Below are positions 1 through 64,000 of a stretch of 64,000 nucleotides of DNA, one piece after another. Numbering within the stretch: the first letter of the stretch is position 1; each line of letters starts with the position of its first letter. The translations under genes and the position numbers were made by a program. The notes under the pieces are model-generated. The model worked only from the letters and a program-made list of their open reading frames with translations. It had not been told where the DNA came from and searched no databases. The stretch spans positions 2,591,645 through 2,655,644 of the forward strand of contig NW_023998454.1 in assembly GCF_014805625.2 (NCBI RefSeq). Reading direction: 5' to 3'. The stretch comes from Glossina fuscipes. Taxonomy: Eukaryota > Arthropoda > Insecta > Diptera > Glossinidae.

Positions 1-88
1 GTTTATTCTCAAAGCGGCACAATACATGCAAAACAAATGAGAACGAACATACGTTTATTCTCAAAGCGGCACAATACATGCAAAACAA
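1..88 (+). repeat. 52-bp tandem duplication at the retrotransposon 5' end
   Basis: The first 36 bases recur almost exactly at 53-88, so the start of the leader is present as two units 52 bp apart. Tandem 5' units of this kind occur in some non-LTR elements, where they can carry internal promoters; that role is not shown here. The window edge hides whether more units lie upstream. Confidence 0.85.
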
Positions 89-143
89 ACACATATGCTA
101 TAAAACAAATATCTATATACTATATAACAAATATATCATCGAA

Positions 144-1230
144 ATGATGGCCCCAACTCCTTCTGCTCCGGCTAGGCGTACCATTCATCAGCCGATGAGA
201 GATTTGGTGGACATGCTAGCTGTGCTCCATAAAAAAAGCCGCAAAAGAGTTAGGAAAATAAAATGCCAAAAAAAGCGGTCAGAGATGGCACAACCCAGAC
301 CGAAAAAGGAGGCAGAGTAAACGCCACGAAAAGGCTCAGAGAGGAGGGATCCACGGATACTACTCCTGCGAAGAAAAGTAAGCGGGCCGGTGATGGGATA
401 AATACCAAAAAGGAGGAGTCACAGCAATCAAAATGCGGAAATGAAGAGTGGACCGTGGTCCAAACAAAAAATAGAAAGGTCAAGCCAATCAAATTAGTGA
501 ACATGTAATAAGTAAGGATGTAATTGTAATCAAGCAAACGGGCATTATGTCATACAGCGATATGCTGAAAAAAGTTAAAAATGAAGAGGAGCTGCAAAAA
601 GTCGGCGAAAATGTGACGAGAATACGGAAGACACTGAAAGGAGAAATGCTGCTGGAGTTTAAGCAAAGTGCGAAGGAAGTAAACTCTGCTTACCAGAAAT
701 TAGTGGAAAAAGCGCTAGGCCAGGAGGCTATTGTTAAACTAATGACCACGCAGACAAAGACCGAATTTAAGGACCTGGATGATGTTACCTCAGCGGATGA
801 CTTAATAGCTGCCATAAATACCAGCTTCAGTAGTCTAAATATCAAGAAGGAAGCAGTCACCTCAATCAGGAAGGCGTATGCTGGCACACAAACTGCAACT
901 CTATCGGTTCCAACAAAAACTGCTAAAGAGTTACTTGAAGCCGGGAAAATCAAAGTTGGCTGGGTAGTGAGCAGGATTAGAGAAAAATCCACAGATCTTA
1001 AATTCTTTAGATGCTTCGAGACAGGCCACATTGCTAGAAATTGCAAAGGAAAGACAGATAGAAGCAAGTGCTGTCTAAAATGCAGCGAAGAAGGGCACCG
1101 GGCAAGAGACTGCAATAAGAGCCCGTGCTGTTGGATTTGCAAGGAACAAGGCAAGCCCCATGACCACCCAATGGCCGGCAGAAATTGCCCGGTAAATTCA
1201 CGCGGCGCTAACAACAATGGACAGCCGTGA
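144..1230 (+). pseudogene. ORF1 (gag-like nucleic acid-binding protein) of the non-LTR element, frame-broken
   Basis: Three frames contribute. A Pro/Ala-rich start lies at 144-320. A lysine-rich stretch at 263-508 ends in the WTVVQ-type segment typical of fly ORF1 proteins. A 227-aa open frame runs from 547 to 1230. The last part carries three Cys/His knuckles near its end (CFETGHIARNC, CLKCSEEGHRARDC and CWICKEQGKPHDH), the zinc-knuckle array of R1, Jockey and I-type gag proteins that binds element RNA. Two frame shifts and a double stop near 509 separate the parts. ORF1 ends with a TGA overlapping the first bases of ORF2. The gag assignment is firm; which start codon was used is not clear. 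Confidence 0.8.
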
Positions 1231-4101
1231 AGTGTACGCATATAAACTTAAATCATTGTCGTACTGCACAAGAGCTGCTAAAACAGAACGTCAGAGAAGC
1301 TTCGATTGACATAGTAGCCGTAAGTGAGCCATACAAGGTAGGCTCCGGAAACAGTTGGGCAAAGGACAAGTCTGGAACTGCAGCCTTTTGGCAATGCAGC
1401 TTGCATCCGTCAACCATGACATTCATCTCAGCAGGAGAGGGCTTCGTCTGTGTCAAATATAGAGAGGTTTACCTTTTCAGCTGTTACTTCCCGCCAAGTA
1501 TAAACCACGCGGAATTCGAAAAACGTATAGATGAGCTATGCACCGACGCAAGGGAAAAAACACCGGTAATTTTCGCCGGTGATTTTAATGCCTGGGCGAC
1601 TGATTGGGGTAGCAAGTGGACGAATGCTAAAGGCAGAATAGTGCTTGAATCCCTAGCCTCATTGGATTTGACAATCCTAAACGAAGGTAATGAAAACACT
1701 TTTAACAGAGATGGCCGTGTCTCCGCGATCGATATTACCATGGCCAGTAGTGCATTGGCCTTGCGTATACGATGTGGTGTTAGCAACATATATACACACA
1801 GTGATCACGCAGCAATAATCTGGGAAATACAGCAGAGCATGCGGGCGAACAGGGTAAAACACCGTCTCAGGGGACCCAAGTGGAAACCAGAATCGCTAGA
1901 TAAAGAACTCTTCGAGCTTACTTTGGAAGAAGCTGAACCCAGAAACTCAGCTCAGGCTGCCGCCGCGGAGGTTTTAGCACGGATTATAAAAGCCTGTGAC
2001 GGTTCAATGATAAGACGTTGCTTCTGTAAGTCCAAGGAGCCAGTATACTGGTGGACTGACGAGATAGCCGAACTAAGGACTCAATGTAACAGAGCGAGGC
2101 GTGTCTACCAAAGGTCGAGAAAAAAAACTGTTTTCAGAAACTGATAAATGAGATTAATGAGGATCCATGGGGGATGGCGTATAAACTGGTAATGAAGAAA
2201 TTGATGTATTCTGACCAACCAAGCTGTGCTTAATTTGTGGAAGAGATAATTGGTACACTGTTCACACAGAAAGCCATGTTCGTGTATGTGCCACTGAGGG
2301 AGGAGAGGGACAATATAAATCTCACCCGGCCCGAGGAGATTGCGGCCATCGCAAAAGAAATAAAAGCTAAGAAAGCGCCTGGCCCTGATGGTATCCCAAA
2401 TTGCGCTATTAAGCAAGCCATGTTGGCAAGGCCTGCTATGTTTGCGAACACTTTCAACGCTTGTTTGAAAGAACAAATTTTCCCAGATAAGTGGAAACAA
2501 CAGACGTTGGTGTTGCTGCCAAAGCCAAACAAGCCGTCGCATGTTGCAAATGCATACCGCCCTATTTTTCTATTAGATACGATACGCAAGGTGTACGAAA
2601 AGATTATTCGAACTCGTTTAGAAGCATCACTGAGAGATCTAAAGGGCTGTCGGACTTCCAAATCGGCTTCAGGAAAAAGAAAAGCCCAATGGATGCAATA
2701 AAAATGGTCACAAATACCGCAGCAGAAGCGATAAAAGGTAAACGTTGGATGGAAGGCAACAAAAAGTATTGCCTAGTAATAGCATTAGATATAAAAAATG
2801 GATTCAACTCAGCAAACTGGTATTGCGTCATAGCTGCCCTACAGGAAAGAAGAATTCCACATTATTTGATTAATATAGTGGCTAGTTATTTTACCGGCAG
2901 GAAACTGAGATATGTTACAGATAACGGGTGCAGGGAGAGGCTGATCACTGAAGGGGTACCTCAGGGATCAGTCGTAGGCGCTACGCTGTAGAACGTAATG
3001 TAGGACGATATCCTGGGATTACCTCTCCCAGAAGAAGCATCCATCGTGGGTTTTGCAGACGACATAGCGATAACTATCGTGGCGAAAACTCTAGAGGGAA
3101 TTACCACTACTGCGAATAAAACCACCGACATGATCAAGAGGTGGCTGCGGTCAGTGGATTTAGAGCTGGCGGAAGAGAAAATAGAAGCGGTATTAATCTC
3201 TTCTTGGAAGAAAATTGAGAAAGTGACTATTCAAGTCGGAGATACGAGAATACCATCTCAAGAAACAATGAAATACCTAGGAGTGATGATAGACCGCAGA
3301 CTCTCGTTTAAACGTCATCTGAAATACACAGGCGAAAAGGCAGCGAAGGTAGCAAAGTCGTTGACGCGCTTACTGCCAAACTTGCGTGGCCCTAGGCAAG
3401 ACCGTAGGAAGCTGATCGCAGATGTGGTAACGGCGATAATAATGTACGGCTCTTCTGTGTGGAACAAGGCTTTCGCTATCCCGTCATACACGAGAAACAT
3501 ACAAGCAGCATGCAGGCTATGCGCTCTAAGGGTGTGCGCCGGATATCGGACGGTGTCGGACGAAGCGGCCCTGGTTATCGCTGGTATGATGCCAATCGAT
3601 CTGCGTGGTAAAGAAGGTCTGTATATAGCCGAATTTCACAGACTGCCAGCTGAAGCGGCTAAGCATCGAGTAAAACAGCGTCTGTTGGAAGAGTGGCAGA
3701 AGCGCTGGAGCAGAGCGGGTAAAGGTAGATAGACGCATCGACTCATACCAGACTTACGGCCCTGGGTGAATAGGCAACATGGTCAGGGCGACTTTTATTT
3801 GACCCAGGTATTTAGCGGCCACGGCTTTTGGTCCTATCTGAATAGATATAAAATACCCCCCCATTAAGCAATTTTTGTAAGTGCATCGAAGACGCTGAAC
3901 ATGTTTTCTTCGTCTGTGCGAAATACTATAACGAACGACAGAGACTACAGACGGAAATTGGAGTGTTACCTCTCCCCGACAATCTTGTGACAAATATGTT
4001 GCATGACCTCAAAATATGGAAGGCGGTAGAAATGTTCGCCGCAAACATTATGCGTAAACAAAGACACGAAGAGCGTCATCGTAGGGTTTTAAGTAGTGCC
4101 T
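1227..4101 (+). pseudogene. ORF2 (APE endonuclease, reverse transcriptase, C-terminal Cys/His motif), frame-broken
   Basis: The endonuclease is open from 1227 to 2144. Its hallmarks are an N-terminal INLNHC segment, the SEPY motif, GDFNAW and the SDH catalytic motif near its end. It breaks at an A-run near 2121. Reverse transcriptase follows in several frames: 2237-2640 (KAPGPDGIP), about 2640-2989 (LDIKNGFNSANW, then VPQGSVVG) and 3046-3732 (FADD catalytic box, YLGVMIDRRLSF). A C-terminal segment at about 3880-4101 contains CIEDAEHVFFVC, the Cys/His motif found after RT in R1-clade ORF2. At least five frame breaks or stops are visible. In life the protein nicks target DNA and primes reverse transcription there. 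Confidence 0.87.
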
Positions 4102-4233
4102 AAACGGCTACCCTCCCTGTGAAGGTATACCTAAACGGTCGTGCCACAGGGTAGGGAATAGGAGAGGTGGTTTTTAGCGGGTTAAAGTCTCGCACTGCCC
4201 TAATGGGCGCCTTTTGATGGTCTTCCACCTCAC

Positions 4234-4250
<17 letters not shown>

Positions 4251-4266
<16 letters not shown>

Positions 4267-4814
4267 GATGTGTATATATGTGTATAGTATACAGAATAGC
4301 GGAGTGATTATTTGTTAAAAATTAGCAAGAAAACGTTGTGTTTCCTTCAAAGTATTGTAAAAAAACTTCAAATTCAAATTCTGGGCAGCTCAGCGGCCCA
4401 GAAAAACACAAGAAAATTTATTTTTTACATGGACCTTTATTGTTGAATTTGATATTTCAATTTTATTATTACTATTATGACTCGCTCTCAACGATGCTGA
4501 AGCAAGACTATCCACGACGACGGTCAAACTTAGACTCCCTAAATTATTCTTATTCTACTCTACCCTAGTGTTAACCTATTCTTATTCTATATCCTAACCC
4601 TATTCTTATTCTATTCCTATCCTATTCTTATGCTAACTTACTCTTTAACTTAAACTAGTACTCTCTCTACCCCACCAGAGACGGAGGATCCGTGAGGCCA
4701 AAACGAGGGACGACTTGGGGTCCTCACAATATATATTTTATTTATATCATATTATGTATTATAACTATATATTAGTATATTTTATTAGTATATTATTATT
4801 ATACTTGTTAAGTT
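4251..4814. other. Non-coding, AT-rich flank with a degenerate pentanucleotide-like run
   Basis: No gene is visible. From about 4540 to 4640 the sequence is a degenerate repeat of TATTCTTATTCTA-like units. A short segment at about 4690-4727, starting GAGGCCAAAACGAGGGACGA and closing CCTCACA, recurs with changes at about 11726-11765, so it belongs to a dispersed repeat. Confidence 0.6.
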
Positions 4815-5841
4815 GTGGCACATACACCTGGTGTTATTTTTTCACAAATGTTGAAAAAATACACCGTGTTGTGGGATAAGGAAGGGTATAGAAAAGGGAA
4901 TGCAACGAAAGTGTGGGACGACATAGCTGATGAACTTAGCTTGCAAATTAGCCAGGTAGTTTACGCAGACACAGTTAGGCAGAAGATGGGCGCACTTAGG
5001 TATACATACAATAGATAGAGCAGCATTCGCACATCACTCTGGACGTATAGGTGGTTTGTCGACGAGCTCGGACTGATGCGCGTGGTGCAGATTATAAAGA
5101 TCGAAATAATAGTACACGGGCACAATACGGAGCAAACATTACAAACAGTGACAATACATAACATCGACACTGCCGAAGAACTGATGGTGCAAGATAGGAT
5201 AGAGGGGGTAGAAGAATTGAGGGAGATGCCACATGTAGAGAATACGATAGAGGTAAAGACCGCGCTAACTTGAGACCATACATCTTAGAAGTAATTTATC
5301 CATCGGGATCCTCGACATCGGCTCAGGCGGCTCTAACAGAGCGAATGCACCGCCTTAAGGCGGAAGTGGAAGTCTTGCAGAAGGAAATTCAGCGGATGAA
5401 GCGGATAGCATTACGGGAAAGGAGGTGCTTAAAAAAGTCAGGGAGAAGCTGACTCTCCATGAAAAATTCGGACGTCGTATTATCGAGCGGAAGACAAAGT
5501 ACATGGGTGCGAGTATAGCAACAGCAGCGTTACGAAGTCCGAGAAACACCAAACTGTCCTTGTCTTCGGAGTGCGAAGCCTGTTGACAGCGTTCAATGTG
5601 GTGCACCGCGGTTCCCGTTGACGATTTAGAAGCATCTACTACTAGGTAAAAAATTAAAAGAGAATCTTTAATTTGCGGAGGATGTTGGTCTAGTCATCAA
5701 AGCCTTCGTCTGCGATAGGTAGCCGGTCAACAACAACGCCACAAAAAAATTTTCAAATGGAATATACTTGAGGAAGCGTAAAGACGGCACATACAGCGTA
5801 CACGAGTGCTGTACGATTAGCCGCTCGTCCTGTATGCGTTC

Positions 5842-6144
5842 ATGAGTAAAATACAGAAAAATAGTACCAGGATATTCTTTAATGATAAGACCGTAAAAAA
5901 GGCGCCTATGGTCCAATTTTTCAACGACATTTATCCAGCGACTCCACAGGCGACGATAAACCACAATCTCTTTGACGACGATGTTGAAACGGCACAGAGT
6001 ACTTGTGATCTAATTGCAGTACTTATCCAGTTCATGAACGTCGTCCGCCGGAGCTCCATAACCACCAGCACATGGACCGAGCTCAAATGCAAATTGCAAG
6101 AAGTCAGCGACTATTTGGAGCAGTATTTAAAAACAGACCTCTAA
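5842..6144 (+). pseudogene. Core 100-aa segment of unclassified element A
   Basis: This open frame contains MVQFFNDIYPATPQATI, then an acidic DDDVETAQ stretch, then TSTWTELKCKLQEVSDYLEQ. The minus strand at 8865-8927 encodes MQFLNDIQTATLQGAV and, after an AT-rich interruption, ARTWMELKGNLEITKNYL. Homology between two divergent copies shows that this was a real protein region. No catalytic motif that I recognise is present. The reading frame continues past its stop into the 32-bp minisatellite with a sequence resembling that which follows in copy B. Confidence 0.5.
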
Positions 6145-6180
6145 TCGGCAGACGCAAGGCTAACGGTACACAATTTTGCC

Positions 6181-6372
6181 GACACTAATACCGTCCACAA
6201 ACCTGTTATAGCCACACTAATACCCTCTGCAAACCTGTCATAAGCACACTAATACCTTCCACCAAACTATCATAACCACACTAATACCTTCCACCAAACT
6301 GTCATAACCACACTAATACCTTCCACAAATCTGTCATCACCACACTAATACCCTCTACAAAGCTGTCATAAC
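6181..6372 (+). repeat. 32-bp minisatellite, six copies
   Basis: Six consecutive 32-base units, each beginning CACACTAATACC (the first GACACTAATACC), fill exactly 192 bases. Units differ at a few positions. 32 is not a multiple of three, so the array breaks any reading frame. The first unit overlaps the place where element copy A still matches copy B in protein sequence, so the array probably arose by amplification inside former coding DNA. Confidence 0.93.
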
Positions 6373-6790
6373 CAGTTTTTTCTGCTACATCGCTACCGAA
6401 GACGAAGTCATCAGCGGAAATTGCTACTTTGATAGGAAAACTGACGACCTTCCAGGTCTGCAAGTGGGCAAGCGGCTTCGGAACGGATGTCGACCACGTC
6501 TTCACAAACAAAATGGATTTCGCACAATCTGACCGCAATGGGAGTATCCTTCAAGAATCTCAATACAGGTCACCTCAGCGATAAAGAAGCGGCTGCTCGC
6601 TGGGTACGGAATCGCGCGCTACAACCATGAGCAGCTAGCATGCCAAACGTGTATAAACGATTTCACGCTAGAGGAACAAGCCATTTGCAAACAGGTGAGC
6701 GGTCGGAAAGTTGTGATGGGCTAGAGCAAATATCTGAAGCCGACCTTTCCAACACGAGAAGTGCACGCCTCACTCATGTTTTTTATCAAA

Positions 6791-7239
6791 TAACAAAAAG
6801 TTAAAAGTAAGCTTAAGACTAGAAGCTACTGGCACGCTGGAAACAATTCTTTTTATGTTTTCCAAGTGAAACATTGCAATTTATTTACTCATAAGGAGAT
6901 CATAGAAAAGGCAAAGGAAAGTTTTCCATTCATTGTCTTGCAATGAACTCGGAACGTTCTTTACAATGTCTTCTATATAGGATTTCAGTTGCAGCTTAGA
7001 GAGTAACCTTCGCTGAAAGTTAAATGTTGAACGTTGGTACGTTTATGTTTGCTGAATAGCACTGCCTCCCAACTTTAATTACATCAATTACAAAATTCAT
7101 GGTCTTATCTCCACAAGGGCAGCAATACATAATATTCCGCGGCTGCAGAACATTTGTAGATAAACACTTTGATATCCTAAAATTAGTTGATAAGCTTTTG
7201 AAATACGTGCCATAGAAACATAAAGAAATAAAAATGTTG
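6791..7239. other. No gene recognised
   Basis: AT-rich sequence without a convincing open frame, splice pattern or RNA gene. Confidence 0.5.
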
Positions 7240-7490
7240 CGGGGAGAATTTCTCTGAGCTTTTGTTTATTTTCAAACAGCCATTAATGAAATATTCTGCC
7301 TGGCACAGAGAAATATTTTATTTTGTTTGAAATATGCACTACATATTTGTTTATTATTTATTCCTCAACTCCATAACATAGGCAATAATTGTTCTTCGAT
7401 TTGTTTTTCATAAATATCCGCGGCCATAAATATCATAAAGTATAATATATCCATGTTGTGCGAAGATTTGAGACAGGTTTATAAACATAA
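7240..7490 (+). repeat. Dispersed repeat, copy 1 (partner at 43950-44170)
   Basis: The outer parts (about 7240-7273 and 7462-7486) match 43950-43984 and 44140-44166 in the same orientation. The central part (about 7339-7420) matches 44031-44113 as the reverse complement over about 80 bases with few differences. The family is not identified, and no coding capacity is visible. Confidence 0.8.
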
Positions 7491-8219
7491 GATATTTTTA
7501 TACATGTTTAAACCACACCTACGCTAAGGAAACAGTTGACAGAGGGGTACCCACACTTCCACGTGTAACTTAACGGGCGGATCGGATAGCTGGACCAACG
7601 GCTTCTAGAATTTACTTGGTTACGCGTGAGCGATATTTGGCACTGTGGGCGGACAGTTATACGGATAGATGTGTTATCAGTAAGGAAGCAAAATAATTCC
7701 TTCCAAACTGTATAATTATATAAGCTTTGTTTACCAAACGTGCCCAATTTTCGCCATTTCTGCCCACGCTTTCCCTCTGGCGTGCTTACTGCGATAGTGG
7801 CTACACACTTTTCGTAGAACCAACGATGTTTCGAAATATTTTTAGTAAATCGCTCCTCAAACATAAGTTCAACATAAAAAAAAAAACTTTAAAACCTAAA
7901 CAAATCTTAATTGATTCGATTCAATTTTTAAATAAATTAAGAAACACTCCTCGTAGGTGGAGCTTAACTTGTGGAAAGAACCCGTAGGTAGAACTTAAAT
8001 TGTGGAACCCATTTTGATTAATATGTGAAAAAAAAATCAAAGTTTGGGAAAAAAATTATATATATATTTTTTTTTAGCTAAAAACTTTTTATCCGTTTCT
8101 CTATTATGTATTTTTGTTTTCTTTTTTTTTCTTCATTTTTGAAAATGTTGCATTATTTACAAGAGAATGATAAATAACAATAACATTGTTTCAGAGAGTA
8201 ACAGCTGTAGAATGGTAGT
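7491..8219. other. No gene recognised; AT-rich
   Basis: Short open frames at 7508-7864 (minus) and 7727-7987 (plus) overlap one another, have no family resemblance I can see and are probably chance. The stretch near 8030-8150 is T-rich low complexity. Confidence 0.4.
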
Positions 8220-8930
8220 TGCGTCAAACTGAAATGAAAAACGGATGTATCGCGCGATCCCGTTTCCTGTGAATAGCCGCAGGTAGCTATCTTCTCTGGT
8301 GGATAGTTGGTTTAGCATGAGATCGACGAATACCTTCCCTTCGAGGTCGAATGGCCTAAAATCTTGTTCGGCCTAGACTACAATTGTGTAGCCCATGTTT
8401 TTGATGAGAAAGTAATCGTTGTCGGTGCTGAAGCCGCTTGACCACTTTGAAACGAGATGTTCTTCAGACTTTCCGCCAGCTTCATTATTTTCACTGACGA
8501 CCTAGTCCTTTTCCGGGTGCCGTGGGCTAGATGGTTATGCCAGGGTAAGTCTCCAACAGCTCGTCCATAACTTTAGTGAAGTTGGCAATTGTTAGACCGA
8601 TGTCCATAGCTAGCTGGTCCGCCATAAAATTAACCACCAAATAATTTTTGGTAATTTCCAGATTACCTTTAAGCTCCATCCACGTGCTACTGTTGGTGAA
8701 ACTCCGGTAAGTCGCTCGTCTTCTATGCTTTGTCGTATAAATTCGAGATCTTCGTGAAGAAATGGTTCAATAAAGTAAATTTGATATAATATTGTAATTA
8801 GAAAAAAAAATAAGGAGAAAGAAATTCGAGAATATATATAATATATACTATAAGTATATAATAAAAATAACCTCGCGTTTACTGCACCTTGGAGTGTTGC
8901 AGTCTGTATATCATTGAGAAACTGCACAAA
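8220..8930 (-). mobile_element. Unclassified protein-coding element, degenerate copy B
   Basis: Read on the minus strand, 8927-8865 encodes MQFLNDIQTATLQGAV, homologous to the core of copy A. After an AT-rich interruption of roughly 100 bases, homology resumes at about 8720 with ARTWMELKGNLEITKNYL and continues with ANFTKVMDELL, in place of the segment in copy A that turned into the minisatellite. A further frame at about 8470-8400 encodes SKWSSGFSTDNDYF, matching KWASGFGTDVD in copy A. Stops and shifts break it. The shared order of three segments supports one element family; its class is unknown. Confidence 0.5.
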
Positions 8931-9599
8931 ATAGGCAATTCAGGATGGTACGCTGTATAAAGGCATGCATCCCCTCTGGTCCCAGAATGCCGAACTAGGC
9001 GCGTTTTTTTGCGATGCTGCTAACGAATAATGGAAATAAATGCACCTAAAATCAATTTATAATCTTAAAAATTTTTGAGTTTTTTCTTATTTTAGTTTTA
9101 TGTAAATGTTTCTCAAATTTCATTTTCTAATTTTTAAACTTTTTAATTCCTTTTTCTTAATATTTGTTCGCAATTACTCACTTCTTACAACTTCTTTGTG
9201 TACTTGTGATTTGCTGAAACTAATTGAATTGCATTGAGTTGAATTTTCGCCACTAAAAACATACACTTTTGTTTAGAATGGATCACAATGCACCACAGCT
9301 GTGGTGCTATTGCGGCTTGCTTTCTTCGGGGCAGCAGGTTCCTGTAGCAGCACCGCAACAATTTGCTTGGATATATACTCTTTATGCTACTAACAGGAAA
9401 GAAAGAACTTTAGAGAGCCCTCGGACAAAAACGTCACTTCATTTTAAGGTATATATATTGTTACATATTTCGATATTTATCATTTATTCATTCATTTTTG
9501 TTCTATTTGAGCTTATAAAACAAACGAATCATTCGGAATTTATATAGTAAAAGTAAAGACCTGACTTACTTTTATTTTATTTTAGGTACTTATTTTTAT

Positions 9600-9800
9600 T
9601 TTAGAATAAAAATGAAGCATACGCCTTTGCTCATTGCTTCATCAGAATGCAATATTCTTGTAAGTTCTTGTTCATCATTTTCTATGAAATTCAGTAATCA
9701 CAAAATTTTTCCATTGCAGATAACACAGCGTCTCACAAACAGCGATGCTGTTTTATTTATTTATTTATATATGTTATTTATTTGTGTTATATTTTATATT
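9600..9800 (+). repeat. Dispersed repeat pair, copy 1 (partner 19935-20130)
   Basis: The segment starting near 9612 (AAGCATACGCCTTTGCTCAT) matches 19947 onward with scattered substitutions. It keeps the same GTAAGT donor-like site, a conserved AGTAATCACAAA stretch, a CAG acceptor-like site and the following ACAGCG region. The conserved intron-like layout suggests remains of a spliced transposon gene. I could not assign it. Confidence 0.7.
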
Positions 9801-10010
9801 ATTTCTTAATGTTATTTACATTTTTGTATTATTGATATATGCATGTATAAGCGGGGCTTCATTTATATCATAATAAAAGCTGCAAATTTTTTTTTACTTT
9901 TAGGTGGGCAAAGCGGATTTGTGACAAAAAACTTTACATTATCATGCATAACTTGACTTGAATGACTTCCACCTTTCCTCCAGGAACAAAAATTCATGTG
10001 ATCTTTATAG

Positions 10011-10355
10011 GATATATAATGACGATGATGGCATGCGCACAAATGCAATTAAGTTTTTGGAGCGGATTGTTGGTCTTCAAAGTTACCCTGATAAGGATGC
10101 TCAGAAAAAGGATAACGATTTCTGTTTGCAAAAGGTTTCCGAAAACATTAGAATATTGAAACTGAAGAAGCCTTTAATATGTTCGGTAAATTTAATAGCT
10201 TGCGCCGGCAGTTGTGTACCATAGCTAAGCGAAGAACGAATTTTATGGGTTTTAAAGGTTCGGTGATAGAAACTTTTAAATATTTGAATTCAAATTTGCC
10301 TCCTACTTTAATGGATTCGCAAATCAGCACTGTGAGGAAGAGTTTTAAAATGTAG
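10011..10355 (+). pseudogene. Symplekin relic (N-terminal HEAT region)
   Basis: Symplekin is the scaffold of the mRNA 3'-end processing and histone mRNA cleavage complexes. Here an exon-like piece after a TTTATAG acceptor encodes DDDGMRTNAIKFLE, a signature of the symplekin N-terminal HEAT domain, then SVNLIACAGS. After a one-base deletion near 10212 the next frame reads LNSNLPPTLMDSQISTVRKS, another symplekin signature. The copy also lacks residues normally lying between the first two blocks, and it ends at a TAG (10353) where the family continues with a glutamine. No further symplekin exons were found nearby. Identity is based on recall of fly symplekin; a broken partial copy is the only reading that fits. 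Confidence 0.75.
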
Positions 10356-11288
10356 TTAACTACTTTATTAAAAAATAAGGGATCTTATGAATATCAAGCC
10401 ACCGTCAAACAATTACTACATAGATGAACCTAAAACCTATAAAACAAATCCAAGGTAGTTGAAATAATTTTGAGTGAAAATGTGAACAAATTAACGAACC
10501 GACAAAGTATTATACACAGGTTTATAAAGCTTTGTGAACTCCAACGGAAATACTTAAAAGTCGATATAAGCGCTTGTCTCTATTGACACCCGTAGGAGGT
10601 TCGCTTGTATTCATATTGTTCATAAAATAGGAGATAAATATAATTTATAAATACTGATATTACTTCCATATACTATGTCCATAAATTTGTGCGCTACACG
10701 TAGAACATAAGCGAAGCTTTATTTCGTCAGCCCCTACGAAATGATGTAAATGCAATATTTGAATATAGGTTTGAAAATGTCACTTGCCGTTTATAACCTA
10801 AGTAAGAACATATATTTTTTAGGTTAATTTGCTTATGTTTTTTATCCGAATTTTATTTCGTTTAACAGAACGACGTAAAGAACCTTATATATACATGAAA
10901 ATCTGTTAATATTTTGTAATTTTCTACATCTCCCAATTTGAAACATCATTTCCCAATAATTGGGTGCAAGGAGCATTACATATAAATTTTATTTATCGTT
11001 AGTCAATATTTGAATATAATCGACGAATAATAACAAACAAGGAAAAAGAATTGCCGGCCTTTCCATATTGACTACGGAGAAGGTGGAAATATTTGATGCC
11101 AATCTTTATACTATCAAAGAGACGAAGAAGACACTCATCAGATGAAAAAAGAAAATATATTGGGTATTTTCTTAAGTTTGGGAACTGGTGAAATAATTTC
11201 AACTATCAAATTTAAAATTTTTTTGGTTGTCTTTTCATTAAGAAATCATTGAGAGAAAGCGTTCCGCGCAAATTTATCAGAAATCATT
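10356..11288. other. No gene recognised
   Basis: AT-rich. No continuation of the symplekin frame and no RNA gene visible. Confidence 0.5.
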
Positions 11289-11388
11289 GAGAGAAAGTGT
11301 GCCAATTGAATTTGTATGAAAAACACTAGTAAAATATAAGGAGAGAAAGCATGCCAGTTGAATTTGTATGAAAAACACTAGTAAAATC
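11289..11388 (+). repeat. Two-copy 52-bp tandem duplication
   Basis: Units starting at 11289 and 11341 (GAGAGAAAG, then TTGAATTTGTATGAAAAACA) are nearly identical over about 47 bases. A partial earlier unit lies at about 11248-11288. No coding function is visible. Confidence 0.85.
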
Positions 11389-13178
11389 ATTTCTGTTCTC
11401 GAACTCTGCATGGGGGTAACAAAACTTATTTTTATGCAAAAAAACTACAGATTCACACATTCTCTTCTGGATGAAATTGATAGCCGAGTTTACAACCTTT
11501 TAAACGATAATATAATATAACCGTCCATAAATGCCAATTCTTATAATGCACTTTTTCTTGTAGTATCAGAGGAAACTCATTAAAAAATGGTAGTGATTGA
11601 TTTGAGAGAATTAAAAAAGAAAGCCTCAATGAGAAATTTCCTTTAACTGGGTTAAAAAAGATTTAAAATTGCTTTCAAAGTATGTTGATATCCGTGTTGA
11701 GTTGCTTAGAATCACTTCCCGTTTGGCCTGTGAGCCCAAAACAAGGGACGACTTTGTTTCCTCACAGTACATTATGTATAAACGGGGCTTGTATTTATTT
11801 ATTATTATTATTGTAAATGTTAAGTTTATAATGTTGTACGCCTACAGGCTAGCCAGCCATTCAAGAAAATTTGCAATGCGTCTGTTATGTTCTTAATTGT
11901 TTTTAATGTGTTAAAATTCAAGCCATTTGCACTTTGTTGTTTCAGTTCAAATCATTTTTGTCTTTTTTTTTTTGAAAAGATTTAAAATACTCACTTACTT
12001 CACTTATTTTTGTTGTGAAAAAATTTCGTAATTTGGAACGTTGGGTGTGTTTATCCTTATGTCTATCTACATAGAACCTTTAAATTTTTGAGTTTCGGTC
12101 CCCACTTGGGTGGTTTAAAAGGATTTGAAGCTGTAAAGAAGGAGCGCGCGCGTTGTTGATGGATTGGCTAGTTCGGGAGAAATGGGGGATTTAAAATTTA
12201 TTCCATAGACACATCATAGGCGATTACGAACAAAAAAAAGCGCGTGCTTTACCCCATATAAGGATCAGCAGGCGAACGAAACCTATTTACCCAAAGGACT
12301 GATTTTGTGACCGGGACCACTCTTTGCCTTGTCCTATTTACGGTCTCCATCGACCGATGGTTGTCAATGGGAGACTTCCCCGAAATTTGTTCCGACAATC
12401 ACGAAGCTACTTTCCTCTAAAGAAAATCTGGAAATTATTTTTTATGCATTTTTTGTTGCATTAAAATCGTTATTTACATATATTGAGCAAATAGAAAACT
12501 TTCTGAACGTTCAGATCTACAAATTAGTGACACTAACAACGGTAGGTATATATAAAAACAACAAAAAACATAAAATCATGGCGTGTTTACTTAACTCATA
12601 ATGTCGACGACGCTGCGTTTCACACTGCCGTTGTTTACAGAAGGAGCGCTTATTGTGGCCAGGGTTTGGGGTTCGTTTACAAAACAAAATGGATTTTTGA
12701 CAAAAAAGCATATGTGTTTGTTGTAGTATATGGTATCGTAAACGTATATCTCGTTACGATTCGGACCAAACTTGGAAAGAATCATTGCAATATTGCAATA
12801 ATAAATCGCCATGCTGCGTGAGATCGGACGGAAATCCTGTTATAGCCGCTTGGTGCATAGAATCATTTATAAATTTTAATACGATTGACATGCAATCTAA
12901 GCCTTTTTGCAATTCTTTGGTCGCCATCGCTAAAAGGTGTGATCTTCCAGTAATAAATGTTGTTTCGTTATGCATTGCACATGCATAAACGCTGCTGGCG
13001 TCCATGCAGAAAGAGATGCATGTCAACCCAAGTCTCATTTAAACGCTTTGACAGTAAAACAAATACGAGCGATAAAATGTGCCTTGTCTTTACACAAATC
13101 CATGAACCCCCAAATTCTGCGGTGGAAATACAATTCTCCAAATCTTAAAGAAAAAATTCACTGTGAAAAGCATATAGA
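11389..13178. other. No gene identified; dispersed-repeat snippet and possible transposon debris
   Basis: About 11726-11765 repeats the 4690-4727 segment. Around 12600-13170 several short frames look somewhat protein-like on the plus strand, but they resemble nothing I know. Their position directly upstream of the integrase relic makes decayed LTR-element pol sequence one possibility. Confidence 0.35.
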
Positions 13179-13646
13179 ATGACCCTAACACCAACATCAG
13201 CAACTGCTTTTGGCACAGTTGTAATTGATACCATCGGCCCAAAGATGGAAAGAGGCAGCGAATACGCGATAACACTTATCTGCGACTTTACCAAATATCT
13301 GGTAACAATTACGGTTGCAAAGAAAAGCGCTAAAACCGTACGAGAGGCAATCTTCGAAAAAATTCATACTAAACTACGAACCCATGAAAACACTCGTTAC
13401 AGGTCAAGGAACCGAATACAAAAATGCGCTAATGAACGATCTATGTCAGTATAATAAAATTGGCAAAATAACATCAACAACCCATCATCATCAGACACTT
13501 GGCATGGTGGAACGCAACCACCGAGCATTAAATGATTACATCCGCTCATATGTATCGCCTAATTGAATGACGGGGATATTTGGATAAAATAATTCCAATA
13601 TTGTTTCAACACAACATCTTTCACAACACATAAATATTGCCCCTAT
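13179..13646 (+). pseudogene. Gypsy-type LTR retrotransposon integrase core, left part
   Basis: Two overlapping frames (13179-13454 and 13315-13566) encode the DDE integrase core of a gypsy-type pol. The first block has the VIDTIGP strand bearing the first catalytic Asp. A frameshift lies near 13340-13390. The second Asp is replaced by Gly (TGQGTEYKN), and the block with the catalytic Glu (MVERNHR) is present. A TGA at about 13564 follows. The ORF then runs to CPY at 13646, where the solo LTR interrupts it. The copy is inactive by frameshift, stop, catalytic substitution and insertion. Confidence 0.82.
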
Positions 13647-14618
13647 TGTAAGGAAGCGTTTTGCTTCCTTACGAAATACAAGTCCATCCGCCTAAGACAG
13701 TTAGCCACAGCGAACAACCCGTCAGTCCGATCTGTCCGTGAACGACTGTCTGGGGTAATAAAAACAGGAACACACACTCCAGCATCAAATGTATTGTAAA
13801 GAGAAAAATTATAAACACATATCGAATATGGCTATGTTAATAAACCCATAGGAACACACACCCTTGTATAAAAGATATAAACGACAAAACCCCACAACAA
13901 TGTATATAAAGAGACTAGACCATATAAAAGTCACACACATGTACAAACGCTCATGTACAAAATATATAGGCAAGTACCCTTAACGATGTATATAAAAAGA
14001 TCAGGCCACACAAAAACATACACACATGTAGGAATACCCATGTATAAAAACCCATAACAATGCATTTAAAAACGCTAGGCCATACACAAAAAAAAAGAAG
14101 GAACTAATACACATGTATAAACATCCATGCATAAAATATATAAGCACATGCAAGCAAGACACAAAATGCGTAGCATTATACAATATTGCGTAAGCACTGT
14201 TAGGTCAGATAAAATTTTCAAGCAAAGTACAAAGTTGTACAACACCGTTAGGGTATACAAAACTTAAAGGAGTAAGTACTTAGGTAGGAAAAAAAAATAA
14301 GAACATACGACAATGCATAAACTGCATACATAAAATGTACAAAGGCACGATCACACATGCCAAGCATGTAGAAACACACAAAGCAAAGCGTATGCAAACA
14401 CAAAGGCACAAGCACTCACGTACCTAACGGTGATTGAATCAGGCGATTCGGTACCTCGGTGCCTGTTGAGTAGACATTTGAACAAACATAGTAATAAGCT
14501 ACACGTAAGTTGGTATTAAGTTATGTATAAGCAGGATCATGCAAGTGATAACTAAGGTTGCGACTGCAGCCAACACATAGAGCATGTTGGCAATAGGACA
14601 AGCGAGCGAGACTTCAGC

Positions 14619-14652
14619 TATAAAAGAGCAGCACATCGCACAGAATCGTTCA
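14619..14652 (+). promoter_or_regulatory. LTR core promoter: TATA box and initiator
   Basis: TATAAAAG lies at 14619-14626 and a TCAGTT initiator-like site has its A at 14652, 33 bases downstream. The same pair is recognisable in the second LTR copy (TATAAAAG at about 18851). The start site is inferred from sequence only. Confidence 0.6.
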
Positions 14653-14721
14653 GTTTAGTGTCATAGCCGCCTGAAGGTAAGTGGGTACGGACAATGTGAC
14701 AAGTCTATTCTTTTTTTTGAC

Positions 14722-14910
14722 TTTACGGATAGGGGATGTACTGGCTAGTTGTTAGTCGTCATCCCTGAAGGACTTTGTAGGACAACTGACTCTACGGATA
14801 GGGGATGTACTGACTAGTTGTTAGTCGTCATCCCTGAAGGACTCTGCAGGACAACTGATTTTACGGATAGGGGATGTGCTGGCTAGTTGTTAGTCGTCAT
14901 CCCTGAAGGA
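14722..14910 (+). repeat. 69-bp tandem repeat in the LTR transcribed region, about 2.7 copies
   Basis: ACGGATAGGGGATGT occurs at 14725, 14794 and 14863, giving an exact 69-base period. Each unit also contains GTTAGTCGTCATCCCTGAAG. The array lies just downstream of the inferred LTR start site. The second LTR copy shows only one unit before the assembly gap, a place where a collapsed array would be expected. Confidence 0.95.
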
Positions 14911-15150
14911 CCGAGGACATCTTTTTTTTGTGTTTACATACGAATACCCACCCGGAGACAAACCAAGGCAGCTATGACACTGGCAACGTATCCGGTGTAG
15001 TGTTCCGCGACATCGGAAAAAAAGCGAAAGAAAAAGCTCTACGCGTGCAGAAAAAGAAGAAGAAAGGTAAAAGCGCGACAAAGTCGGGTCACCTCGCTGG
15101 TTCCTTTTCCTCGCCAACCTCTACACAACGCTGCACTTCTGTCAATACAA

Positions 15151-15156
15151 AATAAA
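15151..15156 (+). terminator. LTR polyadenylation signal AATAAA
   Basis: AATAAA lies about 500 bases after the inferred LTR start, which would make the R region long. It is the only canonical signal between the promoter and the LTR end. Confidence 0.45.
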
Positions 15157-15265
15157 GACAATGAACATCAGTACCGAAGGTCCAGTAAATTTCATTTCAA
15201 ACAACGATTCTTGCAACGAACCTTGGAGTGGCTGAGTTATACCCCGCCCAAGAAAACCCGTTACA

Positions 15266-15660
15266 CTATGAACTAGAGTTTGCAAAGCCAGCAACATAAC
15301 TAACAAATCACAATAAGAACATTGAGCTATACAATATAGACGATTACGCTAAAGAGACTAAATATGGTTTAGACATAGCATACGCGCGCGCTAGATACTA
15401 TTAGATAAAGAAAAAGAAAAGCAAAAAATAAATTACGACAAAAAAACTAACAATTTTCCACTAGAAGTAAGTAATTTAGTATTACTAAGAAATGAAGTAG
15501 GGCATGAGTAGGTAAAATAAGTATTTAGGCCCGTAGAAATTAAGGATAACAACAACATTAAAATTAAGGACAATAAAAACAAAAATCAAATAGTACACAA
15601 AAATAGGTTAAAACTGTATAAAGAATATATAAATAAGCAAAAAAAAATTTTTTTAAAATA
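15266..15660 (+). pseudogene. Gypsy-type integrase, right part (C-terminal GPY/F-like region)
   Basis: Immediately after the CTAT duplication the integrase frame resumes with ELEFAKPAT and then a stop. Further on it reads YNIDDYAKETKYGLDIAYAR, then a lysine-rich linker, a LVLLRNE strand, a YLGP turn, and finally KNQIVHKNRLK, which is the usual C-terminus of this integrase group. Several stops and one-base shifts are present. With the piece at 13179-13646 it forms one old pol gene split by the younger LTR. Confidence 0.75.
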
Positions 15661-16599
15661 AAAACTAAATGTAAGGCAAAACAAAATTTTTTATATAAAA
15701 AACAAACAAAAATTTTTATATAAAAGTATTTATAAGAAGAAAGAAAAATATTCATTCATAACAAGACCACGGTAGAAGAAATAACCGAATTAATCCATAA
15801 TTACTAAACCCAAGAATGACCATTTATTACTAAACATCATTCTTCCCAAAAGGTATGGTGTAACATTATCGTAGTCGACCCGTTTAATAATCATTTATGC
15901 TTAGTTTACGCTTTTCATGTAATGTAAACGTACCTGTAATCTAGACAAGATCAGTTCTACATATTTCCACATACTGCAAGTCTAGCTATAACCTAGTTAA
16001 TATAACGCAATCTAGCTATAACACACATTACATATAACTTTAGTAATAGTCAAGTTTAACTCTACTATTTTGCTTAAGTTAGCATAACAATTTATTATAT
16101 AAGTTATTGACCACAGTTCAGTTAAGTCAAGGGTAACGTAAGAAGTAAAGTAAGAAGTAAAATAAAAAGTAACGAAAGAATTAATAAGCAAGAATTAATA
16201 AGTAAGAATTAATAAGAGTTTAAAATCAAGAGAATTGTAATAAATAACAATTCAAAAGAACCATTGATTGTGTTTTCACTACAGTGTAATTTTCCGAACA
16301 AAACGCTTTGCCTTGAAAGCTAACCAGGACTCAATCAATCATATTCTCTGAACGCATTTGACGCAATATTAACTATTAGTTCGTTCCGTACACATAAACT
16401 ATGCGTTTCTAAAAGTTCGGTGCGAACATGACTGCGCTTTAGACGTCTTGCGTGCAAATTCTGCTGGTATGTATATAATCATCGCTACACAGATTACAAG
16501 CGTTATCACCGTTTAATGAAATGTCCGCATGAACAATACCATCCATAGATCGGGAAAGTAATTCATGTATAGCACCAGTCTTATGTTTTCTGCGTAACA
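15661..16599. other. Probable 3' end of the old gypsy-type element; no gene
   Basis: A purine-rich stretch at about 15730-15755 follows the integrase end, and TGTAACATTATCG begins at 15859. These could be the polypurine tract and the start of a 3' LTR. I could not find a matching 5' LTR or a target duplication, so the boundary is unproved. The rest is AT-rich with repeated GTAAGAA/TAATAAG motifs near 16140-16215. Confidence 0.35.
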
Positions 16600-16905
16600 A
16601 ATGTTGTACTCCGCTAGGTCGTGGTGGTTTTAAAGCTAACTTCTTTTACTAGCAATACGTTTATCACGCATCTGACGGCACATCATTAATTCTTAGAAAT
16701 ACTAGAATTTTGGTTTCAGGCGTTGTACTTCCTAAAAAGATTCTTTTTAATTGTTCAGCCAATTCAGCAGGCATTGAATAATTTTCAATGGGTTGTGACA
16801 TTAACAATTCGACACCTTTAGCGTACCACTCGTTTGCTCTTTCAGCTCTTTCCATGTGTTCGCGATTCTTGTTTACAATCTGATTCTTGAAGTGAATATT
16901 TTCAT
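16600..16905 (-). pseudogene. Trio/Kalirin-type RhoGEF relic (end of a spectrin repeat)
   Basis: Trio-family proteins are Rho guanine-nucleotide exchange factors with spectrin repeats, acting in axon guidance. On the minus strand a frame reads RANEWYAKGVELLMSQPIE and AELAEQ, then jumps to TPETKILV and RINDV. A shifted frame continues with DKRIAS and LALKPPRP. The order of a WY-GVELL-SQPIE helix, TPET-LV, RI-DV, a KRIAS helix and a KPPRP linker matches the last spectrin repeat before the DH domain of Trio-like proteins. Frameshifts, a stop and an apparent internal deletion make it non-functional. The family match comes from memory of conserved motifs and needs a search. Confidence 0.5.
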
Positions 16906-17216
16906 TATTTAAATTAATTTAATTTATTTATTTATTCCAGAAAATTAATTATACATACGCTTACTCTACTCATATATTTTATATAGTTTTTGAAAAATGG
17001 GAGAAAAAGTTCAAATTTGTTTAAAATGGAAAAAAACTGCACAAAAGAGAAGTTTGTTAATTAATAAAAAAAAAAAAATTGCGAAAGTAAAGTAATTTCT
17101 CAAAATAATAAGTCCACGGCTTATTAGTATCGTTGCCATTATTTAATAAACGCAAATAGTATTGAATAATAGATGTATGACAAAAGAGCAAATATAAGTA
17201 TTTTAAATTCGTTTAT

Positions 17217-17990
17217 ATGAAATCCTTCAACATCCAAGGAACAGCTCGGCGAACTGCTTCTCTTCATTACATACCGTCTCGACAGCTGACAATGAAATTT
17301 GACAAATATGAGAGAACGCATTTGACAGCTGGTGTGTCTATGCGATCCCAAAAGACTGATAATCATCAAACAATGCTCGATGCCATCACCTGCCGAAAAA
17401 CGAAAATATAAACCGGCTATCGGATATGTGATTGAAGAGCCGACCGAACAACTGGAATTTGTTTACGTAAGCATTAATAAAGCGAAAGGTTTTTAAAAAG
17501 TGATTTTTTGAAGCAGAATACTATTCATAAAGCGAAAAAAAAGTTTTAACCCCATATAGAAACAGATAGGAGCATACCTTAGTTAAATTTTTTCTGTTTT
17601 TTTCTGCAGTACATCATTGCAGCAATGCAAAATCCAAATGAATCGTATTCAGCGCTTAACGCATATATATTGCTATTTGTTTATTTAGCGAATTTCTTTT
17701 GTGGAATATTAAATTCTACAAAAATTTTCCAAAATTGCAAATTTACTTAATGAATTTTTTTCTGAAGCTCATAAGCAGTATATGGATAAAAGTTTCGATA
17801 AGGCTATTAAACAATATGCCGAGCCAACGCTTTGTTGGGAACTGGTTAGAAACGTCTCTTCGCCTTGCCATACTTTAGTCGCCACTGCACGGAGTTCTCC
17901 TGTTTTTCAAATTATCGATGAATACCTATACCTTGTAACGAGAAAAATGTCTAAACACCTATTGTACAGGCCCACGTGAGTTAATTCATA
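17217..17990 (+). other. Coding-looking fragments, unidentified
   Basis: About 17380-17465 encodes KPAIGYVIEEPTEQLEFVY and is followed by a GTAAGC donor-like site. 17782-17979 encodes a 65-aa frame with MDKSFDKAIKQYAEPTLCWE. They could be exons of a degenerate transposase, since they lie directly before the second LTR copy. I recognise no family. Confidence 0.3.
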
Positions 17991-18993
17991 GAAACACACA
18001 CCACATGTGTGTAAAGAGAAAAGTACAAGCACATAGTGAGGATGCCTCTGTAAAACCACAGAAGCCCACCACAGCACAGATTAAGAACCCCAGCGTACCA
18101 AAAAGCTTAGATCCAAATTTCAAAATGTGTTAGCGGAGTCAAGAACTCAATCAAAAGGGAAAAAAGCTCAGAACCAAGAAAGTAAGAACCCAAGTATAAA
18201 TACAAGTAGAATCTCAAAATGTTTAAGAACTCAAAGGTTAAATAAAATTCCAAGTATAAATACTAGTAGAATCTCAAAATGTTTAGGAACTCAAAGGCCA
18301 AATAAAACTCAAAGTATAAATACAAGTAAAACCCCAAAATGTTTAACATGCAAGAACTGAACTTAGGTAGAAAATCTATGCATGCAAAACAAACTTCAGC
18401 AAGAATCTCTATGTGTAAAAATGCGCAGAATGTGTAGCACCGTTAGGGTATACCAAACTTATAGGAGCAAGTACTTAGGTAGGAAAAGAAAATAATAAGA
18501 ACATACGACAATGCATAAACTGCATACACAAAATGTACAGAGACACGATCACACATGTAGAAACACACAAAGAACATGTAAACACAGTGCACAAGCACTC
18601 ACATACCTAACGGTGATTGAATCACGCGTTTTGGTACCTGAGTGCTTAGCGAGTAGACATTTGAACAAACATAGTAATAAGCTAGTTGTAAGTTGGTTTT
18701 AAGTTGTATACAAGTAGGATCATGCGAGTCGTAACTAAGGTTGCGACTACAGCCAACCTAAGCTAAGCATACACATAAGCATATTACCTCAAACTTATGT
18801 AAACACATAGAGCATGTTGGCATTAGGACAAGCGAGTGAGACTCAGGCTATAAAAGAACAGCGCATCGCACAGACTCGTTCATTTCGGTGTCATAGCTGC
18901 CTGGAGGTAAGCGGTTACAGACAATATGACAAATCTCTTTTTTTTTTGACATTACGGATAGGGGATGTGACGGTTGGTCAAAATCGCCATCCC
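17975..18993 (+). mobile_element. Second copy of the LTR, 5'-truncated, ending at the assembly gap
   Basis: From about 17980 short pieces match the 13647-15265 LTR. From about 18430 to 18990 the match is continuous: the CACCGTTAGGGTATAC block, the TATA box, the GTGTCATAGC leader and the start of the ACGGATAGGGGATGTG repeat. The TGTAAGG terminus is absent. The middle (18000-18420) has sequence missing from the first copy, including a 60-bp repeat. The copy is interrupted by Ns at 18994. It has the same orientation as the solo LTR about 4.2 kb away. Because the first is bounded by its own target duplication, the two are separate insertions of one family. Confidence 0.75.
18192..18354 (+). repeat. 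60-bp tandem repeat in the second LTR copy, 2.7 units
   Basis: AAGTATAAATAC begins units at 18192, 18252 and 18312, an exact 60-base period. The array is open in one frame because 60 is divisible by three, which explains the 77-aa frame at 18127-18360. That frame is not evidence of a protein. Confidence 0.92.
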
Positions 18994-19003
18994 NNNNNNN
19001 NNN
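18994..19003. other. Assembly gap (10 Ns)
   Basis: Ten Ns interrupt the sequence just inside the tandem-repeat part of the LTR. Such arrays are hard to assemble, so the real gap size is unknown. Any frame crossing it is meaningless. Confidence 0.99.
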
Positions 19004-19241
19004 AAATAAGACCAGCTTTCAAGTTAAGTTCCAAGCTCAGCACTTATTTGGCGATGGAGGTGAGACGAGTTTCAAGTTGAATGGTTTTGTGCCATGGAAC
19101 AATAATAGCATATTGCCGCTGTTCGATAAAAAGGCAAATGAAGATTCGGTGCCATTTGCTACAACTAATCATTGTTCAACAAATCTTTGTATTGCGAAAT
19201 TTTTCATTTTTGTTCGCATTACATTAATAGATTGCCCTCAT

Positions 19242-19353
19242 AAATATGATAAAGCTGAAAAATGACCCTGACAGGTACGATGAAGGTGAAAAATTGAGCT
19301 GACAAATACGATAAAGCTGAAAAATTGCCCTGACATATAAGATAAAGCGAAAA
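19242..19353 (+). repeat. 31-bp tandem repeat, about 3.6 degenerate units
   Basis: Units of the form AAATATGATAAAGCTGAAAA followed by an ACCCTGAC-like end repeat every 31 bases from 19242. A further partial unit precedes them. Confidence 0.85.
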
Positions 19354-19934
19354 ATTATATACGCTTCCGCAACAATCAGTTCGACATGATTACAGTGATT
19401 TAAATGTCACCCTCTACAATTACTTTCGGCAACCTTTCCATGAAACTAAGGTTAATTCGATTCAAATCCTATTATAACGGAAATTTCTCATTTAACAGAA
19501 GTTCAGCGAAAATTTTCATTACTTTAACAGAGTTGCAGCGTTGCAATTTATTTATTAAAAGCAACTCTGTGCTCTTTCCATTCCCAACGTAAGATACTTT
19601 TTTTAAAGGAAAAAACCATTTAACGGCTTTTTACAAGTGCACTAACAAGTTGTACGAAGTATGTAACTACTATTTTTTTTCTTCTTTTTTAGATAGAAAA
19701 AGGTCCATCTATCATTGTAAGGAAAAGGAAAATCGTGTCGTGAACGGCAGTAGAATAAAGGTGATTATAAAAATATATAAATACTTTTGTGTATTACTTA
19801 TGTATTTCCTCTATTTTAGACAAGAAAAAATGAAGCACAATTCTACGGTCATATTCGGTGTATGCCAAAGGTAACATTTTATTTATCTTTACTTATTTTG
19901 ATGTATAATTTATTAATTTCTTTTTATTTGATTT

Positions 19935-20130
19935 TAGACTAAAAAAGAAGCATACGCCTCTACTATCTCTTCACCAGAATGCGATATTTCCATAGGCCAA
20001 TAGTAAGTTTGTGATCATTTTTATTTACAAAATTTAGTAATCACAAACTTTTTCTTTTGCAGATATCAACATACCGGCACAGCGATCCTGATTTATTTAG
20101 ATGCATTAATTATTTATTTATGCATTACGT
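19935..20130 (+). repeat. Dispersed repeat pair, copy 2 (partner 9600-9800)
   Basis: Same orientation and layout as copy 1: AAGCATACGCCTCTACTATC, a GTAAGT site, AGTAATCACAAACTTTTTC, a TTTTGCAG site and ACAGCG. The divergence is clear but alignment is unambiguous. Confidence 0.7.
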
Positions 20131-20309
20131 ATGTGCTGTGAGGGCTAATTTTACTCAAAACCTGTTGCTGTGATAGCTCAGCGGCTCCAGGTTCCTTTGA
20201 CAAGAAATTTCTTCAAAGTATTCTTTTCTTAGAAAATTATATTTCAAGATTTCTTCTTTTACATTCACAATTTTCTATATCAAAGTTCATTTTTCTTAAT
20301 CTACTGGTC

Positions 20310-20520
20310 CAGCCATCATTGTAACCGCACCAACCGTCTCAACACGTCCACTCCCTAATTCACTCTGCGACCAACTCTCCTCTCACTTACTGTACTCTAA
20401 CTTACAAACTTAACTGAAGCTCGGCTTAAGCTAACTATTCCAATTTCTCTTTACCTAATTTCACTTTAGTTAGTCCCAATTCTTTTCGCCTTACTTCCCC
20501 TAATTTCACTCCCCCTTGTT
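20310..20520 (+). repeat. Dispersed repeat pair, copy 1 (partner 25240-25440)
   Basis: CATCATTGTAACCGCACCAA and the following pyrimidine-rich 200 bases match 25247 onward (ATCATTGTGACCGCGCCAAC). Both contain a run of CTAACTTAC-like motifs ending in TTTAATTTCACTTTA-like sequence. Non-coding. Confidence 0.75.
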
Positions 20521-20580
20521 ATAAGCAAACAATGCTTCTATTTTCAATTTGTCAATGGTGGTTGTCAACAAATTTAGACT

Positions 20581-20780
20581 CGCTTTTTCAATTATGCTCA
20601 GTTGTGACAAAATTCATAGACGCTCTTTCAATACTTTCTCAATTGCCAACAGACACAGACTAGCTCTTTCAAATCAACTCAATTGCCTCCAAATTCAGAC
20701 CTGCTTTTTCAATTGCTCTCAGATGTGACCAAATTCAAACTCGCTTTTTCAATATCTTCTCAATTGTCAACAAATATAAA
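20581..20780 (+). repeat. 40-bp tandem repeat, five degenerate units
   Basis: CGCTTTTTCAAT-type motifs begin at 20581, 20621, 20662, 20702 and 20742, a period of 40-41 bases, each followed by a TCAATTG or TCAG-TG element. Confidence 0.88.
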
Positions 20781-20825
20781 GATGTCTCGACAATTCAACA
20801 AATAGCTAAAATATCTCACGGCTTA

Positions 20826-20919
20826 GGTTTATTTTCAATTTATACACAACCATTTAGTTGCGTGTCGGTTTATTTTCAATTTATAAACACAACCATTTGG
20901 TTACGTTTCGGTTTATTAG
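20826..20919 (+). repeat. 41-bp tandem duplication, partial third unit
   Basis: GGTTTATTTTCAATTTATA recurs at 20826 and 20867, with a third GGTTTATT near 20910. The part with AACCATTTGGTTACG is also found inverted at about 62165-62200. Confidence 0.85.
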
Positions 20920-21316
20920 GACCAGGAGCAGCCGCTTAATAAATAAAACAATAAAATAAATGAATGCGAATCACTGCCAACGCACATTTTCGTTTATACA
21001 ATTTTTTTCGTCGTTCAGGGAGTATTTTGGCTTTTGGCTTGAAAACGAGATTTTGTGCAGGGAAATTTAAGATCTAAGCTAAAGCTACAAACTAAATGTT
21101 TTATAATTGTAAGGAATTATAATTTAGAATAAAGGAGAAAATTGTAGGATTTCAAGCATCTTTCTATGGATTCAATGTTCGAATCGATTCAGTTTCGAAT
21201 CAAGATTTGATAACAAAAACAACTTGGAACTAAATATGTTTTTCCGCGCAAAGTTTCGGGACCATAGCTAGGACTTTAACAGAAGGCAGAAGCAGACGAT
21301 CAAGTCTGTTCCGCTA

Positions 21317-21995
21317 TTGACGCTCTTTTCATATAAATTTTATAATTTCCATAAAATCAATGTTTCCATGCTAAAATCACATCTCGCTCATATTGTGCTT
21401 GATTTCTCAGTGGAAAGTATTGATAGCTTACTGTCGTCGTTCTACAAGATATTAAATCAATCTGTTTCTGCATCCGTTTTGATCAAGCAGTCCACTCCTT
21501 GAAGCAAGTGTCCCCCGCGGTTTAATAAAACAATTAAATATTGCAAGAATAGGAAAAACAAGCTTTTCAAAAAATTTTCGAAAAGTGGTTCTTCTTTCGA
21601 GTATTTCGCTTACGCAGTGGCAAGGCATAAATTTAATTCCCTCAACCGCCAATACTATTGCAGATACCTTTAGTTTGTTAAATCTTCCTTGTTTGCTAAT
21701 CCTAAATACTTTTTTAAATTTGTTAATTTCAAAAGAAAAATCTCCATAAATCCCTCTCATGTGTCTTTTAATCGCTCCGAGTCCTTAAATGATTTTGAAA
21801 CATCAAATCTCTTTGCGGAATACTTCCAGCAGAACTTTTCAACTGCCAATTTTGATTTATCAGCAAACTATCCATATCCGATTTCTAATTTGATTTCAAT
21901 TCCCAACTTTGTTATATGTGAAAATGACGTTTTTGAAGGTTTGAGCACTCTAAAATATAATTGCTCGCCTGGACTTGACGGAAAAAAAAGTTTAT
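21317..21995 (+). pseudogene. Non-LTR retrotransposon relic (linker and start of reverse transcriptase)
   Basis: Three successive frames give SLLSSFYKILNQSV, then PKYFFKFVNFKRK, then LFAEYFQQNF and LKYNCSPGLDG. The last corresponds to the LK-SPGPDGIP motif opening the reverse transcriptase of Jockey and CR1-type elements, and the preceding parts fit the region between endonuclease and RT. It stops right after that motif. Several stops break it. It is unrelated in sequence detail to the R1-like element at the left end. Confidence 0.65.
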
Positions 21996-22486
21996 AATAA
22001 GAAGAGCCCTATACAAATTATTACATATAATTAATATTGAGCGTATACAAAGCATAATGATCAAGATAAAATTTATTCGTGAAAATGTTGATAGCAAAGA
22101 AATTATGCTGAAGAAATGATTGCATCCGCTCAAAGAATAAAGATATGTATATGATAAAATTTATAATCAGTCGAATACAAAGTTCACTTGCGTTCCTAAA
22201 GCAAAATCGTATGGCTAACCTTTGTTTGCGTAACCATTAATGAAGAAGTGCAAAATTAATCGGGGGAAAATTTCTTTAAAATGAGATTATTATATCAGAT
22301 TATTTAAAGAAAATAACAACCGAAATTGTAAAATGTGGATTTTGGGAAACAGAAGACAGTTCAGAAGATGTTCATTCTATAGTTTTACATTTGCAATTAG
22401 TTAGCAATCTTTAATGTTGCCGTTCTTCTTGGCTTATAGGAAATCATTGGAACGACAAAGGGAAATATATGTCGCGATTTTATTAT

Positions 22487-23367
22487 ATTAGGTTGGGGAA
22501 AAAGGAATCCATTATTTTTTCGGTAGATGGCTGCACTGATAGATTTCTCGTAAAGTATCGATCAAACAATTTCCGATACTGCACATTTACATACTGTACA
22601 TTTCGCAGTAAAAAAAATTTTTTTGCTGTTGTTTGTTTGGTGCATTCAGTTGTGAGTTACGGCGTGTTAAAAATGGAAGTGAACAAGGAGAAAATTCAGT
22701 ACATTTTACAGTTTTTCTTTGACAAAGGCGAAAATGCAAGCCAGGCGGCTAAAATTGTGAATGGTGTTTATGGTTCCGATACTGTAACAGCCAATTATGT
22801 GCAATTTTGGTTTCGTAGATTCCGTTCAGGAATTTTTGATGTTAAAGATGCACCTCACACAGGTAGGCCGGTCGTCGAAAATGTCGATAAAATCGGAGAA
22901 ATGATCGAAGTTGACCGGCATATTAGCAGTCGTAACATCGCCCAGGAGCTAAAAATCGACCATAAAACAGTTTAAACCATTTACACAAAGCTGGATTCAA
23001 AAAGAAGCTCGATGTTTGGGTGCCACACCAATTAACAGAAAAAAACATGATGGATCGAATTTCCATCTGCGAAGCCTTGGCCAAACGGAATGAGATAGAC
23101 CCATTTCTTAGACGGATGGTGACTGGAGATGAGAAATGGATCACATACGATAACCCTGTGCGAAAACGATCGTGGTCAAAGAGCGGTGAAGCACCTCAAA
23201 GGAAGGTGTTGCTATGCATTTGGTGGGACTGGAAGGGGCTTATTTATTATGAGTTTCTTCCACATGGCCAAACGATAAATTCTGAACTCTACTGTCAACA
23301 ACTGGACCGTTTGAAGATAGCGATTGCCCAGAAACGGCCGTTCGAGTGGTTATTACAGCTTCAATGA
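22487..23367 (+). mobile_element. mariner element, 5' end intact, 3' end missing
   Basis: Following a TA, the terminal sequence TTAGGTTGGGGAAAAAGGA is a typical mariner inverted-repeat end. The transposase frame begins at 22673 (MEVNKEKIQ). It contains the paired helix-turn-helix region (NASQAAK, VQFWFRRFRSG, TGRPVV) and is open to 22975. After a one-base deletion near 22974 it resumes (LNHLHKAGFKKK, then VTGDEKWITYDN with the first catalytic Asp). It ends at 23367 after the YCQQLDRLK region, so the second and third catalytic Asp and the 3' inverted repeat are absent. It cannot make active transposase and probably cannot be mobilised. Confidence 0.9.
22673..23367 (+). pseudogene. mariner transposase, one frameshift, C-terminally truncated
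   Basis: About 230 residues remain of a family length near 345. Apart from the single-base deletion at about 22974, the frame is clean, which points to a fairly recent insertion compared with the other transposon relics. The DDE/D triad is incomplete: only the TGDE Asp remains. The normal role is cut-and-paste transposition into TA dinucleotides. Confidence 0.88.
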
Positions 23368-25239
23368 CACTAGGACATAACGCGGATGCGCTGGCTTCAA
23401 TTGCTTCAGAGGCTAATAATGATGGGTAAGTCGTAGCTGCTTTTCCTACTGCTGCTCTTGTTATTATTGCTCCTTCTGCTACCGCTTACTTTCTCGGTGA
23501 AAATAACCTTCAAGTCGTTAATATGATTAAGTTTATGAACGATTTCATCAACATTACGCCGACTGATACCGTGTGCTCGTTTAGATCATTAAAACCATGA
23601 AAGTCTTCAAGTTCCTCTTCTTCACTTAGGGAATTATTTTCTTTTTCTTTTTTTGGAAAATTTTTGTGTCTTGTCTTAAACCTTTATAATCCTTCGATCG
23701 TTCAATTACTGCTTCTTACTCTTTTTCCTCTTCCATATCAATTTGTCTGTTACGACTTTTTTTCTTTATTTTTGTTTGTGATTTTCTATAGTTTTCATAA
23801 TTTCTTAAGGATGTCTGAAATTGTTTTTTTTTTTCGGTTTCTAAGTTTTTTCATCTTCTAATGAACTTTTCACTAAATAAACGCTTTAATTTCAATCGTT
23901 GCATGTGTTCAGATGGGTGTGTGTAGTTTATAAACTAATAAACGTAGAGAATTAGTTTTTTCCCTTAATCCATTTTTGATTAAAGTAAACACATTGATGC
24001 TTTTCGTTATTTTTTTTTTTTGTTTGTTATATTTTTTCACGTAATAATGTCAGCTGAAGCATTTTAAGTTTTCACCAAAATGTTTGAGAAAGTGTATATC
24101 ACTTTTTCCTTTAGAAACGTTTTTGTATAGAAATGCTTTAAAGTGTTTCTGACGTTTTTTCTTTACTTTACTCGAACAAAGTGAAAGATTTCTTTTTTTT
24201 TTCTATGAACCTTCTGCGGCTATTGATGAAATATTTTGTTAACTTTTGTTTTTGTATTCCTTTTGAACTTCACTCGTTGATCAGAATTGGTTTAACAAGT
24301 CCAAACTGATCACTATTTTGAGGAAAAGACTCTTTGCTTTTAGAGGCATTTTTATATATCAATTATATGTTTTAATAGGTCATCATATCTACCAAAAAGC
24401 TTCAAGTTTTTTCAATCGCAATCTTCAAGAAATTTTTTACAACTTTTGCTTTGCATTTTAAACACAATTATTTCACTCTCAGCTTCACTCGTTGGTTGTC
24501 ACGTTCGAAACCTCAGAGACCTTAAAAAGTAAGAGCGTGAAATTCTGAATTGATTAAACCATATCTGTCCGTCTGTTCGTACAATGGTTATTGTCACTCT
24601 CCTAGCCGCAAAAATGAAGTCAGCGACTTCAAACTTAGTAGAAATATTGAACCCATCTGCACGCAAGTTGGTATCGAAAATGGGCCAAATTGGTCAGAGC
24701 AGACGTTCGTAGTAAAGCGTCAAGCGTAAATCGAACGCAACTCTGTTTCTCTAAGCAAAAACTTGTGAGTCATTGTGAGCTCATCATTCACGAATTATGA
24801 AAGATAGAAGACTGAAATATGAAAATGTGTATCAATATATTTATTTATATATTTATTATGGACATTTTTCAATTTTTTCTATTATTGTTCTTCTTAATTC
24901 TCTAATTAATATTACAGCAGTTTCTAAGAATTTCTAAGAATCGAACGTAGTCTCTCAGAATTTGTAAGAATCACATGACAGGTCTTTAAAAGTGAACAAA
25001 AACCATTCAGAATGTGTATGAGAAAAAATGCATACGTTTTTTGATAGAAGTAAACAAAAGTTAAGAAAAATTATTCCTGAGAAATTTTTATTTTATTTAT
25101 ATTTGACCAGGAATTTTTTAATCAAAACACTTGTAGGATTATTTTCTGTTTAAATAAATTTTCCCTATATTATACCAACAGCAAATAAAACGAAAATTTG
25201 AAAATATAACAAATATCAATCTATTTATTTATCATTGTG
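23368..25239. other. No gene recognised
   Basis: Pyrimidine-rich, low-complexity DNA (23640-24240) and AT-rich DNA. The open frame at 23664-23861 is composed of Phe, Leu and Ser codons from T/C-rich sequence and is not credible. Confidence 0.55.
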
Positions 25240-25440
25240 ACCGCGCCAACCATACGCAAGCGTCTCCTCTTTCACTCACTCCTCGACCGACTAACTTTCT
25301 CTAACTTACTTTAGCACTGACAAACTTGTCTAATCTTCAGTTTAAGCTAATTACTCTCAACTTCTCCTGAATTCCCTTTACTTTAATTTCACTTTACTTG
25401 ATCCTAACTCTCTTAGCTTAACTTAGAAGAATAGGGTCAG
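25240..25440 (+). repeat. Dispersed repeat pair, copy 2 (partner 20310-20520)
   Basis: Same orientation as copy 1, with the ATCATTGTGACCGCGCCAAC start and a shared pyrimidine-rich body. Substitutions and small indels are frequent. Confidence 0.72.
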
Positions 25441-26129
25441 TATATTTAAAATTAATTCATGTAGTCCTAGAGCCTTTGATTAGTTGGCCTGTTAGTATCG
25501 ATTACTGTCGCTTACCGTAGGTTATTTAAAAATTCAGATACTATATGAAAATCTTTAAGTAAATTTATAAAACTATGCATAATTAAACTAACTTTGTTTT
25601 CAAAATTTGTGCGCATCAGATATCAAAACTTTCTAACATTTCTTTTATTTTTAATTTCCCGTCTCTGTAGTTTAACCTTGGAATTTGTCGTCTCCATATG
25701 GGTTTACGTGCGCACGTTTAATGGCTGCCCGGGTATGCACTACTCCGATTTCTCCACAAGTTTGTCATCGCATTTTTTTTGAAGACCTATTATAAACTAA
25801 AGTTATGTGTTATATTAAAGTTTACGGCGAGTTTACTTGCCTCTAATTTCACTCTCAGTCATATGGATAGGGAATGTTAATTGTAGGAGATATGATTTGC
25901 CATCGACACTACACTTTGCTATGCATAATTCGTCAATCCGCTGGGCATAACATGTAGTGCATGAATATTGTGCAAATCTTGATTGGGTTTTTGTGTTTCC
26001 AAAGCATAAAGTTCTTACATAAATTGGGAAAGAAGATCATAAACAATCGATACATTGTGCAAGTACTTTTCTTAAGCAAATTCTTATTAAAATTATGAAA
26101 ATTATTTGTGGCCGTCCAAACTTAGGTTT

Positions 26130-27061
26130 TTGGCTGGCTGATATCGAAGGTAATGTAGAGAAGACATAACTCTTTCGCGAAGCTATTACTTTTGATGAAG
26201 TGAAGAATGCGCCTGATCAGATTTCTTGCCGTTTGTAGGATTAGGGCTGGATTGTTCAACATGCTGAGCGAACGTTCCTCAAATCGCATGTTCGACTTGT
26301 TCTTCGACAATTGACCTTTAACGAAAGTACAAATTAGAAGCAAAATCTGCCCCTTTCAAGAAGAAGGCAGATTCAATTTATATCCTTTGAAAATATGTTT
26401 GTCTCGGTACGCGGACAACTTGTAAGCACCTTATTAAAGAGCTTTTTGGTAATTGTTACTATCCCTTTGGCGGGTAAATTCAATTTACCTGACCCCAATT
26501 TTTCCAGTTCCACTGTGTCCATTTACTTTTCGGTTTGACTGTCACATTTTCAATGGTCGCCTTCGGATTAGACAAACATATTAAGTAATAATCCTCGCAG
26601 GCTTGTTTATCGAATAAACGATTGCGGTCCCAATGAAACTCCACAGTATGACAAACTTAATCAAAAACTCTTGTATAATTTCAATTAAGTTTTGTGGTGA
26701 AATCTTCCATATTTTGAATAATATGCTTACCTTTTATTTCCCAAAATTGCTGCGAAACGAACGCTTCAACTTCCGTTCGCAGTTGGTATTTGCCAACTAT
26801 TATAAGATATCAATTTGACAGCAACTTTTTCCGAAAATAAACGTTGTAATCTGATTGTCTGAAAGCGAGCTATAGACGAAAGTTCGGAACATACATCTAC
26901 CACATAATTTGGGTGCTTATTTGGAGTTGTGAGATTGCGTAAAGCACGTCTTATCGCTGTGTTAGTAATTTCGGCTCGATAAACATTTAAGTTTGGCTTT
27001 TAAAGCCGATATTTTCATCTTCACAATCACAATCTGTCCATATAATGAGAGTACGCTTCAT
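26130..27061 (-). pseudogene. DNA topoisomerase III alpha relic
   Basis: Topoisomerase III alpha is the type IA enzyme that dissolves double Holliday junctions with the BLM helicase. Minus-strand frames give, in order, LIIWTDCDCEDENIG (Toprim motif, normally TDCDREGENIG), RPNLNVYRA-type sequence, RFQTIRLQRLF, a GTAAGC-flanked WEIK exon end, VEFHWDRNRLFDKQAC, KPKSKW, VELEKLGSGKLNLPA, then CPRTETNIF and NPTNGKKSDQAH. The catalytic tyrosine of SYPRTET is a Cys codon (26415-26417) and two Toprim residues are changed. Stops and shifts occur throughout. Some exon borders survive, so it began as a genomic rather than an mRNA copy. The zinc-finger C-terminus was not found. Confidence 0.85.
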
Positions 27062-29744
27062 GTGTTGTTTATGCAAACAACAAAACACATTGCCATGGAG
27101 ATAAACGTCACAACTGGATTACGTACGAATACAACAACTGTCTTCTGGTCACAAAAAGTGTCAGACCAACAATAAAACACATAAACCTCCGTTATTCATT
27201 ATCACCAACGCGAGGAATTAAATATGAAAACTATATTACGTACATATGCAACATATATTTTATATATCTGTTAATTTCTTACAATTTCTTTATATATCTC
27301 AAATTTATTTGACACACGAGTAATTTTTAATGCAATATAAAATTTTATTTGGTATTTCGCTTTCTTATTTATAATATATTTCAATTTTTTTGGTAATTTT
27401 CACTCGATTTCAATTTTTCGCCAAGCTCTTTATGCACCAGTAAAATGGCTTCGATTTTTCACTGAAAGCCGTTAGCTGGTTTTTTCTTTTACATGGTTTA
27501 TAAGAAAAGTACCATGTTTACAGAATGGAGAGAGCACAAAGTTGCTTTCAATAAATTACAAGGCTAAGATTCTGTTATGCGAATGAGAATAAAGTAAATA
27601 CAGTAGTCGAGTGTGAAAAAAATAGAATAAATTTGTATCTGAATAATCGAGGGGCCATACACTCCTCATTATCCCACAAACATTCTGTTAAATAAGCAAA
27701 CATAAGCACTTGTTCTCTAACCTGTAGCGTACATGAGATAACGATTAAAGGATGCTTGCAGCGAGAAGATCAACAATATTTAAAGGAATGGTTGCTTTCG
27801 TTGGACAATAAAGCCCATCGTCGTTAAAGTGAGAAATCGAATTGGAGGTATAATAAGGTTAATAAAAGCTCTATATGGGCAGTTGATTAATCCAGTTTAT
27901 TAATAGATAGACGGCAATAGATAGACGGCAATAAACGTGGTTGACTAACTTGCACCCTGCGAAGGATCTTCTTACAATAGGCGCACTAAACGCGTGTAAT
28001 ATAAACCACCATCACGTTTGGCTGACACGCATTGTATGCTTCAACGGTACGACCAGTAGGTTCCCACAGCAACTGCTAAACGATCTTCAGTGCCTTTTCC
28101 AAACATGTACGAGATTTTCCTGGCGTGGATTTATGAAAAAATCCTTTGCTGGCGTTACATTAATTGTCCGATGATTTGGCACAGCGTTGCGAAAGAGCGA
28201 CGAAGGAGTGTGACAAACATTTTCGATTCGAGTTTTATATTTTTTCAGTTTGAAAGGAGACTCTTCTTGGCAAATTCTTAAAGTAACGAAAGCACTAAAC
28301 CAACAACTAGTGACCGAATTGATTGGAAGTGCGTTGAGGAATTATCTCAGCAATTTCATTACGAATATCGGGGGGCCAAACTAAGGTCCGCTTGTACTAC
28401 AACCTCCGCTACTAACACACAAGTTATGTTTTAAGTTTTGACGAGTGCTAAAGAGAAAAGGAAGACACATCCATCGTGATGAATGGAAGAGCATGCTTAA
28501 GTGCTTTCCGAATTTGAAACTGGCCTACAATTTATATACTCTGTGGAATTATGGTAGCTTGTTTAAGCGCGTAGCAAAAATTAAATTTTGATACATTACA
28601 ATATTGTATAGGCGTGGTCCATTTCTTCCATTTTCATATAGGTGCTACAGCGTCACAGGCAGAAAATGCGTTAAATGCTCTGCACATTTATCTCTTAGGG
28701 TTTGTCAATTATGAGCAAAAAGTCCACTTTTTCACGAATATTTCGTCGTTGGAACAACCCTCATAAACCTTTCCTGCGAACTTAATCTGGAATGAATTGA
28801 GTAGTTGTTCTCAACTTGAAACAAAAATAAACTAAAAAGGTTAAATAAAAAAACATACCACGTTAGCTAGAAAACTCATTCACTTACGCTCTAAAGTAAC
28901 AAAATTCGAAGTTCAAATACATTGCAACAAGTGGTAATTCTTCTCCTTTAATTTGCCAGAATTCGAAATTCGCTCATTAAACAACTATTGGTGTATGTCA
29001 TCGCTATCTCGGAAGCTAGGCCACGTAAGAAAACAGTGATTATAGTTATGTAAAGGTCTCTCGATATTACCAAAAATCACCAAACGATGTCGGAATGTTA
29101 TATGGTTTATAACCGCTTTTTTGAAGATGAAAGCTAAAAAGGTTCAAAAATACATACTTGGTAGTTCTAATGTTAATGTAATAATAGCATATAGTAATAC
29201 TATTTAGATCCACTTTAAATTATTTATTATTAAAAAAAGAAAAATAGCTATGAAGTAAAAGCAAAGAAAATCAATAAGTCGTTATTTTTTAAAATTACTG
29301 TTTCTTTTTGTTTATTGTTTTTTAAGTAATGTTTTTAGAAACTTTTTCTCTATTATTCTGTGTGTAAAATGATGAGCTGGAAGGTAAAAACAAATTTCGA
29401 TATTTTCATGCCTCCGTCTTGTTTAATAGTTGCTTTACGGCAGGAAATGGTATTTTTAGCTCGACTTGTTTTGCACCCTGCTTTTATCAAGTACAATTTA
29501 GAAAAATGCTAAAAATGACATGATCTTGCATTGCCAACTTTCCATAGCATTTTCTATATTTTTGAATAAACAAAAACTTTTCCTGGCGTTTCTTTTTTTC
29601 ACATCCACTTTATCAGCTCACTGTATAGTACACTTTTTAAAAACATTTATATATTTATATTTTGTGCAATCTCATATATTTTATGCTTTCCTACGTTTTT
29701 GAACGAAGTTCTTACTTTATTTCAAATGTTTATATACACTAACT
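27062..29744. other. No gene recognised between the topoisomerase relic and Fip1
   Basis: AT-rich, with only short chance frames. About 28480-28640 shares a CCGAATTTGAAACTGGCC motif and a GGCGTGGTCC motif with other dispersed repeats near 34.7, 39.0 and 51.6 kb. Confidence 0.5.
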
Positions 29745-31901
29745 TTATTCTTCGTCTTCTTTACGATGCGATTTTTTCTTATCACTCCGACTAGAAGATG
29801 ATGATGTCGTCTTACTAGAGCGTTCACGTTCTTTTTCACGCGATTTTGAACGACGCCGTGATTTCTCGCGACTTCTAGAACGCTCGCGTCTTGATCTACG
29901 ACGGCTAACGTTAGTATAAATTTATACCTGAATAATCCAACATTTACCTTTCTCTCTCTCTTTCTCTTTCACGATCACGTTCTCTTCGTCGTCGTTCCCT
30001 CTCTTCTTCAGAGCGCTCATTGTCCTTTGGGTGCAAATAAAGTAGATATATGATAATATGGAAATAACGTTTGTACTTACATCAATTTTCTCATTTCTAT
30101 CTCTATCTCTCTCGCGTTCTCGATCTCTATCTCTATCCCGTTCGCGCTCACGTTCTCTATCTTTATCATTCCGTTCCTTGTCTCTATCTTTGTCCCTTTC
30201 TTTCTCTCTCGATTTGGACCGCCTCCGAGATTTCTCACGGCTTCTCGAACGTTCACGTCTTGACCTTAGACTTATATACGAAAATACGCGTTTAACATTA
30301 AAAATACAAATTTTTGTGTCTAAATACTGCTTACCTTTCACGTTCCCGTTCTTTTTCGCGTTCCCAATCTCTTTCACGACGACGTCTATCTCTTTCTTCT
30401 TCTGCTCTATCCGGAGGACCGTTAGGAGCCATAAGACGTGGCGGACCCATAGGAGGCATTCGCATAGGCGGACCATTTCCTGGACCCATCATCATTCCCA
30501 TCGGAGGCGGTGGGCCCATATTCATATTGGGCATGACCATGTTTGGCATCATTGCTTGCGGATGTGGTGGACGCATCTGTGGAGGGGGACCACTCATTTG
30601 CGTAGGAGTAACATTCATTTGATTCGGCGGAACACCCGGTGGTCCTGACATTTGCGGTGGCGGTATAACGTTGGGACCAGGGGTTAGCTCTTTTATGCCA
30701 GTGGGAACCCAATTAGGATTTTCGTTGCCCCACTGTGATTCTTGAGTGGGTTCATAGCCATAATCAAATGGATCGGGCTCTTGATAAAAAGGATCATCTG
30801 CCGGGCCAGGGCCATTAAAATTCAGTGGCATTTGCCCCGGTCGTGAATATTCGCGGCATTCAGCAGTCATTACCTGAATAGCATTCTCTTTTGTGCTAGT
30901 TGTACTAATAGGTCTGGGAACACGAGGCATTATACCAAACCTAGACGGAGGTCCTTGATGTGGACTGGGCGGAGGCATTAAACTTGGCAGTGGCATTGGG
31001 ATATGCTCGTTTAAAGGACCTGGTGGTGCAGATCCCTGCTGTATAATGCTTTGCTGCAGTCCGACGGGTGGTGGCTCTTGCAATAATTGTTGTCTGTCGG
31101 GCAGTGGATTAAGATTTTGAGTTAAACTTGCCAAACCAACACCACTTTCCACAACGCGAAATCGTTTTTGTCTTTCACAATAAGCTCGCCATGTTTCCTC
31201 ATTAAAGCCATAATTAAAATAATCTGTTATATCAGCTCCGGGTTTTCGCCAAGGCTTCTCTTCTAGTGAATCTATACTAAACTCATGCGCTGCAACACCA
31301 TTTATAGAGCCAACGCCTTCAAAATCTTCCATTGAAAATTTACCGCCTTGAGGGACGGGTTTAGTTTTCTCTTGACCAGGTGGACCAGCCAATAAATTAG
31401 AACGTTGCTTGATATTATAAGTGCTAGCAGCAGCTTTAGTGTCACCGATGACTACATTAATATCATCATCTGAATCATCATCATCATCCACATCATCATC
31501 CGAGCCGGCGCCTGTTTTTTCCTATTAAACACATTCATAAAAAAAGGTTCATACACATAAATGTAAAAATGAACTACTTGATCCTCCTCCGCTTTCACTT
31601 CATCAGTAGTAGTAGTAGTAGCGGTAGTAGCGGCCACTGCTTCTTCATCTTCCTCCATTTCATGAGCAGGATCTTCAAATTCAGCCATATCCGCCTCTTC
31701 TTCCTCTTGATCTTGCTCATTATCCACATTGTCATTACTAACATCGCCACCTTGGACGGCAGCTAAAGCCTCGTTCTCTGCCTTACCAATCACCGAGGCA
31801 GCAGTAGCTACTGTTTCGCCAGCACGTTCTTCTTCATTTGTTGTCGAATCGGGATTTGATGTGCCATACAACCAACTATCTTCGTTCGTATCATCTGCCA
31901 T
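29745..31901 (-). CDS. Fip1: Fip1-like pre-mRNA 3'-end-processing factor, 5 coding exons
   Basis: Fip1 links poly(A) polymerase to CPSF and stimulates polyadenylation in the nucleus. The coding exons are 31901-31578, 31521-30335, 30264-30081, 30024-29948 and 29895-29745, all with GT-AG introns of 50-70 bases, joining to a clean 640-aa frame. Residues 1-130 are acidic. The Fip1 motif KPWRKPGADITDYFNYGF lies at about 197-214. A long Pro/Met/Gly-rich region follows, then an RE/RD/RS-rich tail ending HRKEDEE. This is the family architecture of the long animal form. The start is the first ATG of the acidic frame. It is transcribed away from the fabp gene. I see no defect. Exons 3 and 5 encode almost the same RS-rich peptide. 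Confidence 0.92.
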
Positions 31902-32749
31902 TGTGTATTTTTATCCGCGAGAGTTTCTTTTTCGTCAGCAATTAATATTTACTTATTAAGAAGAAAAAATTTAAAAAAACAATCTTAGCTTTTACTAAAA
32001 CTGGAATACAAATGTCAATCTGTGTTAAGAAAAAAAAGTAAACACGGGATGCGAATACAAAGATAAGGTATAATTGGAAGATAAAGCAAAATAATATTGT
32101 GTGCACGTTCTAATAACAACAAAAATTGAGTTAGCAAACAGGGTGTCATTTTGTCCTGTAAGATTTTCTATTTAATACGACACGTTTACGATATTTCCAG
32201 AGTAAATGATTATTATATTTTTTAAATTTTTATAGAGTTTATCATATTTGTTTTACATTTTATAATAATATGTGTTCTCCGTATAAACAGTTTAGTTAAA
32301 ATTCTATTTCTTACAATAACAAGATATTTTTTTATTGGATTTGGTGTTATGGCTTAAAACTATTTTCCTGCGAGTGTTATGAAGAAATGTTTAAAATTCA
32401 TTGTGCGATTTTGAATGTCATAACATCTCTGTCATATTCTATGCGAAGAGAACTGAGCAGTTTTTGATATAAAAAGGGATTTGTTTAGCGGCAAAATTGA
32501 TTGTGGTGATTCTCTCAGAGCAACAAGAAACGGCTTTGGTATGGTGAAAAAATAACAGAAAGACTTTATTGAGGTGTGTTTGGTATAATCAAGGAAATCT
32601 CTCTCAGAGCAAACAAAATTTTACAATAACAAAAAGACTTTGGTATAAAAAAGACTTTTTCTGTTTTACTTTTCTAGTGTTGTTAGTGTTGGCGAGAAGT
32701 ATTTTTTGCATTCAATTTTATTCGGAATTATATAGAATTTATTAAAAAG
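31902..32749. promoter_or_regulatory. Shared divergent upstream region of Fip1 and fabp
   Basis: These 848 bases separate the two start codons and must hold both promoters and 5' UTRs. On the fabp side there are two TATA-like sites, GATATAAAAAGGG near 32467 and GGTATAAAAAAGAC near 32643. A TCTCTCAGAGCAA motif occurs twice (about 32511 and 32601), with AAGACTTT/TTGGTAT-like words around each. No TATA box is evident before Fip1. Promoter use is inferred from sequence only. Confidence 0.5.
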
Positions 32750-35700
32750 ATGACTAGTTGCTGGGAAGGAAAAAAATATAAATTAGAAAAAAGCGAAAAC
32801 TTTGATGAATACATGAAAGAATTAGGTAAGTTTAAGCATTTCATCTTTCCGATAAAAGACTATGAACAATTATCAACCGTTATACCGCTGCTATATTTTT
32901 TAAACGAAAAAAATAAAAAATACAAACCGCAAGATATACAATTGCTAGAATTGCAGATACGTCGAGAACAAAAGCGTGTGTCATAGTTTCCTTTTTTTAT
33001 ATCGATTGTCTTGACCCTTGCTTCATCATATTTGCGAAATCTAAAGTTCGCGCATGAGACGTCTTAAATTTCCAGGTACAGCTTGCTTTATATTTTACAA
33101 TTTTAAATTTATAAGAAACACTAGAACTAAATGCCGGCCGGCTTTTATCTTTTTTTCATTTTTACATAAATATTTCGTTTAAAGAAAAACCTGTTTAAAA
33201 TTTTCGTCCAGTTTTTTTTTCTTTTTTTGATAACAATTGGTATAATTTTGCAAAGTTTTGATTCAAAGAAAAGTAGAAAGCAATTTTCTTTTATTTTCTT
33301 TTATTTTGAAAGGTTAATTTGAAAATTATTTCGTATTCGTTTGATCCCGTCGATTCATATACGTTTTTTGGCGTTTGGGACTAATTACCTTTTTTCTAAT
33401 TGGCTCAAATATATGTTAGAAAAAGTTCGGCCAAAGGCAGTCTGTGTACAATTAGCTCCATTTAACTTTTATGATATGTTTTCCCGTAGTCACATTTAAT
33501 ATTCGTAGGATTTTAAGTTATGAGTATATGATCCGTGGTGGTCGTTGTGTTAGATCAACTAATATTCTCAGTCAAGTGATAATCCGTATAGTGTGATGTT
33601 ATTAAAATAGTGATAGTTAAGTAAAAAAGTGATAGTTATTAAAATAATTGTAGTGAAAAGTAATGGGGTCGTTGATTTTGCTTTGCATTGCTTAGTATAT
33701 TAGATTCAACGCGTGTCGAAAATTCCAAAGTGCATTTACTTCAAGTTCTATATTGAACATTTTTTTAATAAAAATAAACGAACTCATCAGAAAATGTAAT
33801 TGTTGACAATAGCATAGAAACAAGACTGTACATGGGAGGTTTGCAATTATTTTGCAGATACACATGGCAATGACAGCTAAAAAAGAGACTACAAGTCGTA
33901 AAAACGTTTAGTTGAAGATATCCTAACGTAAAGAATTGGAAAATAAATAAAAAAGCAGAATCATGGACTTGAGTGGGAGTGGGTTTTGGAATTATTGGTA
34001 TTATTAACCTACCGACGTGCGACCAGCTAAATCGATGTACCAGAATTTATATCAAATAAAAAATGTGTATAAAGTGTTGCAAAGAAAGATGGGCCTAAGG
34101 ATAAAATACATTTGAAACCCTAAATACATTTTGAAAGCCTAAAAAGCCTATTGATTTGTGTTAAACAACTTCACGAAGGGATTAAGTACATTATGGTATC
34201 ACCATAATCAAAAATTGCAAGAGAAGTAACACAACTCTAAAACTTTATCCATATGTCGTTGATGGGCGTAGAAATCGATTCATTCATTTAAATAGTATAT
34301 CTTATAAAAGCTTGGAAGTGGAACGCATATAGGAAAAGCCGATGGGTAACGGTATTGAATGTTGCATTTATCCAAATAACTGATGCAAAATTTATCTTAG
34401 CAAAGTTTTGTTTAATGTACATGTTTTCTTCCTAATTGCTAGAAATTTATTTGAAACTCAAACGTAGTGATCTGAAAGCCAATATTTTCCCTCTTTAGTA
34501 AGCTATTGTTCATGTCTATCTATTTTAAAATTAATCTGTAGAAGCATTTCGAAACTGTGTTAATCGGCTGCATGAGTCTAACTTATTGGAGATTCCCTTG
34601 ACAAAAATGTTTTTTATTTTTCAAAAGTAATAAAAAGTTGGTGTTTTGTTCACCCCTCATAAATTATAGCAGAAAAATTTGAACGTATATCCTATGGGCG
34701 AGGCTTTAGTAGCTGTACAAAAATAAGAAAAACTGACCACGCCTACCCAATATTATGGTGCATCAACATATAAATCTTTTTTCAATGCTTTTCTAACGCT
34801 CAGAAGCAAGCTTCAAAAAAAGAAGAAGATGAAAAAATGTACGAAACAGATCAAAAAACGCGCCTTTAACACACCTACACATCTATACAATCAAAGCTGA
34901 GGACAGCTTTGCTTTCCGCGCCTTTTGTTCGTTGCTCATAAACTACAATAGACCCACGATATGAATTTCCACAAAATTATTCTACAAAAATGGAAGAAAG
35001 TCAGCCATGCTTATTCAATATTATGCATCGTGCAAATTTATGCTAGATTGTCCGCGAAGAGTTCTCTATGCACAGAATAACTTAAGATGTAGATTTTTTT
35101 CCCCTTTAAACTTTTGCTTCCTCAACTTGCGGATTAGGCTTGTGCTTCTTATCCGTATCCAATACATTGCTTTCGACGTACGTTATTAGTTCGTCAAAGT
35201 TAGATGGCAAAGCTTTAACCATCACTTTTAATAATTAATCAATTAATTAATTTAAAGCAAATAGATCAGTATGAGTGAATAACTCTACCCTAGATGTGTA
35301 ATAATTTTATTAAATATTTTGGGTGTTCCATTATGAAGTACAGTAGTAAGTATTTAAGGGGGCCAACGTTGTATTTTGTTTTAACCGGTTAGTAATACTA
35401 TGTCAAACATCAAAGTATTACGTGTACATATTATTTATTTTATTGATGATGGCGTACATTTTTTAAACGAGTTTTGTAAAAAGTAAGTGGTATAAATATT
35501 AAAAAATTTTCGTTTCAATCGAAGATAAAATTCTTTCCCATGGACTTTGTATTTAGGGACTTCATTTACGTCTTGTTGGTTTCATATCTTCAATTCTTTA
35601 TAATACACTTGAACTTTAATATTTCGAATAAATAATTGCAAGACGAAGGTTTTATTTACTTATTTATTTTATTTATTAACATTAAGTTATAAACTTCAAA

Positions 35701-36482
35701 CATTAAATGTGGTAAACGTAGTGTAAAAAAAAGAAAGATATGGATTCAGGGGTCTTAAACTTAGTGAAAATATCGGTTTATGATAGAAAATTTTTTATCG
35801 TTCATACGTATATACATACACAAACAAACAGTTTAAAACTTTCTTATCTATATTTCAATATTTATTTTAAATATTTTTTATGACCTGTCGTAGGGTATTG
35901 TTTTCGCAAAATCGAAACAAATCCGAAAAAGCGATAATTAATGACACTAATGGGATATGTGTGTCTGCGTGTGTATGTGCGCAAATTTTTATGATTATTT
36001 TCTTTAGCTAAAATACGCTGATAAGAACCTTTTGCCTCGGCTCGTATGTGCTATATTTTCTTAAATTGAAGCAAGCAAAAAAAGAAAGAAAAAACCAACA
36101 CTTAAAAGACGCTGCAAAAAGATTTTGCACTCATTCCGATACATTAACACAAATTTTCTTCAATCTTGTCTAGAAAAAGAAGAACAAAACATTATATCAA
36201 CTTCAGGCAATTGAAAGTCTTTTAAATTCAATTAAGATGACTGTAAAGAACTCACTGATGATCAATGGCATCATGATAAGTGACTAATTTAAGTTCTTTT
36301 CTTTATTTATTTATTTTTTTTTTCGGTTCCCACCTTTATTGACAAGGAAACGAGACAACAAATCAGTATTATAGCAATGTCAGGGGGTGACAAGAGTGGG
36401 CAGATAGTTCATAACTGAAATGCAAAGATCACGTGATATAATATAATTTCATTATACCCACTTACTTACTATTCTCCTATGG

Positions 36483-36514
<32 letters not shown>

Positions 36515-39500
36515 TGTATTTACATTTATTTACAATGAAGTTGACCATCGCTGTGTGTTGGCTGTTGGATATGTTGGGCATCAAAAGCATAAGATCAAAA
36601 CTTAATTTATTTAATCAATTTTGACGAGAGAAGTCATATGATATGAACACTAGCGTGTGCTAGTGTTCATAAGCGCACAGTGATGGGAAAAAATTCTTCC
36701 TCAGCCTTGTGTTTTCATTCTATTATTATCTTGAAACATTTAATAGTAAAACGTTAATAGTTAATAGTTCCCCATAACTATTAATTAATAGACAGGAAGA
36801 CATGTTTAAAAAAGCTGTAAAATTAAATCAACTTGTAAATTTTTTATTCAGTCTTTAAGAAAGCGAACATGTTTTACTGGTCGCACGCTCGCTACGCAAA
36901 GAAACGTGATTGTCAAGAGCGAATGGCAAAGGTGGTTTTCAAATTCGCATCGGTCATGCGTTGTCCATGCATTGAAACCAGGATTACGGTCTCAACAAGT
37001 TGTCCAAAAACTTACGCATTACATTTCTTTTCAATACTCTCAATGCAATCGCACTATAATTACGTGTCATGAAGCAAACTTCTCGAAAGTTTCTTACGGA
37101 TGGAAGTCCGATTCAACAACACTCCTCTTGTCTTCTTTATACTTTTTTAGTTCCATTTATCGTTGTTTAATTCAGTTATTCATTTTATAATCCAAGTTTC
37201 TTAAGACTTAAATGCGTATATTGCAATCACTAACGCGGGTTATGTGCGGGGAATTAGACAATGCTGAATTTTCAATTCGCTTAGTCACACACAACCATAC
37301 ATGCAAATATACGAGTGCGAGTTTTGTCAGAATTGGTGCCTTGATAGAATGAAATGATTGTAGGTCACCATTGAAAGTCAATACAATTATTAAAAAAAAA
37401 ATAGTAAAAAAACTATGCGCGTATATTATCCATTCAATTCTGCGAAGTAAGTTCCAAAATATGTCTTAAGCGGGTTTCTTGGTTGCTTTGTAGCTTACAC
37501 AATATATGGTACGCGGATATATTGATTATTATTATTATTAAGTTTGTAGGAATGCATGTAAAAAGGATCTAAGGTAGATCGCCTTTTTAAGATTCAATCT
37601 CTGAATCGATTTAAGATTGTCTGCACATCAGGCGGTCTTGTTTTCCTTTGGTCAAACAAGTCGCACTTTTTGGGACATTACGACGGAATTCGGACGAAGG
37701 ACGAATGCTATTGAAAATAATTTGGACTGGACAACGTTTTCAAACATTTCACACATAAGACTTTGTTTCAAAAGGTCATTTTATAAATAACTGTATTAAG
37801 CGAAGTGATGCGGTATAGTTAGTAGCAGGCCGTGGTCCAGTATAGTGTTTATCAGTAAAATTTTGCTCGATATGTGAGCGAATAATTTCTCGAAATGCTA
37901 AGATGAATCGGCTATTTCTGGCCAGAATCGTGGTAATATTTTACTTTACTTACTTACTTACTTACTTACTTTACCCACTTTTTCACATAAAATTTATGTG
38001 AGCTTCACTTTTAATAAAAATGTAGATTGTTTATTATCCATTTTTTTACCTTTGAAAAGAACGTATAGATTATATACCCGGACGGACGAGACTATCCATG
38101 CACAGAGTTTCTTCGATTTTCAAATTTTTGAAACTTCACTGCCGTCATAGCTAAAATACTAGAGTATATAATCTGAAAATATTTGTATTAAGTTTATTCT
38201 ACGATAAACATTCCCCTGAATGCAAAAATAAAGATATCGGCTTCAAAGTCGCCACACATGTCAGAAATTCATGCATGCATGATATAGTATTAAGAATTGT
38301 TTAAGTCAACGTAAAGTGAGAAAAAATGTGCTTTTCCTCTTTACAAGCAGAAAAATGGCTACAATTGGCCACGGCGACACTATATTATAGAGTATCAGTA
38401 GAAATTTCATTCGTTCATGAAAACGTCTGCAACATAAACGAGGCTTCAGAAACGATATAAAGAATATATATTTTTCATTATCAAGGAGAAAGTCGATCTG
38501 GACATGTTTGGTTTTTAGTCTGTCCATGTGGACTGGTCTCAAAAATGAAGATATCGATTTCAAATCTGGTAAAAAAGTTTAAAAGCAAGAAGATCGGTAT
38601 AACCAGCATGTGAAATCAGCCAAAAATTTGCCGCATTGATTCAGATAATGGGGCCTTGCTTCTAGGGTCAATCAAATCAATATTTTAGAATTATTAGAAA
38701 CTTAGTCAAACTCCTGCAGCTCATGTGGTAAATCGACTACAAACAAATGCTAGACATTCCGATGCCACTTTTTGATTCCGCTTTTTGTTGCCAGCTGTTG
38801 AAAGTGTCAACTTTATCTTAAACAAATAATAAAGGCTCAAGTCGAAAAGTTTATAATACCGTTAACGGTGGAAATCACTCTATGAAACAAAAGCTTTTGC
38901 TTATGTTCCTATGGCACACGTTTCATCCTGCTGTATGAAATTTTTTGATAAAATTTTTAATGAAATTTTAAAAAAATATAAATTTGCAACTTTTCTTATA
39001 GAATTTTGTAATCGCCGCGCTCATAGTGCAGCAAAAAAATTTTATTTTCGACCACGCCTATCCAATATTACAGAATACAGAAATTTCATTTTTTTTCTTA
39101 TCGCTTCTTGGCCTTTATGGCTAAGATCAAAGTGTAGTATCTGTTCTTTTTTTTTTCTTTGAGATTCTCTAAAGAAAAGGATCGTAGATATAAAGGATTC
39201 AGCCACAGCCGAGTATTATCTTCTTACTTGTGAGGCAATTGCTTATAAGATCAAAAGCCGATAGCCTTAGATGCTAGTGCTTTTAAGAGTTTAGTCTTAG
39301 AATTTATTTCTCTGGCGAAATTAATAATAATAATAATAAAATCAAGAGCCTTTCCTCCTTCCTGTTTGCGACTTATCGAGTGGATGTAATAAGTAATGGT
39401 GATATTTGGCCAAGCCTTCTATTAGTCATGTTGTCAATTATCTGAGGAAATTTTTTGTGTGTTTTGTTATTAATTTTAGAACGATGTCGTCGTATATGCT

Positions 39501-41308
39501 GCAGTTTTTTCGCAAAAAAAAATAATGAAGATTTCTAAAGCTTTAATACGCTTATGCGGGGAGGTCATTTTGCCCCATTAGTGCATATTCACCGCATTGT
39601 TTAATGCAAATATGTTTGCATAATGGGTTTATAGAAATGCAAAGAGCACACAAACGTATCCATAAATATCTGAATAACGGCAGTGGCTTAGGAATTTGTT
39701 ATGCATGTAAGCAAAACCGTCAAACTGAAGTTTTTTGCGATCACGTTATGAATGATATTTATTATAATAGTTAGAGGAAATCAACAATAAAAAAAAATTC
39801 CTTTCAAGTGTAGTCTTTGCGATGAATAGGAGTGATTAAAAGGAAGGAGGGAGGGGGTCGTGCAGACAATATGCAATTTATTTGATTTATTATTTTTCTT
39901 CTTATTGTAATTTGATACAATTAAATGTGTCAAAATGTAAAAAAGAAGGCGTTGAAATCAAAATGTTTCCTTAATTAAATTAAATTGAATTTGATTTTAT
40001 CTTCCTTTGAGAGCTGTTCTTAAACGTTCAGGCACACATATCAGTTGTATTCTTCCACTATGATATGCACGAGTAGAGACTTTAGTTTAAGAAACTTATC
40101 TCCCTATAGATTTATTTGTGAACTAACTTTTTCTCAATATTTGTCTCTTTAGCTGGCCCTCTTATGAACTGCAGCGTTTAGTTGAAACTATATAATCCAG
40201 AAATACAATTTTGTGAATTTATTTCCAAAATGCATCACAAATTCTCACACTTCCCAAGAACGAAAGGTATTCAGCCATCTAGCCGTACTTTTCTTCATTC
40301 CACGCTGGAAGGGGCAGGGGAACTTTGTTGGTTATTTTAATTTAATTTTTCGCTTGTCGAAGCAATTTCAGTCGAAGCTTAGGCAAAGTTCAACCTAACA
40401 CATATAAAATTACTTTGAATCAGCCACTTCTTAAACAAAATATCGATAGTTCGCAAATGTTACTGAAAGATTCGATTTTGAGCTCGTGTTTCAATTTTGA
40501 TTTTCCCACAAAGGATAAAAGGAAGTGAACTAATCGAGTCCAACTAGACCTGTTTCAATTATTACTGTCAACGTTGCTTAGACTGCACTTAGAGTGCTAT
40601 CTTGAATATCTTTTACGTAAATTAACCACGTGGAAGATTTAGAGGTGGGGCGGAAAGGTATAATTTTTTGTAAGATTATGTTTTTGCGTTTGTTTAACCA
40701 CAGTTTGTAATCTAATATATAATGTAGTGTAAAGAATAAAAAAACAAAAAGATTGTCATAAATTGTGGTTTTCAGTTTAATTACTATTCGTTCAGTTAAC
40801 TATAGAAATATCATATATCTGTGGAAAATGTGTTTTTTTGCCAAGTTTAACCTTGAATTTCTTTTCATTCATTTTAAACGTTTTAACTGTTTTCATTAAT
40901 ATTTTTATTTGAAGGTGTCGGCATGGTTTTACGCAAGATGGGCAACTCCGTTAGTCCTACCGTTGAATTGAAGCTAGATGGTGAAAAATATTCACTAACT
41001 ACCTCATCGACCTTTAAAACCTCGACCATTACGTTTAAATTGGGCGAGGAATTCGATGAGGAGACCTTGGATGGTCGCAAAGTTAAATCTATTTGCACTA
41101 TGGACGGCAATACATTAATACAAGAGCAGAAAGGTGATAAGCCTTCCAAAATAATACGCGAATTTAAAGAAGATGAGTTAATTACTGTAAGTGTTCAATA
41201 TGTTATGAAAATGGCTTAAAAGTGTGATTTTTTCTTAATTACTTTTCTAATCCACAGACGCTTACCCTTGGAGACATTAAATCGGTCCGTGTGTACAAAG
41301 CGATCTAA
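32750..41308 (+). CDS. fabp: Fatty acid-binding protein (intracellular lipid-binding family), 3 exons
   Basis: This small cytosolic beta-barrel protein carries fatty acids or retinoids. Exons are 32750-32825, 40915-41186 and 41258-41308. The joins are phase 1 (Gly codon) and phase 0, with GTAAGT donors and GAAG and CCACAG acceptors. The product is 132 aa, the usual length. Exon 1 encodes [20 protein letters not shown]. Exon 2 starts [19 protein letters not shown] and includes [16 protein letters not shown]. Exon 3 ends SVRVYKAI, with the Arg-x-Tyr pair that binds the carboxylate. The first intron is 8.1 kb and the second 71 bases. The frame is intact. The mitochondrial citrate carrier downstream is also its neighbour in Drosophila, as I recall. 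Confidence 0.95.
34655..34745 (+). repeat. Dispersed inverted repeat pair, copy 1 (partner 51745-51840, minus)
   Basis: The words CTCATAAATTATAGCA, AAATTTGAACGTATAT, CTATGGG and TGTACAAAAATAAGAAAAA occur here on the plus strand. They occur in the same order on the minus strand at 51745-51840 with substitutions. The adjoining GACCACGCCTACCCAATATT also recurs at about 39050. Confidence 0.72.
36485..36513. repeat. (AC)n microsatellite
   Basis: An uninterrupted run of about 14 AC units in the fabp intron. Confidence 0.97.
36643..36670. repeat. Perfect 12-bp-arm palindrome with a 4-nt loop
   Basis: ATGAACACTAGC at 36643-36654 is exactly reverse-complemented at 36659-36670 around GTGT. It could extrude or fold as a hairpin in RNA. 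It is not followed by a T-run and has no assigned function. Confidence 0.9.
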
Positions 41309-43139
41309 ATACGTAGCTAGTTTTTTTTTTTTTTTTTTTTTTTATAACCAAATATCCGATTATATATTGCCTGCCAATATTTCAATAGTAGTAATCCTGG
41401 AGAAATGGCTGTTCGTTGACTGAAATTTATTAAATCCATTTATTCCTTTCCTATACTTGTGGTTGTTATTTTCTATAACAGCATTATGCTCTTTTGCTCT
41501 GTTTTTCGCATATGTATAAGATATTTAAAGCTGAATGTAAAACATTATTTAACTTGTTTCTTTCCCCATTGAACACTTCTAAGTTCGGGAGAAATTTTTT
41601 TTTTACACAATTGAAAATTTGCATTTAAAGAGAAGTTTATGAAATGAAATAAAGATGAGTTTAGTTGAAATACATAAATAAAAGCAGTCTTTTTATTCCA
41701 GTGGAATGCAAGTCGCCCACCATTGATATAGCAACGCAAATATTCTACTTGGAATTCGATATTTATAATGAAAAAATTCGAGAGTACGCAATTATTACGT
41801 AGGACTTTTATTTATTACGATTGTGTGCCATACTTTCAGGCTAACATAAAATAATACGCATATTACCGGAGACAACAAAAATATGCAGATGGTTCGAAAT
41901 TTAATACAAAATTCAAATAGGGAGATTAATACGGCCTTTTTCTGCTATGAGTAACAGTAGTAACAGTGTTAATTAACAGCACTCTGACATGTTGCTCTTT
42001 CAATTTCATTATTTGCATGGCCACAGATTCTGTTAATAGTTTCTTGAATCGAACAAGGAAATATGTTATTTCGAAAATTTAGCCAGTATGTCCTGGAAAC
42101 AATATTCGAAAACATAAGAAAGCACTGCGGAGCTCACGAAGATTTCTCGAGATTACGTAGTAAAAATCAAATACAACTAATTTTATGATAAAAGCTTCTA
42201 CGGTGGGTGAAATAGAAGGTTGTAGTTAAATTAACATCTAATTTGCACTTAAAAAATATTGATTATTCAATTACCTTGAGAAAATATCCAATTAAAGAAG
42301 TATAATGTTCCAATAAAAGATTAGAAAAAATTATTTTCATTTTATATTAAATAAATCTGTATAAAAACAAAATGTATATAAAAGAATGATTGAATGATTG
42401 CTTTTGTTTCTTTTTGAATTTCACATAAAGCATTAGCTAATAACCAAACCAATACCGTCTAGAAACCGTTCATGTTCCACAAATACCGTTTGTTAACCGT
42501 TCATGTCTCACAAACCGCTAATAAAGAAAATTACATCGATTATGATAATTATGCTAAAAATGAAATATGTTGGAAGTTAAAGAAAGAGTGTATTGGAATT
42601 GCAATATTTATTCAAAATTTTAGATTAATTAAATTGTTTTATGCATTGACGAATCGTTGAGTACAGTGTTATGGTCTAGAGCGTCTTTCTGATCAATATA
42701 TCTGTTTAAGAACACCACACGTAGCCGTTTATCCATTTCTCCCTATCAGTAGTTATAAGATTATACCCAGTCTCCATAAGAAGCGAATTTTGGATCAAGT
42801 ATGGATAAATAAGAAAACTTTATAGTTTTCTATTTTTCTTTTTTCAATTCTTAAAATAAATACCGAAATAAATAAAAGGTGCATTTTGTTTCTGTTGTAT
42901 ACTGCCATGCTGTGGAAATTAAGCCAATCAAAATTCATGCATAATGTGGTAAGATTTTTTTAACCATGACTGCGAGGAAATATATTTTATGCATTTTATC
43001 TTTATTATCCGCCATATCTTTAAGTTTCGATTGCAATGCACGATGTAAAAAAGAAATATATTGCATCGATTGTAAGCAAAAAATTTTTCTTTAATCATCA
43101 AATTAAAAAAAAGTATTGTGAAGCTGTAGCTGAGAGTTG
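41309..43139. other. fabp 3' flank; repeat copy, no gene
   Basis: A run of about 22 Ts (41322-41343) starts shortly after the fabp stop. The segment 42344-42440 is an inverted copy of 47843-47921. Other open frames are short and featureless. Confidence 0.5.
42344..42440 (+). repeat. Inverted repeat partner of 47843-47921
   Basis: TATATTAAATAAATCTGTAT, AAAAGAATGATTGAATGATT and TTTCACATAAAGCATTAG here match the minus strand of 47843-47921 closely. A weaker match continues into CCACAAATACCGTT (RC near 47805). It therefore overlaps the DNA just 3' of the Cdc23-like gene piece. Confidence 0.85.
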
Positions 43140-43480
43140 AACTCGGTCGTTAGAGAGTAGCAGGTGCCAAAACGCCGACCAGCTTGCGCACCATAATTTC
43201 AATAAGATTACCAGCACATTTAGCGTAACCGGCAATCTTTCTATCCTCCATAGGCCTCTCGACTTGCTATTTTATATATATTGGCATCTCTGTACTTCAA
43301 GTGTTGCAAATCATTTCTAGTCAAGGGATATTTGCGACGATTATAGCCAATTGGCGGATTAATTGCACACAATGTACGTATTCACTAATCCAATGTACCA
43401 CAATGTCCATAACATCTTCCTTCAGCTGGATTTATACTTTATTTACAGTATGAATGTCGTGAAATGCCATTTCCAACGTG
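43140..43480 (-). pseudogene. Unidentified gene relic
   Basis: On the minus strand three overlapping frames look like decayed coding DNA: LKEDVMDIVVHWISEY, then NPPIGYNRRKYPLTRNDLQH with YRDANIYKIAS, then after a shift EDRKIAGYAKCAGNLIEIMV. The composition (balanced charged and hydrophobic residues in an AT-rich background) is more protein-like than chance frames nearby. I could not name a family. Confidence 0.35.
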
Positions 43481-43949
43481 TATTATTATAGGAAGTGTAT
43501 TGGTTATCGAGTTTGTTTGCTCTGTGCGTGCAGAAAAGACGTGAGAAATGTTCTCTTATGCAGCAGAAAGAAGCAGCTAAATTATTCACTGGCTCTCAAC
43601 AAGGTTTAAAAAGTTGTAGTAAAAAATTAGCATCCGCAGAAATCCAAAGTATGTTGCAAAAGCGCAAGAAAAGAGAAAGAAAGTTTTCCGCGAATATTTG
43701 CATAGTTAATGCGTACTCCATATCCAAAAAAATAAAAAATGTAAATAGCCCTTAAACTCTCCATTGGCCTGATAAGTTATACTTACTTGTTTTTCTGTCG
43801 AAAACATGATTTTAAAGGGGGCAGGTAAAGTCCGTTGGAAAGTAATATGGAGGCAACACCATGTAAAAATGCCGGATAAAACATTGTATTAGGACGGAAA
43901 TCATGATCATCATTAGCAAAAAAAAATTTACAATTTCAAAAAACGTTTA

Positions 43950-44170
43950 GGGGGAGAATTTTCCTGTGCTTTTATTTATTTTCATAGAAAGATATCCAGC
44001 TTTCGTTTTGCAAACATTATTATACTTTATGATATTTATGAAAAAAAAATCGAAGAACAATTATTGCCTATGTTATGGAGTTGAGGAAAAAAATAATAAA
44101 CAAATATATAGTGCTTATGATGTCCATTCAGTAGCCATGGTGTGCGAAGATTTGAAACATGTTTATATAT
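43950..44170 (+). repeat. Dispersed repeat, copy 2 (partner at 7240-7490, centre inverted)
   Basis: The outer ends match 7240-7490 in direct orientation. The central 44031-44113 matches 7339-7420 as the reverse complement. See the corresponding finding for why this is unusual. Confidence 0.8.
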
Positions 44171-45396
44171 ATGCAGTCATAGTCAACCAATCGTTCGTTT
44201 TCTCCATAATCTGATCAAAAACCAGTTTCAAAATAACTAATTTATGTTCGTTTTTCATATTCATTCTGCTGCGTACATTTCATATTGGTACAGGTATACT
44301 TCAAAACTTTCAATTTTGGAGTTGTATAGGTATGGCGTGTCTGCGTTGTAATTTTTGTCGGTCTGTAAAATCTCTTCCTTTTAAAAATCTGCATATTTGG
44401 TATGGTACGGTTTCAACATCGAATGTGACCCATTCCCCAGAAAATGGCAAATACCGAACTGTTTGATTTCACAAAGGTAGTGACCAGCTAATACAAGAAC
44501 CCTAAACGAATAAGGATTTTTCAAAAAAGTTTGCAAGTACGTTAGAAAGGAAATTATGTGTTTCAAGCGTTTCCTCCCGCAACGAAACTCGGTAACAGAT
44601 CTCATTTGTTCATGAATTCTTCTCTGCAAGCGTAGCTAATTAGGACATCACATTTCTGATGTTTTAGTTTTTTTTTTGGTTCAGTTCGCGAGCACCCTTA
44701 ACACCTTGGCATTGATAATATTGCAATTCGTAATAAGTTACGCTGTAAAATATTATTACCATTGATAGCGCAAAGGGGGTCTTTCCAAAAATTTTTTTCG
44801 CTGCTATAAATGAGTACAAGCACTGAGCGTAGAAAAGTAGGGAAACTCTTAAGCTAATTATGCTATGCGCGAGAGACGGAGCGACAAATACATAAACGTA
44901 TTTGAAAGTATTTATGGAAAACGGGCAAAGTTAAATAAATAGTTTTTCTTGTGTGTTCGACGTGTACAAAAATTTTTTATCAGTTGGCAGTTGTGTTACA
45001 AGGTTTACCGGCTTCCGTCTAAAGAGGTTTCATGTAAATTTGTTTTGTTTTCTTTAGTTACGTTCATTTAACAAAAAGAAAAAACATAAAGAGAATATTT
45101 ATGTAGTTCATAAAGATATCCTTAAGGTTTTCATTCATGATTAGCTGTTTTGCTATTAAACTGTCATGACTTTATCGATTTTTCCTTAACTATGCTTAGA
45201 AGGAAGTAAAAGTTAACATGGAGTGAGTGCGTATGCCGTAATAAACCACTTTACAGAGTGGACGTTATTTATAGATTTAAATTAAAACGAGATAAGAATG
45301 AATATTTGATCCCTAAAAGCATGCTATAGAAGATGAAAGAAGATGCAAGCAACATTTATATTTCCTCAGTTGATTCTATTGAATCGTTTTTCAGCT
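44171..45396. other. Upstream region of the citrate carrier; no gene
   Basis: No convincing frame. A CAG acceptor-like site directly precedes the carrier start codon (45392-45394), so a non-coding first exon may lie somewhere here. Confidence 0.45.
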
Positions 45397-46543
45397 ATGG
45401 CTAAGCCAATACCAATGCCCTTTTTTCAAAGACCTTGGCTGATGCAGCAAGGAGCAGCTGCAGCGGAAGGCGGCAATAAAGGTTTAAAAGGCATTTTAGC
45501 GGGTGGCATAACAGGTGGCATTGAGATTTGCATAACTTACCCCACCGAGTACATTAAGACTCAGTTGCAGTTGGACGAAAAAGGTGAATATTCCCTTTAT
45601 ATAGGCATAATAAGTGACTCATAAGTATAACATATATCTAGGTGATCGTAAAAGATATAGCGGTGTTACGGATTGTATAAGAAAGACTGTTATTCAAAGA
45701 GGTTTCTTTGGTCTCTATCGAGGCTTGAGCGTTTTATTATACGGCAGCATACCGAAGACGGCCAGCAGGTAATGTTGTGTCATTTTGTCGCCAAACATTT
45801 GTTACAATGTCGTTATTTCCTATATTCAAGATTTGGAGCCTTTGAAACTCTAAAAGACCACATGGCTGATAATGGTCAATTAAGTATTTTCTCTAAATTA
45901 CTATGCGGCTTAGGTGCGGGCATATGCGAAGCTGTGATTGCCGTAACACCTATGGAGACTATCAAAGTCAAATTCATTAATGACCAACGTACAGCGAAGC
46001 CTCAATTTAAAGGGTTTTTTCATGGCGTTGGACGTATTATTTGTAACGACGGTAAGTATCCATTTTTCGATATATTACAAAGAGTCATTTGCCAGTCATT
46101 CAGAGCGTTTTTTCCAAAAAGGCATCGGTGGAATTTACAAAGGAGTGACAGCTACTATCCTAAAACAAGGTTCCAATCAGGCTATACGTTTCTTTGTTGT
46201 GGAATCGCTTAAGGATTCATACAAGGCTAAAAATCCCCAAAAACCGGTTCCTAAATTATTAGTAGGAGCTTTCGGTTTTATAGCTGGCGCTGCTTCGGTT
46301 TTGTGCAATACTCCCCTGGACGTAATTAAAACACGCATGCAGGGATTAGAAGCAGCTAAATACCATAGTACAGCCAATTGCGCTTTAAAAATTTGGCATA
46401 ACGAAGGCATTTCCGCCTTCTATAAAGGTACTGTACCGCGCCTAAGTCGTGTCTGCCTGGATGTTGCTTTCACTTTTATGATTTATGATTCTTTCATGGA
46501 TGTATTCAACAGAGTTTGGTACACAACAGACGAAATCAATTAA
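45397..46543 (+). CDS. sea: Mitochondrial tricarboxylate (citrate) transport protein, 4 exons
   Basis: This SLC25-family inner-membrane carrier exports citrate in exchange for malate, feeding cytosolic acetyl-CoA for lipid synthesis and histone acetylation. Exons are 45397-45583, 45642-45768, 45831-46051 and 46104-46543, with short GT-AG introns (52-62 bases), giving 324 aa. Three Solcar repeats show the signature P-x-[DE]-x-x-[KR] motifs: PTEYIK at about residue 49, PMETIK and PLDVIK. The conserved [31 protein letters not shown] and [15 protein letters not shown] segments point to the citrate carrier (Drosophila scheggia, human SLC25A1) rather than other carriers. The start ATG gives the usual short N-terminus. 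No lesion is seen. Confidence 0.94.
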
Positions 46544-47539
46544 TTTGAAGCATTTCTTTTTGAAAAATATACAAGCAAAAGTATAAATTGATAAAACCTA
46601 TTTTTAAGATAATCTTTATATTTATGTAATTTATATATGTATATTTTTTATATGTATACCTAACTATTATATGCATGAACATTTTCTTGTTAACTGCAAA
46701 CTAAACATTTTTTTTGAGCAAACTTTAAGGCTTTAAGGCTAAGAATCCAAAAAAAACTTTTTTTTTTGAATGGTGTGAAAATAAACATAGCCTACTATAT
46801 AATTTCAAGGCTTTTTGCTGCATTGTAGTTGTGAAAAGTTCCCAACCAATTATGGATAAATTGTTAACGGATCTTAAGAGCTTCCACAAGTTCGTAAATG
46901 GTAAAAGGAAGATAACTGATACTCCAACTCGTATGCAATGTGAGAATTGTCAGTCGTCTAACAGGTTCGTTATTTCCAAAATGTTGTTAACAACCAATTT
47001 ATCTGCCGAAACTCGCTCTCCGGCGATTCACAGGCCCTTTCAACCGAATTTATATCTCTTGACCTTCCACTATCAACCGAGTCTACACGCGTTTATTTTT
47101 AATACCACTTATTTTTGTAGTCACCAAAATTCGTTATATATTCTGACACTTACACTTTACGGATACTTTGCACCTTACAAATTATGAATCATTTACTTTA
47201 CTCAGTGAAGTTAATAAATTGACAAAATTGACTATTTATTCTGGCGCTTGTCCTACACGAACACTTTGGACATTATAATAAAAAACCATTAGGTACCGAC
47301 CGATCGTTAAGGATTATTAATTCTTATCCTTAACATTTTTACAATTAGACATCCAATATTCAGCCATATTAATATTAACACTCTTATATGGCCAAACACA
47401 GCGACTACGATCACCAAGTTCACTCAAAAGCATTATTATCTTACAACTTAGCCACTTGTGCGAGTATATTTTACATCGAGCAAACAAGCTTTCATTGATT
47501 TGCAAAGTCTTACAAAAACAAAACAAAAAGAGCTAATGA
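46544..47539. other. Citrate carrier 3' flank with one unassigned open frame
   Basis: A plus-strand frame at 46831-47187 begins with the protein-like MDKLLTDLKSFHKFVNGKRK and CENCQSSNR but turns into hydrophobic AT-derived sequence. It could be an exon fragment. I know no homologue. Confidence 0.3.
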
Positions 47540-47753
47540 TATTGAAATCGCGTATGATAGCTTCGTGATCGAAGCCAGCTTTACGCTCCCCATTATCAAA
47601 ATGATTTGCATCTCCTGGCTCATAGACTCCATCTTTTACAGGTTCTTTACTATTTAATTTTTCATGTTTATGCGGCGCGATACCAGCACATGTGCATAAC
47701 GGAATGCAAAGTGTGGCGAATGCAATTAACACCGATTCGAATGGAAAACGCAA
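47540..47753 (-). pseudogene. Calumenin/reticulocalbin (CREC) 5' fragment
   Basis: CREC proteins are EF-hand calcium-binding proteins of the secretory pathway. The minus frame encodes a hydrophobic signal-peptide-like segment (VLIAFATLCIPLCTCAG), then HKHEKLNSKEP and HFDNGERKAGFDHEAI. The latter matches the stretch ahead of the first EF-hand in calumenin-like proteins. No in-frame ATG is present (the frame opens after a TTTTAG), and homology ends abruptly after HEAI without a splice donor. It is therefore a fragment, not a gene. Low complexity of the match leaves some doubt. Confidence 0.5.
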
Positions 47754-47911
47754 CTCTAAAAGAGAGATTGTCTTAACCGTAATAAATAAAGTGCTTTGGT
47801 AACCGTATTTGTGGAGCTCGGGAGGTTTTTATAAACTAATGCTTTATGTGAAATCAAAGCAAAAGCAATCATTCAATCATTCTTTTATATATATTTTATT
47901 TTTATATACAT

Positions 47912-48475
47912 TTATTTAATATAAAAGGAATTGTTATTGGTTTCCTGATTGTTTGCGATTCTTTTTCGTTGACTTGGTCGCTTTTGCTCTTCTATCACAA
48001 CACCGTATAAATACATGTCGTAATCGTCTAGATTATTTCGTGAATGCTCTGCCCGCAAAGTAACCAAAATCTCACCCAGGTCTTTAAAGTGACCTGAGTC
48101 ATTTAGATTCAATTGATCCGTGGTCGAATCCAACCGTCGTTTCTCCATTGCCATATAAGTGGCATAAAGATGAAGGAATCTGGGAACTGGAGAGCTAGCA
48201 TTCCGCACTAAATGAGCAGCTTTATCATATTCACGTACATCAAAGTAACTTTTAGCCAGAAAATAATTATCATATTCTTTCGGTGCTATGCCTTCCAGCA
48301 TTTTAATACCGAAATTATCTTTTTCATCCTCGCCGTCAATATCCACGTCCGCAAGGCCGTGGCACATTTCAGCTAACCATTTGACGCTGTAATCTAAACC
48401 ACGTTTCTGACATTCCACTATACTCTGTCTTAACTCTCTTTTAGCGTCGAGTACGTTAAAGAAGTCATCCTCCAT
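47912..48475 (-). pseudogene. Cdc23/APC8 N-terminal piece fused to a short tail
   Basis: Cdc23 (APC8) is a TPR subunit of the anaphase-promoting complex. The ATG at 48475 opens 187 clean codons. The first about 162 match the APC8 N-terminal domain (DAKRELRQSIVECQKRGL, SVKWLAEM, DNYFLAKSYFDVREYDKAAH, PRFLHLYATYMA, LYGVV). The family has roughly 550-600 residues, so all the TPR superhelix after LYGVV is missing. Instead, 26 basic and polar residues (IEEQKRPSQRKRIANNQE...) follow. The DNA for that tail recurs at 49240-49301. Either an internal deletion joined the start and end of the gene, or a dispersed repeat replaced the rest. Expression as a short protein cannot be excluded because the frame is open. 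Confidence 0.75.
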
Positions 48476-49189
48476 TATTTAACAAGTTTTAAATCTCTAG
48501 GAAAAATCTGGAAAAAGGAAAATAATTAATACATAACTATAAAGAGCGAGTTATTAAGCGCTGCTTGCTCGAAACCGAACTGTCATGTTGATCACCTCAT
48601 ATTAAAATTTCCGCTATACTTCTTAAGAAGCAGCTGAGAAAAAGTCGAATATAAAAGTTGAAGACGATGAAGGGAGTGGAGAGGTGGGATAATGCTAATA
48701 TTGTATTAAGTCAATGGGTTCTTCCTCAGGATGATTCAAAGCAATTTTTATGTCAACAGACCGAAACAAACCGTTTTAAAATCTCGAAATACTTGGCAAC
48801 ATTTAAACATCGGGCATTCGACTTTCAATGTTCCAATGATGTTTCGTAAAAATCGCTTGTTGTCATTAAACCCAATATTGAATTTTAGGTCACCCAATGA
48901 ACTCTGTGAGACACCTAATAGCAATTTATTATTATTATTACAAACCGAGACTACAACACCTGAATTAGGGGACCAATAACCCAAAACTCAAGGTATTACC
49001 AAAAATATAACCAAAAGCATCCGTCTAGTTGGAGCTTATAGCAATAAACACTTTTTCAACCGCTTTGATTTGTCATTGGGAAAATCAAACTGGCCTTTCC
49101 TGTTGCTGTATATTAATTTATACAATTTTTATTTAAATATAAATAGTTTTATTTATGCTTTATTAGCTTTATTATATATTTAAAATAGA

Positions 49190-49301
49190 TTTATTAATAT
49201 ATATAAAAATATATATAAAAGAAATTGTTATTCTTTTTAATGATTTCCTGATTGTTTCCGATTCTTTTTCCTTGACTTTGTCGCTTTTGCTCTTCTATCA
49301 C
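49190..49301 (-). repeat. Second copy of the Cdc23-like tail and its 3' flank
   Basis: The plus strand TTTCCTGATTGTTTCCGATT to TTCTATCAC (49247-49301) matches 47940-47998 with about five differences. The AT-rich stretch before it resembles 47880-47937. The match stops exactly at the codon where Cdc23 homology begins in the other copy. The minus-strand frame here reads EEVIEEQKRQSQGKRIGNNQE. Confidence 0.8.
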
Positions 49302-49309
49302 CTCCTCTA

Positions 49310-49870
49310 CATTTACCATTTAAGTTGTTAAGTTGTTAAGTTGGGCTTTTAACCATTTAACGGAGCTGCCATTTTTAGACTATTTTTTGCAAGAAACTCT
49401 TTTCTTTGCCTTTTAACAGGGAAGTTGGCGAGGGTTTCGTTTAAAAATTATGGCGGTCTAATTTTAGGCTAACTTGTAAAATTGAAGAAATTAAGAAATT
49501 TTATATGGAAACAGATTTATTAATAAAAAATAAAGAAACATTAGATACTAAATAAATTGTAGAATTTGTAAAATTGAAGAAATTAAGAAATTTTATATGA
49601 AAACGTACATTTATTAATAAAAAACATTAGTTACTAACATTAGTTACTAAATATCCCAAAGTTTTCCTTTGTTCTGCCGACGGCTTTGCATTTAACAGAA
49701 TCGAATCCCTTTGGTCTGTTACTTAACAGAATCGAATCCCTTTTGTCGATTAAGTTGGGCCTTTAACTTAGCTGATTGGCGTTAACATTTTTGTTAAGTT
49801 GGGCATTTAACCATTTATTTATTAAAAGCGACTCTGTGCTTTCAACAGGGAATTTAACCATTTATTTATG
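49310..49870. repeat. Cluster of short local duplications
   Basis: TGTAAAATTGAAGAAATTAA occurs at 49475 and 49567 (92 bases apart) with matching flanks. ACAGAATCGAATCCCTTT occurs twice at about 49697-49743. TTAAGTTGGGC followed by TTTAAC recurs at about 49335, 49745 and 49795. TTTATTTATTAAAAGCGACTCTGTGCT (near 49817) also matches about 19548. The region looks like a decayed repetitive element without coding capacity. Confidence 0.65.
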
Positions 49871-50979
49871 GCGCCTACCACGATACTCAAGGGTGGAAAA
49901 CCGTGCTTATATGCTTAATGTATCTTTCTCCGTTATAAAATTCATTTAATGTACAAAGCAGTTGTAGGAATTGAAAAATTGCGAAAAAAATGAAAGAAAA
50001 GAAACTCAAAAATATTAATTGAGTGAAAAATTGAGAAAATTTAAAAATATTTCAAATAAAAAGAGCGTTTGTATATAAAATCATTATCTTAGATCTATTT
50101 TCATCATAAAACTCCATAACACTGTATATGACAGGGAATTGAAAAGATCGCCCAGTCAAAATAATAATGTTGAATAACGTTTAATAAGGTTTCGATGTTT
50201 AACTCTGCTTATATTTGACATGCTTAAGAATGTTGAATAATGCTTAATAATGTTTAATTAGGTTTTGGTATTGAGATACAAAAGCATATTACAAACAGGA
50301 AATGTTGCGTAAATTTATTTAAATATATAAATATAATGTTTAGGCGGTAGAGGAGTTGAAGAGATTTTCCAAGAAGTGTTAGAAAGAAACCACGAGATGA
50401 ATTATTTTTATTATTTTAAGTTATAGCCTCTCTCTCTCTCTCTCTCTCTGTCAGTATATTCTTTTTACGGACAATTTGTTTATTCATTTACTCATTATCT
50501 CCATTATTTACTTATATATCCTGTTCGAAAAATGTAAAAACAATGGTATCGCCAAAAATGCAATAATGCAATAATTTTATTTATTTACATTTTATAATTA
50601 TAATTTTATTTGTTTAGTTATATTTTAAATCACGACGACAGATTTTATTAATGTGGATTCGTTTGTTTGCTATCGGCTTCCAATGCAATACTTCACGTGT
50701 TACTCTTGTTACATCGTTTTGCCTCGTTTGCCTTTTCCCCATCCCATAAAGAACAACAAATGGATTTATATTTGTCATACTTTCGATGGAATCGATGTGT
50801 TCGTCTGGTTTGCCCCTTTGTCTTTCTTAAAGTCAGAATTGACTTATCCATGCGTCATACGTTTTGTCCGTCAATACAACCAAGCCTCCTAAACCGCGGT
50901 GACCTATATTCTCAGCTGACTGTATGAAATCTCTACAACCCTTTACGCTTTTGCGACATATTTTTCTCGGTTATTCAAA
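49871..50979. other. AT-rich spacer; (CT)n run
   Basis: A (CT)n run lies at about 50427-50449. The open frames at 50653-50927 are not recognisable. The DcpS relic probably does not extend this far. Confidence 0.5.
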
Positions 50980-53575
50980 TGTATTTATATTATCTGCTGC
51001 CCGTAAACGAATATTACGCAGTAATTACGTGCATTAAGATCACGCATCGATTTAATATCACGTTTGTGGCTAATGGCCAAAAGATGTAAGGTTTCTAACT
51101 TGCGACCATCCTATTTTAGATCAGGTAACAAAATGAAACCGGTTTCTGGGTCGGGATCCTCATAAACAATGCGCTCCACTTCTTGTATACCCACTTGAAA
51201 TAAAACAAATAAAATGTAAAAAATGAAACTAGGATCAGTAATATTATTATCAACAATTTTCAACGATATAATAAAAACTTATAAAGGATAAAAATTGGCG
51301 CGTCTAATTAGAAACAAGTAAGGAAATGAAAAGATGCCCTTTTATAAACCGTCACTGTTTTTGAAAAAAAGGGAACAATATTCGATAATATTGTATTTTC
51401 TGTTTTTGCAGAATTATTTTTGTGGTAATTTATATTGTGTATTTGTTGTAGTTTATTAGCAACGAACAAGGAAAGGGCGTTCTCTGTTCTGGTTGTATGT
51501 CGTTGCGGCGTTGTAAGCAGAATATTCCTTAGTCTGTTTCGGCCATTTTCAAGCACTTTTGCAAAAAAGCAAGCGATATCTTCTTTTTTATGAATTAGAG
51601 AATGTGTCCGTAGATACTATACAGCTGGGCACACTAACATGATTAGGCGCATTCCGAATTTCAAACTGGCCAAGAAATGATTTACTTATGGAGTCTTTGA
51701 AGCTTGCATTTGAGCGTTGTAAAGGTAATGAAAATTAAATTTTAATAGCAGTCAATTTTTCCTATTTTTGTACACCTGAAATACTTACTACATTACCCAC
51801 AGCATATACATTCAAATTTTTGGAGATTTATGTGCTGTAGTTTATGAGTAACGAGCGAAAGAGGAGGTATTCTTAGCTTAGATGCTACTGTCTGTAAGTG
51901 TGTTCTTCGACCACTTTTGCTTATTTTCAACACTATTTTGCGTGCAAGAACTTCCAATGTTTCTGCTAAATCCGAAGCCGATAGATTCATTTTTGCGGTT
52001 AGGAGAATGTTTAGATTTTGCGCAGATGGTCATGCTTAAATCGAAGTAGTATTTAATGCTGATTAAGAATATGTATACTTTGTGAGATCTCTGAAGTATA
52101 AATCAGGATTAAGCAAAGGAAAGTCTACAGCCACGAACCGTTTGTAAAAGTTGCGTGGATTATGTCCACCTATCTATTTTTACCGATAACTTTGCTACTT
52201 TATAAAATTTTAATTAGCTACGAGGATCTCAGAGTTATTATGGAAATCGAACAAAAGCTTGGATCAAGAAAAGTCAAAAAAATCAAATTAATGGAAGAAC
52301 ACGAAATATGTAAAATAAAAGCGTCGTATACAGCATAAAAGCCAATCCCACAGTCTGGAATGAAATATAAATAAGGCATATTAATATACCGTAAAAAAAG
52401 GCCTCAATACAAAGTCAGTTGAATATAGGTATACTCAGAGGTGCAGCTCTACTGCTGAACATTGCGATAAAAACAAGATACACCCGTTTTAATGATGCCA
52501 CCTTTCTACTTTTCACGGCAGCGGGAAAATCTAAATTTCAATGATTGAAACTAGCGTTTGGATGAGAGAAACCAATAGGTCGGCCCTTAGATACCATACA
52601 CTATCTCGCCTAGTACAGTTATTCACTCCTTTCCGTGATAATATAGTAAAAGTTACACATTATTTCCACGTAAAAGCATAGTTTTTCATGATAACCCGCA
52701 TATTTTCCGGCCTTTTGTCTTATACAAAGTAGACTTATTCATGCCAATTAAGTATATCAAAATACTCTTACTCAGCAATTTTTGTCACGAAATATTGAAA
52801 ATTGTAAGTTTTCTATATAACGACTTTTCAAAAAAAAGGAGTAGTCGAAAAGTTGTCCAATCCAAATCGTTTTCAATAGACTGGGCCAGAATAAGTCAGT
52901 ATACCGAGTGTTATCAAAATATCTCAAAAACTGCGATTATACGTTGAACACTAAAATACATGAGTATGCGGGCAGGCCAGCTTAGACAGAAAATGATTCT
53001 GAATCTTAAGATTGTCTGGATGTCACGTATATCTATCTGCACGCATACGCTGTACAACAAATGGTGTACGACATAAATGCATAAACGGCATGGGCTGCAT
53101 ATATATTTTTATTTTATGTATTGAAAACTTACCTCCAATGAGTGTTGGCTAGTGCTTATGTAGGGCAATGTAATCTCTTCGTAAAGTTCGGGGGATTCAC
53201 TTATTATTATGAATTTCTGGCAAACGGTATATTTTTCAATGTGCTTTTGTGAAGCAGGATAAATTACAGTAGTTTTTACACCTATAAAATCAGCAAAGGT
53301 AAAAAACGAAAATTTTCATTAACATGCACGTCGTAAACAAACCACTGAGTTCAACTGGAGGAACGCATTGATAACTCTCATAAATGTCGTCAATGAATTC
53401 TGTTTGAACTTTTAAATCGCTGCAAAAATATGACATCAGAGAAGTGTCTTTTACATTGTTCTCGCAATTTTTTTCTAATAATTGTTTTTCAGATTGGTCT
53501 GATTCAGTAGCAACCTCGCTTTCGCGAAAGGCTTGTTTCTCAAATATAACTACGGCTTTATCAGTGTCATGCGTG
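50980..53575 (-). pseudogene. Scavenger mRNA-decapping enzyme DcpS relic, three exon remains
   Basis: DcpS hydrolyses the cap left after 3'-to-5' mRNA decay. Minus-strand exon a (53575-53343) encodes DKAVVIFEKQAF and VQTEFIDDIYESYQCVPPVE and ends at a usable GT donor. Exon b (53281-53133, between TATAG and GTAAG) encodes GVKTTVIYPASQKHIEKY and ESPELYEEITLPYI. Exon c (51193-50980) encodes the VERIVYEDPDPETGFILLPDLK block, where the next codon, normally Trp, is TAG (51113-51111), then LETLHLLAISHKRDIKSMRD and, after a shift, LLRNIRLRA. The catalytic HIT motif (HxHxH) was not found. The introns survive, so this is a decayed genomic copy, not a retrocopy. Confidence 0.85.
51745..51840 (-). repeat. 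Dispersed inverted repeat pair, copy 2 (partner 34655-34745)
   Basis: The minus strand reads CTCATAAACTACAGCA, AAATTTGAATGTATAT, CTGTGGG and TGTACAAAAATAGGAAAAA in the same order as 34655-34745. It lies inside the DcpS-relic intron. Neighbouring 51440-51480 and 51830-51860 share GTAGTTTATNAGNAACGA words. Confidence 0.72.
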
Positions 53576-54059
53576 ATATTAGCCTCTGTTTCCCGCTGAA
53601 AATCAGAAGCAAGCCTGTTTCTACACTTTACTTCACTAGCGATAGCGTTGTGATGCCTTCCGCTAATCTTAAGGTACCTGGCGTATATCACAATCAGCTG
53701 TGTTTTTTTCCAATAAATGTTTGGTGTAGGTTTTATTTTACAAATATTTATTCGAAGGGGATGATTTTGGTCCTTACACTCAAAGTTCTCAAAGTTTTTC
53801 CAAAAATCATATAAGAACAGTAACGTATTTATTGATACCTATCCTTATCAAATCAAACAATGGGATGTTTTCACTTCAGTTGTCCTAAGTGAAGGCGATA
53901 CCCGTAAGGCAATGATAATAATGATACATCTAAAGATCTCTTTCTCTCCGCATCCTAAAGCGATTTCTTCGTACATAATCAAATATTGTTCGCTCTGTTA
54001 CACATTTTAATGTTCGGTAAAGTTCAGTTGGACTTAACGGCTGATACGGCACTAGTAAC

Positions 54060-54326
54060 ATGTCACTTAACCTGAGTAAATGTAAAAAGCTTTCATTTGC
54101 TAGGTATAATCTATTGCCTTTGCAATATGTTATTGACAACTACGAGCGGGGTCTTGTGCAGCTTGTAGTTTATCGATCCGTTTTCTTACTGGATTCCAAG
54201 CTGCGATATCACATTAACGCATGCGTTAATATGGCGAAGACATTATTGAGTTTAATTAAAGATTGTACTAAGCAATTTAAACACTCATGTGTTAACAAAC
54301 GTCTACTTACTTTGCTCGTGTATTAG
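54060..54326 (+). pseudogene. Non-LTR reverse transcriptase relic (thumb region)
   Basis: The 88-aa frame reads LNLSKCKKLSFARYN, then FLLDSKLRYHINACVNMAK and VNKRLLTLLVY. This is the order seen after the YADD box of Jockey/CR1-type reverse transcriptases (SKC, LGV-LDSKL-F--HI, then the CV-KAK helix). Only this part remains. Confidence 0.65.
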
Positions 54327-54559
54327 AACTGTATTCGAACTGTACGGTCACCAGCCTACAAGTCATACATAATAAAAAACAATTTTTTTTGCTGGTCGTA
54401 AATTATATATAATAATTATATAATAATAATAATTCGGTTCCAAACTTGAACTAATTGTAAACATGACTTAAGTTCGCCTTCAAAATGATTAAAGGCTATG
54501 TAAACTCGTCAGTTCTGACGAATTATGTTCGGTCAGTTCTGACGAGGTTTTGATCGCCA

Positions 54560-56190
54560 ATTAGCAATTAGTGGTCATACTTTGCTATTATTTATTTATT
54601 CTTGTATATTTACATAAGTGTTATCATCCCTCCCCTTCTCGCGTTTCGTACCGTATTATTCCTAAAGACACATGCATATTATTCTCCTTTAATCTTAGCA
54701 GAATATGGATCATATTAAATCTTTTTTGTTTTCTTCTTCTTCTTTAATTAACCGTCCATTACTGGATATAACTGATCACATTATTTTTTTTTTTAAATTT
54801 CATGATATTATTGCGTACTAAGTTATGTTATTAACTAAAATTCAAAAATCTCCTCGGTTCCTTGCCTTTGGTTATAGGAATATAAGTTGTTCTGGCATCA
54901 TTACCAAGGACTTCTGCTGTGTGTCTCTAATACAAATTTTTGAAGCAGCGTTTATCTTTTGCGTCAATACTGTACAGACCTTTGGCGATGTCTATTATTT
55001 TATTGCGCTTGTTAAACGCTTTTTCGTAAGCTATGAAACAAAGAAAAACGTCTTTATACACATCTCTAAAGTTCTGAACTAGAACCTGAATGCAGAATAA
55101 AGCTACGCAGTTGCCCTTGCCTTTCTGGAAACCAAACTGACTACGGCCAAGTGGCGATTCGCCTTTGCGGAATTATACTTAGGAATATTTTCAGAACATT
55201 ATTCATAATCGTGACAAACCCTGTCATTGTTTCTCTTTGGAATTGTAATGAATGATGATTTTAATCAATCATCAGAGTAAATGCCTGCATCGTAGATCTC
55301 ATTAAATAGTTTATGCAGGATGCGTAGATCATCATCATTTATTACCTTTATAACCTCTGCCGGTATTCCATCGTTACCCACGGACTTGTTGTTTTTGGTA
55401 ATTTTTGTAGCTTTTCTTATTGTTAATCAACATTCGGAAAGTCTACAGATCTGGCATCATCTGGAAATAATTACCGAAGATAATCTTCTTTTTTTTTCTA
55501 TCCCGGTGACTATTTCGTTACCAGACCACAATTTTCTAATTGCTTGAATGCCTGAGCCTATCGTTTATTCCAAATACAAAATTATTTTTCATTTTTTTTC
55601 CTTTGAGGTTTTCACATTGATTTGTATCGAAGAGGTGGGGTTTTCAGCTGATGCCCATTTTAATTTAATCCTTGCCGCTAGAAAATTATGATCTGACGCG
55701 GTACATTTGCTTCCAGTAACGTATTGGCTTTTTTAAAAGATGTTCCAAATCTTTGATTAATCAAAATGTGATTTATTTGATTTCGGACTAGTTTCCATGT
55801 GTATGACTGGACAAAGCACTGCGCACATTCCTTAATCCCAACTCAAAATTGTCGACAATTTCAGGTAGAAGTTCATATCCAACTTTAGCGTTGAAATCTC
55901 CCGTTATTAGAGTAAGGAACGAATTATCCAATGCATTTTTTGTGCTTCTTAGAAACACTAATACCTCCTCTACGTCTATGTTGCTTTGTATTATTACAAG
56001 AACAGTGCAATAGGGCTGTGTTATGAAATTTTCCTGCTTCATGTAAGCTTCGAACGTTCCACGTGATAATATTTGGCATATGTTTGGTTTTACATCCGGG
56101 AATTCTTAGCACACTCACATCACCGGAAATTGAGTTCGCGAGTTTCAGAAAACATCGTTTACTCCGCTGTCGCCTCATTACCTCACCGGA
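54560..56190 (-). pseudogene. RTE-like non-LTR retrotransposon relic (endonuclease and reverse transcriptase)
   Basis: Read from 56190 down on the minus strand, the frames give MPNIITWNVRSLHEAGKF (endonuclease start), LITGDFNAKVG, QINHILINQRF and TASDHNFLAARIKL (endonuclease SDH motif near 55700). Reverse transcriptase follows with GNDGIPAEVIKVINDDDLRI and FNEIYDAGIYSDD near 55300-55400, then DVFLCFIAYEKAFN near 55040. The sequence is riddled with stops, shifts and deletions. The endonuclease and RT motifs fit the RTE-type elements often mis-annotated as craniofacial development protein 2. It is an old copy. Confidence 0.75.
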
Positions 56191-56239
56191 ATGGGCGAGC
56201 GTACCAATAGCTACGCTATCCCTGACGTCGCTAGGCATA

Positions 56240-58257
56240 GATGGTCCAAATTTTGTAGGATTAATATTTGTATGAAATGGCTATCATATTATGGGTTAAC
56301 TTCCACCACCACATATTAAAACATAGGCTTTTCTGCGCTACAAAGGATCAATTTTGTGAAAATTCTTATCAAACTAGGAGCGAAAAAAAGGCTGAGACGG
56401 TCCAAATTTGGTATAACTAATTTTCCTATGTTAAATTTCAACGTGAAGCATTGAAAATTATATCTTTTTATCATATGAAATTCATTTCTCGTTATATAAG
56501 AGGGGGTTCAAAAATGTCCCCAGCTGGTCCAAAGAAAACGGCTGCATAATGTATAGAAGCAATGCGTCCCAGTTGAATTCGAAAGGAAAACAGCTGGAGA
56601 ATGTAATAGAAATAAAGGCATATTTGTCATGCGCGTATTTATGGGGGAAAGGGCCCAAAAGCAACCTTATATAGTGTAAGTTTAATCATTTGCATAGGGT
56701 AGGATCCAAAAATAGGCGCTCTTGGCATCCTTGCACTTACTAAGCGTTCTCATCGCGACAAGGTGAGAATCCGTCGAGAATGTTTTTCTTTTTCTTGTTT
56801 TGATATCAGTTGAATTTTGATATATAACTAATAAGTTTGTATATAAGTGAATAAATACATAAAATTTGAAAGCAATAAACGAGCAGAAAAGAAATTATGT
56901 TCGTCGTCTGTCGGTTGTGTTGTCAGCCAATGCTGCTATTGTTTGCGTACAGCATCTCTAAAGTAGTTAAGCAATTCTTAATTCAAGAACATAAATCGAC
57001 AATTACGTCTTATGCGGATGAATGTAATATTGTCCATAGAAGAACTTGAGAGGGGCCTTGAAGATTCCTTCATTCAGTTTTCTAAACATCTTGATGAACT
57101 TTAGTGCATTAACATGCTGCGACGCAATCCCGATATAAAAAATATATAGGATTTGATTATTTCTACGAAGACTCTCCGTATAAGGCCCTACTTTGGAAAA
57201 GTGGTTATACAAAAAAAACATCTTCATTTTTAATTTAATTTATTTTTTTGAGATAAACCATCCGCGCTTTAGCATACTAAATAAATGCGAACAACTTGAG
57301 TGGGGGAGGCGATTCTTTATACATCCTCCCGTATCAAGTTTCTTACAAAAAATAAGTCCTTCTATAGCAAAGGGGTTGATACTAAAGTTATATTTAAACA
57401 ATATAGATCTCGCCATATAAGGAATTTCATTGGAATTAAGATTTTGCCTGGCAAGGACGTATAATTTTTGATATTTTATGATGAAGATATGTAAAGAATT
57501 ATATTAGGCGAGCCAGTGCAGGATGGTGGGTAATGGTGAGCTTTTCTAAGCAATAAAGTTTTTACTTGCTAAAATCAATATTTCGTTTCCTTGTTTTTAC
57601 ATTTAATACAATTAAGTTTGATCGAAAGCATAGGAATGTGGATGTTGAGTCAATTCGACTTGAATACCAAAACTGAAAAATTTCATTTTATTTTAAACAA
57701 ACTTTTTTCAAAACAATTTTTTCATGCGCATTCCGTTTTTAAAATAATGTTATGAAATTCCGCTTTTCTAAGCTAGGTCTAGTACCACTGGGTCGCAGAT
57801 ATTGTTTTGAAATTCTTTTATTTGCAATTATTTTCCTTAACAGTAGGATTACTCACAATATATTTTGGCAGTACTCTCAGCTCAAATGTTCTTGTCCGAC
57901 TCACTCTGCCTTCCGCAAACGGTCTATTTATATTCTTACAAACATATTCATAGCTTCATTTTTAATCCGTTAACCTGTCTTGTCTGTAATCATTTTCCTC
58001 GGCTGGCAGCTGCATGACGCGCCCGCGAATGTGCACTTGGCTTTTTACCTCTCTGGGGAATTTATGATTTGGGAAAATTTAATTACACGGAATAAGCTCG
58101 ATTTAGGATTTCCGTAAAAATACAATTTCCGTAGATTTTTTTACTGCACTTAGCACAACTGTCTTACTTCTATTTCCCTTCCATAATACTTGAACTTGGC
58201 AATTGAACCGTTTTCAATGTTCCGTATGTTAGATACAGGCGCTAAGGCATTTAGGGC
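56240..58257. other. No gene recognised
   Basis: AT-rich sequence with only short frames. The frames at 57003-57227 and 57752-57973 have no family resemblance I can defend. Confidence 0.5.
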
Positions 58258-58980
58258 TTAATGATAACAATCGCCTAGTTCGGGGCCAATTGTAAAATAA
58301 ATTCTTTTCTTTGGATTTTTGCTTGAAAGAAACAAAACGCAAGCAGTGATTGCTGCTAATTCTAAGATTTTGTAGAATATATGAAAAGGCCATCTGCAGA
58401 ATCCTACTTTGGTACTATATTTTCGCATCATTTGATCATCGTACTTAGTATTATCAAAAAAATTTATAGGTTCCTGGAGATATTTCGTATTTATTTCAAT
58501 TTTACACTTAGATGCTTTGAGCTCAATAACAGAACTTTTCGTTGGCCTTAGCTTTATAAACTTCTTTTCTATTTGGCTGCAGCAATATTTCGTACACAAC
58601 CTGAAATACTTGCTTGTAACATGCGCGTTAGCCATAATTTGACAGCAAGTTTATCTGAGAACAATTGCTCCTTGACTGTTGAGCCTGCGCTATGTTTATA
58701 ACAAGTCTGGCTGTTCTCAATAAATTTTTCCCACAGTTTTGGAATCAAGGCATACTTGTCTATTTTCAATCATTCACTCCCTTCACGTTTCTGATCGAAG
58801 CATATAAATTAAGGTATTACTCTGAACTTACCTCTGCATATTGTTTGGGAGAGAAGGGAGAGAAATCTGTCAATACGCTGTCTTTCTATGCTTCCCACAA
58901 TGTAGAAATTTCTTCACTATTAGATCAATCTGTAGCGTCTAAATCACATTCGGTTTCAAAACTAACAAGTTTGTGGGCAA
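58258..58980 (-). pseudogene. piggyBac transposase relic
   Basis: On the minus strand LWEKFIENSQTCYKHSAGST and VKEQLFSD (about 58730-58650) match the catalytic-region stretch of piggyBac-type transposases (F---C---Y-PG---TVDE-L). Further down, PINFFDNTKYDDQMMRKYST and CRWPFHIFYKILELAAITA (about 58470-58340) match the later NN-TKGGVD---------Y------RWP---FY--L---INA segment. The second and third catalytic Asp neighbourhoods are altered (TKYDDQM for TKGGVDT), and a large part between the two blocks is lost. No terminal TTAA-flanked repeats were located. Confidence 0.65.
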
Positions 58981-59329
58981 GTGTTTAATAAAAATTCCTA
59001 TGCACACGAATTAGATGATATCTATTTTGATCAACGACGTCTATTGGCGAAAATGATAGAATAATGTGGCATATCAAGATACATGAAGATTAAATTCAAT
59101 AATTTTGCCCTTTCTCTATATATTATTATTATTATTATAATTTTAGACTAATGAAATAAATTCTTAACCTAAAAAAAAGACATTGAGCACTAGCAGCACA
59201 GGCTATCGGCTCTAATCTTCTCTATATATAATAACAATTTTCCATATAGTATTATTGAGTTATATAGAGTACACAGACACTAATCACGGAACGCTTAAAA
59301 CTGCATTTTTGAGATTCACTGCATCTGTT

Positions 59330-60190
59330 GTTTGATTTAAAGTAATCTGCTGCCGAAGCCCATCAAACATTTTTAGAAGCTTATGGTGATGTTGCTCCAT
59401 CATATCCCGATTGTCAATTTTGGTTTCACTGGTTCAAAAGGGGTGGTTTTGACGTTAATGGCAAAGAATGGCCTGCAGGAGTAAAAAAATTTGAAGACAT
59501 GTAAGAGTAAGAGGGCTTTAAAGTCTCAAAAAGCTTTCAAACAGCTTAGCAGTTGATGAATCAATTGTTTCTTGACGTTTGCGTACAAATGCCTTTTCGA
59601 ACAATTTCAACATTGCGGTTTCGTTACTTGCCAGGCATAAAAGAAGAGTTTTCTGTGGCGTGTTGTAACTTATGATGAAAATTGGGTCTACTACAACATC
59701 CAAACGCTACGACAAGCGCAAAAAGCCATGGATTAGTCCAGAAGAGCCATCTACATCGGCACCAAAGCGAAATATGGCCATACACTTCTGCTGTGCATAT
59801 GGTAGGATCAGCAAGGAGTAGTGTATTAAGGCCTGCTAAACCGATTGAAACTGTTGTTGAAGGTTTCCACCGACGGCAACTGACCAAATTGGGTGGTGTC
59901 TTGTTGCAAAAAAGACTAGCAAAAGGGGCTAACAGACGCAAAGTCATCCTCTTGCATAACACCGCTTAGCCACATTTTACAAGAATTGCCAAAGATACAC
60001 GGATGTATTCAAAGAATCATCGAAGCTTGTCAGACTCAATGATCTAGCAACACGAATAGTAGACGATCTTTCGATTGATGAATGAGACAAACGTGTCTAT
60101 TCGATCGAGAGACCTGCAGTCATTCAATTAAAGGCTGTGAAGGCCGTTTTATACGATTTTGTAGAGGTAGATGGTAATCAACCTAAATTT
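59330..60190 (+). pseudogene. Old mariner-type transposase relic
   Basis: The plus strand gives AAEAHQTFLEAYGDVAPSYP and FWFHWFKRGGFDVNGKEWP with KKFED (about 59350-59500), the helix-turn-helix part of a mariner transposase. Then come a shifted KPWISPEEPSTSAPKRNMAI block (about 59720-59780) and a RRKVILLHNTA-like segment (about 59935-59965) corresponding to the second catalytic Asp region. Nearly every block is in a different frame. It belongs to a different mariner lineage from the copy at 22.5 kb and is far older. Confidence 0.75.
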
Positions 60191-60260
60191 TAGATAATTG
60201 GGAAATGAGAATTTTAAAAAAGCATCAATGACGGAGTGGGTACGGGCTCTACGTTTAGCG

Positions 60261-60540
60261 CTATAAATAAAACATACTTTGCATCATATTTAAATAATAC
60301 CTTGGGCACCCAAAAAAGACTTCAATACAATAGTTAACATGCGTCATTAGGAGGGAATGCACAACGGTCTGTTTAACTTTTAGAGGCAGATGTAATTTAG
60401 ATTGCACTATTTTCGGAAAGTAAAATAACCTTAGGAGGAACATTGTCAATGTGAGAGCCAAAGTTGAGTTTGCGATCCAGGGTTACCCCGAGACATTGCA
60501 TCGAATCTACAAGATCAATTTAATACCCGGTATCCATAAC
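60261..60540 (-). pseudogene. Non-LTR reverse transcriptase relic (C-terminal part)
   Basis: Minus strand: MQCLGVTLDRKLNFGSHI, then after a shift KLHLPLKVKQTVVHSLLMTH and VNYCIEVFFGCP. This is the LGV-LD-KL-F--HI block and the following P---R---Y-SLV--H--YC--VW-G region of Jockey-type reverse transcriptases. About 90 residues remain. Confidence 0.65.
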
Positions 60541-62353
60541 GGACTGCGTGGTGGAGATAAGATGTCTTGAGATGCAGCCAGGCCGAAAGCCGAACCGAAC
60601 ATCATGCATTGCATTACTGTTATTCAAAAATGAATCAAGTTATTCCTTCATAATTAAGCTCCGTAACCTTGGGGACATATGAACTTCAGGTGAAGGCGTC
60701 AGCAGACAAATTTTACTACTAGCAAGAAGAAGGTGAAGAAGAGTAATATGTCTATTCTAGATTAAATTTTGGAGTAATATTCGCATTGTTCAGATACTTA
60801 ATATCATAAGAAAACATTTTGAAAAGGCTTTATACTATAATATTCTTACGAGAATTGCATATGTGCTGATTTAAGTTTTCATAAAAACTGGTCAATTTTT
60901 GAAGAAATAAAATTAAAAAGGAAGGAAAAACCAAAGATACAGTCACGACGCTTTACTTGTCTCATGCAGATGACGACTAGCGAAAAGATTAACAACAATT
61001 ACCAGAAATTTAGCTAAAGAAGAGCTTAACACAAATAGGGTCACTAATTTATAAAACAAGACAGTTATGGGGAGTAAAACGTTGCAAATATAAGTTCCTG
61101 TAAATAATTTGTAAATAGATCTCCCAAGAGTAGTATATAAATTCAATACTATTCTAAAAACCGCAATTCGGCGGTACGAACTCAATTTCGAAAGGAGCTG
61201 AATAAATAACCTAAAATCACGAAAGACATTTTATGTTGCAATATAATACACGGAATGTTCGCCGCAAACTAATATTGACGTTTACATTTTAAATGACTTT
61301 GGTTAACAAACGATGTTTTCAATTTTAAGATCGCTGATTATATATCGGCCGCCAAATAACGAGCCGATGGCTATACAATGTTAGTGCACTTGTTAAAAAG
61401 CGCGGTGTACGTAGGCGTATTCAGTTTCTGATATTATTACCATCAAAATTTCCAGTCCACGATCTTTGTAAATACCATCAGAAATAGAGCTTTAAAGCTC
61501 TAACAAATGCAAAGTCTATTTTTTACTACAATTGAAATGATCGTACTGCGAGTAGTGTCCTAAATCTAGCTTTCATCAATACAATTATTGTGTTCCTTAA
61601 CTAGAAGGGTTTCGATCGGTAAAAGTCAACAGTCTCCCATTTTATTTCTAAGTTGCAACAATTCTGTGTAAAAAATAGAAAATTTCATTTCCCGCAAATT
61701 CTTAATCGACGGCCTACATGACGTGACGTGAGTGTACCATCCGACTTGTCATCAATTCGAAGGACTTTGCAATCTGAGACCAAATCTTTTAGAATCAGCT
61801 TTACCAGGCTTTCTCACCAAATCCATGGTGGAACCCATCCCTGTCAATGCTCTTTCGCAAATATCGAAACGTAAAGAAAAAAATTGGTAAATATGCAAAT
61901 ACCACCAACTGCTTTGAGTGTATGAAAACAGATTGAATTATTTTCAATTCCTCTTATTAATTTTAATAACACGCCCTCTAGCTTATACGAATTGGCATAT
62001 CTTGTATACAACTCGGTAAGAGAATGCTGCTGCCCGTTGCGACGGAATCAAGTACGACATGGTTAGAGCACTTTCTGCGGGAAGCTTGGCCGTCTTAGTC
62101 TATGCAATTAACCATTTGTTCTTATTCCTAAAGCGAATAAAGCCTTAAATGTTTTAAACAAGTTTAGGACGCAACCAAATGGTTGTTTATAAATTGATAA
62201 AAACCGGAGCGCAACGAAATCAGTGCAAAAATGTGTGTGCTGTACGTATTCCTTTCTGGAAATCTTTTTCGCTAATGTTTCAGCCTTTTTCATTTTCATT
62301 CATATTCTTGCGTAGCTTTTTTTTTTTCTTGTCCCCAATTATTAAAAACAAAC
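60541..62353. other. No gene recognised
   Basis: AT-rich with short frames only. About 62165-62200 is an inverted match to part of the 20.87-kb tandem repeat (AACCAAATGGTTGTTTATAA). Confidence 0.5.
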
Positions 62354-63330
62354 ATGTTCAAGTTTGATGTTCGGGTTGACGAGTGTGATAAAGATGATAA
62401 TTTTAATGACACTTTCTATCAAAAAGATTCTCGAAGTTAGTAATAATAGCGTTGTTTGGTTGAAAAATTTCAATAAATCCACATTTCCTGCAGCTTGTAC
62501 CAAGAGGAAACTTCCTCACTTAATTGCCACGAAGCCACAGAAATTTTACCTTCGCAATCTATTCTGGACAATGTCGACGTCTATCGTCTGCAACGTCATA
62601 CTAAAATATTGAAGAATGTTTGTATATCACATTTAAGCGGCGGTTTTTTATTAGGGGACATAAGCAATGCCTCTAAGTCAGATATTAAGAAAGCCCACGA
62701 CCAACATTCTGATTTAGTGCCAGGCGTTTATGAGGGTGGTGCAAAGATCTGGGAGTATACTGATGACATTTTAAATTTTATGGCTGAAATGTACTCTCAA
62801 GATTGGTGGACGCCCAAAAGAGTACTTGACTTGGGCTGCGGTGCTGGTTTAGTGGACATTTACGCCTACAAACAAGGGGCTCGTGTCGATTTTCAAGATT
62901 GTGTATGTGTAAGGTTACATATTGATATTAAAAGACTATTAATTGAAAATTTCTTTCTACTCATTTGTGCAATAAAGATGTTTTGCAGGTTATTACTATA
63001 CCTAATCTATTGATCAACATCACCGAGCAAATACCGTTAGAGCAAGTCTTCGACAATGTGAAATTTTATTCAGGTAATTGGAGCGAATCGACAGAGTCCT
63101 GCAAAGGCTCCTATATTTATGATGTTATTTTAACCAGCGAAACTATATACAATCCCAGAAATCAAGATAAACTGTTACGTTGCCTAAAAGATAAATCAAA
63201 ACTGAACGGCGTCGATATTTTGGCTGCGAAAACTCAGTTGGTGGAGAACTCCATCAATTCGAAGCACTATTAAACGCAGAAAAATGTTTCAACTATCAGA
63301 TTGTATGAGATAGAGCAGGATGCTAATCGA
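62354..63330 (+). pseudogene. METTL18-type histidine protein methyltransferase, 3' end broken
   Basis: METTL18 is a SAM-dependent enzyme that methylates a histidine of ribosomal protein uL3. A likely exon 1 (62354-62435, MFKFDVRVDE) joins via a GTTAGT donor and CCAAG acceptor to exon 2 (62505-62902). Exon 2 encodes HSDLVPGVYEGGAKIWEYTD, the SAM motif VLDLGCGAGL and FQD. After an 86-base intron, exon 3 (from 62989) gives VITIPN and DVILTSETIYNP. Near 63234 the frame breaks at AAKT. The next conserved block (VGGELHQFEALLNAEKC) lies one frame over, and another shift near 63308 precedes YEIEQDANRS. Motif I has Asp in place of the usual Gly after DLGCGAGL-x. The C-terminus is lost unless these are assembly errors. 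Confidence 0.7.
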
Positions 63331-63538
63331 TCCGAGCATATTATGCAGAAAAGGGGAGCCCTGTGTAGGAAGGGATCTTATCTTATCTTATCTTTCTTCA
63401 TTTTTCATTTATTTTAAGATAAAACTGTTGAGCATAAGAGGTCCGACCATAGCCGAATATGATGTTCCTACTTGTTTTTCATATAAGGAGATGAATGCCA
63501 TATAATATATTATTAAATTACGAACTTTAAGCGGCTCT

Positions 63539-63780
63539 ATGGAGAAGCCAAGTTTTTCATCCCCTGAAATGTACAATTTTATGTTTGATTTCATAGCGGA
63601 TAACAATCTAATGGACTCGAAGCAGGCTAAGCTCTGAAAGGAAATAATTGTACATAATGTATGCTTAGTATCCTTCACATAACATCAAAGAAGATTGGAA
63701 ATTGGAAATTAATCAATTACTGACGAAATATCCAACGGAGTATTTTTAGTACACTATGCGAAGGATGGTCATTACTTAGC
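63539..63780 (+). pseudogene. Unidentified coding-looking relic
   Basis: An ATG at 63539 opens MEKPSFSSPEMYNFMFDFIA and DNNLMDSKQAKL up to a TGA. The frame resumes with KEIIVHNVC and, after a shift, WKLEINQLLTKYPTEYF. The residue composition is gene-like. I know no family. It may be the last part of a gene that starts outside the METTL18 relic or an independent fragment. Confidence 0.3.
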
Positions 63781-64000
63781 TAGTATGTGCATCTAGAAGA
63801 TCAGCAAAATGGTGTGAGTGACTTTGTGTTCTGCTTACGTTTATCAATTAAACGATCACCTTTAAAAATCTTGCTTTTAGTGCCCAATATAGCAACACAT
63901 CACTCATAAATCTGTGCATGAATGTACACACTAAACACAATTTGCCTACGTATAGATGGAAACAAAGAAAGAGAGAGTATCACGTCATACATACAATCAG
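63781..64000. other. No feature recognised at the right edge
   Basis: Short AT-rich stretch without a credible frame; a feature could begin beyond the window. Confidence 0.4.

Follow-up and report, generated by a model that had tools for sequence, protein, structure and literature searches.

The window, the whole 64,000-nucleotide stretch of the Glossina fuscipes assembly analysed here (contig NW_023998454.1, positions 2,591,645 to 2,655,644), lies on the contig labelled C29 in the scheme used for all locus matches. An earlier note, made from the letters alone, had described three intact genes surrounded by relics of seven conserved nuclear genes. The three intact genes are borne out. Fip1 (29748..31901, minus strand) matches at 99–100% over its first two blocks and is the assembly's only copy. 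The gene at 32750..41308 (plus strand), which we take to be FABP, is open across three exons with normal introns, and the reading frame at 45397..46543 (plus strand), presumably the mitochondrial citrate carrier (sea), is open through short introns.

Five of the seven named relics were confirmed: those of symplekin, topoisomerase III alpha (Top3-alpha), Cdc23, DcpS, and METTL18. The proposed Trio-type RhoGEF relic (16338..16918, minus strand) stays an unconfirmed reading of the sequence, with no Pfam match in its two longer frames and no PDB match, and the CREC relic was not found in a crude six-frame scan for the EF-hand pattern, whose sole match falls inside Cdc23.

The symplekin relic (10012..10421, plus strand) spans residues 167–318 of 1171 and carries a frame change, a loss of about 18 residues, and a TAG stop. 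Two of its frames match Pfam SYMPK_PTA1_N (E 1.5e-7 and 3.9e-4), and it aligns at 60–64% with G. fuscipes symplekin P0130. The Top3-alpha relic (26195..27055, minus strand) covers residues ~133–409 and is interrupted by stops and frame changes; read in merged frames, it matches the solved TOP3-alpha 4cgy (E 3.5e-44), and tblastn with G. pallidipes P0003 gives E 8.6e-40. The DcpS relic survives on the minus strand as part of a first exon (53323..53568), a second exon with splice signals on both sides (53133..53282), and part of a third exon with a TAG stop (51024..51185), in blocks that match G. fuscipes P0243 at 90–96%. The METTL18 relic (62354..63305, plus strand) keeps both native introns, the first a clean GT-AG intron, and has a frame change and a lost C-terminus; it matches P0242 at 75–79%.

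DNA is also retained at the native exon breaks of the Top3-alpha and DcpS relics. Because the introns of all three relics sit at the native places, these are DNA copies and not intron-less retrocopies, in support of the origin from genomic DNA proposed earlier. Each is an intron-bearing partial copy with lesions whose native gene lies elsewhere, as in duplicated (unprocessed) pseudogenes; the Cdc23 and Brca2-like pieces of the window, in contrast, are multi-copy and dispersed. Symplekin falls outside this pattern, its native copy being absent from this assembly. Divergence from the native genes is unequal (4% for Cdc23, 21% for Top3-alpha), which suggests that the relics accumulated slowly. 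A single carrier for all window relics was considered and rejected, as none of the repeat pairs found by self-comparison links the flanks of two relics.

In searches of the assembly, four of the five confirmed relic genes proved to have their native copy on another contig. Native Top3-alpha lies on C271, with relic matches of varying extent on C29, C254, C245, C231, C126, C234, and C169 (a 41% match on C1, a probable paralogue, was excluded from relic counts). Native DcpS lies on C412, with matches on C29, C239, C202, C677, C34, and C205, and native METTL18 on C234, with matches on C29, C242, C14, C202, and C169. Symplekin has neither a second relic nor a native copy in this assembly. The window is thus not peculiar, in that four of the five confirmed relic genes, symplekin excepted, have relics elsewhere too; the genes counted were chosen for having a relic in the window and were set beside one control, Fip1, too few to give a genome rate. 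Fip1 has no relic elsewhere in the assembly, where it yielded four weak matches (34–57%) in its repetitive C-terminal half.

These searches also bear on whether errors of sequencing or assembly in real genes could account for the lesions, an explanation we judge extremely improbable. It would gain from the lack of an intact orthologue elsewhere, which in this assembly holds for symplekin only. The protein database includes a G. fuscipes symplekin that is intact at 1171 aa. Against such errors, the symplekin relic covers only about 150 of those 1171 residues, and native copies of the other four genes exist. The G. palpalis record P0246, moreover, covers not only the DcpS relic but also two blocks upstream of it that do not belong to DcpS.

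The window copy of Cdc23 (47996..48475, minus strand) consists of an ATG followed by 159 codons and is 95.8% to the native gene (C234:11402923-11405605); it matches Pfam ANAPC8 (E 1.7e-32) and is 90% to G. m. morsitans P0001. Since it runs for 480 nt with neither stop nor frameshift, it is truncated, not broken. It falls within a single open stretch of the native gene, which offers no intron for comparison, and is fused to modules that the native gene lacks. These are a tail (47932..47995, minus strand) and a left module (48476..48625, minus strand) that is common to the copies and unmatched in the DNA upstream of native Cdc23. The unit abuts the end of a different dispersed repeat (47824..47931), which has an inverted copy at 42336-42450, and a second copy of the tail without Cdc23 lies at 49190..49301 (minus strand; 80% to 47895-47998).

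A DNA search (46 matches; 40 of 250 candidates scored) found the Cdc23 piece, whole or partial, at 24 non-native loci; matches of 24–29% on C1 and C2 are probable paralogues and were excluded from relic counts. When nine loci, the window included, were compared with native DNA, six corresponded exactly to L001 1495-1980 at both breakpoints; of the others, one spans 1490-1979, one ends at 1967, and one begins at 1557, and most of the 15 loci outside this comparison carry only part of the piece. Over the 24 loci, ten majority derived sites occur in 80–100% of the copies covering each, which indicates one capture. The exact ends and the ten sites together mark the piece as an amplified captured fragment.

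Copy-specific changes at gap-free codons number 321, with 81 synonymous, 229 nonsynonymous, and 11 stop changes against neutral expectations of 82.6, 225.9, and 12.5 (dN/dS proxy 1.03). This fit to neutrality identifies the copies as dead passengers and leads us to reject selection on the Cdc23 reading frame. The window frame does run on through the piece to a stop within the tail (~188 aa in all), as a working chimeric gene would, but the neutral changes over 24 loci and the stop or frameshifting indel at 18 of them make such a gene highly improbable. These data show that a stretch of Cdc23 became fused to other sequence a single time and that it is decaying neutrally, whole or in part, at 24 loci. 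What is new here is that the piece is a dispersed, multi-locus fragment and no lone pseudogene.

Brca2-like DNA at 48631..48972 (plus strand), absent from the earlier list of relics, lies next to the unit, in a further copy of its right part that lacks Cdc23 (48629-49301). Used as a query, Brca2-like sequence matched 113 places that merge into 65 loci, so the family occupies 65 or more; in the DNA fetched around the Cdc23 loci, it is found near the piece at 9 of 24. The copy at L067 contains a BRC repeat (E 1.6e-8), and its frame gave no PDB match. By itself, a short BRC piece did not reach significance (E 0.33), and a mosaic Brca2-like reading had no Pfam match; the search with the BRCA2 helical-domain family missed its own controls too and so carries no weight either way. 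A MADF-looking peptide likewise had no Pfam match, and the MADF idea was dropped. Some Brca2-like copies have open frames of 400–628 aa.

The distribution of the two families bears on whether the window belongs to a Y, neo-sex, or B chromosome or to heterochromatin that retains duplicates, as had been suggested earlier. Only 4 of the 65 Brca2-like loci fall on C1, C2, and C234, the three longest contigs among those sized, although these make up 36% of the genome (p 3e-8, contigs picked post hoc), and to this extent the idea of a special region keeps some ground. Cdc23 pieces occur on C234 and C2 as well, with no significant avoidance of the three contigs (5 of 24 loci, p 0.14), and relics are found genome-wide. 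A Y or B duplicate would carry second copies of genes found elsewhere; Fip1, the gene checked, is intact, without relics, and found only in the window within the assembly, which speaks against such a duplicate. We therefore regard a sex-chromosome, B-chromosome, or heterochromatic setting as very unlikely.

Of the gene capture by a transposon that the earlier note had offered, the capture and dispersal of the Cdc23 piece are supported. That Helitron (rolling-circle) elements captured and spread the Cdc23 and Brca2-like pieces is possible though doubtful. Unrelated gene pieces in opposite orientations share one unit with many copies, and Helitrons form one of the three principal TE subclasses of Glossina (PMC6721284). 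Helitron gene capture in maize and rice (PMC2575219) and by bat Helraiser (PMC4778049) similarly leaves fragments of several host genes at many loci, but no Helitron end was found at window-type units. A strict scan of both strands at ten unit loci, whose edges are only partly defined, for the Helitron 3′ end (a hairpin, then CTRR) returned two matches, neither at a unit edge. Nor is the left end constant: on that side, the shared part stops 52–58 bp before the anchor and gives way to at least three flank groups. For the Cdc23 units, neither terminal repeats nor target-site duplications nor a Helitron end were delimited. Given this and the changing left flank, calling them "mobile" relies on how many copies there are and on the breakpoints these share.

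Pack-MULEs are one case of transduplication by DNA transposons. C. elegans Turmoil-1 is another (PMC2572040); as in both, a repeat here carries host coding pieces as passengers, whereas the Cdc23 units have no defined terminal inverted repeats. A ~200–400 bp repeat common to three Top3-alpha relic loci and some Cdc23 loci was considered as the carrier; in L065, it lies inside the unit, separating the Cdc23 piece from the tail, and is therefore read as an unrelated insertion. A transposase-like frame in L058 reached only E 0.025 and is not claimed.

Patchwork joins and variable ends among the unit loci, together with the differing extent of the Top3-alpha relics, would suit plain segmental duplication and patching by DNA repair, with no transposon involved. 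The complete Cdc23 copies, however, share one breakpoint pair and ten derived sites, which requires one founder copied many times, and we hold this explanation, too, to be possible though doubtful.

We consider it probable that the window is an ordinary region of a G. fuscipes chromosome in which unprocessed gene fragments have built up over time, as they have in other parts of the genome. The native Cdc23 stretch, after its single fusion to other sequence, has come to lie at the 24 loci. Mobile DNA, or mosaics formed through rolling-circle or template-switching replication, may have moved and shuffled the modules, and some "genes" unique to Palpalis may be such relics.

Attardo et al. 2019 reported 4,948 genes specific to the Palpalis sub-genus (PMC6721284); the words pseudogene, BRCA2, and Cdc23 do not occur in the main text of that paper. 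Two relics, P0241 (the METTL18 relic at the window locus) and P0246 in G. palpalis, are likewise recorded as database gene models and may help explain this number. It is an unlikely extension that a mosaic Palpalis repeat keeps taking up host-gene pieces, has spread a Brca2-like piece bearing BRC repeats to at least 65 loci, and explains much of the unexplained sub-genus gene set; on this view, some of the open Brca2-like copies may still make protein. A single capture, about two dozen copies, and changes that accumulate as a neutral clock make it feasible to search for the vehicle of this fly gene-fragment family. That relics and amplified fragments are recorded as genes is a concrete and testable explanation for a possible inflation of the gene counts in two tsetse vectors.

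Database searches confirm relics of symplekin, Top3-alpha, Cdc23, DcpS, and METTL18 in the window, five of the seven that the earlier note had named. The other two were not recovered: Pfam and PDB searches gave no support for the RhoGEF reading, and a crude scan of the window found no CREC relic. The three genes described as intact are all so, namely Fip1, which is 99-100% identical to G. fuscipes Fip1 over the first two blocks, and two that we take to be FABP and citrate carrier genes. The METTL18 copy is 97% like the G. fuscipes protein model P0241. The Cdc23 copy (47996-48475, minus strand) is truncated, not broken; its 480 nt carry 20 differences from the native gene, with no stops and no frameshifts. 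The list of relics had also lacked Brca2-like DNA at 48631-48972, a short piece that is not among the matches listed by our Brca2-like protein search.

The window also carries mobile elements and repeats. A non-LTR retrotransposon at 475-3732 (plus strand), read in several frames, encodes a zinc knuckle (9e-4), an endonuclease (E 5.5e-23), and a reverse transcriptase (1.1e-6), and the window end that bears it is high in GC. A Mariner (Mos1-type) transposase occupies two overlapping frames at 22628-23364 (plus strand; HTH_48 E 7.6e-14, Transposase_1 E 4.5e-22). Another repeat is present in two copies that are 78% alike (14243-14739 and 18438-18968), the second adjoining a 10-N assembly gap (18994-19003).

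Intact native genes for four of the five confirmed relics lie on other contigs of the searched assembly (366 Mb, 709 contigs): Cdc23 and METTL18 on C234, Top3-alpha on C271, and DcpS on C412. The possibility raised earlier, that intact orthologues might be absent elsewhere, therefore falls for these four and stands in this assembly for symplekin, whose query matched the window relic alone. Because an intact G. fuscipes symplekin is nevertheless present in the protein database, the assembly may be incomplete or masked at the native gene. Further relics of Top3-alpha, DcpS, and METTL18 occur on several other contigs, and C244:414961-415724 carries a second kind of Cdc23 relic, which covers residues 192-375, outside the captured piece, has nine stops in its main block, and is older in kind. 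The relics are thus not confined to the window, although the genes counted are those with a relic here plus one control, Fip1, for which the assembly search found no relics elsewhere, and so yield no rate for random genes. A second METTL18 copy, at C242:203823-204822, has a 295-aa open frame with 79-83% identity to the reference protein P0242 over two main blocks.

The proposal that kept introns mark an origin from genomic DNA is borne out for METTL18, DcpS, and Top3-alpha. Matches to native METTL18 break at residues 28-29 and 157-166, and the relic has intervening DNA at both places, the first being a clean GT-AG intron. Matches to native DcpS break at residues 145-154 and 195-203, as do those to its relic. 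For Top3-alpha, the alignment of relic to native DNA covers 959 columns at 78.6% and spans two native exon breaks. Because DNA at the native exon breaks is retained, these three relics are, by their sequence, not mRNA copies, and the copying took place at the DNA level. The Cdc23 piece lies within one open stretch of the native gene.

A 741-base query from the window's Cdc23 locus, with 40 of 250 candidates scored, gave at least 46 matches: one native gene, 15 to the neighboring repeat (query 1-112), five short fragments at loci counted through other matches, and 25 to the Cdc23 piece, which merge into at least 24 loci. Nine of these, including the window's, were compared with native DNA (L001), and six begin and end exactly at L001 1495-1980; one spans 1490-1979, one ends at 1967, and one begins at 1557. 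The claim of two shared breakpoints extends to those six loci and not to all 24; most of the other 15 contain a part of the piece (70-420 nt). Outside the piece, the copies have in common a left module of ~150 bp and a tail, neither of which is found in the native gene, while the flanks farther left fall into at least three groups. A repeat end abuts the unit at 47824-47931, with an inverted copy at 42336-42450 and 15 further genome matches (90-96%). At one locus, a ~400-bp repeat (L065:4928-5340) is inserted between Cdc23 piece and tail, and three loci with Top3-alpha relics (L020, L022, and L024) contain its relatives. An open frame encoding a PARP catalytic domain (L058:1-561, E 9.3e-72) lies 6 kb from another Cdc23 piece.

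Ten positions in the piece differ from the native gene in most copies (8 synonymous, 2 nonsynonymous), as would be anticipated if selection had acted on this divergence along the native lineage or prior to capture. Of the copy-specific changes, the 321 in gap-free codons divide into 81 synonymous, 229 nonsynonymous, and 11 stop changes versus 82.6, 225.9, and 12.5 expected, and all 324 are distributed 109/110/105 over the codon positions. A stop or frameshifting indel is present in 18 of the 24 loci; of the remaining six, four cover part of the piece, and two, the window copy and L029, are complete or almost complete. Given this neutral split and these lesions, the piece is a passenger by its pattern, not a gene. 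For Cdc23, the data demonstrate one capture, many copies, and neutral decay, the single capture being supported by the derived sites that most copies over the 24 loci share.

Within the DNA fetched, Brca2-like DNA accompanies nine of the 24 Cdc23 loci. Eight of these have it on the opposite strand, to the right; in the ninth, the window, it sits inside an adjoining, head-to-tail copy of the right part that is free of Cdc23 (48629-49301). A query with the Brca2-like protein read from L065 found at least 113 matching places, merging into at least 65 loci, a lower bound since 73 of 469 candidates were scored. Locus L067 contains BRC repeats that exceed the Pfam cut-off, as well as two frames, one of 410 and one of 628 aa. 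Contigs C1, C2, and C234, picked post hoc as the longest among those of known size, hold 4 of the 65 loci versus 36% of the genome (p = 3e-8); they hold 5 of the 24 Cdc23 loci (p = 0.14).

The Cdc23 piece is 4% distant from its native gene and the Top3-alpha relic 21%, a figure that includes introns and is therefore on a different scale; these distances suggest that the window's relics arrived at different times. A Helitron is a possible vehicle of the Cdc23 unit, but a strict scan of 10 of the unit's loci found no Helitron end at a unit edge. Repair-type patching could possibly account for scattered fragments, but by itself it leaves one founder with two dozen copies unexplained.

Relics of this sort also reach gene annotation. 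Model P0241, which matches the window's METTL18 relic, splices the second intron at displaced sites, with several residues lost there, and lacks the part beyond residue ~254 of P0242. The G. palpalis "m7GpppX diphosphatase" record P0246 (222 aa) has five blocks that match the window; two (54357-54298 and 54073-53975) lie upstream of the DcpS homology. Because P0246 covers both the relic and these upstream blocks, the DcpS relic appears to be present in G. palpalis as well, recorded there as a gene. Among the papers listed by our literature search, which covered few subscription journals, we saw no description of these tsetse relics. Attardo et al. 2019 (PMC6721284) report 2,223 orthology groups and 4,948 genes restricted to G. 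palpalis and G. fuscipes; of these genes, 603 have significant database hits. It is plausible that part of this 4,948-gene set consists of relics of such a kind.
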